From NCBI RefSeq assembly GCF_025698545.1, contig NC_068569.1, positions 12,586,001 through 12,650,000 on the forward strand: a stretch of DNA of 64,000 bases, read 5' to 3'. Position numbers and translations under genes: made by a program. This document shows, piece by piece, positions 1 to 64,000 of the stretch. The notes below the pieces were generated by a model. It worked only from the letters and a program-made list of their open reading frames with translations. It ran no database searches and had not been told where the DNA came from. How positions within the stretch are numbered: position 1 is the first letter of the stretch; every line of letters starts with the position of its first letter. This DNA is from Gossypium raimondii. Taxonomy: Eukaryota; Streptophyta; Magnoliopsida; Malvales; Malvaceae.

Positions 1-790
1 TTCTACATTCAGCGGAGGAGACTAGCAATTGGCTTGGCTAAAACATGGATATTAGCTTCTGGGAGGTGTAAATCCAGAATGCTGTAACATTTGGGTTGGG
101 CTAGACAAGAAATTAAACAGGATGTTCCATCCCACAAGTTGACAGTATTAGTCCAAGAAATAAAGGGCAAGGCCTGGTTGATATAGGGGTGGTTGGTGCA
201 TCGTTGGAATGGGTGCATTTTCTCATACAAGATGCCAAACGTACTAAAGAATTCCCACCTATAAGCTTGCAAACAATGGAATCCAATGCTGGAAATGGAA
301 AGCCAATGCTCTTAGTTGACCTGTTGACCACAATAGTAGACTGAAAGAAGCTCAAGTCTTGCTTTAGAAATCAATAACTTTCAGGACCAAAATATTAGTA
401 CAGGTAGTACTTAAGTATCTTGTTACCTAAACTTAAACTTTGCACCCTGGATCAGCAAGAAGTCTAATCAAAGCAGAATATGAAACGCAAAAAATATTTG
501 AAATAAGAATGTTAATATTGCATTTGGAACAAAAAATTATAGGAAAAAAGTTGGCAGAAACTCCCCAAGATTCTAAACCAATTAGCTAGAAATACCAAGT
601 AAAAAGAAAAAAAGTCACGATAATAGATGCAAAACAGCAACTATTTGAATCACTAACATATAAGACTAGCAAGAATAATAAGTGCTTAAAACAGAAAAAG
701 TTAATCAAGAAGGACCAAGAAGCAGAAGACTTTGGCAGATGACTTTGGACAAAAAACCCAATAGCAAGAAGATAAGGAAAGCAAGATTAC
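1..790. other. No recognised gene; probable downstream intron of the Agenet gene
   Basis: This stretch lies 3' of the Agenet exon on the minus strand and begins with that exon's splice donor. Minus-strand open frames at about 9-355 (for example one containing FPFPALDSIVCKLIGG) match no family I recognise and show no clear splice context. It may be intron, or hold a later exon I cannot identify. Confidence 0.4.
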
Positions 791-1194
791 CCAGTTGCAG
801 GAGAGAGCCAAGTCCCATTTTGCCATTCAAGATGACGCCTAACTTTAAAGAAAGGACAGTGATGTTCCTTGCCATTGCAATCCAACTTGACATAGTAGTT
901 GGGGTCAACTTTTCTAATGACAGTTCCAACCCTCCAAGCAAAGTCGACGAAGGCTTCAACCCTTTCAGCCATGGCGAAATTGTAGCCAGAAGGTTGTGGG
1001 GGAGAAGGCCTGATTTCATCGGAGTCAACAGCTTCAGTGAGGAACCTTGATCCGTCCTCGTTGAAACGATTCTCATACCGTACCAAGTATCTCTTTCTTC
1101 CTACCGCGGCTAGAAGAATGGCTGTGTAATAGACGCCAGAGAACCCCTCTTCCTTCTTGCATATCTCCACCAGGTCATTTAGTTTGAAAGCCAT
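791..1194 (-). CDS. Agenet/plant-Tudor domain protein, first exon (partial gene)
   Basis: The exon encodes about 134 residues from the ATG at 1194-1192 (MAFKLNDLVEICKKEEGFSG). Two consecutive Agenet-like repeats are visible. The first, at about residues 4-68, has the signature 'G.LVE.CKKEEGF.G.YY.A', and 'EIRPSPP' closes it. The second, at about 70-130, contains 'VEAFVDFAWRVGTV'. Agenet domains are Tudor-like folds that in plants bind modified histone tails or act as adaptors, as in the DUF724 and EMSY-like families. The frame runs into a stop inside a good donor (GG|GTAATC at 791/790), so the gene continues at lower coordinates or outside the window. An in-frame ATG 20 codons upstream (1254) is possible, but the residues it would add do not look like part of the domain. 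DUF724-type membership is inference; no DUF724 C-terminus was seen. Confidence 0.8.
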
Positions 1195-1254
1195 TGTCTT
1201 GTATTGCCGCCTTGACGAAAGAGAGAAAAAGGGATGGCGCAGGCCAGGGCTCAA

Positions 1255-3480
1255 GAGGGGTTAAGGCCTTGAAAAAGTGCCTTGTTAACTGGATTCCTGA
1301 AATGGGATGATCATCAACCACAGTAATTAAACAAACTTATGACGGAAGTTGGAATCCTGTTTCGGTAAGCTTTATATGGCGAACTTAAACCAACGGTCTT
1401 GGGCATTCAACACTTCTTAAGGACTTATATCAGCCGTTGGATTTTACTTCTGTCCTGCATGATTCTGAATCACTTCTAAAAAGAGTATATAAAAATTTTA
1501 TGACGCTAGCAGCTGGTAAAGCAGTATTCCACAAATTCTATATCCAAAGTTTCAATTTAGAAAGAAGAGAAATTTATAAAATTTCGAGATTTACAAATAA
1601 AGTGGATTAGGAATTTGGCATCCATTTCCCTTTTGTTTTATGGTAAATGTTGCAGAATTTGCAGTTAAATTGCTACAAGAATACATTTAATCAAAGGTTT
1701 AGAACAATTACCAGACCCGAACCATCACAAATTTGTCACTTCATGAAAATAGTAATTTTGAACATGTCAAAAAGGTTCACTGCAAGATGGAAGATCCATG
1801 TAACTCATGAATATCTTGTAAAATCAATTGTGCTGATCAATAAGCACATTGAAGATCAAATATATTTATTACACATATATCAGGGAGGACAGTAGATTTT
1901 CGGGAACTATTCTTGTAAAACTTACCACCATGATAAATAAAACTAAGAACTAGCTAGTTTCATATTATATCTCTGGCAAGATTGGCAAGTGAAATTGTTA
2001 AGAAAAATAAACCGACCTCTGTTTATTGAATATATCAACTTTCACTTTGTTTTGCCATTAACGAAGGAATGGCCTTTATTCAATATCAACTCCAATCAGT
2101 CCGACTTCTTTGAGGATTTTCGAGCACTAGGGCACGGATATTTTGTCATGAAGCTGAGAGGGTTGACAAGACTAATGGTGTTGGTGAATCTGGTGACCTT
2201 GATGAGGCTAACCTCAGCAGTCTTCTTAAGGTGAGATGCAGTGTTGATCTCAACGCATTTAGGATAGCTTGTTTCTGCCGGTGATACCTCACGTACATCT
2301 TCCTCATGGTATCTGTCCATGCTAAGACGGTAGGTCCACAACTCATGGTCTCACCTTATGAAGAGTGGGATGCCTGTCCATCTTCATGACTGCAACCGCA
2401 CTTTTGCACTTGTTTATAGAGCACACCCAACGTTACCTTGTGCCATAAGAAACCTGACAACATGGGAGAAATGCGTCTCAAATGTTGGTTGAAACTTCAA
2501 ATGTTTATCAAATACATGACAGGCAAGATTACCTGCCATGTACTTGCTGATTCAAGTTACGAACTGGAAACAGGAGTTGCCGCAGAGAACTTTTCTCTCC
2601 ACTGCGAATTTGAGGGAAGGTCCATTAGCATGAGCAAGACAGAGGGATCAGATGCAAAGGGCCGAGGGAAAGAATAAGATGGCTTTGATAGATGATGTCA
2701 TTGTATCTTTTCTCCTCGTTTGTAGAACAAATATTTACATCCGTTCATCTATCTCTTTCCTTGCAAAAAAAGTGGTTCACATTGATCAATCTCATACTTT
2801 AACCGACTTAAGTCTTAAACGACCTAATCAATCTGACATAAAATGGATCCATTAAAAATTGATTAAACCAAACTGAATTGGGCTGTTTTTTATTTTTGGT
2901 TAAATTATATTTTAAAAGATAAACATATAAATGTCAAAAGACCATTAAATCCATTAAATTGATCTATTCGATTATGGATATTCATTATCAACAAATGATC
3001 GACATAACTTATTTTAATGGCCTACAAAACCACCTGAACCGTAGTTACAAACTTAACCGAACCCACTTGACTAAAAGCTATCGATCATAGATATTTGAAC
3101 CGCCCTTTAGTCACCCCTAGTACAAGATCCGATGACAAATTTAACTTCTTTCTAAAAAACATTATAAAAGAGATTTTATCAATTTGGAGATAATAACCTG
3201 AATTTCCTTCCAAAAACTAACAATTTCCATGGAGTCTATGAACTCAGCTAGCTGCAAAGTAGATTTGGGTCTTCGTTTTCGAGTCAAGAATCCAAATGGG
3301 ATTTGAAAATTCAATGAACAAAGCTGCACATAAAGCAGGAAAAATCCTGAAAATAGTTTTTATTTGATCACAGAGGGAAGGATGTAAAAAAGAGACGGAC
3401 AAAAACGTAAAATGCCATTGACACTCCACAGTCCAAACATCAAACAATAGCTCATAAAAAGTCATAACAATTGAATCTCT
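1255..3480. other. Intergenic, no assignable gene
   Basis: This holds the upstream region of the Agenet gene and about 2 kb of further DNA. Overlapping frames at 2096-2346 (-) and 2438-2677 (+) lie in a less AT-rich patch that could be decayed coding sequence. Neither gives a family match or consistent splice sites. The part from 2760 to 3130 is low-complexity AT-rich sequence. Confidence 0.4.
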
Positions 3481-3673
3481 CTTGACAACAGGGCATTTCC
3501 AACAGTTTCAGATTGTACTATTTCCTTTCATGATACAGGTCCCAATCCACTGCAACATAACAAACTCAAATACATAAACAAATACAAATATAGTAAAAAG
3601 AAAATATTAGCTATGGCCACAATTTACAAAAAAGGATTTTCTTAATGAAGATAAGAACTGACTTTAAGTAGCT

Positions 3674-5522
3674 TCATTCATCTCCTTCACCCACTTTAGC
3701 AGCACCAAGCTTTGCGGCTTCTTCTGTAATGAGACAAATACATGGACGCAGAAACTTATGTATCAAATGGCAGAACTAGGTAAGAAGTATTAAATGTAAT
3801 AATAAAGAGGCAAATCCTAGCTAAGGTATATTCAGTCGTGCAAAATCTAAAAAGTTACCTCCATCCTCTGGGATGTCAGAAGTCCATAAAGTAAGGTTGT
3901 CCCTTAAAAGCTGCATAATCAATGTGCTATCTTTGTATGACTCCTCGCTTAAAGTATCCAACTCTGAGATAGCTTCATCAAAAGCTTGCTTAGCAAGGTG
4001 ACAGGCCCTGGTTTACAAGTTTAACGTGTAACACGGCTTTCCAAAATTATGCAGAAGTAGCTCGACAAGAAAGTTAAGACATAGAGAGGAAACAACATGC
4101 ATGCATACCTTTCAGGAGAGTTCATAATTTCATAATAAAAGACAGAGAAGTTCAAGGCCAAACCCAACCGGATTGGATGCGTAGGAGGCAACTCAGCTTC
4201 TGCTGTAGTTGTTGCAGACTGCAAACATATAATATCCACAGGCTCGGAAAATGTTTGGCATTATAAGAATACAGACATTCCAAAAGTATTTACAGGCATC
4301 TTAGGATTTTCTAAGACAAGGTAGACAACTTATATCCACAAGCTCAGCACAAGGGATCAAGCAAATGTCATGGAAGTAGCCATAATTAAAAAGCATAGCA
4401 ATAGGGGCAAAATTTTCTTCTTACATCGCTTAGAATATTTTTTTTTCGGCCTATGACATTTGGTTTATAAATACAGGGTGAAAAGAGAACATATGTTAAA
4501 AATGGGAAAACCATTGGTACAATTCCTCATGCAAAGGCCATGAAGTTCTTTAATAAAATCATTCCATGTAATAAATTGCAGACTAAACAATAGGAGCTAA
4601 CGTCCAAAAACTTAGGATGCCTGTTGTTGTGAAATAAATAATTCTTGCCCACCTATATTTTCTCCCAAGAATAGGGAGAGAGAAACAGGTGCAGCAAAGA
4701 TGAAAACAGACAAAGCATTTTCCAACTTCTATTGTCCCTTCACTTCTCTCTATACTATGAGAACATGCATCAACCAACCAACAAATTCATAAGCAAAAAA
4801 TGTACATTTAGCTACCAACATTTTATAAACCAAATTTCTTCTTTTAAGCCAATTTAAACATAATTGAACTTGCCTGATATGCTTTCATGGACTGATCAGC
4901 GGCCTCTTTCCTCTCATCACCCATCTTAAACTCCGCCAAGTACCTATAGTAATCTCCTTTCCTGCAACCAAACAATCCCCAAGAATATGAGAACAAAAAA
5001 GAAAAAAAGAACCCAGGGTCAATCAACAAAGAAAACCCAAAAATAGTTCTCACATTTTATAATAAAACACAGTAGACTCTCCACCCGAGCAAGAAGGAAT
5101 GAGATGCTCATTAATGACACCCATAATATCTTTACAAATACTGGACAACTCCGATTCTACTTTCTGCCTAGACGTTTTGATTTTCTTAACATTTTGCTCA
5201 TTCCCTTTGCTCTCTTCCTTTTGCTCAATCGAAGACAGGATCCTCCACGATGCTCTTCGAGCACCGATCACGTTTTTGTACCCAACAGAGAGCAGGTTCC
5301 GCTCTTCTACGGTCAGTTCCACATCAAGCTCCGCTAGCTTTTTCATGGAAGTCACCATATCTGGAAAACAAAACAAAAAAATCCCAAAATTTTAAAAGCT
5401 TAAATGAAGAAAAGAACCAAAGTTTATGACCTTGTCAATTAGATCAGACCATCAAAGCGTTCTGCTTGCTCAGCGAGCTTGGCGATGTACACGAATCTTT
5501 CACGTTCTTTGGAGAAATCCAT
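3674..5522 (-). CDS. 14-3-3 protein (epsilon-group, GF14 mu-like), complete, six exons
   Basis: Exons on the minus strand are 5522-5450, 5360-5054, 4961-4874, 4218-4109, 4007-3859 and 3723-3674. Joined phases are consistent and give 258 aa, the normal family length. 14-3-3 dimers bind phosphoserine/phosphothreonine clients in cytosol and nucleus. The start [20 protein letters not shown] is the usual dimer helix. The phosphate-binding basic residues lie in [15 protein letters not shown] and [11 protein letters not shown]. The family signatures [11 protein letters not shown] and [20 protein letters not shown] are both present. The acidic tail is short and ends GEGDE. The sequence resembles Arabidopsis GRF9/GF14 mu (recalled, not searched). 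Intron 3 must use a GC donor (CAG|GCAAGT at 4874/4873), since the nearby GT would shift the frame. The 5' leader region contains a pyrimidine/G-rich run at about 5610-5645 (+ strand). No disruption was seen. Confidence 0.95.
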
Positions 5523-5559
5523 GGCCGATTACAAGCTTTTTCTTTTGTAGGAGAAATGA

Positions 5560-7790
5560 AAAAACAAGGAGAAGGGACTCGGAGAGGAAGAAGATGGTCC
5601 TTCTTTTTCAGGGTTTTTTTTTTTTTTTTGGTGGGGGGTGGGGTTGGTTGAGGAGGACCAATCAGGGAGAACTAAGATGGGCAAAAGTGGAGGAAGCGGG
5701 GACAAGACATGACTGGCCGGCCTCGATTTGGAATGTCAATGACCCACGCGAGATTGGGGCTGTGGCCTACACTCCTTGTTAAATAAGGCAGTGTTACGAG
5801 GTCGTTTTAAGGAGTTTGGGACGTAATCGTTGGTTTTGAGAGTGTTGCTTTCTTTGAAGTTTGAATGGAAAAGGAAATGATGGAGACAGGTCAGCATTTA
5901 AGTGAAATTAAGTTTTACCTTAAGAAAACAGAAATTGTTTAACAGAGTTGGAAAGATTCAGACCCCCAAATCTACCAGTCAGTTCTTTTTGTTGTATACA
6001 TGAAAATGGCTCCACCAACCCCAAACTCTGCCGAGGGAAAGAATTGGGCTTTCACTAATCCGAATTAAGGACAAGGGAAATGGGCTTCTATATCAATACA
6101 ATAATAGACCATTTAACTTAATTTCATCATGCAGTACAAATACACAACAGTGCTTGGGCAGATTGGCATGCAATCCAAGGCAAGAAGATTCCCTTAAAGT
6201 ATTTGACCAACTAAAATTCAAACCCCATTTGTCATTTAAGCACCTACTACCTAGTTAATAAGATATGCGATGAACAAGAGGAAGGTGGCGAGGGATGTCA
6301 CAAAGTTCCTCTAGTGGGGGCATGGGTGATGAAGCCACTCCTTGCTTCTGCTCAAAGGCCTTGATGATGCATGGTATTCTTCCCAATTAGTATTTACAGG
6401 CTTAAGAAAATGAATCAGAGAAGCCGCTGTGTTGCCATTTCTTTCTATGTTTGCATCATTATCCTTATCGTTATCCATCCCCCGACCGCAAGTTTCCGCA
6501 TTAGCATTCCCTTGTCTAATTTAACTTTGGATAAAATTAGATGGGTTTATATACAATACATTAAATATTATTTCCTTATCTAATTTTTGATAAGGGGACA
6601 TAAAAAAGGATTGGAGAAAACAACTTTTAAATAGATCTATTTAATAGTTAAGTTTTTTTTGTTCAAGTTAGAAGGACTCTTCAAAATTTAGGAGAGTTTA
6701 AATAAAATTATTAGACAAAAATAAAGTTGACAAAAAATATACTCAATTAAAATATTGCCCATACTTAGGTTTCAATATTTAAAACTCGAGCTTAGTTCGT
6801 TTATGATATGTTTTTTTATATTTTGTTTTATATACTATGTAATTTATATTATAATGTAAATAAAAACATGTTAAGTTGTGTATATTTAGATTTAATTAAA
6901 AGCATAATAATAATATATATAATTACTAAGTAATTATATTTTTAAAGATATTGGCAAGCTTAAATGGACTTGAATTAGCCATTTACAAATATTCAAGTTT
7001 AAGCAAAATTTGAAACTCATATTTCGAGTCCGACTAAATTTGGACAATTATATATAATATTAATACCATGTATAGGCCCGATTGAACTAGACTCATGATC
7101 ATCTCTGTCTTTTAGTTATGTCGAATGATGACTTGTCCTTTGTGGGTTAATCAATTAAATGGCTACATTTTTTTTAGAGAAATTTAGGAGTTGAATTACA
7201 AATATAATTATAAATGGTAAATAATACATGTTCAATCAACTAGAATTAGAATAACTCAATACAAAACATAATAGTTCAAAAATGAAATATATTCGAATCT
7301 AAACCAAAATAAATCCTAACATGACACACATGATGGAACTTATACTCAAAATAATCTCAAGGATAATAACATAACATTTACACTCAAAATTCCAACAATT
7401 AGATTGATAAATATTTACATATCTTTTCTTTATTTTATTTTATTAAAAATTTTTATGTTGATGTAATTTTTTAAAACAAATTGGGAATGAGAAATAGAAT
7501 TGTTTGAATTTATGTTTATAACATAATATTATTTGTTAATAATATTACGTTAAGAAGTTATCGGTATGTATTTTTATGTGATGGTATTGTCGTAGTAAAA
7601 ATTATATTTGTTTCTACAATGTGCCATTAGAAAGAGATGTAGATCGAAGTGCCAAGTAAGCTACCCTAAACAAATACTAACAGAATGCACTAGAAAATTC
7701 TTCATCTTCAACGCACAAAATTACAACAGTTCTTAGTCTTACTAGGGAAATTCAGCTCACAAATACTAGTAGCTTTTATTTACACAGTCA
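5560..7790. other. Intergenic: 14-3-3 upstream region, then AT-rich DNA
   Basis: The first few hundred bases upstream of the 14-3-3 gene are relatively GC-rich and probably its promoter. From about 6530 to 7620 the sequence is very AT-rich with no supported frame. No gene was recognised. Confidence 0.5.

Positions 7791-7793
<3 letters not shown>

Positions 7794-7827
<34 letters not shown>
7794..7827. repeat. (TA)n microsatellite
   Basis: About 17 uninterrupted TA units directly abut, and by one base enter, the stop codon (7829-7827) of the HIPP gene on the minus strand. The repeat therefore forms the first part of that gene's 3' UTR. Confidence 0.95.
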
Positions 7828-7830
<3 letters not shown>

Positions 7831-8549
7831 ATTATGGAGCAAGCGTGTGGATTTTCATCGCTGAAGATAGAGTTGGCTTGTTCATCAACAAGAGTTGAAT
7901 AAGGTGGTGGCTGATAGTAACCATGATCATGGCCATCATTCCCATGCTTGTAGTAGTTGTAGGACGATGAATGGCCGGTTGCATGGTAAGTAATCGTGGG
8001 TTCTCTTTCATAGTATTCGTAGTAAAATTGGTTGTCAGGTTTGTATGGATACGGCCACAGCTCTGCTCTTTTTCCACTTTTTCTCACTCTTTCCAACATC
8101 TTCTTCTGGTCTGACGCAGCCCACCCCATGACCGTTACCTTTTGCATCCTCATATCTACATCTACACTGTCCACTCCTGAAACAAAACACCCAAATTAAG
8201 TCATTAACATTAATATCGTTTTAGAGCTTCAAGAGAAAGCTTGCATCATATGCAAGTTGATGATGGACTAAATATTTTTTTTTCAATGATGGACGGACAC
8301 GAAAGTTGAACATACCTTTGAGTTTTCCAAGAGCCTTCTTTATCTTGACCGCGCAGCCCTCACAGTCCATATGTACTCTCATCTCTAATATCTGCAGAGG
8401 AAGAACAAACAAAAAATACAATCAGTAATTAATTAGCCAATATTTGTCTAACATGACGATGGCAGATACATTACAGTTTGATGCAAAACTGATTTTTCTC
8501 TGGTAATTTGTTACATATAAAAACGATAGAAAACAAAACTAACCGCCAT
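7827..8549 (-). CDS. Heavy-metal-associated isoprenylated plant protein (HIPP), three exons
   Basis: Exons are 8549-8544 (just ATG GCG), 8391-8316 and 8176-7827, in phase, giving 143 aa. The N-terminal HMA domain (about residues 3-65) has the metal-binding pair in MRVHMDCEGCAVKIKKAL (Cys12 and Cys15) and the typical GVDSVDVDMRMQKVTVMGW strand pair. The C-terminal half is rich in Tyr, His and Gly. The protein ends CSIM, a CaaX box expected to be farnesylated, which places it at membranes or in the nucleus. HIPPs bind transition metals (Cu, Zn, Cd) and take part in metal homeostasis and stress responses. The two-codon first exon is unusual but fits, because the donor GCG|GTTAGT and the acceptor TGCAG|ATATTAG give a continuous domain. 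The alternative is an in-frame internal ATG (MRVHMDC). I cannot say which HIPP number it corresponds to. Confidence 0.92.
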
Positions 8550-8620
8550 TTTGAGTATCTGTAATCTTGGGCTTTAGAAAAGAAAAATGATGGATGAGAA
8601 TTGATAACCATGGGGACGTA

Positions 8621-8630
8621 CTTATATATA
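8621..8630 (-). promoter_or_regulatory. Probable TATA box of the HIPP gene
   Basis: TATATATAAG reads on the minus strand about 72-81 bases upstream of the HIPP start codon, a normal distance for a plant core promoter with a short leader. This is inferred from sequence and position only. Confidence 0.55.
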
Positions 8631-8639
8631 GGAAACGTC

Positions 8640-10390
8640 AAGACTCAAGATAGTCCTCACTAAGGATTCTAGGATTCTAGGGAAAAAGCTTGGCAGCTGC
8701 TTCGAAATTAAATAAAGGAGCTCGCAAACGTAACAATACAATATACAAATAATTAATTAGATTACTTACATAACCCGCCCGACTTTAAAACACTAGTCAA
8801 ATACAGTATGGGGGAATTTCTCTGTTTTTGCCTTTTGTTTTACCCAGTGAAGAAATTATTGATTTGTTGGTAATACAGTAATTCAAGCTGCAACCTTTGT
8901 CATAACCCTCCTGAATCGAGTAATTCAGATGCTTAAGGATGCTAATTGCTGGTCGACTATATTACAAGCCTGCATGCAAGTTTTGTGAAATTAACCAATG
9001 GTATACGCGTGGGAGAACGAGTCAAAAATTAATTGGTGGTGGTGAGATTTCGGTGAAAGTGTGGACTAGCAAATTCAAAGTAAGTTCCTGTAATTATTAG
9101 GAGTCGGTAAGGTCAACCTCATCACTCGCGATGGTTAATGAAACTCCAACTCCACGAGTTTCAATTAGACTTGGGTTTTGGGTGAGTTTAATTTTAAAAT
9201 TAGTTGAATGAAGTTTAAAAAGAATTTGTTCTGTTTTGTTTGGATATAATTATCTAAAATTATTTGAAGTGGGATCATAATAAGCAAAGTGTATCTTAAA
9301 AATCTATTTTATTTAACAAAAACAAATTATTGCTTGATAAAATATTAAAATAAAAATTAGTATATCAAGGTTGGTTAGAGCCAACCATATGATGTACCTT
9401 TAATTTTTGGCTCAGTAAAAAAATTAATACTTAATTTAATATTGATGTGGATTGGATTAAATTGGGATATATTAAATCAAGTTGGGGTAAGTGGAATATC
9501 ATTCTATCTCGCCATGTTGCCATCTCTATGTAGGCTTGATCTATATTTAGGGCCAGTTCTTTATTGCTTTTGAGAAATTTGAGTGTTTGACATCGCTGTT
9601 AAAAAGTGCTTTTGAAGAATAAAATGTCCATTTTAGACATGATATTATAAAGTAACAAATATGTATTTAAATAATGTTCAAATTAGTTAATATTATGATA
9701 TTTTAGCAAAAATATAAAAAAATAATTTATTATAACTTATTGTTAATATTTTAATATATAATGTTAATTTTAAATATTTCTAAGTAATTAATATTAATTA
9801 TTTATAAAATTTAATTAGAATATATTAACTATATTTAAATATTTAAATATAAAAATTAAATATTTGTAATTAGATATTTACACGATTGTATTATTATAAA
9901 ATTATTTTTATTTTTAATTAATGCTTTTAACACATTTGTATTATTTTATTTTAAAATATATTTGAATATGTAACTCATATTATTTTAAAATAAACACTTC
10001 ATAAAAATAGTTATACATTATTTTAAAATTTTATTTTATTTAGTACTTAAATAAAGTGAAGATTCCATATAAATTTGTTTAAATGTTGTGATTCTCGTGT
10101 TCAATTTCATCTAAATTTTAGTGCATTATTTTCAATCAGTGTCCGTCAACAGAAATAAAAGAAATTGGTTTGCAGTTCATGCATTTATCATGTGTTTTAA
10201 CTAATTTTATATTTACGATTGAGAAAGTCCCAAATTCATCATTAAGACCATAAGCAATGTGAAAACGGCAAAGTTTGGCTTCCGAAAGAGAAACACTGCA
10301 TAATTCACAACTCAATAGACCAGATCACAACGCCTGAAGATTTCTAAGACCTTGTAGTACATTTACTTACAATATCAACATTAGATTTAA
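8640..10390. other. Intergenic with a partial MITE-like repeat
   Basis: No gene was recognised. At about 9550-9640 the sequence AGGGCCAGTTC followed by TTGCTTTTGAG and AAAAAGTGCTTTTGAAG resembles one end of the hAT-type MITEs common in dicots (GGGCC...GCTTTTG). The opposite end was not found. From 9650 to 10130 the DNA is nearly pure A/T. Confidence 0.4.
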
Positions 10391-11458
10391 CGTCCCCTTT
10401 CAATGAGCTGTATGGAGAATACTGTTTAGTGTGCGGTGTGATTGGACCGCACAAGCGCAATGCACAGACGTTAAGTTCAAGCAGCCGTTCATGACAAGGG
10501 AATGCCTTCCAAAGCAGGTGTGAAGAGCAGGGAACGTGTCACATAATGCCTGAACAGCTAAAGGAGTCAGTGCAGTACACTGGCTTATATTCAGACTTCT
10601 AAGACCTTCCTCATCATATCTACCCTTCATCGGCTGCCAGATTGAAGCCTTGTTCTTCACTCGGCTGTAAGCCAGTGAGTACATTGCCCTGTCTGTGATA
10701 TTCCGGCAATAGTACAGACCAATCGACCTCAAATGGAGACATCCACTCGCCAAAGCAATCACGTTATCATCTGCAATACAATGTAAAAGCTAATCAGTCC
10801 TCATCTTCAAAGCATGCAATGTTTGCCTTCCGTTCTTGAAAGTGAAAATGGTAAACAAGCTTAGTTATTCAAAGACTGAACATCAACCTGCTTCAGAAGC
10901 TAGAAATGACGGTAAAAGTTTCTTGATATTGTAGTCCACTCTCATGCAAACTTCACATATGTTTTAAACTAGATTATAGGGAAGCCAATTTAAAGTCAAT
11001 AAATAGATGGTATCCACATTTGAGAATACGAATGCATAATTTTAAATTGTGTCTACCGACAACCATTAGCACTAGGTGCTGCCAAACTTCACTAGATATA
11101 CGTGGAAGCAAAATGCCATGTCAAATTTCAAAGGGGGATGAATTAGGCTAGAGTGTTGGAATTTGGAACTGAAACAATATGTTGAATTTCAATGTCAAAG
11201 CAGTAAGTTATACTACATTGAAAATACCGAATATGAACCCAATGAAAGCAATACCTGTTATGCGGACACAGCCACACAAGTCAAGGCATTTGAGATCAGG
11301 GCATCCATATGCTAGACTCGTAACTCCTAGATCACCAACATTGTCACACCATCCCAGATTTAAAGAGTGCAACATATTGTAGTTCTGTCCAATAGCCTAT
11401 ACCAATATTTCTGACTCAAGTAAGTCAATTTTCTAATCAGCAAGTAAATAATAGTATT

Positions 11459-14200
11459 TGTAACGACCCAAAATCCGTGGGCACCGAAAAAGTGTGTGTA
11501 TTATCGGGCCTCTGTCTTAGTGAATTGAGTTCAAAAATAATTATTAGAAGTATTTACGAGACTAGTTGTGTGATTAATTAGGTATTAATTAAGTGAATTT
11601 AGTCTAATTAAGAATAATTAGGAAAAAGGATTAAATTGCAATAGAAGTGAAAGTTTAATTATAGATTAAAAGAAAATAATAGGGACTAAAATGGCAATTA
11701 AGCCATTTACATCAAAAGAGGCGTCATATATGCATTAAATCCAAGATTTTGTTTAAGTTATATTTATATATGTGTATAATTATTATAATTATTATTATAA
11801 TTATTCATTCAAATGGTAATTTATATTTATTATATTATTTTACTATGAAATAAATTAAAATTAAGACAAATGTATGGCGAAAAGATGGTACAAGTGTAAT
11901 AATATATATATATATATATACACTTGTATTATAATTATTATTTACTTAAAATTTAAGTAAAAGATATTAATTAATTAAATAATTATATTATGAGATTTTT
12001 GTTTGATAAACAAAATAAATAAAGACAAGTGTATGATGATGATTTAATACAAGTGTATTAATAAAATACATATATTTGTAATACTTATAATTAATTAATT
12101 AAACATAAAGTAAAATAAAACAAAGCAAAAGAAAAGAAAAGAAAGAAACAGAATAGAAGGAGACGAAACAGAGAAGAAACAGGGAGAAAGAAAGAAAGAA
12201 AAGAAAAAAGAAAGAAAGGAAAATTTTGGGTTTAAGGCTTTAAAGCTTTAAAGGTAAGTTTAATCAAGTCCTTTCCTTTTAAATTTGATATTTTGGAATC
12301 CTAGAGTGAAATACTCTTGGATTTAAGTTGAAATTTTGAAAGTTGATAGATTTTTTTTGAGTAGGGTTTATGTTGAATAAATGATGGAATTGAGGGTTTA
12401 TTTGATAGAAATTTTAATTGGAATTGAATAAAGGATTGAATTGTAAACTAAACTATAAGTTTTGAATTTTAGGATTAAATTGAAATAAATTCGAAATTAT
12501 GAAAATATGATAAAAATTAGATAGTTAAATGTGAGTTTGATAGGAAATTAAGTAGTAAAAAGGTATGAATTGAGAAAGAAAAATATATAGGTTTAGTTAG
12601 GATTAAATTAGAATTAAAGTAAAAGTTAGATAAAAATTTCAGCAGTTAAATTATATTGTATTAATGATTATGAAAATTATCTTAATTTTTTTCGTAGCTA
12701 ATATCGCACCCGAGGCATCCACGAAGAAAGGAAAAGAAAAAGTGGACGAGGAATAGACACGAGAACCACGGTTTGTATCACTATAATTCAAACTTTATTA
12801 TTATTAAGTGTTTAATTTGCTAATTATGTGTAGTAAGTATTTTAAGCTAAGTGTTTAATAAATGATAAATTTATAATGTGATAATGAAATTGAAACTGAT
12901 ACTGAACTGAATTATGGAATACTGGATATTGTTTTGAGTACTGAGTGAATTGTGAAAATACTGAATATTGTATGTATAATGCATTGAATTGTGAAATTAC
13001 TGAAATAATGAATTACTGCAATACTGTGAAACTGACTGAAATAAGGAATTTATAATTGATACTGAACTGAGAAGGAAAATTGTACTGAAAAGTGAATTAA
13101 ATACCCTATTAACTAGTCGGGCTAGTCGGATATAGTTGGCATGCCATAGGATATGGAAGAGAACGGTGTATTTGCCGCTTCTCGATCGAGCACTTATGTG
13201 CCGACTCATATCTTATTACGATTCGGCACTTTGTGTGTCGAATCATTCTTATTACCAATTCGCACTTGGTGTGGCGAATCTTTATTACATTCTTGATTCA
13301 CGCTCTTGGTGTGTTTGGTTGAATCCATGTATCCGCCAAGTCGAGTCAAGTTAATAGGATAAATGAAATAAATTTACTGATAAAACTAATCTCGAATGAT
13401 ATAGTATATGTGAAAAGTGAAATTTGAAATAAAGAAATAAGAATGATATTTATATATATATATAATTAATTGATAATATAAAAATATTGAATTGTTTATT
13501 AGTAGTGACAATTGTAATAAAAAGTATGTGTGTGATTTAATGTATTTAATTATAAATTGAATTATAGTGATAACACTGAGTATATGCATACTCAGCGTAC
13601 GGTTGTTTCCGTGCGCAGGTTGTAGAAGTCAAGTACTGAACCAGCATCCAAAGCCAGACCCGACTTCAGCAAACTTTTGGTGATGTATATTTTCTTTTGG
13701 TAATGTGGCATGTACATAGGATGTGTATAAAGGTTATTATGTTTTAATATAAATGGTTAAAAAATGTTAGTATTATAAGTTTATGCATTAAAATGAAAGA
13801 AGTTTAATTATTTTTATTTAATTTAGTATATTGTTAAATTTAAATTGATATTATGTTGATTAAGTTGATTAGAAGGTATTTGGAATAGAAATTGAGAATG
13901 TGAAATGAATTGGTTGAATTGGTTGTGATTGGAAATGATATGGTTTTTAATTGCAGGGGGTTTTATGTGAAAATAAGCAAAAATGCTACCGAAATTTGGT
14001 AAAAAAAATTTAGAGTACTTGAACGAGTTTCATTTCACTTTTAATTCACGTTTTGGATTTCAAAAGTTCATTACAGGGACTTAGTTATACAATTATATTA
14101 CAGATGTTATTTTATTATGAATTATCCGTAAATTGTTTGATATGTCTGGTAATGCCTCGTAACCCTGTTCCGGTGACGGTTTGGGGTTAGGGGGTTTACA
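11459..14200 (+). mobile_element. Solo-LTR-like element in the SKP2-like intron
   Basis: The 2742-bp element begins TGTAACGACCC and ends GGTTTACA, so it has TG...CA ends with a short inverted match. It is flanked by GTATT and ATATT, a 5-bp target duplication matching at four positions. No coding domain was seen. Parts in order: an A/G-rich tract at about 12115-12230; four tandem hairpin units at 13170-13325; and a double stem-loop at 13576-13616. A Ty3/Gypsy origin is inference. The ends look whole and the near-identical target duplication suggests moderate age. Confidence 0.75.
13170..13325 (+). repeat. Tandem array of four ~36-40 bp hairpin units
   Basis: The core CACTT(T/G)GTGTG recurs at 13191 (as CACTTATGTG), 13227, 13263 and 13303 (as CTCTTGGTGTG). 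In the later three units it is flanked by inverted arms, GATTCG...CGAATC or ATTCGC...GCGAAT in two of them, so each unit can fold. Confidence 0.8.
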
Positions 14201-14569
14201 ATATTGTTCATATCTGCAATGCGTAGTCAGTTGCAGCTTTAACGCATCCACAGAGATTCAATATTTTTAGTTTTCGACAAAATTTAGTCAAATATTCAAG
14301 ACCTTCATCACTGAATGATGTGCAGCCACTAATGTTAAGTTTTGCAAGATTACGACAACTATGGGCCAAAGCATACAATGAGCGATCACCAAGCTTGAAA
14401 CTTTTGCTGAGGTCCAGATCCTGCAGATCATGACAGAATTTCGCAATCGTCTCAACAGCAGTGTCCTAAAGCTGCGGATTTTCTTGGCCTAGTACGAGAG
14501 TTAGCAATTTGGTAAATTTAGGAGCAAGGGATAAAACCAAGTTGTTCATGTTCTTCCAGCACCTGCAGC

Positions 14570-16702
14570 AAGATACCACACAACCCAATTTTAGCGAGGA
14601 AGTAAACTACCACAAATACATCTAAATGCAGCCAAGCATAATATGAAAAAGTTTCCAACCAATAAGGTAGATATAAGATATTTCAACATCTCCACATCAA
14701 ACAAGCTTTAACCATTACTACTAAGATTAAATGTCATGCAAGTTAATAAGCATCAGAGGGGGCACAAAAATACTACCATAACCACCAATATACATTGATA
14801 AATATATTTAAGAATTGATAAACCCGACTAGGAGAGTGTTTTTAAGTCATGCATTATTTTATCCTACCTATCAGAAACTAACGTACTAGGTGCTACAAAT
14901 TTGGAGAACACTGAATACATCTTCCTAAATCAACCAAATACTTTCTTCAAGATTCATAAAAGGGAATAATGGCAAATATATTATTTGTAAACTATTATCA
15001 TTTATGAAGGTTCAAAAATCAAAAGCATAGCCAAATGAATGGTACTTCAACAAAAAAATCATGCAAGTTTGCTGGATAATTATAGTTAAAACAGAAAGTG
15101 ACGCGGACAATTGTAAAGGCAATAATCAAGGGCTAACTGAAAATGAAACTTTATGAGGTTAACCCAGACATCTCAAGATGGGTAGGAAATGCAGATTCAA
15201 TCAAAGGGAATTACATCTTAAAGAAAAAGAAGATGAAGCTTCACTAGTCATAATTTCAAACAAAAAAAAACGCAAAAACTAAATTAAATCGGCAAAACAC
15301 GATCTTAATCTTAGACATAAATTATGCAACAAATCGTCGAAAACATTGAAGAGCTAGGCAGGTCACGTTTGCATCTAAAAATATCCAACTCTAAGAGCTC
15401 AAATAATTGAAATCAATGAGCCGACCAAGAAAGGTCAATGAATAAAGAAGATGAGGAAAAAAGCAAAAGAAACATTTAAAGCGATAAAAATCATGAGCCA
15501 AAACAATCAATGAAATGAAATGAATTTTCAAAAAAAAAAAGATCAAGCAGTTTCGTAAATTCATAAATAGGATACAAAAAGGTTTTACAAATTTAGGTTA
15601 GACTGTAGCGTTTCCAGCAGAACTGGGGAGCACAGGTTTTACAAATTGGGGAGCATAAAAAACAGCTATGTATTTAAACAAACCAATGTACCTTCTCCTG
15701 GGTATCTTTTAAGCTTTTAAGCACTGGAGGGTTGCCTCAAAGCAGTAGCAGCTATCCTGAATGAGAAATCAAATTTCTGTTCTTTTCAGCCAAAAGCACG
15801 TTTGTGGGAGAAGACAGTTCCAAAGAACCAGCAGATGAGGGGAAAGAAAGTTTGTGGGAGAAGACGACAAGTTAATTTGGTCAATTTTCAGCCAAAAGCA
15901 CTTTAAGCTGAAGAAAATGAGAAATTTTTAGCTTTTCATCTGGAGAGAAGTCTTTTTCTGATGGTGAAATTTTCTGAAGAAAAGGAGGCTGTTCTTCATT
16001 CCTTTTAAGGGAAAAAGACATTTTCAGCCAAAAGTCCTTCTAAAACATGCAGAAGAGCAGGGCCTTAATATAACTGCTTTTTTCAGAACTAAACGGTTGC
16101 TAAAAGAAAAGTGACCATATTTGTCAAAGTTTAAATAAAGAGGGAATAAAAATATAGATTATATTTAAATATGAATTTAAATGATTGAATCCTATGAGAT
16201 GATGTGATGGTTAATAGTATTCATCGTCCTAGGTGTAGCCTAGATTTGAGTCATGCTAATTACGTTAGTTGTTCGAGCTTTATTATGTTATTGTAATATA
16301 TTTAAAGATTATTAATAATATTATTTCATTTTGAACTTGATTTAATTTATAATGCCTCTAGAAATAACAAGCGCATGCAAATTACCAAGCTATATTGTTG
16401 GATTATAAATATATTTAATTTTTTAATATTTCTACTTATTAAAAGTTAAAAAAAAAAAGACAACAACATCATTTCAATGCAACATTGAAAGAGATGAAAG
16501 TAGTATTCACCATTGACTTCAAGCAAAGTGCCAAAAATGGAGATGATATTCTTAAAAGATTACTAGTAAAGAAAGGGAAACTTACGTGCTCTAAATGTGA
16601 ACTTCAGACCAGTTAACTAATGCCCATTTTCACGGTAAAAAAAAGAAACCACTTCCAATACTGAAAACATCAGCAGAAAGTTGCCTCTTTATGTGCATCT
16701 AT
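14570..16702. other. Gene-free region with MITE-like repeat
   Basis: No F-box exon or other gene was recognised. At 15784-16070 the phrase TTTTCAGCCAAAAG occurs three times (about 15785, 15887, 16020), TTTGTGGGAGAAGAC twice (about 15801 and 15851), and the right edge reads AGCAGGGCC. Read on the minus strand, GGCCCTGCT...GGACTTTTGGCTGAAAA resembles a hAT-type MITE end. The left edge is unclear. Confidence 0.4.
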
Positions 16703-18677
16703 TGTAACATCTTCGAAAATTCATTGGTCTTAATAGTATTATTTTCAGTAATTATGAATCCAACTTTTCGAAATAAATTAAATGTGATTTGTAAGTATTA
16801 GTGGAGAAGGTAGTAGGAGAACATAAAAATTCAAAAGATTATGTATTAAAAATGTTAATTCAAGTATAGACTAAATTGTAAGGTTTTACAAAGTGAGAAC
16901 TTTAAATTATAAAAAATTAAATTGAATTAGTGGTGAAATGTGTGATTTTTACCAAAATTAAGTGGATTAGGATGATGAATATATTTATATTATTAAGTTA
17001 TAATGTTTTATTTATAATGTATTAAGTTTTTATTAAAATAAATATATAGCATGATGGAAAAGATGTAGGGATTTCTTCATCTTTCTTTTCATCCTCTTAC
17101 TCATGTCACCCACCATTGTTGGACAGAAAATCTTTTTCCTTCCAATTTGGTCCTTATCATCAACAAATACCCCTCCAAGCCAAAAACTATTAAACTTTAC
17201 AACTTAGCAAGCTTAGTGTTAATGTTTGAAGAGATAGAAAATCTAGATAATATGACAAACTAAGACTTTAAGGTAAGGTTTTCATGATTTAGTAGTAGTA
17301 TTATATTTATTATAATTATTTCAACACGAAAATGTTATGAAATAAGTATATTGATTTCTCATGTTTTACGGAATTACCGTGAAATGAAGAGAAAGATAAG
17401 AAAGAAGATGGAAGGAGTGTAGGCAAGAGGAAACAAGTAAATAAAGTTTGAAGAAAACATAACCTAGTACTTTAGACATCTTTCTTACCTAATTAGATTT
17501 TTGAAAACAATAAATTAATGAACATGTTAATGTCATGAATTTAAGTCATTGTAACTTAATTCAAGAAACTAGTAAATGATTGTAGTTATTGTTGATGTAA
17601 TTAAATGTGTAGAAAAAGGACTAAATTAAGAAATATTGAAAAGTTATGCGTGATTATGAAATTATGAAACTTGATTGTGCTTGTGATGAATATTGATTTT
17701 ATATTAATGTTAAAGCTATTGTAAACAAGTTTTGAACTTGTGGGATATAGATGACATGTCATTGGAAATTCTATAGCGGGCTCGTGTATTTAGCACTTTG
17801 ATACTTGTGTTTAAACACTTTTAGTGTTCGTGATAATCTAACACTTGCATGCTCATCTACTTCTAAATGATGAAAGTATGGTAAGTGAAATTGTGTTAAT
17901 TATCTTTAGTTTAATTCTTGTAATCATGTTAAATATGTTTATTCATTAAATTAGCTAATTAAATTAATTGTAAGATTTGAATTTCTAAGTAAGCTTTCAT
18001 AAGCTTAACGCGTTGTTTTGGACGCGTAGGTAAAGATCGTTTTGAAGACACCTTTTGAAGTGGTCATCCTTATCTCATCATCAAGCAAAGTTTGAAGTGT
18101 ACATAGGATTAGAACCATTGAAATATTTGTAGTAAATTATTAGGTAAGTGGTTTCAAAACTATGTTATGCATGTTTAACGTTATTTTGTACCTTGGGATG
18201 ATCTTTATTGGGTGGATATTTACATGTGTTATATGTGATGTTTAAATGATATTTTGATATATTTAAATTTTTAAAAAAGTTTAGAAATGTTGTGGAGTGA
18301 TTGAAGATAGTTTTGACTTAGTTTTAGGTGTTCAAGTCATGTTGTGGCCGACATTTAATATTTGGTGTTGCAACGTTGGACTATGTTGCGACATCACGAG
18401 TCAGTGTCGCAGCATTGGAATATTCTACCCTCAGTGTCGCGACACTCATTTTTCAATATTACGTCATTGACTTTGTTTTGACCCAAAAACCCCCCAAATA
18501 GTTCTCATTTGTAACCAAACTCTAAAGGAAGAATAGAAATGATTTGAAAAACTTCAAATAATCTTAAATATATTAAAATAAAGTGTTTAAATAAATATTC
18601 AAATTAAACGATTGTGGTGTTTAAATATAATATTTCTTACTCGAAATACAGGCTGAATCCGGATAAAGGATATTACA
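16703..18677 (+). mobile_element. Solo-LTR-like element, probable
   Basis: The 1975-bp element starts TGTAACATC and ends ATATTACA, flanked by TCTAT and TGTAT (four of five match). Inside it has short hairpins at 17775-17860 (for example AACACT-TTT-AGTGTT at 17814-17828), a stem-loop TAAGCTT-TCAT-AAGCTTA at 17990-18007 followed by a second at 18008-18027, and TGTCGCGACA-type palindromes at 18340-18450. No coding domain was seen. The right boundary is less certain than those of the other elements. Confidence 0.6.
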
Positions 18678-19768
18678 TGTATAGTACGATATATATAGGT
18701 TTTTGTGCTCCTGTTTTCCATAGAGTACACAGTCTCGCATTAAGATAGTGCTAAAAATATTAATAAACAAATTGGGTTGGACAATGATCGTTGGTTGTCT
18801 CCGATTGTCGAATTCAATAAAAATCACTATTCAAGAATATGTCATCTCCACCTCAACCTTGATTAATCATATCTACAAAGTTTGTATAAGTTGGCCCATA
18901 AAAGCAAGCAATAGTAGTAAAATAAAATGATTTGGTTTATGTGGTTAAGGTTATAGTTTGACCAATAAAAGGTGACACTTTCGATTTTTAGAAGTAGGCT
19001 TTTGGATAAAATGACATTTTAATTTCTTATGAAACTTTTAACTGTAATGTCAAACTCCTATATGGGATAAATTTGGCGCAGATTATTAGACGCCCATAAA
19101 AAAAGTAATATATTAGTTGCCAAGCTCATTTCTTTGCATGACCAAAAGATATTTCCTGCTCGTCTCCCCTCGCCTTGTTTTGGTACAGGGTGCAGGCCAT
19201 ACAGTTTTTCCTTATAAGAAGGCTAAACAACAAGAGAACCCGGACAAGAACAGCAGAAACAATGCAGATCAAGCGATAGAAACAACTGAAACAGGCTATT
19301 CAGTAATTTACTAATGCAAAAAATACAGAAAAAACCTTGAATCCATTTTCGACCCCAAAAATATAGATTTAAAATGCCAGTTATTATTTCAGCTTACAAA
19401 TCGAACATGGGATAACAATGTAAGTTTTTATGGGATTAACGCGTACAACAGAACAGTAATGCAGTGAGTGATAACAGGTCTCCCACTCCCTTTTCTTTTT
19501 TCTATGATGTTACTTGTTAAATACATCACGGGAAAAAATTTTATGGACTTTGTTTAGAGATTTAAAAAACGTTAATGGACGGTTTTATGTGAAAAACCCC
19601 TTGTGGTGGCTCACACAATGTAATTAACCTCGATTTCTCATTTCATTTTTTGTCGTAAGCGTGGCTGCGAGCAGTATAAGTAATCTCCTTACTTCATGTT
19701 TAAGGTCACACACAACTGCAAGCAATTGCAACAAAGTGAAAAAAAAGTTGAGAAATATTCTAAATTCA
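18678..19768. other. Intergenic; possible serine carboxypeptidase-like exon remnant
   Basis: At 19189-19315 a plausible acceptor (GGTACAG) is followed by a frame starting GAGHTVFPYKKAKQQ. GAGHT followed by a Pro-Tyr-Lys run recalls the catalytic-His segment of serine carboxypeptidase-like proteins, but the rest of the frame does not fit the family. No other gene was seen. Confidence 0.25.
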
Positions 19769-20179
19769 ATGGCAGAGAAGGAGGGAGGGATTGTGAAGGA
19801 AGGGCATGATGAGGGAATGAATATGGCTATTGGTCTTCTGGAAGAGTTTGGGCTCCCATTGGGACTTCTCCCTCTTGCAGATGTGATTGAAGTTGGTTTC
19901 GTAAGGAATACAGGTTACATGTGGATTGTGCAGAAAAAGAAGGTTGAACACAAATTTCAGATGATCAGCAAACTGGTCAGTTATGACACTGAAATTACCG
20001 GTTTTGTTGACAAGAAGCGGATCAAGAAGCTGAAGGGAGTTAAGGCTAGAGAACTCATGTTATGGCCTCCAGTAAATGAGATTGTAGTGGACGATCCACC
20101 CACTGGAAAAATTCACTTCAAGAGCCTCGCTGGTGTAACCAAGACCTTTCCCGTTGACGCATTCGCTGCCGGGCAGTAA
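19769..20179 (+). CDS. DUF538 family protein
   Basis: This single-exon gene gives 136 aa from the first ATG (19769, MAEKEGGIVKEGHDEGMNMA). The frame is open further upstream but has no ATG there. Family hallmarks are visible in order: AIGLLEEFGLPLGLLPLADV (about 26-45), VGFVRNTGYMWIVQKKKVEH (about 48-67), VSYDTEITGFVDKKRIKKL (about 76-94), GVKARELMLWPPVNEIVVDD (about 96-115) and GKIHFKSLAGVTKTFP. DUF538 proteins (for example Arabidopsis SVB) are small plant-specific proteins of the beta-barrel, BPI-like fold linked to trichome growth and stress. Their biochemical role is unsettled. No signal peptide was seen in this form. The gene looks intact. Confidence 0.93.
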   Translation: MAEKEGGIVKEGHDEGMNMAIGLLEEFGLPLGLLPLADVIEVGFVRNTGYMWIVQKKKVEHKFQMISKLVSYDTEITGFVDKKRIKKLKGVKARELMLWPPVNEIVVDDPPTGKIHFKSLAGVTKTFPVDAFAAGQ

Positions 20180-20189
20180 AAATAGGCAC

Positions 20190-21870
20190 CGTCTTGTTCT
20201 TTGGGAGCCACCAGAGTCCAGAAGCTATGGGGGTTTTTTGTGCTGCTTTATGTTCTACTTGTATGCAATTTGTGTTGATACGGATTAATGATGCATTAAT
20301 CATGCCAATATTCAACCAAACAAATATATATACAAATGTAAATAAAACCAAGTGACTTCATTATTCAGTGCAGTGGTCACTTCAAATCCAATTTCAACAA
20401 CAACGGTGATGACATCCTTTGTCCTCTGATTATCAGATGTTGCCGTCAGAAACAAAAGCAGCATTAATAAAAAATAAAATAACCATTAATTCCAACAGGC
20501 AAGCATTTGTTAATCTCCTAGTATAAAGGAACAGTAGTAGGGCTACTCCATTCACATATGACACACATCTAACGGGCTTTTGTGCGATTGAAAAGCAGAA
20601 AAGGAATAACTCAAGCTGCACAATTGCATTCCATCAGCCCATTGAAGTTTCTCCTTCTTGAACTGGTTCAAGGCCTTCACGGATATGGTGGAACACTGGG
20701 TCAGCTGCTTAACCTCGCCAAGGTAGATTTTATTAGATTTCTTTTTTTCTCGTTACTGGTACAAGGCCTCCGGCCCAACATTAGAGGTTTAAATTGGATC
20801 TCTGAACATAAATTTTTTGATAATTTATCAACCCAACCATTGGTTAATTAGTAGAGGAGATTTTCTCCTCCCTTATTAAAGAAAAAAATAACATAATTTG
20901 AATTAGTATTTAATATGAGTATTACAGAATTGATAATTCGAAAATGTAATTAAAATTTTTAAAATTCAGGACAAATATAATATCTCAACCATAGTTTAAC
21001 GATGTTTAGTGAGATTAACCTTTATTTTAATTTATATTACTATTTAATAAGATTAATATAATTTTAAATAATAAAATGACTTGAGCAATTTTGTAATAAT
21101 ACTATGACGTCAAGTTGGTTTTTTGTCAGGTTTTATTAATTTTATATAAAAATATAAAAACAAAATAATATCGTAATAATATAATTTACGATTTTAATTA
21201 TTTCTCTGAGTAAATTTAAATTTTATTGATGAGTGACATTTAAATGATAATATAAATTATTATACTCATATTTTACAAAATAACTAACAATTGTGATCAT
21301 TCTTTTATATTTTTACTGGAGACTTTTAATTTATACTTACAAATCAATATTTGGGTGTGTTTGTAAAGTATTTAAAAATTATATTTAGATGTAATTGTTT
21401 GTAATTACATATATATCTCATGAATGAGTAATTATTGAATTAAGTGTAATTGGAACACCTCAATTATTTGCTCCAATTTCAATAGGAGCTGATAATTTGG
21501 GGAATTAGATGGATAATCAATAAAGATGGATTTTTATTTATTTTTACTGGATTGTTGGTTATGGGTGATTAGAGATTAAGCCCCAGCCACATCTTCTTTC
21601 AAAACAAAATATACCTCGCAGTAACTAATATTATTTGAGCGAATTCAATATACATAAGTAGAGATGGCAAGGATGCAGGAGAAGGAGATCAACCTTCATC
21701 AGATGTACTTCTAAAATCCGATTCCAAATTAAATGTTTTTTTTTTGTTTTAATGAAAAATTAAAGTTATACTTAATTCTAATCGAGATCTGATTCAATAT
21801 GTTATAACCTTTATTTTTATTTACTTTTATCTAATAAAACAATAAAATTTAATGTTTTTATTATTATTTA
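20190..21870. other. 3' flank of DUF538 gene and AT-rich intergenic DNA
   Basis: Probable 3' UTR extends to about 20350. A frame at 20582-20851 (+) has no family match. From 20880 to 21480 the sequence is low-complexity A/T. No gene was recognised. Confidence 0.4.
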
Positions 21871-23562
21871 GGTAAACTATAAAAATAGTCATTTAACTAT
21901 TAGCGTGCTTCTGTTTTGGTCACTTAGGTTTAAAATTTTTCATTTTAGTCACTAACGCTTCCATTAAACCACTAATTGTGACCTTTTTTCTATTGCAATA
22001 AAAACAAATTTAGCCCTCAACTTTACACATTTTGTCAATTTAGTCTTGATTCTTATAATTTTAAAATTAAAACTTTAAAAATTAGAAAATATTTAAAATT
22101 TTATTTTTATAAAAGTACATAAGATTTTATAAAAGTTACATACAAATTTATCAAAATATTTATAAATTAATATCTCTTTTTTCTCATTTTCTAACATAAA
22201 ATTTATTTATTAAAATAATAATTTTATAAAAAATAATAATCTTATAAATAAAACAAATTAATGGGGAAAACCATGAAGAAGATTTACATAGATTCAACTT
22301 TGCCCTTTTTTCAACATCAACAACGATCATGTTCAAGTTGGGTGAAAAATTATAGCCTAAGGTCAAAAAGGGAGAGAATTAATGTCTTTAAAGTTGTTTC
22401 TCAAATCGGGTTTGTTACGTATGAGGTTGTGCTCGAAGGTAAGCATGATTGGGGATGTATAGGTTAGGATAAGGTCTTAGAGACCCGATAGGTGGAAGGC
22501 TATGCCAACAACTCTAAAACTAATTTCTAGTTCAATGGCGCAATGATGGAGGATGTGGAGACTAAGGAGTTCAGAGTAAATGTTATATTAGTGTCAGTGG
22601 TTGTGGGTGAAGATAGTGCAAATTTGCGGAGCAAATTTGACAAGGACTAAAGAGTAAGGCCACACATATAATAGAATTTATTATTTATAAAATAAACTAA
22701 AAAATTTGAATTTGGTTTAGATCTTGTTTGTGGGTTTTTAAAAAAATATTTTATCAAAAAGGGAGAGAATTAATGTTTTTAAAGTTGTTTCTCAGAACAG
22801 GTTTGCTACGTTTGAGGTTGTGCTCGAGGGTGAGCATGATTGGGGATGTATAGGTTAAGATCAGGTCTTAGAGACCCGATAGGTGGAAGGTTATGCAACA
22901 ACTCTAAAACTAATTTCTAGTTTAATGGCGCAATGATGGAGGATGTGGAGACTAAGGAGTTCAGAGTGAAGGTTATATTGGTGTCAGTGGTTGTGGGTGA
23001 AGATAGTGCCTAGTACTCCGCAAATTTGACAAGGGCTAAAGAGTAAGGCCACACATATAATAGAATTTATTATTTATAAAATAAACTAAAAAATTTGAAT
23101 TTGGTTTAGATCTTGTGGGTTTTTTTTAAATATTTTATTTTAAAATACAATTTTAATAAGTAAATTTCATGTCAAAAAAGAGAAAAATGAGTATTCATTT
23201 ATTTATAATTGTGTATGTATTTTTTTATAAAATCTTATTTATTTTTATAAAAATGAAACTTTAAATGTTATTTTTATTTTTTTATTTTGAATTTTAAGAA
23301 GTGAGACTAAATTGATAAAATGTGTAAAGTTGAGGTTGAATTTGTTGAATTTTAGAATTAACACTAAATTGATAGAATTTGTAAACATTGGAGGGCTAAA
23401 TTTGTTATTATTCCTATAAAAAGGCCACTATTAGTTATTTAATAGATGAATGACCAAAATATTAAAATTTGAACATGTTAGTTACTAAAACAAAAAAATT
23501 AAACATGGATGACTAAAACAAAAATACAATAATAATTGGGTGATTATTTTTAGAATTTACCC
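21871..23562. mobile_element. Long terminal-inverted-repeat DNA transposon (MULE-like, non-autonomous)
   Basis: The left arm (about 21871-22260, beginning GGTAAACTATAAAAATAGTC) matches the reverse complement of the right arm (about 23140-23562, ending with the complement GGGTAAATTCTAAAAATAATC). Paired landmarks run in order: TTTTGGTCA, TAGTCACTAAC, CACTAATTGTGACC, AAATTTAGCCCTCAA and CAATTTAGTC. Arms of about 400 bp with no transposase frame fit a Mutator-like non-autonomous element or a foldback. The core (22261-23140) consists mainly of a direct duplication. I found no convincing 9-bp target duplication, so the exact edges are approximate. Confidence 0.7.
22363..23141 (+). repeat. Tandem direct duplication, two units of ~390 bp
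   Basis: Unit 1 is 22363-22753 and unit 2 is 22754-23141. Both start TCAAAAAGGGAGAGAATTAA and share GGTGGAAGG, CAATGATGGAGGATGTGGAG and GTGTCAGTGGTTGTGGGTG over nearly their whole length, with scattered differences. The more GC-rich core could be captured host sequence. The short frame MGKTMKKIYIDSTLPFF in front of it matches nothing I know. Confidence 0.9.
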
Positions 23563-25346
23563 TATTTTTTTTTGGTATAAGTATGCTAAAGCAAATATTA
23601 ATAAAATTTTATTATTATATTTATATATAAAAGTATTTTGGTAATTATATCAATCTCGACTTCAATAATTGAAAAATTAAATCCAACCTAAAAAAAAAAC
23701 CTTGATGGGGTCATATTGGAAGCGTTGGGTCAGGGTTTTTATGCCCTCCAATGGTTTAAAGCTGCAGGTTAAAAAGATCCAAACAAGAAAAAAGCAAAGG
23801 CTGCTGCAATGAAGAAAAAGGAAAACTTTTTCCATAAAATAGATTGAGTAGGAGCTTGCTTAACGTAACAAAGTTTGCTTTCCCAGGTTGAATGTGATTG
23901 ACATACACATTCTGTTATGAGAAAGGAGTGGAGGGATCTGACTACCACGCCAAGCTAGTATTTCAAAGCTGGTTTTCATGTGGTCCACCTCACTTCATCC
24001 CAAGCATAAACTATTACAAAGATGGTTTTTTCATATGGATTCCAAAATGAAAGGAATCTTGGAATCTGCATGATGTTGATTTCAAGTAGTGAGCGTCAAT
24101 ACGTTATAATGATTGATAGGTAAGGTTAGTGATTTTGGTTCAAGGATTGATTTTTGTGGACCTATCGATTGAAATTGCGGCTTGGGTGTTTCACAAAAAT
24201 GGTAATGCAGTTCTCATTTTGTTCTCTGTCCTGTGAATTCTGTGATGGGAAAATATTTCAAAGGTTTAATTTATCAGATGTACAAAAGTTAGCTCTTTCC
24301 CTTCTCTCATTATTTATCTTATACGGATTACGATCATGTTGATGAAGAGTAATTACATCTGCTATAAATCAGATTAAAAACGGCGTAGTGTACCATAATT
24401 AATTTGGTCATAATCTTATGCCTTGTCAAAGATAACATAATGAAAGCCAACTAACTGCTGTCTTGTTTTGATATATATGTTGCTTGTTAAACATGATTTC
24501 ATGTGCTGTAATGATGCTTAATCCTACTGCTGTCTTGTTTTGATATATGTTGCTTGTTAAACATGACTTCATGTGTTGCAATGATGCTTAATCCTACCTT
24601 TGAATCTCATCACACCAATGGTGAAATGGAACCTGAGGAGTATATCCTCATGCATTCTTTTTCACCGAGGATAACTAATGGTGAGATCAACCAAAACCAC
24701 CACAACCCTTAATTCTCACTGGAGCAACAAACTACAGTTGGTAAAAGCAATGCCCAACCAGGTTGTGCTTTTACTTTTAACTCCTACATTCCTTTTATAT
24801 AATTGCAACTTTTTCCTTTCAATTAAAATTATACATAACTTCTTTTTGTTATTATATGAAACATGTATAATTTTGATTTGTATACTAATTTAATAAATAT
24901 ATAAAATTTATTATTACAAAATTGATAAGATTAAAAATAATCTTAATGATTAATTACTTTTATATGAATAAAATCTTTTACAAATTTTTATATAATAAAA
25001 AATATAAAAATGATTTATGATTTTTATAAAATTTTAATTATTTAATACTAAAATTATTATTAACATAAATAGAATTTTAATATATATTTTATAATTTAGT
25101 ATAAAAATAATTTTAATTATTCATTGTTTTTAATTAATTATTATTTATAATAAATTTAATTATTATTTAACATATTTTATTTTAAAATATTTTAATTATT
25201 TATTCTATATATACATAAAATTTAACTTAATGTCATTAATAATCATTTTCCATTCTTACCACATATCTCACCTCTTATTTTAATCTCACTGTTATAGTAA
25301 CTAATTTCATTAATATTACTTTTAATCTCATCGTCCATCCAAAAAG
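23563..25346. other. Intergenic, no gene recognised
   Basis: Non-coding by inspection apart from short frames without family features. It includes a 72-bp tandem duplication (24455-24598), a strongly A/T region (24880-25250), and one arm of an inverted repeat at 25324-25343 that faces the solo LTR insertion. Confidence 0.45.
24455..24598 (+). repeat. 72-bp tandem duplication
   Basis: The unit beginning CTGCTGTCTTGTTTTGATAT occurs at 24455 and 24527. Both copies end AATGATGCTTAATCCTAC and differ at a few positions plus one TA dinucleotide. Confidence 0.9.
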
Positions 25347-28246
25347 TGTAACACCCCTTACCCGAGACAGTTGCCGGAGTCAAGCACGAGGCATTACCTA
25401 ACTTACTAGTTCGGAGCATAAAAATTTGCTTTTAAAAAATTTAATTCACTCACGTTCATTCAATATGTCCCTAAAAAGAAATCTCGAGACCCTAAATCAT
25501 GCAATAGAAACAGTTCGAGTCCAAACCGGGAACATTAATAATTTTTCAAATACTAAAACAAATTAAAACAATTCATTTCATTATTCACAATAAAACTGTC
25601 CACCTGCGCAATAGTCACTAATTTAATTATAACTCGAGTTACAAAACTAGAAATTTAGATCCGTAAATTTTCCCTGAAACTAGACTCATATATCTTCTTA
25701 CCATAAAATTTTCAGAATTTTTGGTTTAGCCAATTAGTCCAGTTTATTCTTTAAAGTCTCCCCTGTTTCACTATTCGACATCTCTGACCCCTCTTCACTA
25801 AAAATTAATCATCTCAATGAACATAATTCGAATAATATTCTCGTTTGTTTCTATTGAAAATAGACTCACTAATGAATCTAAAAATATAAATTATAACTCC
25901 AAATTATTTTTGTACAATTCTTAATGATTTTCTAAAGTCAGAACAGAGAATTTCAAAAGCTATTCTGATCCTATCTCACTAAAATTCAAATATCTAAAAA
26001 TATACAACTCTTTTGCTTACTCTATTTCTTTTATGTGAAAATAGACTCATTCAGCTTTAATTTAATATCTCATTCAGCTTCTAATTCAACTTCTACCATT
26101 TTTGGTGATTTTTCAAATTCATGTCAATGCTGCTGTCCAAAAACTGTTCCATTGCAAATTCTTACTCTTTTATCATTTCTTTGTATTAACTATCATTTAA
26201 ACACACACAACACCAAAACACGTTCCTACATAGCCATTTCAATAACTAATCATTATCGAATATTTACTTGCTACTCCTTAGACATATCATAAGGATACAC
26301 ACAAAATGACCAAGTCCCTATACATGCCATATAAATCAAAAAGTTGTTTAACAAAATCTACCGGAGTAAATCTGGATGGTGTGGTTGTTGATGTAGATCC
26401 GATCCTCCAAACATATATATATATCAATCTACAAGAAACAATAATCACACACAAGTAAGCTTACAGAAAGCTTAGTAAGTTCATAGGCTCATAATAAAAT
26501 CTTACCAAAATTTCACTAACAATATTAATAAACAATAAAAATTCAACATTTCCTGCCAACCACAATCTCAAACAGTGAATCTATCCAATCGAGCTCAATA
26601 TCAGATGTCAACTTATATTCCGACATTTAGCTTCATTTGCACTTACAAATACCTGCCAAATTAAGGATCGTCTTACGGATTTAAGTACATTGTTTGCCCG
26701 GTGCTATGATTTGCTTGAATATTTCACATTGTTATAACTCAGTATGGTTTTCTTCACTGAAACACCATACTTAATTTTCATAACTCAGTATGGTTTTCTT
26801 TATCGAAATACCATACCTACTTTTCACAACTCAATATGGTTTTCTTCACTGAAATACCATACCTACGTTTCACACTTTGCCATGGATCCACCATGGACTT
26901 ATTCGTAAATTCATCACTGGTTATCGAACGTATGTACTCAATCCTACGTATCCCTTAATTTGAACTAACAATCTCATTTTATTCTTATTTTTACCATAAT
27001 CATAATTCAACAAAAATATACGAATTGATACATTATATCAATCCCACATTAACAATTAATCATAAAAGTTCAACCATATGAACTTACTTGGGCCAATTTG
27101 TAGAAGTTGTAAAAGTTTAGAGACTAATTTGATACTTTCTCTTTTCCACGTTTATCTTGGATTCGATCTATAATATAAAATTTTCCATTTATTAGCATCT
27201 AATTCAATACTAATTCACTTCACAATTTATGCCCTTCAATTTTCGAAATTATAGTTTTACCCTAAAATTTACAATTTAGTCCCTACTCAATTAACACTTT
27301 AATTGATCTAATTTTCTCAATTTACACCTTGTCCAACCATTTTAGACTACTATATTACCTTTGATATTCAAAACCACAACACCAAACCCTAATTCTAAAC
27401 TTTTTTACAATTAAGTCCCTAAAATCAATTTCTATCAAAATTACTTAATAAGATCATCATATAATAAAATTAAAGCTTTAATTCCATATTCATTCATCAT
27501 AAAAATCCAGCACTCATCAATGGTAACTTTAAAAATCAGCCATGAAATCAATAACTAATGAAATAATTAGTTGGACCTAATTGTAAAAGTGTCAAAATCA
27601 CAAAAATTACAAGAAATAATCAAGAATTAAACTTACATGGTTCAAATATATGAAAAATCAGCTTGGACGGACTCTTCAATGGCGTTTTTGGCTGAGAAAT
27701 ATGAAGAATTGCCTAGAAACTCTTTTAATTAAGATTTTTATTTGTTAACTTTTACAAAATTTCCAATTTTACCCTTATTACATCACTTTTACAGATTTTT
27801 CTTTTCTTATGCCGTCTCAACTATCCTTTATTGGCATATTTATGCCTTAAGTCCCTCCTTATATATCACTTAAGCTATTTAATCACAATTTAACAAATTT
27901 TGCACTATTTTCAATTTAGTTTTTTTAATTAATTGACTATCCAAACGTTAAAATTTTCTAACGAAACTTTTATACTAACTCAATGACGCTCCATAAATAT
28001 TTATAAAAAGATTTATGGCTCGGTTTATGAACTCGAGGTCTCGATACCTCATTTTAGACCCAATTTACCTATTAAATTCTTTTTAAATCACAAAATTCAA
28101 TAAATCACAAAATTCACTAATTCAAAAATTCTTCTAAATTCATACTTGACCCATAATTATTAGTTTATTAAATTTTAAGACTCATTGGTCGGATTTAGTG
28201 ATCTCGAATCACTGTTTCCGATACCACTGAAAATTAGGTTGTTACA
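25347..28246 (-). mobile_element. Solo-LTR-like element with perfect target duplication
   Basis: The 2900-bp element begins TGTAACACCCCTTACCCG, ends GGTTGTTACA and is flanked on both sides by AAAAG. No coding domain was seen. Minus orientation is chosen from the internal landmarks it shares with the other elements: a three-unit 46-bp array at 26734-26871, then a stem-loop at 26456-26474. The ends are whole and the target duplication is perfect, so it is fairly young or well preserved. Confidence 0.85.
26734..26871 (-). repeat. Three 46-bp tandem hairpin units
   Basis: Units start at GTATGG (26742), GTATGG (26788) and ATATGG (26834). Each has the form (G/A)TATGGT-TTTCTT...GAAA-(C/T)ACCATAC, so every unit can fold on itself. 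Confidence 0.9.
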
Positions 28247-29328
28247 AAAAGAGTCTCCATTTGGATGGGCAATGAGATTGGCTTCGGTGAGATTGAAAAT
28301 GTCAGTGGCGATGAGATCGAAAATCACAGTGGCAGACTCAATGTCGAGATAGGAGTTTGGATTCAAATGTTGTGATAGCGATGAGATAAAAATAGAGAAT
28401 AATCATTAGAGATATTAAATTAAAAGTTGTTAAAAATAATTATCAATATATAATAATTAAATTAAATTTATATTAATTAATAATTATTAATATATAATAA
28501 TAAAAATCTAGATTAAATGATAAATCTATATTATATTTATATTTATGTTAACTAATAATAATTAAGAATTACATAAATAACATTTATATTAAAATTTTAA
28601 AATAATAATAAAATAAAATATAGATAAGAGGGGCAAAATAGAAAATTTTCCTCTCACTGGAAGTCCAGTACCTCAATTGGAGCCCTCCCCTTCAGCGAAA
28701 ATAGAAGGGTGCAGTGAGTTTGAAATTCTCACGGAGATCATCCAAAGGCAGACCAATCTTTACTGCAGTTGAATTTTCCATCATTTTAAACAGCAGATGC
28801 CAACACACTGAAAGCTTTGTGACATCAAAGGGGCCCTTAGTTTGCCACTTCATTCGATGTTATGTTAGAGTAAGCACTCTAAATACATAAAACTTCTTTT
28901 CATTACAAACCACAAGGACAAGATTCATTGAACAGGCTTCTAAATGCACACAACTTCCTAGGAGATTGATTTTGACATTTTTCTAGTGTTTAAGGGTTTA
29001 TTTCACTTCTTTTGCTTGCATATAAGGTATATTCATGGTGTGGTTTTATGTACTTTGTATGATCATCAACGTCAGTTTAAATGCCTTCAATTATTACTAG
29101 CTTACCAGAATATCGCATTCCAATTTGGTGCGTTAGTCTGAACATATTGTAAGGCACACAGAGTAGTAGCGAGTCTAATCAAAGCACTACTGAAGTGGGG
29201 ATATAGGATGATGACTGGAGAAAATGATGTCCATAAAACCCTCATAGCTCTTTTGATGTCAGTGCGCCCATTGCAAATAGATTCATATTCAGTTATTTAC
29301 TTCCATAATCATCGATAATCTTAGTGCA
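28247..29328. other. Intergenic upstream of the broken protease
   Basis: It starts with an inverted-repeat arm (28260-28279) and a short run of GCGATGAGAT-type repeats to about 28395, then A/T-rich sequence to 28620. The last 300 bases probably held the promoter of the protease copy. No gene was recognised. Confidence 0.4.
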
Positions 29329-30463
29329 ATGGCTACAAATGTATGCCAAAACATGTGCTTGGCCTATCTCCTTGTTTTGTCCATCTGGATTTCACATGCC
29401 CGCTGTCGCCTCTCAATGAGGAACATATGCTGAAGAGGCATGAGGAATGGATGGCTATGCATGGCCGCGTCTACACAGACTCAGCCGAGCACGAGAAACT
29501 CTTTGCAATATTTAAGGAAAACGTTGAACGTATCGATGCTTTTAATAACGGTGTGGAGAAAGGATATAAGCTAGGTGTAAACAAATTTGCAGACTTAACT
29601 AATGAGGAATTCCGTTCCCTACACATTGGTTACAAATGCCAGTCTTTTGAATTGATGTCAAATTCAAAACCCGCAAATTTCTGCCATGGAAAAGTAACCG
29701 CTACGCCTACTATTGTGGACTGGAGGAAAAAGGGTGTCGTGACCTCTGTCAAGGATCAAAGCTCATGTGGTGAGTGAGAATTCATGGATTATAAGCTAGT
29801 CATTTGTTTTATTATCTTTTACTTCATGGCAGGTCAATATATGGTACTTGTTATATCTTGCGTCAAAATACAGGATGTTGTTGGGCGTTTTCAGCAGTAG
29901 CGGCTATAGAAGGCATAACAGCACTCAAGAAAGGGAAGTTAATTTTATTGTCAGAGCAGCAACTTGTGGACTGTGATATCAATGGTGAAAATAAAGGATG
30001 TGAAGGTGGCTTTATGGACACTGCCTTTCAGTTCATCAAAAGTAACCATGGCCTAACATCAGAAGCCAACTACCCTTACCAGGGATCGGAAGGAGCTTGC
30101 AGAAAGAAGGAAGCAAATCCTGCAGCAACTATAACCGGCTACGAAGATGTACCGCCTAATAACGAAAAGGCCTTGTTACAAGCAGTGGCCAACCAACCAG
30201 TTTCTGTTGCTATAGAAGGAAGTGGATGGTCTTTCCAGTTTTACAAGAGCGGGGTCTTCTTAGGGGAGTGTGACACTTACCTTGACCATGCTGTCACGTT
30301 GGTTGGGTACGGAACCAACTCGGATGGTACCAAGTACTGGTTGGCGAAGAATTCGTGAGGCACTGACTGGGGTGAGAAAGGGTATATGAGGCTAGAGAGG
30401 GATGTTCCTGCCAAGGAAGGCCTTTGTGGCGTTGCCATGAAAGCTTCTTACTCACTTGCATGA
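29329..30463 (+). pseudogene. Papain-like cysteine protease (SAG12/SAG39 type), broken copy
   Basis: Exons are 29329-29769 and 29874-30463. The conserved splice falls before the catalytic Cys (TGTG|GT...AG|GATGTTGTTGG), the same place as in the intact neighbour. The natural start (MATNVCQNMCLAYLLVLSIW) gives a signal peptide, but a one-base loss near the CGC-CTC at about 29410 throws the frame out just before LNEEHMLKRHEEW. Further on the frame is good: I29 prodomain with KLFAIFKENVERIDAFNN, active-site [13 protein letters not shown], His in LDHAVTLVGYG and Asn in WLAKNS. A TGA (30356-30358) then stands where the family has the Trp of KNSWG, removing the last 35 residues or so. An intron is present, so this is a duplicated gene and not a retrocopy. 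Two visible lesions and strong conservation elsewhere point to recent loss. Confidence 0.88.
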
Positions 30464-31409
30464 AAGAAGAAAATATTATTGGAATACTGTTATATTAAGC
30501 TGCAACCTGTCAATACCAATATCATGTTATTTGTCTGAAGGTGTAAAACTATTGTAAAATTTGTGTTATGGTAGCTACGCTTCCTGTAGGAAACTGTAAA
30601 AAAAAAAAACAGCAATAAAGTGTTTGATTTGATGATCTGCTACTGTTGAGATTCCATTTGATTTTTTTGGTTTAAAAAAACCACTGTTTGCCTGTTGTCA
30701 CCCTGTAAGTTACTGAAAGATATAGAAGCGACGTTTCTTTTCTTTCATTTGATGCGGGCGTAAAAATTGTTAAAAGCTACTCCACATCTAATAATGAATA
30801 TTACGTGTCCAATCAATAGATTCTCTCAAGGAATCTATTTTGCATTATGGAGTAGCCGAGTCTATAGAATTATCCGAATTAAAAGCAAAAGTTCATAACA
30901 TAGGATGGTCATTATTAAAGTAATCTCTGTCTTTCAAGGTACACCATGAAGTAACAAATGAGAATTGATCATGCAGATGTTGTTTTATTAGTTAAAACTT
31001 ATTAGGGGGAAAAGAAAAATGAGATGGTCTGCTAGAATGGTCCTTGCTGATGCCATTAATCAATCTATATATGTGTAATGAGCTCTTTCCCCTCCAGGAA
31101 AACAATTGTGACCATTTCTTCGAACTAAATGCTGGTTATATATATATATATGAGTAGAAAGATCAAAGGAAAGTGAAAGCTTTTCTTTCTGTTTCAAGGC
31201 ATTTGGTAATAAGTACAGAACAATAATCCTGATGAAACTGTGCACATATACCCTTGTTTCATATAGGTTTGTATGAATAAGCTGATACGAACATAACTTT
31301 CTGTCCTTTTTCCTGAGGATAGCTAATTGGACTTTTTAGAATACTTAAAAGAGGACTATTCACTATACATGCTGCATAGACAGCTTCATAATATATTATG
31401 TGTTTATCT
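30464..31409. other. Shared 3' flanks of the tail-to-tail protease pair
   Basis: No gene was recognised. There is an A-run at about 30598-30610 close to AATAAAG (a likely polyadenylation region of the broken + copy). Nearer 31400 lies the 3' UTR of the - copy. Confidence 0.5.
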
Positions 31410-32513
31410 TCAAGCAGTTGGGTAAGAGGCTTCCATTGCGATACCGCAAAGACCTTCTGCAGCATCAATATCTCTCTGCATTCTAATGTATCCATCCTCA
31501 CCCCAGCTAGTGCCCCATGAATTCTTCACCAACCAATACTTGGTCCCGTCTTCAGCTTCTCCATAGCCAACTGCTGTAACCCCATGGTCAAGGAAGGTGG
31601 TGCATTCGCCAGTGAAGACACCACTTTTGTAGTGTTGGAAGTCAGACCCACCAGCATCAATGGCAACTGAAACCGGCTGGTTGGCCACAGCTTTTAACAG
31701 TGCTGACTCGCTGTTTGAAGGTACATCTTCATAACCAGTGATCTTGACAGCATGGTTGGCTGATTTTTTCTTGTTGCAGCTTCCATCAACTCCTTCATAG
31801 GGGTAATTGGTTTCGGTAGTAAGTCCTTTATTTAAAATGATAAATTCAAAAGCATCATCCATGAGACCACCATTGCAGCCTTGGTCTTCGCCATTGACAT
31901 CACAATCAACTAACTCTTGCTCTGATAGTGGGATCAATGTTCCAGTTTTGAGCTTGTTAATACCTTCCATGGCGGCCACAGCTGAGAACGCCCAGCAGCA
32001 TCCTATATCATCCAAAAGAAACAATTAGCATTATGGAATCATAATCATTTAAAGTTGTTTCACAAATTGTTGTTACTTACCACATTGGCCTTGGTCCTTG
32101 ATGCCGGTCACAGCTCCTTTCTTTCTCCAATCCATGATAGATGGAACTGCACTAACATTTTCATACCTGAAAGAAGTTGTTTTCGAAGCTGCAACAGTGT
32201 TGGAAGATCGCATTTTGTACCCATTTCTCATGGCTTTAAACTCTTCATTGGTCAAGTCCGTAAATTCATTAACACCTAGCTTGTACTTTTTGTTGGTATC
32301 AGTATTGTGGGATTCGATATACTCCATATTTTCCTTGAATATCTGGAAACGTTTCTCCTTCTCTGCTGCATCCTGATAAAGTCTGCTATAGCTAGACACC
32401 CATTGTTCAAACCTGTCAGACATAGATACCTCAGGAACAGAACGGGACGAGGCCTGAGAAGCCCAAATTCCCAAAACAAAGATTAAGGCCAAACATTGAC
32501 TTATCGAAGCCAT
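31410..32513 (-). CDS. Papain-like cysteine protease, senescence-associated SAG39/SAG12 type
   Basis: Exons are 32513-32081 and 32002-31410, giving 341 aa, the usual length. A signal peptide ([20 protein letters not shown], cleaved near residue 24) directs it to the secretory route and vacuole. The I29 inhibitory prodomain shows an ERFNIN-type helix ([14 protein letters not shown]) and [13 protein letters not shown]. The mature C1A domain has the oxyanion Gln and catalytic Cys in [17 protein letters not shown] (Cys147), a typical [11 protein letters not shown] loop, His in [11 protein letters not shown] and Asn/Trp in [13 protein letters not shown]. It ends ASYPTA, with no granulin domain. 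Relatives degrade protein in senescence and defence. The double Cys CCWAF (instead of SCWAF) is seen in this subgroup. The single intron splits the codon just before the active site. It lies tail to tail with a broken paralogue. Confidence 0.96.
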
Positions 32514-32595
32514 TGTTAGGGAGGAGTAAATTTCAGGAATGCTACAGTGAAAGAATGTGAGCTGTGAGGGATGCCAATCCTAAGATTGTATGTAG

Positions 32596-32603
32596 TTTAT
32601 ATA
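32596..32603 (-). promoter_or_regulatory. Probable TATA box of the intact protease
   Basis: TATATAAA reads on the minus strand about 83-90 bases upstream of the start codon at 32513. Spacing and sequence suit a plant core promoter. Confidence 0.6.
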
Positions 32604-32609
32604 GAGAGG

Positions 32610-34386
32610 AGTTCTCGAGCCACACTTCTCCCATACTAGCAACAGACAAAAAAAACCTCAATCTACGTGCCCTGCAAAATATTCTGACGAGGACTCCATG
32701 CTAATTTCGTTACCCGATAAGATTCTAATTCGTATCTAACTTAAATTCTTGGATTTTAAAACTTCTGGCAATAAATTCAATAATAGATTCCAGACATCTT
32801 CAGATTGCATTTACATGTACCGTTCATCGTAGTGAAACTAAGAGTCACCCAAGAATATATCAAGAAATAAATATAGGAATATATTCCTTTTAAACCTGTT
32901 TGTTTTTCTGCAGAGTTTTAACATAATTCAATACTTCTTATTTTGATAGAATTATTAGTAGTTATGTTCGTGACAAAATTAGGATCCGAAATATTCAATT
33001 TTCATTAAACAATATTCTAATATGAAACGGAAGAAGTGATGGCTAAATTGTGATAATATAACATCCCTACCTAGAATCAAAGTGCCATTTTTGGCTGTAC
33101 ACCTAGGAGTAGTGTTTTGTCCTGCTTCCTCTACGATGGTGCCGAGGGGAATACTAGTTTGTGCCTTGAAAGAAAAGCATATTTCAAGACAGATGCAGTA
33201 GCGAAGCCCTTAGTTTAACTTTTACAACTAGATTAATATCATTAAATTAAAATATGTGTAGATATACTAAAAATAAAAAAATATTTCTACTAATATAACA
33301 TAATTAAAATTTACTAGATTACAATAATATGGATAAAATAAAACAAATAAATAAAAAATAAAATGGAGGGACATAAGAATATATAATATTTTTGTATGTA
33401 GTTTAATGATAGTTGCCCTGTTAAAAAAACCTTAAGTTTTTACTCAATAAAGTATTTTTATAATAAAATTATATAATAATTTATTAAAAACCTAGAGATT
33501 AATGACATCCTAGTTCAAAAACACTTTACACGTAAAAAAATATCAAATAGTTTTACTGGAGCAAAAATTATGAAAGGAGCAACTGAGGTTGCAGACTTGC
33601 GGCACAGTTCATATTCTATTAGGTATGGTTGCAAATGCATCCATATATGTCAAAAGTTAAGGGCTTATCTTGTTATCAGTTAAAGTTTAATGGTTTACTT
33701 CGATGTACAAAGTGAAAAGTTTAAGAGTTTATTTAGATGTAACAAAAGTATAAGGGCTTATTTAAATAAAATAACAATGTTTAAGGATTTATATAATATA
33801 TTAGCCATTTTTTAAATGAAGGAAATGATAGAATTGTGTTTGTTTCGCCTCGAATTTAAATATATATTTAATATTTTACCTTATGAATCGAAAATAAGAG
33901 AAAATTATATTTGGTATTCGAATTTTTATAATTTAATTCCATTTGAATAATGTATTAGATATAATAATTTTAACAACACCTTTATTAATGTTAGCCTAAT
34001 TCTCTCTGTTTTTCCCTTTCAGTCAATCAACGGATACATCTCAGCATTTAAATTTGGATTGGGCTCCTCAAAAACACTCTGAAGTTGGGTTTGCAAGTAG
34101 ATATTTGCACCCACCAAATCCTCCAATCCAACCCACCACCACCTCCTCCCTTTGTAAATGCCTGGTTAAGACTTTAAAGCCTTCTATATAGCTTATATTT
34201 GCACCATTACCTACCTGACCCCATTCGTTCTAACAGGTAGATGCTTTAGGATAAACAAACAATGCATGATTTGTTGTTTCTACAACCACACCCTTTTTAT
34301 TACATTTTGATGGAAAAATATTCCCCCCATTCAGAGCATGCCGCATGAAATCCTTTGCTTTTGGAGGTAACCGCAATTGTCACAAT
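32610..34386. other. Intergenic, no gene recognised
   Basis: Upstream region of the protease followed by A/T-rich DNA. At about 33600-33810 loosely repeated phrases (AAGGGCTTAT, TTTAGATGTA, AAGTTTAAG) look like an old dispersed repeat. No supported frame was seen. Confidence 0.4.
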
Positions 34387-36621
34387 TGTAACACCCCAAA
34401 AATTTGAGTGTTGTTTGTTGAATTTTATCTATAATTAAATTTTTGTATTTGTGGTTAAGTATCCTACTTGTGTGTTAGAGGGTAAGGGTTCAAACTTTAT
34501 TTTTGGAACTTTTGTTATTTTGTTTACTTGACTTCTATCATTGATCTTTTGACTTAAGTTAAATTTTGTGTCAAGAATGAGCTTGTTGGTTCAATATTTT
34601 TTAGTTGTATTTGAGTCTCTGCGTAAACGAAAAGGGAACGTAATTATTTTTCTTTTGCTCTACAAAGGAAGTTAGTTATTTTAAATTATTAAAGTTCTTT
34701 CCTCTTCCTTCTTTGATTCTTTTTCTTTCTTTCTACGTTCTTCTTTTCTTTTTCTTTTGTTTTTTTTTTCATTTTCCTTTCTTCACTATAATTTTGTCTT
34801 TTACTCGTCTTTGGGACTTGCTATGGGTTTAGTCAGGAAGTTGTGTTTTTCGTTGTTCAATTGCAAGATTTTTACTATAAGTGCTGCTGTTGATTCCTTC
34901 GTTTTTGCTAAAATTTGTCTATTCTCTTTTTGGTTGAATAATACTATCAGTTGTATCAAATTCTCTGTTAATTGTTTAATTGGGCTTATTTAGGCGAGAA
35001 TCTTGAGAGTAGCATTCCTCCAACATTGTAGTGCTGATTAAACGTTGTTCGTTCGTCGGTAAGAGCATAACCTTCATTTCAGAGCTTTCGCGTTGAAGTT
35101 TTCAACATAGTTCGATTTGACTGTAATCTAGATTTTTGACTCGATTAATCTCTTTGAATTGGACAATTGGTTGTCATTCCTAGGTTACAGGGTCATATCT
35201 AATGCTTCTACATCAAACCCATACCAGGTGTGTAACGAAAACCTGATTTTCTACAAAGTTTGAATGCCAGAAAACATGGGTCGACGCCACACGGTCGTGT
35301 GCCAGGCCGTATGGTAGGTTGTGTGTGTCACACGGCCGTGTGTCAAACCGTGTAACTCACTATTTGTGAATTAATGTCATACGGCAGGGACACAAACGTG
35401 TGTCTAGGCTATGTAACTCACTGTTTGTAAATTAGTGTCACACGGGCCATAGACATGGGCGTGTGTCCAAGATGTGTGAGTGATAATTTGAGATTGGAGT
35501 CACACGGGCGCGCGCTTGGCCGTGTATTAGACCGTCTAACTCACTATTTTGAGACACACAGCTGTGTGTTAGGTCGTGTGTGACATTAAGAGGGCCAATG
35601 GGTGTGTGCCAGGCCGTGTGGACTACACGGGCCAAACACCCAAGCTGTGTGAATCCACATGGGCGTGTGGGCCAAAATATTGAAATTTCCCTTAGGGTCG
35701 TAAGCGTCGTTCGAATCGAACGTAGGCCTTCCGTAAGGTCCGTATGATCTGAATTAGACCATATAACTTGATATCCAATATTTTGAGGCTGAATAATCAA
35801 TTATCTGTACGTATAATTAATGCGATAACTGTTAAATGATAATAATCTGTATTATCTAATTATGAATTGTATTTGGATAACTGTATGTACATTCTTGATA
35901 TTTGATATCTGTAATATGCATTTGTATTGGGTGGGAATGGTGTAAAGAAAGAAGTGCCGATAGTTTAATGATCTATCGAATTGAGTGGCTAAGTCACAAA
36001 TCTGTATCTGATTTTGGCGATTTATCATGTACTGATCTAACAGCTAGTCTGTAATCACTCCGAAATGTGTCACACCGACACTAATTGGTGTGTAGGGCTA
36101 GATGAGTACTTGATACCCTATCTGGTGTGTTGGGATGGTCAGAGATGGTGTGTAGTGGATAGGGGTAGGAAACTGCGTCTGATTCTGATCTGTTCTGCAT
36201 CTTATCTGACCTATTACAATAATACTAAGTATCATCTGTTTATGATTCTGTATCTAAATTTGGGAAATTACTTTTATATTTATATTGTTTTATTGCCTTT
36301 ACATCTGTTACACACATTGAGTTATAAACTCATTCTATTTGTTACTGAATTGCAGGTAACCCATAGACTTAGGAGGCTCGATGTGTCAGGAGCTCTGTCA
36401 TCTCTCTTTTCTAGATATTTTATTATTTGTTTAAAATTGAACTAATGTATGTTTTATTTCGGACTATAGTTTGTAAGCTCGGATTTCCGTGTTGGTTTAA
36501 TTGGTTAAATGGTTTCTGTATGACGAATTTTAAAATACTTAAAAGGTTAGTTTTCCCTTAAACGTTTTAATGTAGCCTTCAGACTTGGTCTTAACGTCTA
36601 GGCTGGGTATAGGGTTTTACA
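34387..36621 (+). mobile_element. Solo-LTR-like element with ACACGGCCGTGTG array
   Basis: The 2235-bp element begins TGTAACACCCC and ends GGGTTTTACA, flanked by ACAAT and ACAGT (four of five match). Parts: a T/C-rich tract at about 34690-34800, a palindrome array at 35276-35665, and a stem-loop TGAGTT-ATA-AACTCA at 36318-36332. No coding domain was seen. This LTR type resembles repeats I associate with cotton; Gypsy membership is inference. Confidence 0.75.
35276..35665 (+). repeat. Degenerate array of ACACGGCCGTGTG palindromes
   Basis: About a dozen occurrences of variants of CACACGG-(C/T)CGTGTG and GGCCGTGTG, spaced 25-50 bp, many joined by the phrases GTGTGCCAGGCC and TAACTCACT. The best copy reads CACACGGCCGTGTG near 35330. 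Each is self-complementary. The patch is markedly GC-richer than its surroundings. Confidence 0.85.
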
Positions 36622-36954
36622 ACAGTAGCTTCCAATCCAACTCCTTTTTGCCACAATATTTTCTAATGCGATTACACCTTTTGTCGTCTCACTTCGAAAG
36701 CAATGCTGACGTCTCAACGGTAAAAGCAAGGGCCCCAAAAAACTAGGGGAAAAGAGACAACAAAAAAATGGAAATAAATAGCAAATGGTAAAGACAAAGG
36801 TGGTCAATGGAAGAGAGAACAGGGGAATTCCATATCTTCCAAGTAAAACCAATAAATTAAAGTTTTATTTTGATATTTTTATACATTTTAATTTTACTAT
36901 GTATATTTTATTATATACATCAATTTTATATATATACTATTATTTAAATCCCTG

Positions 36955-37180
36955 GTTGAGTTGGTGTCACGAGTCAACCGGACACCAATTCGATTAGAAA
37001 AATTATGAAAATATCCTTTTGTAATTAAAATAAATTATATTATATGAGGGTACTTTAGTATTTTATTTTAACAAAAATCAATAAAAACACAAGTGTGGTG
37101 GGATTTGAACCAACACCGTTAAATTGGTAAAATATTAAAATTACCACTCAACCAAAATTTTAATTTATTATATTATATAC
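36955..37180 (-). repeat. tRNA-like dispersed repeat (SINE- or MITE-like), copy 1
   Basis: Read on the minus strand it contains TTGGTTGAGTGGTAA (like a pol III A box of Leu/Ser tRNA) and, about 35 bases on, GGTTCAAATCCC (like a B box), followed by an A/T-rich body and the inverted pair TTGGTGTC...GACACCAA. A second copy lies at 46435-46640. No full tRNA cloverleaf can be drawn. Confidence 0.55.
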
Positions 37181-38705
37181 ATTTTTTAATATGCACAATT
37201 TATTATCTCTACCATTTGTATATATTAATAATGAAGTTAACTGAGTTAGTGTCATAAGTCAATTGGACACTAACTCACAATTGATGATAACATCATGATA
37301 AACAATTGTAGTGCATTTAGTATTGTTAATATTGTAACACCCCTTACCCGTATTTGACGCCGGAATAGGGTACGAGGCATTACCAGAACACATACACTTG
37401 TAAATGTATTAAACCGAGACATGAAACTTCATCCAAATTAAAACTTTTCAAATTTTTATCTTTGAGTCCCTAAATAGGGCCTACGAGGCCCAATACATAC
37501 TCATTCAACCAAGTCATGCAAGCTTGTACATCCACAAAATACAACATCATAAACATATAACTTAACTAATATTAGCCAACCTCAATGGCCTTATACAAAA
37601 TGAACTATCAAATATTATAGGCCAACATTTTAGGCTAACTCATAATAACATCTACACACATAATCAAATCCCTATACATGCCATAGACTTAAAAATACTT
37701 GAAGATCGTTGATACAATACCAATCAATAACTTGTTAATGTGATAGAATCTCCAACGACCTCCAACTCGAGCTAGCATCTATGACACTATAGGAAAAAAG
37801 AAAGGAAGGGGGTAAGCATTAAAGCTTAGTAAATAGGTACGTAAATAATAAGTGATTTATTAACATGCTTTTGTTAATCTTCACAATATGTTCTCAAGAT
37901 AATACAATCATAATTGCACATAGTTCCACACTATTTATTCATGTTCATCTCAAGCTATCTACTCAAGTCACAATCACTCAATTATTTATATCTTGAGCTA
38001 TGAAACTCAAAATTAAGATCCGCTAATTTTACCTTAAACTAGACTTACATATATTCTTACCATAAAATTTTCAGAATTTTTGGTTTAGCCAATAAGTACA
38101 TTTTATTCTTTAAAGTCATCCCTATTCTGTTGTCTGTCAGTTTCGATCCTTCTTCACTAAAAATGAATTATCTCCTCATACAGGATTCGAATGATGTTCT
38201 CGTTTGTTTCTTTTAAAAATAGGATTTTAAACATATAAATTCTAACCCATAATTATTTTTGTACAATTTTTAATGATTTCCCAAGTCAAAACAGGGGATT
38301 TCGAAATCATTCTGACATTGTCTCACTAAAATTCAAATATCTCATAATATGAATTTCTTTTGCTTACACCGTTTCTTTAATATGAAAATAGACTCAATAA
38401 AATTTTATTTCATATCTTATTCAACTTCTAATTCGATTTCCACCATTTGTTTTGATTTTTCAAATTCACACAACCGCTGCTATCCAAAACTATTTTATTT
38501 CTAAATTTCACTCTTTCATGTTTTCTTTATAGTAACTTTCATTGTAATACTTACTCCGTATCAATCTTACCAAAGTTCGATCATATATCGAGTACATTGC
38601 TCATAAGTTTACACACATATACCTGCACTTATTCATCACATGTCATATTCGTTTACACTTAGTCATTTCCCGTTGAACATATCAGAATAATAACGGATAT
38701 CCGGT

Positions 38706-38835
38706 GGCCTGCACATAGTACCACTTTTGTAGTCAAAGCTACCTTCTTCACAAAGTGGCGCTCACATAGTACCACACTTGTGACCAAAGCTATCTCTTCT
38801 CAAAGTGGCCTTCACATAGTACCACACTTGAGTCA
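38706..38835 (-). repeat. Three ~50-bp tandem units in the outer element
   Basis: CACATAGTACCAC recurs at 38712, 38763 and 38813. Two units hold the inverted pair CCAC(T/A)..TTG...CAAAGTGG and so can fold. The third is partial. Confidence 0.88.
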
Positions 38836-39346
38836 CTAGTGACATGTCACTTGTATCCTATTCTATTCCTAATGTTCAACCGAAAAATTTCTCACTTTTC
38901 AATACTTGTCTATTTCATTCAATATACAACCACATTTCATAAAACATAATAAAATATGATAACGTAACGATGCATTATTTACATGCAAACTTACCTCGGT
39001 AGCACAATCGATGAAAAGGACTTATTTGTCATATTCTTTGTTTTTCCCCCGTTCTAAATTCGAATCTCGTTTTTCCTTGATTATTGAGCTTGGAAGCTTG
39101 AAAACCCTAACCATGGCTTCCCCCTTGCTACATTCAGCCAAGCAGGAAGATGGACAAGGGTTTTTAGCTTTTATTTTGTCTTTTAATCCATTTAATTACC
39201 AATGTACCAAAATGCCCTTTTTACTCTTCTTTAAAATTTTACCCTTTCATGTCCATTTTTGTCCATTATGACATAAAATGGTCTAATTACTATATAAGGA
39301 CCTCTAATTTAAAAACTCATTCCAATCAAGTACCTTTATGAACTAG

Positions 39347-41717
39347 TGTAACACCTCTAACCCGTATCCGTTGTCGGATTGGGATTACGATGCATTATCA
39401 AATAAGATACAACTTTCAAATAATTCCGAATGCATATATGTCATATTTGCATAAATAAAACTAATGGCTAATTAAAATTTAACATACATTATTAATCATA
39501 AAAAAACATACATTTCACTTGCATATAATCATAGTTATATTTAAACAAACATGTCACAAAGCCATACAAAGAAAATGTACATTAAAAATATTAAGCAAGA
39601 ATTATGTATTATCTCATCAATTCAATAAAAATCCCTGAGTAATTAAAATCCTTATGCACAGTTATTCACATCAATTTATACCCATACCTTGCCGGTTACC
39701 ATGTACTCAATTCGACTAACCTATTTAAGTATATAAAGTTAGGTCTAAAACATGCATCTTCCAATTAATTAACATTACCTAAATTTATCAAGTACATTAC
39801 TTACTAACCTTAAGCTCATTTAAAAGACAAATATACATCATTATATAAGACCAAAACATGCTTATTTACCTATTTCAAGCTTGCGCATGAACTCCTAATG
39901 AGCCATTTCCAAATAACCATATTTCAATATCATTACCAAGCTAAGTAATACATGTTCAGTCATTATAACACATTACCCATAACATATTTATACTTTATTG
40001 ACATTCATCAATTCACATGCTTATCAATATAAATATGAGCACCAAAATCGAATCATATAATCACTTATATTTTCAAATCAAACATATTTTAAATGCACCA
40101 CATGAATATACACTATTTCTAAATACCTAATTATTACATAGCATAATAATTAAAATTCAACTAACATCCATATTAATCTTATTGCCGAAACTCATAATTA
40201 AATATCACCTTAATATTCAACTCATGTCTCAAGATTTTAATACCTAGCTTAAACCAAAAATGTCATATACGTGTAACTTCATTCGATTGCAAGCTCAATT
40301 CATGCTCCAATATAATCAAATTCAAACATAAAAATTAGACACATCAAACATCCATTCAAAATCACATAAACTCAACTTAAACAAAATGATCATGGACAAC
40401 TCATTTTTAAACCAAACTGAACCTGTATAACCAAGATACACCCAAATATATTATCAATACAACCCGAATCAAATTAACTATAACCAAGATACACCCAAAT
40501 ATATTATTAATACAACCCGAATCAAATTAACTTACACTTCCAAAATTATAATTATTCAACTCAATTAATTACCAAATCCATACATTCCACACATATTATA
40601 TATATATATCAACTCATTCACCACATTATCAACAAAACATAGCTATCGTATACTACATATAAATAAGCCACAACCGAAATTATAAAATCAATCACTTGAT
40701 CAAGAACCCATAAAACAAAAACCGAAACAAATACTAATGATCAAGGACAAGCCATTTTTCGCATGGCTATATATATATACAAGTCCCAAAATCAATTATT
40801 TCATCTAGACTATATATGCCATAAGCTCAAAATTCAACTTAGTAAAATACCGAAGAAAACAGTTGATAGTGTGATAGGCTTGCTGGCGATCCTCGAGCAC
40901 GTAACAACCTCTAGAAAGAAAAATCTATAAAACAAAGACAAGTAAAAACACAAAGTAAGCTAACTTAGCTTAGTAAGTCATTAGCAAAACACATATATAT
41001 GTTTAAATCATTTAATTCCTTAGGTAAATTTTTATTAAAACCGAATATGCATTATACAATATCACCAAAAAGTTCATTAATCTCAAGACATTTTAGTCAT
41101 AACTAATTAACATTATATACTTCCAAACTTATACTTATCATTAGCATAAGGTCGAAGATACTTACCTTATACATATGCACGCATAAGTATCTTTTTGTTA
41201 TAAATAATCGACCAATGTTCATACCTAATCATCAAATAGATATGACATATCACATACCTAATTATTATAACTTCGCAATCCCATTTGATATCACATTGAC
41301 ATAGATCTTACTAAGCACATATCTTGAAATGATACACCGGCACGAAGCCTGCTAGGCACAAGCTCGATTCAATTACCGCATGAAGCCTGCTAGACATAAA
41401 GTTTAAAATATTTCACCGGCATTAAGCTTGCTAGGCACAGAGCTTGAATATCTCAAATACGAAGTTGATATTTCACATAATTCTTTATAAGAAATTTCTA
41501 AATGTTCTTTAAGATTTGTATAAAGCTTCTCAAATATTGTATCTCAGCAAAAATCAAATTCATACACAAATATTCATAGCAAACGTACATTCGACTAACA
41601 GATATATAATTCATATAATTACATTCAACTTATGAAACTCAACACATATATTCGGCTAAATATATATGATTTATACAATTTGTTTCAATTTATAGAACTC
41701 AAAACATACATTGACTA

Positions 41718-41764
<47 letters not shown>

Positions 41765-42945
41765 TCATACATTTTATTTTAACTTATAGAATTTCACATA
41801 TATACATAATCGGCTAACATTTATATACAACTCATACCATTATATTTTTGCTTATAGAACATATATATATACTCATTTAATGATGTGTATTTGCTAATAG
41901 ACTTACCTCGGATGGTGAAAATCGGAATAGAGCGGTTAATCGATGATTTTGGTTTTTCTTTGATCCAGCTTCGATTTATTTTATTCTTGATCTAAATATA
42001 TTCAAAATAAATTAGTTTAAATATTATTTCATTCAATTTGGTCCAAAAACACATAAATGGAAAAATTACCATTTTGCCCCTGGTATTTTACACTTTTGCA
42101 ATTTAGTCCCTAATTCATAAAACACAAAATATACAAAATTTACACACACTATGCTAGGGCTGATTGTTCCTTGTATTTATACAAGTCCACACATTTCATT
42201 TATTTCATATTTTAACCCCTCAAAATATTATTTTTGCAATTTAACCCTATTTACTCAATTTCATCAAAAATTCCAATACAAAACATATTAATCTAAAACA
42301 TATATTTCATTATTCATCATCAAACATCACATAACACAAATTTTCATTAATGGCACAAATCAAAATATTCATTAAAATCAAAAATTCAAACATGGGTTGG
42401 ATAGTATTCGAAGCAACGATCTCAAAAACGTAAAAATTATCAAAAACCGAAGCAATTTCATACTTTAATCAAGCTAGTAAAGTGCCGAACCCTAATAAGC
42501 CTTAATGGTTTCTTCTTTGTTGATTTCGGCTAAGGAAGATGATGAAATGACCATTTTTTTTATGTTTTAATTTAACATATATTATTTATTTGTTGTTTTA
42601 CTTCTTTAACATTTATTAATTAATTTAATAAACATATAATATAAGGGTAATGTTGGCTATTGCCACCCACTATCTTAGTTTTGGTCTTATTGCACCTTTA
42701 AATCTCTCATTTTAAAAGACAACAACAATTAGGTGCTTTTAGATCTGACCCCTAAATTTTTATTTTACGCAATTAAGTCATTTTATTTAATCGGTCATTC
42801 AAACGATAAAATTTAAACACAAAAATTTCACACAATCAAATTCACACATAATAAACACATAAAATAATATTAAAATATTTTTTTGACTCGAATTTATGGT
42901 CCCGAAACCACTATGTCCGATTAGGGTCGAAATCGGGCTATTACA
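39347..42945 (-). mobile_element. Inner solo-LTR-like element nested in the outer one
   Basis: The 3599-bp element starts TGTAACACCTCTAACCCG and ends CGGGCTATTACA, with a perfect ACTAG duplication on each side. Parts in minus orientation: a tandem array at 41309-41450, then a stem-loop TAAGCTA-ACT-TAGCTTA at 40956-40972. A TA microsatellite lies at 41723-41760. No coding domain was seen. It must be younger than the outer element. Confidence 0.9.
41309..41450 (-). repeat. ~40-bp tandem units in the inner element
   Basis: The phrase (G/T)AAGC(C/T)TGCTAG recurs at about 41344, 41382 and 41423, with a weaker copy near 41310. CACCGG precedes two of them. GCC-TGCTA-GGC and AAGCT...AGCTT pairs let units fold. 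Confidence 0.75.
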
Positions 42946-45900
42946 ACTAGAACACACATTTTTATCTATTTCAATTTAGTCCTAAATATTAATTCGAATA
43001 CCCAAACAATAAAATTTCGTAACAAAAATTCCACACAGTCGTTCAATCACACAATAAACATTAAAACTTAATCGGAATAAATTTTTCTTACTACGAATTT
43101 GTGGTTTCAAAATTGTTGTTCCGATTAGGCCCTAAATCGGGCTGCTACAAATATGATGTATTTATGAGTTTAAATTTCGTTTTACTTACAATTTAATCTA
43201 ATTTTTTATTTTAATATCGTATGTATTTAATGTATTATTATGATTAATAAGTTTCAAACCATACGTTTCATTATTTATTAGATGTTACTTTTAAACATAC
43301 ATCGTGTTCTAAATCTATGGTGTTCACATGTATATGCATGTGATAGGATTTCTATATTAATAATGTTGTTAATTGAGTTGGTGTCACAAGTTAACTTGAA
43401 CTAACTCACGATTGATGACAACATTATGATAAGCAATTATAGTGTATTTAGTATTGGTAATTTGATATATTTATGTGTTTAAATTTTATTTTACTCATAA
43501 TTTAATCTAACTTTTTAATTTTAATATCGTACATATTTCTTGTGTTATTATAATTAATAAGATTCAAACAACACATTTTATTATTTATTGGATGTTATTT
43601 TAAATACACATCTATATTCTAAGTTTATGATTTCTACTTATATATACATGTGTGATAAGATTTTTAACATTTTTGAATCAAGTTAAATAAGGGATATCAA
43701 ACCCAATATTAAAGCAACAAATGACATATATTATTATTAACACATAAGTCTCTAAACGTATATATATCCGTTAGCAAGAGGAGACCGAAATATACTGCTG
43801 GGAAGCTGGAAGGAAGAAGGGACGGAGATCATCTTGGGTAATGCGTGGGTTCAGATAGGCTGGTCGATGAAGATATGGACGGGGTATAACATACTTTTAA
43901 AGAACGTGCTGGTGGCGGCGGCATTGCTGAATCATATAATAGGAATGCATGGCGGGCTGTCTCAAGAAGCGATACGATGTCGTATTGCCTTTTCTTTTTT
44001 ATTTTGGTCATCTCCAGCTTAAAACGGTCCCTAATGTCCACCTTAAAATTTAAGTTTACAAATACTATACCTAACTTTTGAAATGTATGAATTATATTTA
44101 GTTGACATTGGAAAACTTTTAAAAGTAGTCTCATTCAGCACGTGCATAAATCCCTCTATATTCTTACACTAATAAAGTAATACTTTTTTCTTCCTTGATG
44201 GTGGGTATTAGAAATTTAATTCTCAAACAAAAAGAACCAAATTAAGACGTAAATCATGGAGATGGAGGAGGTGTCGTTTGGGTGCTCTGATAGCTACTTC
44301 AAGTCATGATAATTAAGACACCGACAAAAGGTATAATCACACCTATTTCTGCCTCTGCAACATGGTCGTTAAGCTACCCCCTTCTTAATGGCCCTGCATA
44401 AACACGACAGGTCTGATCCAAAACCCTTTTTTGGGAACCATTTGCTTCGTCAATCTTTATTTTATTTTAGCTCAGCAGCTTCGTCAAACCTGTTAACCAG
44501 TATTATAATAAATCTTGAGCTGTTTATAATTTTATATTCAGATAGGAAAGCCTTCATGATCCAATTTATTTTTAAGCTTATCAATGACTATATTTTCATA
44601 TGAAAAGATAAAACAGAAGAAAAGCAAAGTTGCTATATGTACAGTAGTTGTTTTTCAGCAAACTTTAACCATCAAGTATCAACAGCCATGAGTTTTGCAG
44701 TACTAGACTTTTTTAAGAGGTAAAGGGAGCCGTGGGGTTAAGATTTTTGTCTTTAATTACTTTTTGCATCGATCCTAGTTCCTTTTATCGACCACAATGG
44801 ATGTAAATTGTGTGCAGAAATATATATATAAATTGTCTGCAGTTTATTCTGTTCAATTGCATGATGTAAGAAACTTGAATAAAAAGCAGACAGCTGCTTT
44901 GTCATTATACTTTTTTTTCTCAGAGTATCTATTAAAGAACGAATTCTTCAAAGAAGATTACACATCATAAGGCACCAAAATCAGACCAAATGTTATGTAC
45001 CACAAATTAAGACTAAACGTATAACAGCAAACCAAGTCCACCAAGCCATAATCAAAAGCTGCAACCAAATCCTGTAAGAGAAGATAAGCTCATCTTGTTC
45101 AAGATGTTCCATGCCATAAAATTTAGTGGATCCACATCCACCTCTCCTAATTAGAATTCAAGTCACAAGCACTGATGCTAATTCCTTATAACCAAATACG
45201 AAACCAAAGCCACTCAAGCCAAAGGCCTTCTTCAACCATCCAACTTCCATGTTTAACTTCTTTTTAAAGTTTTGTTTTTCATAATAACTATATTTTGTAT
45301 AATATGCACTAGATGAAAATTTTGAAAATCTAGAAGAATTCCAGACTGGGATTTGAATTCCAAGTGCCTGCAATTAAAAACTACAAATTACAAACAAGCC
45401 TCCTGCACCATTCTTATCTTTGCATTAATTATTCTGATTAACTTAAGTCATATAATTATTTTCAAATTTGGCATTTCATGGTTACATCATTTCAAACGCA
45501 TCACGTCAACTAGAAGTTGCTTGATTTATGTTTTCACGTATAATTAAATGATCAATTCTTCACCAATATTCACGCATTTACATTATTAACCTATTTATGC
45601 CATCAATATTGCTTGAGGAAGGAGATCTCCTTCAAGAGTTAGATGACCAATGCAGTTTTAGGGTTAATATTAAGTACCAAGAAGGAAACTCGTGACCCAC
45701 TTCAACAGTTTGATGACTTCCCATACCCTCAAAGAAGAACCTTAAATTTCCAAGCAAAGTATGTTGTTTTGCTTTTGTTATTTTTAATTTAATAAATAAT
45801 AAATTTATGGAATTATCTTTCATTTTTTAATGGAGAAATTAGTTGTTCAGACTTCGCCTTCTAACTTATTTGTTGTCTTTTGGCTCTACTTAACAATACA

Positions 45901-46434
45901 TTTCCAAGATATTTATTTATTTATTTATGAAAACAAAAGTCCATTTAAAGATAATGGGCTAGGTGGAAACTAAAAATTTTACAATAATAGATTCTTTAAT
46001 ATATTTTAAAATTTTCAAAAATAAATAAATCTAACTCTTATTACTATTTTAAATACTAATTGTGTGTGCCACAATAATATATAGTTAAGGAACATTTTAT
46101 TTGATTTTGTGGTGATTTATTTATTCAATTTGAGAAATAAAGGTGTATACAATAATTAGTGATGGAAGTAAATTAGAGGGCTCCGGTGATGGTTACATAT
46201 GCAAAGAAGAGGAAATGTGTCTACAAACACAAAAGGGTTAGTGGTTTAGTTTTTAGGTTTCTTTAATTTTCTTAGGAATTAAGGCTTTTTCATTTTGTCT
46301 TTAATTTTTTAGGAAAGCCTGAGGCACTGTCTCAGTTACCAGTGAGTTTGTGATAGTTGTTAGGACAGCTGTTGCTAGCCGTTTATTTTGCGTGTATCAA
46401 GTTTCCTCTTTTAATTAAACTGTGCATATTAAAA

Positions 46435-46640
46435 TAAAAATACATGAAAAATATACAAATAAAAATTTGGTTGAGTGGTAAATTTAAATTTTTACTAATT
46501 TAATTGGTGTGGTTTCAAACCCTATAATATGTATATTTTTGTTGGTTTTGTTAAAAAAAATCCTCCAATAGTATAAATTATTTTAATTACAAAAATATAT
46601 ATCCACTGAATTGATGTTCGATTGATTCATGACATTATCT
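46435..46640 (+). repeat. tRNA-like dispersed repeat, copy 2
   Basis: It carries TTGGTTGAGTGGTAAAT and GGTTTCAAACCC about 40 bases apart, then TATTTTAATTACAAAA-type body sequence and a tail related to GATTCATGACA. It is the same order as copy 1 (36955-37180, opposite strand). Confidence 0.55.
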
Positions 46641-47658
46641 TAATTAAAGATTGAGCATAAATAATTGGGGGTAGAGAGAGAGATGCAAATAGACGTAAAT
46701 TCTAAGCTTAAATAGTACGTTGATATTTCTAGCTTTAGCCAACCAATTTTGACAATGCATAACAAAGAGAAAATTGGACATATTAAACTCTATTAAGAGT
46801 GGTTAATAAATCAATGAATAATTCAAATATAACATCAACGCATTATAAATTCAAATTATCACCACAATATAATGATAATTTTATATGAAAGTTGCATTAA
46901 ACAAGTTTGTTTCCATACCAAATAGATACTAATTTAACCTTTCATTAAATCACAGTAGTAAATATATGGATGGATGACTTTTTTCAAAGTACAAAATAGA
47001 TTAAAATATCATTAATAGATATAAACGTAACACAAAAATTATGATTTTATTTTAGAAACAAAATAAAACAACTCTAACTATGTACATACAAAATTAAACA
47101 CTTGGTGAACAAATAAAATAAGAAAATTAAATATATTTTGATATATGAGTTCAATTTGATGCTTAAGTCAAATAATATCTTCTAGCTCAATGAACATTTG
47201 ACACCTGTATTTAAGGAAAATTGAAATCAAATTAATATACTTAATTTTAGAAAATAAAAAAAACTCATCTGAAAAAACTGAAATACCTTCTGAATGTTAA
47301 AAAAAAAAAAGAAATAATATATTAATTAAAAAACACATCTCCACGTCGTACATTATTTATACAACACTAAAGTATCACCACAAAACCCAGTTCTCTGCTA
47401 CTTGGATTTGGAACCCGGATTATTTTTGACTCGTTTGTCCATTTCCTTTTGAATATTCATCGAGATCCCAAAAATCCCATCAACAACTTTGTTTTTCCTT
47501 TCGGTTTTATTCCGTTTTCTCCACGTTCAAACGTCTCAAAACGAATTACACATATCTCGAAGAAATGCAGGAATTCAAGACCATCAAGAAAAAAATGTGG
47601 ATGTTTTCTTGTTAACCTTTTCATTTGCTTCAACTATCTCCCCTACTCCTCTCGCGTA

Positions 47659-47814
47659 ATGGAAGCTATCATCATAACAGCCATAGCACCGATCATCAGA
47701 AACAACGAGAAGAAAGTCGTTAACCAACACAAATTCCCTCTGCAAAAGCTCTCCTTCTGGTTTGCTCCCACCACACGTCCACCTGGTCTACTCTCTTTCA
47801 CTCCCGGCTCCTAA
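47659..47814 (+). other. Possible upstream ORF in the bHLH leader
   Basis: A 51-codon frame (MEAIIITAIAPIIRNNEKKV..., ending LLSFTPGS) closes 70 bases before the bHLH start codon. If it lies in the transcript it could lower translation of the main frame. No transcript start is known here and I do not recognise a conserved peptide. Confidence 0.3.
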
Positions 47815-47884
47815 AATATAAAAAACGAAAAGGGAAAAAAGAAGAAGAAAAAGAATCGTTGTTTTTGTTTTTTTTTGTTTTTGT

Positions 47885-50357
47885 ATGGCTGCTTACTCTT
47901 TCAACAACAACTTTGCATCTGGGAATTGTTATTCTGGTATCTTTGATCCATTTTCACGCGATTTGGATCTATGCAATGAAAGCTCCCATGGTGGGTCTTT
48001 GTCGGTGCCACAGTCTTTGGTTTTGGATCATGAGAAAGGAGAGCTGGTGAAGGCGCCGGTGGAAGTAAGAAAGAAAAGCGTTTCTGAAGAGAAAATTATA
48101 GCGGCTTTGAAGAATCATAGCGAGGCAGAGAGGAGGAGGAGAGAAAGGATCAATGCTCATCTTGATACGCTCCGCACCCTTTTGCCCTGCAGACAAAAGG
48201 TACTAATTAATTAAGTATTAGAACGATGTTATGTTAAATTTCGGTTTTATCATTGCTATATGACTACTATAATTGAGTTCATAGAACCTTTTGAACCAAA
48301 TCCTGGGAACTAATAACGGGAAAGTTGGCTTACATACTGTATCCTGTTTCGATGCTTAATTTTCCTGGAACTGCTTTTTCAATAATTCATAGATGTTAAT
48401 AAGTGGTCTCATTAGACCATATGCAGTAAGCTTTTCCTTTTTAACTGATTAATTTGCCAAGGTAGAGTGCATTAATTTGATTGCTTAGGAAAGTTGGGGA
48501 AAGTAAAGAACTTGAGGTGTTTCCTTAAAGCAACTTAGCTTAGAATGATATTTTTTGGCCTAAATTTTGCTGAGGCATAACCTTATTGGTTTTCCTCTCC
48601 CAAATCTTCAATAATGATTTATAACATCTAGAAAATTTAGGCTAATTTACTGGTGTAAAAGTTTCTTTTTCCCCAGTTTCTTTCACCAGTTAACATTTTG
48701 AAAACCTAGAGAGGTTGCATAGGACGACTTTGTTGATTGGAATGAATCAGGACATGAATGATGAAATATTAATTATTTTGTGGGATAAACTTAAATCAGA
48801 AACTCCTGTAAAATGATGATTAGAACTTTTTGCATTATAATATTAAATACAGAGTTTTTAATATAAAACTGGCTATCTTGAATGGTATCTGTGTGAAGAG
48901 AAAAAAAGAAGTTGCGAGCCGTGATGTCATGAAACTGAGTATTTAATGTTTTAATGTCATATCACTTATTGTGAGTCTAGTAATGCTCTTATTTTCTTGC
49001 ATTATTCTTTGCACTAGGAAGGTCAATTCTCAATTTCAGAATGCTAGAGTCAACTAGGGGATGCATCAGCTAAGGATTATTTATGGTTGAGAGCATCTTT
49101 GTGGTCCCAATTGCAGACCTTCTGCTATATTTAAATCGTGGTACATGAGTTGAATCATGATGAATATTCAGAGTTGTGGATGAGTTATGTTCTGTATTTT
49201 CAAACAAAACCAATCATGAAAAGCTTGTTTCCAGGAGTGATCTGCATTGCTATATAAAAGAAAGCTTACAGAAAGAAAAATGAAAGATAGTTTATTTGTT
49301 TGGATATGCTCAATTAATCGGAATCGAGTTAAGATGAACCTGTAGACATAGCTTTATACAATATTATTTTTGCTGTCAAACCTTAGAGTTGGTCGGTTGG
49401 ACAGCATATATAATATATCTATTCGAAATTGATGATGATGATAATGATTGGATTGGTGGGGCAATGTAACAGCTGTTCTGCTATGGATCTTGATGACATG
49501 AGGTATATTTCTTCAAAATATTAACTACTGTATGTTGTTTTGTTAGTTTATTAACTACTGGATGTGACATACATAGTCCTGTCCTGGTTAGATGATGGTT
49601 TAAACGTAAGCAAGGATTAGACATCTTATATTAAATGCATTTTTTGGTTGCTTTTCTCATTTCTCAATTTATTTTTTCAATAATTAACTCAAGTAATTAT
49701 AGGGTTCATCTGAGTTAGTATTCTGGATCAGAGTCTATGCGCATCATCAACTAGGTAGTTCCTGGTTTGATGCTGATTCATCTGACTATGCTTTAAAATG
49801 ATGTCTTTGAGCTGACAGTAATGTTTCAATTTGCTCATTTATAGATGGATAAAGCGACATTACTTGGTGAAGTAATTAAGCAATTGAAAGAACTTAAGAA
49901 GAATGCAACTGAAGCCAGCAAAGGTTTACTTGTTCCAATGGATGACGATGATGAGGTGAGAGTTGAACCATGTAATGTCAACGAAGCTGACGGGACATTT
50001 TCTTTCAAAGCATTAATCTGTTGTGATTATAGACCTCAACTTCTGACTGACCTACGACAAGCTCTTGATGCACTTCCCCTTCCAATTACGATTGTCAAGT
50101 CAGAAATATCTACGTTGGGAAGTCGGTTGAAGACTGATTTTATTTTCACTGCCAGCTACAGAAGCACTAGCAGTGTTGCAAATGTTGGCAACGATGACGA
50201 TGGTACCGATGCACGGCGTTTTCTTGCATGTTCCATCCGGAAGGCCCTGAATTCTGTCCTGGAGAAGGCGTCTATTTCACCGGAACACTCCCCATTCTTG
50301 ACATTTCCGAACAAGAGGCGAAGGATCTCCTACATTGATTCCCCAAGCTCATCTTGA
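47885..50357 (+). CDS. bHLH transcription factor, bHLH51-like
   Basis: Two exons, 47885-48199 and 49845-50357 (intron 1645 bp, phase 0), give 275 aa. The bHLH domain spans about residues 73-125: the basic region NHSEAERRRRERINAHLDTL contains the H-E-R triad (His78, Glu82, Arg86) needed for E-box DNA contact. Helix 2 is MDKATLLGEVIKQLKELKKN, with the intron exactly at the loop/helix-2 border (RQK|MDKATLL), a position common in this family. The C-terminal part (FSFKALICCDYRPQLLTDLR, residues about 150-210) is an ACT-like dimerisation fold. Two nuclear-type basic clusters, ERRRRER and NKRRRIS, are visible. Similarity to Arabidopsis bHLH51 (group with bHLH30/32/106/107, the TMO5-like clade) is recalled: 'MDKATLLARVISQVKELKKNAAESSQG' is close. 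Target genes cannot be told from sequence. Confidence 0.95.
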
Positions 50358-51069
50358 TTTTCCAAAAAAAGATTAGCCTTTTCAACGTTTGGGGTAAATG
50401 GACGACACATCCATTTATCTCTGTATGGATGTTTGTCTGATATGCCCAAAAATTGGTTTGAAATCAATACTATAAATAGCATGTAATTGTTTCCAGAAAA
50501 CCAGAACGTTTTCAAATGGCTTGTAATAAAACTGTATTACTACTCGATGTATGTATACTCTTATCATCTAAAATTCAAGTTATGTTATAGATTCCATATA
50601 AAATAAGAATCATACGATTGAGTTTGCTGTGATAATAAAAAAGATAATTAGATAAAACCTTGGTTTGAATAAGTATCTCTAATTGTACTTTTATTCTACT
50701 ATATTTGTAGATAAAAGAAGAAGAAGATATGTTTAAAAAGAAGAAGAAGATATGTTTAAGAATTTTAAGTTTAAATAAACAATCACCATTAAAATAAATA
50801 ATATAAGTTCTAAAAAGTTCTTGAAACAATAATTGATAATTACACAATTTTAACAACAGTGTAATTCTTCAAAAGAATATGATAAAGCCAAAAAACCGAT
50901 CCAACGTGGCGTGGAGGACTCTTTCTTCAAGGTCTTCTCAACGATATTCTTACGATTCCGAAAAGAATAAATTAAGAAAAAAAAGAAACAAAGAAGAAAG
51001 TTTGAAAAAAAGGGAAAAATCTTAAATCGCAGGCATATTGAGTGGAATAGAAAACGGGAAAGGAAAAGC
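50358..51069. other. bHLH 3' flank and ATG7 promoter/leader
   Basis: Between two same-strand genes. It includes a roughly 24-bp tandem duplication (AAGAAGAAGATATGTTTAA at about 50720 and 50745). No gene was recognised. Confidence 0.5.
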
Positions 51070-54000
51070 ATGGCAAAACAAGGAAGCGGATCCATACTTC
51101 AATTTGCGCCACTTCAGAGTTCTGTTGACGAAGGATTTTGGCACCGATTATCTTCTTTGAAGCTCAACAAGTTTGGCATCGACGATTCTCCTATTCCTAT
51201 CTCCGGTACCAATCCCTTCTCTATCTTTTTCTTTAAGTCTGAATTTAACTTCTCACTCTTAATTCACTCAAAAATCTCATATAGTTGTCTAAATTTTCCT
51301 TTTCAAAAATTCATTACAATTAACTGTTGATTGGACTGGGTTTGATCCAAGTTTCTGTTGTTAAAGGCGGCAATTAATGCCAAGGGTTTTCAATTTCGAA
51401 GCTTTGAGTGTAAATTTAGCGTTTTTATGGTCCAAATTCGTTGTCCTTTTTTTTACAGGTTTCTATGCACCGTGCTCGCATCCTCAAGTATCGAATCATT
51501 TAACTCTTTTAGCCGAATCCCTGCCTTCTGACTCAAATGATGAATCAACAATGCCGCCTGTTATTCGGGGTAATCGAAATAGGTGCTACGTTCCTGGCAT
51601 TCTTTACAATACTAATACAATGGAAGGTTTTCATGCTTTGTATAAACAAGCCTTGCTCAAGGCAGAAGCGATGAAGGTAAAACAGTTTGAATTGTTTACT
51701 ATAAGTGTGTTATGCAATTGTTTAATTTGATTGAAATCTTATTTGACAAGTTTATGTTTTGACTCAATTATTCTTATTAGATTTGGGAGGATATTCATAG
51801 TGGAAAAGCTGTGGAGGATTGTGCAGTATTATCAAGGGTCCTTCTTATCTCATTTGCAGACCTCAAAAAATGGAACTTTCATTATTGGTTTGCTTTCCCT
51901 GCTCTTGCACTTGATCCTCCTGCTACCTTGGTAGATTTGAGGCCAGCTTCTCAATGGTTCACTTTGGAAGAGGTGCTTTGAATGTGATTAACACTTGCGA
52001 ATTTCTGGGTTATTGTATCTTTCTCAGTGCTTAAAAGGCTTTTATTTGGTACCTTTTTTTACATGCAGGCAGAGTCTGTATCAGCAGCATGTAATGAATG
52101 GCGGAATTCAAGTGTGACGGCTGGTAACCTCTCTGCTGTTGCTAGTTCGCATTGAAATTCAAATGTGATTATGTTCATTTTTTCTTTATCCATGATTTTA
52201 TGCCATTCATAGCCTGACTTTATGAGTCTACTGCAGATGTTCCATTCTTTTTGGTTAGTATTGGTTCTGATTCACATGCTGCCGTCAAGCATCTTAAGGA
52301 TTTGGAAGCTTGTCAACGTGATGGTCAAAAGGTCTGTCTACCTTTCTCTTAATGACTTTGAGCAGTAGTTTATGATTGCAAAGGAGACTTTTCAATGAAA
52401 ATTCCATATGATAGATGATTTTGATAGGCTAAAAGTGCAAAATCTTGGACATCTTTTTCTCAAAGTTTTGACATGTGTTATTGGCAGTTGCTATTTGCAT
52501 TTTATGACCCATGCCATCTTCCAAACAATCCTGGCTGGCCTCTCCGCAACTTCTTAGCACTTATTTCTGCCAGATGGAATCTGAAAACTGTTCGCTTTTT
52601 GTGCTATAGAGAGAATCGAGGTTTTGCTGATTTGAATTTGTCACTTGTTGGTGAAGCCTTGATTACAGTTCAACAAGGTAGGGTGACCAAATTTTGGGTG
52701 ACAGATTATTTTTGGGATCATTATTTATCTGTTCCAATGGTATGAATTCATTTTACACTATCTTTGCTGTCTGCTGACATACCATCTCTCTTTAGGATGG
52801 AGAGAACAGCAGTGTGTGCCCAATGCTGTAGGATGGGAACTTAACAAGGGGAGAAAAGTACCAAGGTGTATTAACCTTGCTAAGTCCATGGATCCAACTA
52901 GGTACTTCTTTCTATATTGTCACCTCATTAAGCATTATATTATTATTTTTATATATTTTACCAGAGCATTTTGAGATATTTTCCACTTTTTTCCACAGGC
53001 TAGCCATATCTGCCGCAGACTTAAACTTGAAACTAATGAGATGGCGTGCTTTGCCATCTCTTAACTTAGAAATCTTGTTTTCTCTTAAGTGCCTTCTCCT
53101 TGGAGCAGGTACCCTTGGATGTCAGGTTGCTAGAATGCTTATGGTATGTATTCAGAAAGCAGCAACCGCAATTTCAGATCATATTTCTTCTCTCTTGAGA
53201 CTGAAGACAGTGTATGTTGTAGGCTTGGGGTGTCCGCAAAATTACACTACTTGATAATGGAAGGGTGGCTATGTCTAATCCGTTGAGACAGTCTCTATAC
53301 ACTTTGGATGACTGCCTTAATGGTGGTGATTTTAAAGCCACAGCAGCAGTGAGAAGCTTACAACGAATATTTCCTGCAGTGGTAATTAATTTTCTTTGAG
53401 GCCTATGACACAAAGATCAACACAGAACAGAAAAATCTATCCATTTCCACTCACCATTTATCTTATTATGTGTTTCTTAGGAAGCTGAAGGTATTGTTAT
53501 GGCCATTCCTATGCCTGGACATCCAGTATCCAGCCAAGAAGAGAAAAGTGTGCTTGAAGATTGTAAACGACTCAATGATTTGATTGATTCTCATGATGTA
53601 ATTTTCTTGTTGACTGATACTAGAGAGAGTCGATGGCTCCCTACTCTTCTCTGTGCCAACAGTAACAAGGTTCATCTCCTTAATTCATATGTCAATTGCT
53701 TTGATGTTTGGAGTTTGTTGTGGCATCATGGATTAGGATTTGTAAAGATCTGTTTCTGGATTTTATTCATTTGATGATGCATAATTTCTTCATCCTCTCT
53801 CCTTATGCAGATAACCATTACTGCAGCTCTAGGATTTGATAGTTTCTTGGTTATGCGCCATGGGCCTGGTCCTTTTAACTCCATCCTTAACTTGAAAGCT
53901 GAAACAGAAAACTCTTTAGCTGCTGGCATGGACAACCTTGCCCTAACAAATACAGATGGACAACATAGACTGGGTTGTTACTTCTGTAATGATGTGGTTG

Positions 54001-55667
54001 CCCCAACAGATGTAAGTTACCTGAGTTTCTAGAGTGCAACAATTGTTATGTAGCATTTTTGTATGTCAAGCTTAACTATTTTTCTGTGGTGGATTATGCA
54101 GTCAACTTCAAACCGCACGTTGGATCAGCAGTGCACTGTTACACGTCCAGGGCTTGCACCTATTGCTTCTGCACTGGCAGTGGAGCTTTTAGTGGGCATT
54201 TTGCATCACCCTAATGGGTAAATCCTTGGAACCATATGAAAAATGTCTTTCTCATTGTAGTTTCTTTGAAGATTTTCAGCAAGCTTTTAGTTCTAATCTT
54301 CATGAATTAATCAAAGTCTAGATTGTTTCATTAACCACCCAATTATATATGCAGGATATTTGCTGAAGCTGAGATTGCCAACTCCAGTAGCGGTGGAAAC
54401 TTTGAGCTTCCGCTGGGTATTTTACCCCATCAGATTCGAGGCTCCCTCCCCCACTTTCAACAGATGACCCTTTTGGGCCACTCCTCTAACAGTTGCACAG
54501 CATGTTGTAGCACTGTAAGTTCAGTGCTTCTATTAGTTTTGGATAATTGTGATTTTATTATCCAAGTAAGCAGAATTCTGCTACTGAAAACAAATATTTG
54601 CACATCTTAACATATGTTCATTTGACTGGACAACTTTACAATAAAACCATACAGAAGTAATTCCCCTATCAATTCATAAATGTTTGTTCCTTGCATCATT
54701 AGTGTTAACAGCAACTCCTTGAAGCCTCATCTATACAATTCCTTTAATTGTACTTAACCAATCATGTTCACTATGACGTTTGCCATCAAACTGTCTATAA
54801 TTCCTTTCTCTCCAAATCCAATAAATGAAAGCTGACCAAGCCAGCCTTAAAATGATTGAGATTAAAGCTTTTCCCTTCAACTTTGCACTAGCCCACCTCA
54901 ATTCCCAAATCCAACTCAAAGGTTGTCTACTAAGAGAACATAGCCTTAACACTGACATCCAAATCATCCTGGAAAAATTGCATTAAAAGAATAAATGTCA
55001 GTGCTTCTATTATGATTATTACTATAGCTCTTTGTTTTTCGCTTCCTTTTTTATCCCGTTTGTTTCCTCATGCTTTTTAGGTGTCTAGTCTGTATGAATC
55101 TTTCAGCAAAACTGGTTTTATGAGTTTACATGTGCGGGTTTTGATTTTAGTTGATATTGAGAGATTTGGAAATTTATGAATTTGTTTGATGTTGGGTAAA
55201 TTCAGAGCCCTTTGGCACTAGGGTTTCTTTCCCAAAGGGTACAATAAAAGTCGCATACCTACATGCAATCTCTGAAACAAAACATGTGCTATGGAAAGTA
55301 TTGTCATCGAAGAAAGCTTTAATAATAGATTTCAAATATTTATTGCATTATCAAATTAAATTTCTAGCATGCATGCATAAAGTTAGACTTTAGCTTTCGA
55401 TATTTAGTTGAAAGTTGGAATAAATTGATCAAGGTTCCATGTCCGTCGTTGTAGCAGTTTTACATTCTGTTGATTATGAACAATCCTTTTCAGGTTGTGT
55501 CAGAATATCGAAAGAGAGGTATGCAATTCATACTCCAGGCTATTAACCATCCAACGTATCTGGAGGATGTTACTGGACTAACAGAGTTGATGAGATCAGC
55601 GAACTCTTTTCAACTGGACTGGGACGATGATATTGAGGTCGCAGATGATGAATGCGTCGAACTATGA
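51070..55667 (+). CDS. ATG7: Autophagy-related protein 7, E1-like activating enzyme
   Basis: Fourteen exons splice in phase: 51070-51205, 51459-51676, 51781-51972, 52069-52123, 52237-52331, 52488-52677, 52796-52901, 52999-53143, 53223-53381, 53481-53669, 53811-54011, 54102-54217, 54355-54514 and 55494-55667. They give 711 aa (Arabidopsis ATG7 is about 697). ATG7 uses ATP to form thioesters with ATG8 and ATG12 and passes them to ATG3 and ATG10, as cytosolic dimers in autophagosome formation. The N-terminal domain starts [15 protein letters not shown] and holds FYAPCSHPQ and [15 protein letters not shown]. The adenylation domain has the nucleotide loop [15 protein letters not shown] (GAGTLG 366-371), [12 protein letters not shown], and SNPLRQSLY. 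The catalytic Cys is Cys573 in [17 protein letters not shown]. The tail is acidic ([16 protein letters not shown]). All introns are GT-AG. The 979-bp last intron contains a LINE fragment. The gene looks intact. Confidence 0.97.
54731..54990 (-). mobile_element. LINE fragment (reverse transcriptase C-terminal part) in ATG7 intron 13
   Basis: The minus-strand frame [20 protein letters not shown] followed by [13 protein letters not shown] is the region at the end of plant L1-type LINE polyproteins (the zinc-binding reverse-transcriptase end, consensus 'W.W.ERN.R.F'). Only about 80 residues remain, so the insertion is 5'-truncated as is usual for LINEs. It is antisense to ATG7 and does not touch exons or splice sites. 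Confidence 0.78.
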
Positions 55668-58600
55668 AGAAACAAATTGTACTTTTTCAGGTCATAATTA
55701 TGGCAATTTATTCTTTTGTAATACATGTTAATTGTATAATAACAAACAGAAAAAAAAAAGAGTCAAATTTATGTCCATGCTCAGTTTCCCACCTTCCAAT
55801 TTCAAACATTTTAACACAAGTTGATTTGGGAGATACTGGCAAATTTTTTTTTGCTGGTTTCGTTATTTAGACACTATTTTTTTAAAAGGTATCTAATAGC
55901 TGCATTTGACATATATTCGAGTATATGATATGAAGTATTGTCATTCAAATACTACATGAATCAAGTTGACAGATTTTTGTTGAGCGCATAACACTCATCC
56001 CTATCTGGATAACATATTTTGCTGCTGTAATTTCTTTTCCTAAAAAGTAATTTGACCCAACAGAATGAATCTTGTGGGTGATGAAACTTGTCCGTTCTGT
56101 AATTGACAAAAACATGGTCAAATTACTCATCATTCTTCTTTCTTTTTCTTTTTCATTGTGGGTATAATCATCTATATTTCCAATTATTTTATCTCATCAT
56201 CTACAATGAAGCGTGAATTTCTAACCACACAAACGACTCTTAGTTCACAAGCAAAGCTTAAATTTTATCGTGTTCGTTGATTGAGACACTCTCACAAGTG
56301 TTCTCTTCATTCTCTCTTTTCGTGATTGTGCAGTAGTGACTTGATAGACTCAACAATCAAACATGAGAGAGCACATAATTTTGCATTGGAAATGACCCTT
56401 TTTCGCTCTTGTTAGCTTCAGTTTCCGGCTCTGTGATTCTGCAGTGAATTATTCTAGAACCAACAAAGAAAAAGAAGTGGGAAATAATTTATTCGAAGAC
56501 ATCAAAATCATTCACTCTCAAGTCTCAAATATTTTAAATTTACCTTTTCATTTTACAAGAATAAATTGGTGAAATGTCTCATCAAAACTCGGGTCGATAT
56601 TTAGTTCAAAACTCGACAACCAACCATTTCTTCTTTGGGTCCCGGAAAGTCTTGTTTTCAAACCCAAGATGTTAGGGAGGGAACGCATTCTTTTTTTTCC
56701 TGTTGGCTTAAATTGAAGTCTGTCAGGTCTCATTTAAAAAGAAAGAAAGAAAAACAGAAAAAGTGCAGCAAATATGACCCAATTTAACATTAGGCAGAAT
56801 CTGGCAGCCTAATGCTTCACCCACCACCCATTGACTCTTCCCTTTTTTCTCTTTCAAAGTTCAGTCTAATGAATTTTCGACGAAATCCCAGAAGGCAAAT
56901 ATTTCTTCATATTTGACACTTCTGTGAGAATATTCAGTTGAACCCAACAACAAAAAAAGCAATAGTCAGTCTCCAGTTTCTCGGAATCTCAAAGCCTTGA
57001 AAAAAGGTCTAAGTTTATGGGTAGTGGCTTTTGCACTTTTTCGTTTGTGTCAAATTAGGATTCTGATTCATGTACGCCTCCATGTTTGTACATTGTGGAT
57101 GATATAATCTTCCAATAAATTTCTTATTGCCATTGTTGCTTGTGGACATTAAATTTTGAGGTTATGTTTAATAATCAGTGGGATATGCACATCACTCCAT
57201 TATACACTTAAATTAAAGCTTATTTGGCAGTTGCCTGCTGCCATGTGGCACTACTTGGAAATCGACACCTATGTTTTTCAACTTCTTGTGATTTGTTCAG
57301 TTTTGGGGTGTCTCATTCCCGATTTAGCAGACAATATTGTTCACGCCCGATTAAATAAAAAATTAGAATTGTTCCTCTCTTCTTCTTTTTTAACACTTAA
57401 TACATTACTTTTTATAATTTTATTGAATTTTAAAAGATATTTTTAAACTAAAATAGCAATATCATATATTTAGAGAAATAAGGAGGATTTACCTTCTCTT
57501 GGAGTTGGAAGGGGTAGTTATTGGTGGTTCAAGCGCACTGAAAAGTTTAACCAGATATTGTTGGACCTAAAGCATTAAAAATGATTCTTTCAAGACTTAT
57601 AATAATAAAATAATTAATTTGCCCTATATATATATTGCTTTCTTCTAAAAATCAAATTACCTTTTAAAGTTGATAAACGTACAAGGTGTTTTACCTTTCA
57701 TAGAACCTTTAAAGAACACTGATCATTGGCTTCCATAAAAAAGGATTGCTTCAACAACAGACAAACTTGATAAAGATGGAAAGATTGCCCCAGGCAACTC
57801 AACATTTTTCAGGTATCCATTCTCCACACACGGCATATCGAGTGGAGAGATTACAAAAGCCATAATGTTTTGATAATTATCAATTGTTTATATATTTTAT
57901 TAAACATGTTATATTCGTGTCTTAGAGGTTGAAGATGGGTCGTGGTACACCTCATAGAAGCACCAAAGCCATACGTTTTCGAGTTAAAATCTAATTACTA
58001 CTCTCTTTTTGATAGTAGCCAGGTCAAAGCCATAGGATTGTTGAGGGGGCCTGTTTGGCATGTGGGATAGAAATTAAATTTAGTAGTGGAGTCTGACGTG
58101 CAATTTCTACGCCGTCGGAAGAACCCATCAACCACATTCTGCCAAAAGTTTTCACCTAGGCTTTTAGAGATAAGAGATAAAAGGTGGTGGCGGAGAGGTC
58201 AACTTTGGTGTTTATTAGCCTAAAGTGATGCACTGACAAATCTTTGTGCCCCGCACATTCTTCACCATATTGCTAGCCCTTTTTATTACCCGCTTTTTAA
58301 GGTTTGTAAATAATTCAAGTGTTTTACTACTGCTCAAATGGGCAAAAATGATATGCCAAAGCATAAATTATTAGTTCATTGTATTGGAAAATGGCCAAGT
58401 ATTATTGAAGGTAAAGAAATTAAATACTTGTATTATTGTCCTTTGTTTAGGTACGTACGTCAAATTTATTGGTACGTTTCCATAATTGTTTTCTTGACTT
58501 TGCTTTCTAGCTTCTTTGTTCTTATACAATGTTAGTAGATATTTTCATTTGAAGAAGATGTCTTGGAAATTTAGATATATATTGGAATTTGAATATAAGT

Positions 58601-59859
58601 TTAAAATGACGTGGACATGTAAATAACATAAATCAAGGTTTCTTTCTGATTTTACCATTCGGTCCTTAAATACCAATTGAAGAAAGTTGATTTGTGCATA
58701 TACAATGAACCTGAAGTCCACCATGCGTGAGTGAGGCCTAGGCCAGCCAGCAGGAATGGAAACCTAATTAATTAATTAGAGGGCAGATTAGGTAAGAATT
58801 TTAGCATTTCACATGAATTATTTATACATATGCACCATGTTGTACCCAATATCTTGATTTGCCAAAATTGTCAAATTAGAACTAATGTTCTCAATCCTGT
58901 CGCGAACCACTCGTTTCTGCTACGACAGCCATGGGGGGTATCAATCCAGTGCAGAAAATGAGATGGTGAAACAGACAAAGCCATACCTTAATGTAATTAA
59001 ATAACCTAAAATTCTGATGAACATCTTAGAAGAGACAAAGCATACATGATTAAAAGAATCAAAATTGTTGAATTTTGTATAGGATCGGTCAGGGCTAGAT
59101 GCGTAGCGGTAACCCAAAACCAACCATGCATTTGAAATTCATTGATACAGATGATCAGATATTCTCATATCAAATTTCTTTTAAAGTAGTTGAGATTTTA
59201 AAACCTTTTTTAATTGAAACCCTGTTTCTTAGCACGTAGTCTATAAAAATATAATATACGAGTCTGCTGTTATGGTTGGGAGCATCTAGGCTCATTGCTC
59301 CCTGAATCCCACATGCCATCAACATTGGCTCGCATCAATACCCAGATTAAGTTCCTTAATAACTTAAAAGTAAGAATTTAATCTTGGCCCAAATATCTAT
59401 GATTCATTTTATTTATTTATTTTGATACGTGGGAAGAACTTTCCTGTACCAAATCCATGATTATTGACCCTCAATTTATCACACATATTTTCATTAAACT
59501 GTTAACCAACGGGGCAATTTGGGAAGCAAGAAAAAAGACACAAGTGAAGCAGGGAAATCTTGCTGTCTTAAAATATGCTTGTCAGGGCATAGGAAATTTA
59601 AAAGGCAGCAACGTTGTTTCCTTTGCATGTGATTTATGCCCCCCCCCCCTTCGCTGCTTTTTCTCTCTCGTCTCTTACTCATCCTTGTATATTCCCTTCT
59701 CTCTCCTTTTAATCTCTGGAAAAAAAAAAAACAAAGATTAAAACCCAAGTGTTACACTTTTAGTTGTTTTGTTATTATATAAACAATGAACCTTTAGAAC
59801 ACTTATTTCAATTTCCCGTCTTCAACCTTATGTTTCCCTCTCAAGTTCAAACTCTGAAC
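55668..59859. other. Intergenic, no gene recognised
   Basis: The ATG7 3' UTR probably runs to about 55780 (AATACATG...AAAAAAAAAAG). Short frames beyond that (for example 57156-57446 and 58338-58535) have no family features and A/T-biased codon content. The last 250 bases are the pyrimidine-rich leader of the ARM-repeat gene. Confidence 0.45.
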
Positions 59860-62696
59860 ATGTCTACTACTTCTTCTTCTTCTATTTGGTTACTTTCTTG
59901 TAGGAAGCTTAAGTTCTTTACTAGAATCAGAAGGTTCTTGCATTCCAAAGCAGCCAGGAAGCAGTACGGGTCATCAGCATCTGATCATTCGAACAAGTTG
60001 AGAATAGTAAACAATACTGACGAAGAGGAAGATCTGGTTGTAGAGAAAACTGAAAGTGAGCTCGATGGTTCCATGGCGTTGCAAAAATCTGTGAAGAGAC
60101 TTCACTTTGGGAGCTGGGAAGAGAAAGAGATGGCTGCTAAGGCCATCGAGAAACTCGCTAAAGAAGACGTTAAGGTTAGGAAGTTGATGGCAGAGCTCGG
60201 AGTCATACATATGCTTGTGTCTATGGTGGATACTGAGGTGGTTGGCCGCCGTCTAGCTGCCATCAAGGCCTTGATCGAACTTGCTGATGGAACTTTTACG
60301 TAAGTTTTCTATATATTTTTTCTTACTATTCATGTTAGTTTCTTTTTCTTTTGATATTTCTTGTCAATGGAAAAGGATTGTCAGCTTTCAAAGTTTTTAG
60401 TTGGTAGAAACAATTCCTAATGTTGGATTATTCTAACATAATCATAAACGGTTTTTAAGATGAATGATTGAATTCCCATGTTATGAAGCAATGCCTGATT
60501 AGGAAAGAAATATATTTAGAGGGATGAGACTTAATAAGAGGAAAGGGCCCTGTTTTTGTCCTGGAAGCCGTAGCTTATTTTCTTCAGAAAAAGACGATGC
60601 AATGAAAAAGAAAGGTTTTCATAAGGCTGCTCGAAGTGGGGATAGGGAAAAGGATCCCCTATGGTTGATGAAATGTATGGCATAGAACAGTGACAAGTTT
60701 GAAATAATGGAGCTCTGATTTTGGCACTATGCAATACGTTTCATCGGGATAGGGAAAAGGGGTCCCCTATGGTTGATCAAATTTATAATTTATAAAATTA
60801 GTTGTTGGGATGAATTACAGGTATATCATATTTCAAAAATGTCAAGAAGATGGAGAATTGTTTTCAACCCACATGAAAATTAAATATTGGTGATAATGTT
60901 TTAAAACTAACTTCCCCAATTAGAATAAAGAAAATGATTTTAGGTGGAGGGTACTGCTCCACATTAATGAAGATATTATTACCCTGATAGCCTGATTTAA
61001 TCCCAAATCTCTGTAATCAACCGCCCTACAAGCTGCAGCGTTTTGATAATCATAGGCCTTGGGGTTTGTTTCCAGTTAAATGCTGAGTAATCAAAATCAG
61101 AACAGTTATTTTTACTGTTAAATGGCTTTAAATATTGTTTGGTGAGGTGTCAAGCCCTTTCATGAATTGACCCTTTTGAATCTCTGATGGTGAAACTTTG
61201 TCATGTGACAGTAGAGCATAACTCTATCCATCCGGAACTTTTAAACATTAATGGCAATGAAAGTGAAATGAAATTTCTAAATCTGTTGCATGATTTTTGA
61301 ATCATTAATACTTCCATTAAGAAAATGATTTTAATGATCCTCAAATCCTGCGTCCGCAAGGTACGGTGGCTGTCCACTGTCCACCGGACTCCCATGGTGG
61401 TAGGAGCTGGAAGGGCAATAATGATGTTAGAAGACAGACAGCGTTGTCTCCAAATAAAAAAAAATACAGATCCATATCATCCAATGATATTATTATGGAC
61501 AATTAAGAAAAAACAATATTAAGTATTGTTGACCTTCACCTTCCTACCCCGATTCTAAATGTCTGATTCTCTTTGACTTTGTCTGTTTTATTTTATAAAC
61601 TGGTTAGTTCTTCTCCCACATTTTCTTTGACTTGTAGGGACTCCTATTCATATTTTATGCAACAATGGAGGACTTTTGGGTTATCAACTTATCTACCCCC
61701 AATAAAATTATTGTTCTTCTATTATTCAACTTAAATTTCGATTCCATTGTTGACTTGAAGTTCTGGGTTGATTTTTCTTTTGTCAAAACTTAAGGTAGAT
61801 TCAAAGAATCAAAAGTCTAAATCAGTTTATCATTTTTTCTTTTATTCAGAAACAAGGAACTAATGCTAGAGGCTGGAATACTATCGAAGTTACCTAAGCA
61901 CATTGATGCTGTAGACGACCAAACGAGGCATGAATTTGCAGAACTGTTATTATCATTATCATCTATATCAAATACTCCTTTCTCTCTAGCCAACACTGAG
62001 GTCCTCCAGTTTCTTATTGCCATTCTTGAGTCGGCCACCAGCATTGAAACAAAGGAGACCTGTTTAGGTGTTGCTTGTAACCTGTCTGCTGTGCTAGAAA
62101 ATGCTAGACCTTTGGTATCTAACGGAACCGTGCACACTCTTTTGAAGCTATCTTCATTTAAAGAACTTTCAGAGAAAGCCCTTGCAGCACTAGGTCACTT
62201 GGTGCTGACCTTGATGGGAAAAAAGGCTATGGAAGATAGTTCAATGGTACCAGAGAGCTTGATTGAGATTCTAACATGGGAGAACAAACCCAAATGTCAA
62301 GAACTATCAGCCTACATTCTAATGATTTTAGCTCATCAAAGCTCCACTCAAAGGGATAAAATGTCAAAGGCAGGGATCGTCCCTGTGCTTCTTGAAGTGT
62401 CATTATTAGGAAGCCCTTTGGCTCAAAAGAGAGCCATGAAATTGTTACAATGGTTCAAAGATGAAAGGCAAGCAAAGATGGGGCCTCATTCAGGACCACA
62501 AACAGCAAGGATTGCAATTGGCTCACCTCTGCATCCAAGGGAGGCTCAAGAAGGAAAGAAAATGATGAAGAATTTGGTGAAGCAAAGTCTTCATAAGAAT
62601 ATGGAAATGATCACCCGACGAGCCAATGCTGCCGGCGATTCTTCGAATCTCAAGTCTTTGGTCCTCAGCACAAGTTCTAAAAGCTTGCCTTACTAA
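59860..62696 (+). CDS. ARM-repeat protein (U-box-less PUB-related family)
   Basis: Two exons, 59860-60299 and 61850-62696 (intron 1550 bp), give 428 aa from [14 protein letters not shown]. An in-frame ATG ten codons earlier (59830, MFPSQVQTLN) is possible. A basic N-terminus ([20 protein letters not shown]) precedes armadillo-type helical repeats from about residue 65 to 355, for example '[20 protein letters not shown]', '[19 protein letters not shown]', '[20 protein letters not shown]' and '[18 protein letters not shown]'. The tail is basic. No U-box is present although related annotated proteins are often called U-box proteins (PUB7-like). ARM folds bind partner proteins; a ligase role cannot be claimed without the U-box. 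The donor AC|GTAAGT and acceptor TTCAG|AAACAAGG are good. No damage was seen. Confidence 0.9.
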
Positions 62697-63487
62697 AAAA
62701 CCGTTTTATGTAATTCTTTTGCAAGGGCCTGTAATTATTGCAAATGATGGGAAAGAAGGATTTCCCAAAGTTAGATGGAAGAAATCAGCAACTTTGCGAG
62801 AGAATGCAATGCTTCTGCAGTAATTAGCGTATACAACAACTGTATATGATCATCAATTCATGACCAACAAAAGTAACGAAAAAAATTCAAGAAATTGGGG
62901 AAATACTGAAACTTTACCCTTGATGGCATGTAATTGAACACCTCAAGTTTTTTATTTTATCCTTTCCTGACATTGAGTTGTATAGTTGGAAATGAAATAA
63001 ATCACGGTAAATAACCCAAACAGAGTAATATCTTTATTGCTTGAATGAAATTAAATACAATATAGTACCCTAAACCATGTGCTACGAAGTTGCAAGGAAT
63101 GCATAAATTGTGCATTTTGCACAAATTTATTAGTAATTGGCATCTTTTTCCCCCCTTTCACTAATAGTTTTGCCTTAGGTATGTCCCTCGTTTCTGGCTT
63201 TCTGCTAATAAACTTGCCATTCAAAAGGCAGTCAGCAAAATGAGCTAATAAACCATTCAAAAATTAGATTTTAGGTCTACGACTAGGAAAAGAACATGCA
63301 AGAAAAACAGCCCAAAGCATATAACTTTGCAAAGAGGTTCATCAAATACAAGAACACTTAAACAAATAATGCCGAATTGAACCAACAAAAGCTGGATTGA
63401 TTAAGTTTTGCCTAAATTATCCTTTAGACATCATAGAAGAAAGGATCAGATTAACAGAATTCTGCAAACTGAAACAAAAGAAATAGT
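62697..63487. other. Convergent 3' flanks of the ARM-repeat and bL34c genes
   Basis: Probable 3' UTRs of both genes. A minus-strand frame at 63051-63260 has no family match. No other gene was seen. Confidence 0.5.
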
Positions 63488-64000
63488 TTAGCGCTTCCCA
63501 CTGTTTGGATTAGATTTGGTGCAAAGGACCTTCCGACCCTTAGCACGGCGACGTTTCAATACAGCTCTTCCACTAGTGGTTCTCATTCTTCGACGGAACC
63601 CATGAGTTCGAGCCAAAGATTTCCGGGACCTATTCCTCTTTGTTTGACAAAGTGCAGCCTTCCCAGCCCTAACCACCAGGCCTCGCCTTTTCTCATTCCT
63701 AACCCCATTATTTGAACTAAAATCCATCCCCAATGATAACCCTACGTCCAAAATTGAAATTAAACGAAAAACATTAACACCCATTGAAGAAACACAGTGA
63801 ACATATAAAACGGGAAATTCTTTTACCTGAAAATGAAGAATGTAAAGAGAGAGAAGATGAGGAAGAAGAGAGAAAGGAGCAGTGAAGCAGGGAAGAGCAA
63901 GCTTTGGGATTGATCGCTGCATTGGAAGAGATGGAAATTCTTCTTCTTGAACCTGTCAAAAGATTGAGAGAAGCTGAAGGGATTTGGGTTCTTATGGATT
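63488..64000 (-). CDS. RPL34: Plastid 50S ribosomal protein bL34c, 5'-incomplete at the window edge
   Basis: Exon 63741-63488 encodes the last 83 residues, and the previous exon (64000+ to 63827) encodes a Ser-rich transit peptide (HCSFLSSSSSSLSLHSSF). The splice G|GT...AG|GG gives FSG-LSLGMDFSS. The start codon lies beyond 64000. The mature bacterial-type L34 is highly basic: RNRSRKSLARTHGFRRRMRT with TSGRAVLKRRRAKGRKVL, the 'RTHGFR.RM.T..GR.VL..RR.KGR..L' family signature. The plant lead-in RRGLVVRAGKAALC matches nuclear-encoded chloroplast L34 as I recall it. It is an imported component of the plastid large subunit. A mitochondrial destination is less likely given the transit peptide and the GLVVRAGKAALC segment. 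Confidence 0.92.

Follow-up and report, generated by a model that had tools for sequence, protein, structure and literature searches.

We detected, in six LTR elements (el1 to el6) of the window, i.e., the whole stretch of 64,000 nucleotides analyzed here, a hairpin that lies at a set distance before a near-invariant YAG and has a GTAAG-type donor upstream in most families, which is the layout of the 3' end of an intron. Considering the hairpin, its pairing, the acceptor, most donors and a shift in base composition, all observed, we propose, with a probability of roughly two in three, that these Ty3/gypsy-type LTRs hold a wholly internal leader intron and that the hairpin at its branch site brakes splicing.

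The first-pass annotation described the elements as solo-LTR-like, and this stands for five of the six. LTR ends of the type TG...CA together with a 5-bp target duplication were found for el3 (25347 to 28246, minus strand; AAAAG), el5 (37333 to 43149, minus strand; AATAT) and el6 (39347 to 42945, minus strand; ACTAG), in which the duplication is exact, and for el1 (11459 to 14200, plus strand; GTATT/ATATT) and el4 (34387 to 36621, plus strand; ACAAT/ACAGT), whose flanks share four of five bases. The ends of el2 were looked for but not located. Element el6 is nested within el5, which it splits. The U5 ends of el3, el5 and el6, when read on the minus strand, match the U5 end of el1, TCCGR-N10-GGGTNAGRGGKKTTACA, and these three elements are therefore assigned to that strand; their earlier plus-strand reading is ruled out by the same ends. 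The U5-end pattern has 3512 matches across the genome and none in a reversed control. An SH3_Tf2-1 domain (E 1.2e-16) directly upstream of the 3' LTR, found in one el3-family element only, is an integrase-type C-terminal domain, by which we class the el3 family, from its sequence, as Ty3/gypsy chromovirus-type. Besides, one copy (L065) carries TTGGTATTAGAGC after the 5' LTR, a possible primer-binding site complementary to initiator tRNA-Met, as compared with the intact form of this site. The elements might belong to the Tekay lineage.

All six reported stem-loops are present: at 13576 to 13595 in el1, 17990 to 18007 in el2 and 36318 to 36332 in el4 (plus strand), and at 26456 to 26474 in el3, 37813 to 37828 in el5 and 40956 to 40972 in el6 (minus strand). 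The second stems described for el1 (13595 to 13616, TTGTTT loop) and el2 (18008 to 18027, TTGTTTT loop), both on the plus strand, are likewise there and adjoin the AG. The pattern for the second hairpin of el1 has 285 matches genome-wide and none in the reversed control, and that for the main hairpin 4955 sites vs 1214 in the reversed control; Rfam gave no match at gathering scores over 11000 to 43500. The idea of one stem per element, on the other hand, had to be given up, as perfect stems of at least 6 (loop 2-7) number 17 in el1, 14 in el3, 10 in el4 and 12 in el6, with means of 8.6, 7.2, 4.0 and 10.6, respectively, in 20 Markov resamples (el2 and el5 were left out of this count). A stem of such size is ordinary, but the place of the hairpin is not. 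The stems had also been said to differ in sequence, which is correct for el1 and el4 (TGAGT/ACTCA), distinct at the outer pairs, but not for el2, el3, el5 and el6, which have a TAAGC/GCTTA core in common. Within families, a contrast of hairpin vs flanks is present in el4 and el6 and absent in el1, el2, el3 and el5.

On the sense strand, the 3' arm of the hairpin holds a branch-point-like CTNA (CTCA in el1) with a YAG 21-30 nt further on in all six window elements (21-33 nt in the overall model), and the 5' arm often holds a second, TACTAA-like copy. The AG falls in the same column in 8/8 rows of el1, 28/30 of el2, 29/30 of el3, 17/21 of el4, 20/21 of el5 and 16/21 of el6, the remaining rows of el4 and el6 having it displaced by one column (in el6, five rows, one column earlier). 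The intervening tract in the window is clearly pyrimidine-rich in el5 (fraction 0.95) and el6 (0.80), and reaches 0.55-0.65 in el1 to el4; what is kept is the YAG, even with a tract that is not T-rich (GCGCAG in el1, TTGCAG in el4, CGTAG in el2). An independent set of 20 C1 hairpins was chosen from the 4955 sites by Watson-Crick p5, with the downstream sequence unseen. All 20 are followed by a pyrimidine-rich tract (0.65-0.94) and a YAG at branch-site distance, and the set outscores both the antisense side (p=2e-7) and 8 pattern matches with non-Watson-Crick p5 (p=0.011). A branch-point motif at U2-type distance from a YAG was thus found in 6/6 window elements and 20/20 independent loci. A CACACTA motif lies 38-46 nt past the AG in 19/20 loci, a tight spacing that has no account in the intron reading and that splicing alone does not demand. 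The TATAG before exon 2 was also considered as a TATA box, a reading rejected because the families with TGTAG, GCAG or CGTAG are without a TATA and still keep the YAG.

The conserved block might instead be an LTR polyadenylation or R-region signal, made up of a U/UG-rich far-upstream element and the stem-loop, with CACACTA near the cleavage site. The T-rich TTGTTT/TTGTAG tract and the CACACTA spacing would suit such a signal, but it does not explain why the YAG persists in el1, el4 and el2, whose tracts are not T-rich, and gives no account of the upstream GTAAG-type donor and of the jump in T content described below; we consider it unlikely.

That the stems change in both arms together, as claimed in the first-pass annotation, is borne out by arm-swap tests on the six elements and on a wider genomic sample, all of whose statistics ignore kinship among copies. 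With the window el5, el2 taken as L019, hand-aligned arms and four distinct 5' arms, 149 of 20000 swaps pair as well as observed in the six elements; the corresponding values are 36/20000 for nine rows, 183/20000 for seven distinct rows and 4/720 when copy L104, which pairs better than the window el5, takes its place. The wider sample comprised 100 genomic places among the matches listed, which reduce to 52 different matches with 29 different combinations of inner arms. Here, 52 of 87 were Watson-Crick vs 37.1 by swapping, and the observed value was reached in 7 of 20000 swaps (95 of 20000 for the inner two pairs alone). The inner pairs switch type jointly (CTT/AAG, CAT/ATG, CTA/TAG, TAT/ATA), and the outer pairs of el1 and el4 change from A-T to G-C and from C-G to T-A. 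Selection for pairing over the branch site is supported by these sequence comparisons.

Chance stems in AT-rich LTRs, with the shared core an inherited branch-point-like sequence (TACTAAG, GCTTAC) and its structure unselected, would account for several of these features: stems of 6 or more are common, four of the six elements share one core, and AAGCTT is its own complement, so that two direct copies pair automatically. Folding predictions add to this, in that natural flanks do not favor the hairpin: its predicted probability in natural flanks at 25 °C is at least 0.5 in 14 of 26 loci and below 0.2 in 9 of 26, and it is often weaker than in shuffled flanks, with competing folds. The joint changes of type at the inner pairs (7/20000 swaps; 95/20000 for the inner two) and the outer-pair switches in el1 and el4 (149/20000 for the six elements), however, argue against unselected stems, which we regard as distinctly unlikely.

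A GTAAG-type donor is conserved upstream of the hairpin in el1, el2, el3, el6 and part of el5, is unclear in el4, and lies 0.6-1.4 kb upstream in most families. Splice sites were ranked with an assumed weight matrix, with GT and AG scored in sense. The proposed intron of el1 would span 12254 to 13618 (plus strand; 5'SS rank 1/168 GT, 3'SS rank 2/161 AG), its GTAAGT being kept in 6/7 aligned rows (of 9), five with a one-column shift; alternatively, el1 may have two introns, with an exon near 12698-12772. For el2, it would span 17273 to 18029 (plus strand; 5'SS rank 1/118, 3'SS rank 1/92), with the donor GT in 13/17 aligned rows (of 31), and for el3, 26429 to 27087 (659 nt, minus strand; 5'SS rank 2/190, 3'SS rank 5/188), with the donor GT in 26/28 aligned rows (of 31). 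The putative intron of el4, 35059 to 36355 (plus strand), combines a 3'SS of rank 1/96 with an uncertain donor, only rank 7/195, in a region where only 6/21 rows align. The candidate in el5, 37787 to 38994 (1208 nt, minus strand), has a 5'SS of rank 1/139, found in 5/9 aligned rows (of 21), and a 3'SS of only rank 8/131, and that in el6, 40925 to 41906 (982 nt, minus strand), has ranks of 2/250 for the 5'SS and 5/152 for the 3'SS, with the donor GT in 15/17 aligned rows (of 21). A strong GTAAGT is found upstream in 4/6 new loci; L222 has no strong donor within 1200 nt, in L219 a strong donor lies just 26 nt ahead of the hairpin, and the donor of L221 (11.2) is nearly equalled by an antisense site (10.2). 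In the nine loci compared, i.e., without el4, L219 and L222, which have no clear donor, T content rises in every case from 0.16-0.30 in the exon to 0.35-0.49 in the intron. None of 120 junction-probe matches from three families covers both exons of a spliced genomic copy, and an el6 match at C1:42306380, reaching 11 bases beyond the junction, was read as unspliced; the lack of spliced copies would be equally expected without any splicing.

Regarding the transcription start, candidate TATA boxes are plausible, with a matching of 0.69 in el3. In 40-nt bins, identity among el3 copies is 0.89-0.97 before TATATAAGG and 0.67-0.89 after it, for about 560 nt, a drop that hints at a promoter with a less constrained leader behind it. 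With TATA positions assumed, the ATG density of exon 1 is below that of the intron in 3/3 elements, but in el5 and el6 exon 2 equals the intron, so that in these three elements ATG density gives no clear pattern of leader cleaning. Of the 15-mers in the el2 family, which is old, the five with the highest conservation begin 12 to 109 nt past the hairpin start. Their position would be in line with a start near CACACTA, in which case donor, hairpin and acceptor would lie in U3 and only the 3' LTR would yield a transcript of them, as an intron of the 3'-UTR; a long U3 is also typical of LTRs. An intron whose removal strips U3 from the template ought to be disfavored by selection, whereas both splice sites are conserved, and the el3 identity profile, as far as it is suggestive, fits a promoter and then a leader; we therefore hold a start near CACACTA to be quite improbable.

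Under the proposed leader intron, so called because transcription would begin in the 5' LTR, ahead of the donor, splicing at the named donor/acceptor pairs would remove about 0.66-1.4 kb lying entirely within the LTR. The hairpin would form the branch-site region, with CTNA in its 3' arm and the YAG acceptor downstream, and its pairing would slow the binding of U2 snRNP, leaving an unspliced share of RNA as genome and a spliced share as mRNA. In Arabidopsis, splicing is associated with branch sites that are unpaired, and unspliced events with less reactive (paired) ones (PMC7784297); these concern host genes, and the part of that report cited here describes no dedicated conserved hairpin, unlike that of the cotton LTRs.

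The first-pass annotation had suggested a termination, packaging or dimerization signal, which the context does not favor. For packaging or dimerization, several stems are near-self-complementary palindromes, pairing is kept, and an intronic signal would tag unspliced RNA only; neither the set position before the YAG nor the CTNA in the 3' arm, however, is needed for dimerization, and loop length and letters vary. We judge a packaging or dimerization hairpin very unlikely, and such a role may exist alongside splicing.

Among known systems, the intron of Ogre lies between protease and reverse transcriptase, and HTLV-1 and foamy virus have a splice donor in the R region and acceptors in internal genes. 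The viruses thus resemble the cotton elements in having a donor in the LTR but differ in that their acceptors are not in the same LTR, and Ogre is likewise a plant LTR element with an intron, located in the coding part, whereas the one proposed here is non-coding and inside the LTR. The functional intron of Ogre is reported to give a subgenomic RNA by alternative splicing, and the splicing of a short GAG in the Ty1/copia elements EVD and BARE1 to split the RNA between a genomic form and a GAG messenger (PMC12786077); the latter removes part of the coding region, and the portion of the review cited mentions neither an LTR intron nor a branch-site hairpin. In the tapeworm Echinococcus, ta-TRIM transcripts initiated within a solo LTR undergo splicing, at acceptors described, in the part cited, as outside the LTR, unlike the proposed cotton acceptor (PMC4558846). 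Cer1 of C. elegans has spliced and unspliced RNAs, the latter needing export; its spliced RNA encodes protein, and the cited parts of these sources name no LTR intron for it (PMC10309623; PMC12786077). According to the same 2025 review, in its cited part, introns are generally absent from plant LTR retrotransposons, Ogre and EVD being among the exceptions (PMC12786077). No intron inside a plant LTR is named in the titles or abstract openings among the matches listed, from a search that mostly did not extend to subscription literature, which is weak evidence of novelty.

Tentatively, and as something possible rather than probable, a large plant Ty3/gypsy LTR superfamily with thousands of copies here might possess its own leader intron, with the branch site in a co-evolving hairpin as a splicing brake, and only its unspliced RNA might be reverse-transcribed because splicing removes a signal located in the intron; reverse transcription of unspliced RNA alone would in turn explain why no spliced LTR copies are found. 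If the LTR does carry an intron with a structured branch site, the division of the element RNA between genome and messenger becomes directly testable, and each of thousands of solo LTRs would bring along its own donor and acceptor, with the potential to change the transcripts of the host.

The proposed intron anatomy of these LTRs is well supported by their sequence: in most families a GTAAG-type donor lies upstream, and a YAG acceptor stands just past the hairpin, the short stem-loop of each element (el1 13576-13595 to el6 40956-40972), wholly inside the LTR. The first-pass annotation had described six solo-LTR-like elements, a description that holds for five of the six; these five have target duplications, exact in three. 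The genome-wide searches covered 751 Mb in 281 contigs, and a U5 end form common to el1, el3, el5 and el6 had 3512 genomic matches, with none for the reversed pattern. The minus strand carries el3, el5 and el6, the last of which is inserted inside el5 in the same orientation (37333-43149; target duplication ACTAG). By eye, el1 appears to lie in opposite orientation within an intron of a candidate LRR-protein-like host gene (11200-11440 and 14200-14560, minus strand).

In the sense direction, a YAG follows the hairpin in all six elements, and the 3' arm contains CTTA or CTCA, a branch-point-like motif (CTNA), whose A stands 21-30 nt upstream of the A of the AG. The pyrimidine fraction of the tract from CTNA to AG is 0.95 in el5, 0.80 in el6, 0.65 in el3 and el4, 0.60 in el1 and 0.55 in el2. 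In the family alignments, window copy included, the AG column is kept in 8/8 rows for el1, 28/30 for el2, 29/30 for el3, 17/21 for el4, 20/21 for el5 and 16/21 for el6, the other four el4 rows and five el6 rows having the AG displaced by one column. Scored with assumed splice-site weights, the acceptors of el1-el6 rank 2, 1, 5, 1, 8 and 5 among sense AGs, and the donors 1, 1, 2, 7, 1 and 2 among sense GTs.

Once rows not alignable by BLAST were dropped, 7/9, 17/31, 28/31, 6/21, 9/21 and 17/21 rows aligned at the donor for el1-el6, respectively. The donor is kept in 6/7 aligned rows of el1 (one column off in five of these six), 13/17 of el2, 26/28 of el3, 5/9 of el5 and 15/17 of el6, and is unclear in el4. 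A second strong AAG|GTAAGT in el6 (41165, minus strand), about 190 nt before the hairpin, is a possible alternative donor.

The pattern TTACTNAGN{6,16}CTNACTT had 4955 matches genome-wide and its reversed control 1214; chance alone would be expected to yield about a quarter of the matches. Blind to downstream sequence, we drew the independent loci in order from the 100 matches listed among the 4955, keeping the first 20 different strings in which p5 (one stem pair of the pattern) is Watson-Crick and leaving out one string already in the el3 set. A YAG lies downstream in 20/20; the A of CTNA precedes it by 23-33 nt, and the tract has a pyrimidine fraction of 0.65-0.94; at one locus, L206, the top-scoring AG is at 17 nt and a second at 27 nt. 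The 20 sense sides scored above their antisense sides (p=2e-7), 11 of which had no AG in range, and above eight matches that lack Watson-Crick pairing at p5 (p=0.011). Among these eight, two had no AG in range, and one, L232, resembles a decayed member. In the 1200 nt read upstream of six independent loci, a strong GTAAGT donor occurs in four; of the remaining two, L222 has none, and in L219 such a donor precedes the hairpin by just 26 nt. Across the donor, T content rises in 9/9 loci and purines fall in 7/9 (five window elements and four new strong-donor loci, leaving out el4, L219 and L222).

The earlier proposal that the arms change together while pairing is kept was borne out. With relatedness ignored throughout, the observed pairing was reached by 7/20000 swaps in the wide test (29 distinct inner-arm combinations in 52 distinct matches, from 100 of the 4955 matches listed) and by 95/20000 on the inner two pairs alone. 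With hand-aligned arms, 149/20000 swaps were as good for the window elements with the window el5 copy, 36/20000 for all nine rows and 183/20000 for seven distinct rows; the figure was 4/720 when a better-paired el5 copy stood in. The second stem noted in two elements is indeed present in el1 and el2, closing over the tract and ending at the AG. Stems of the hairpin's size are common in these LTRs, and likewise in nine further loci (L190-L198). Hairpin conservation exceeds most surrounding windows only in el4 and el6 (6/161 and 4/161 as high); the counts are 34/161 in el1, 32/161 in el2, 97/161 in el3 and 57/161 in el5. In predicted folding with natural flanks at 25 C, the hairpin has a probability of at least 0.5 in 14/26 loci and below 0.2 in 9/26. 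L191, which belongs to another LTR family, carries repeated GATAAGTG-type stem-loops some 620-900 nt upstream of its LTR end.

Downstream of the start of exon 2, stretches of TGTATAGGG/TGTACATAGGAT type, similar by eye, occur in el1 (13711-13722) and el2 (18097-18109) on the plus strand and in el3 (26310-26329) and el5 (37670-37683) on the minus strand; a promoter or 3'-end signal is possible. CACACTA lies at a tight spacing of 38-46 nt past the AG in 19/20 independent loci, and about 51 nt past it in el6 (40865-40873, minus strand). This motif is unexplained by a leader intron with a brake.

Probes for the exon 1-exon 2 junction of el6, el3 and el5 gave no match covering both sides by at least 20 bases among the 120 listed (the best 40 of 65, 469 and 103 first-look candidates), so that copies of spliced RNA were not seen. 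Their absence is compatible both with spliced RNA not serving as template and with no splicing at all. Among the titles and abstract openings listed in literature searches, none describes an intron inside a plant LTR, and the splicing terms used had no match in the text of PMC3059260; part of PMC7730604 describes spliced isoforms of sunflower elements, in coding parts.

Our main reading, to which we assign a probability of roughly 0.65, is a leader intron inside the LTR with a built-in brake. Two findings lower confidence in it slightly: the six-element swap test loses strength when the window copy of el5 is used, and the tracts of el1-el4 are only moderately pyrimidine-rich. In Arabidopsis, single-stranded branch sites are associated with splicing, according to part of PMC7784297. 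A branch site inside the hairpin would be expected to slow splicing, and the hairpin may act as a brake on an intron that would occupy a leader position.
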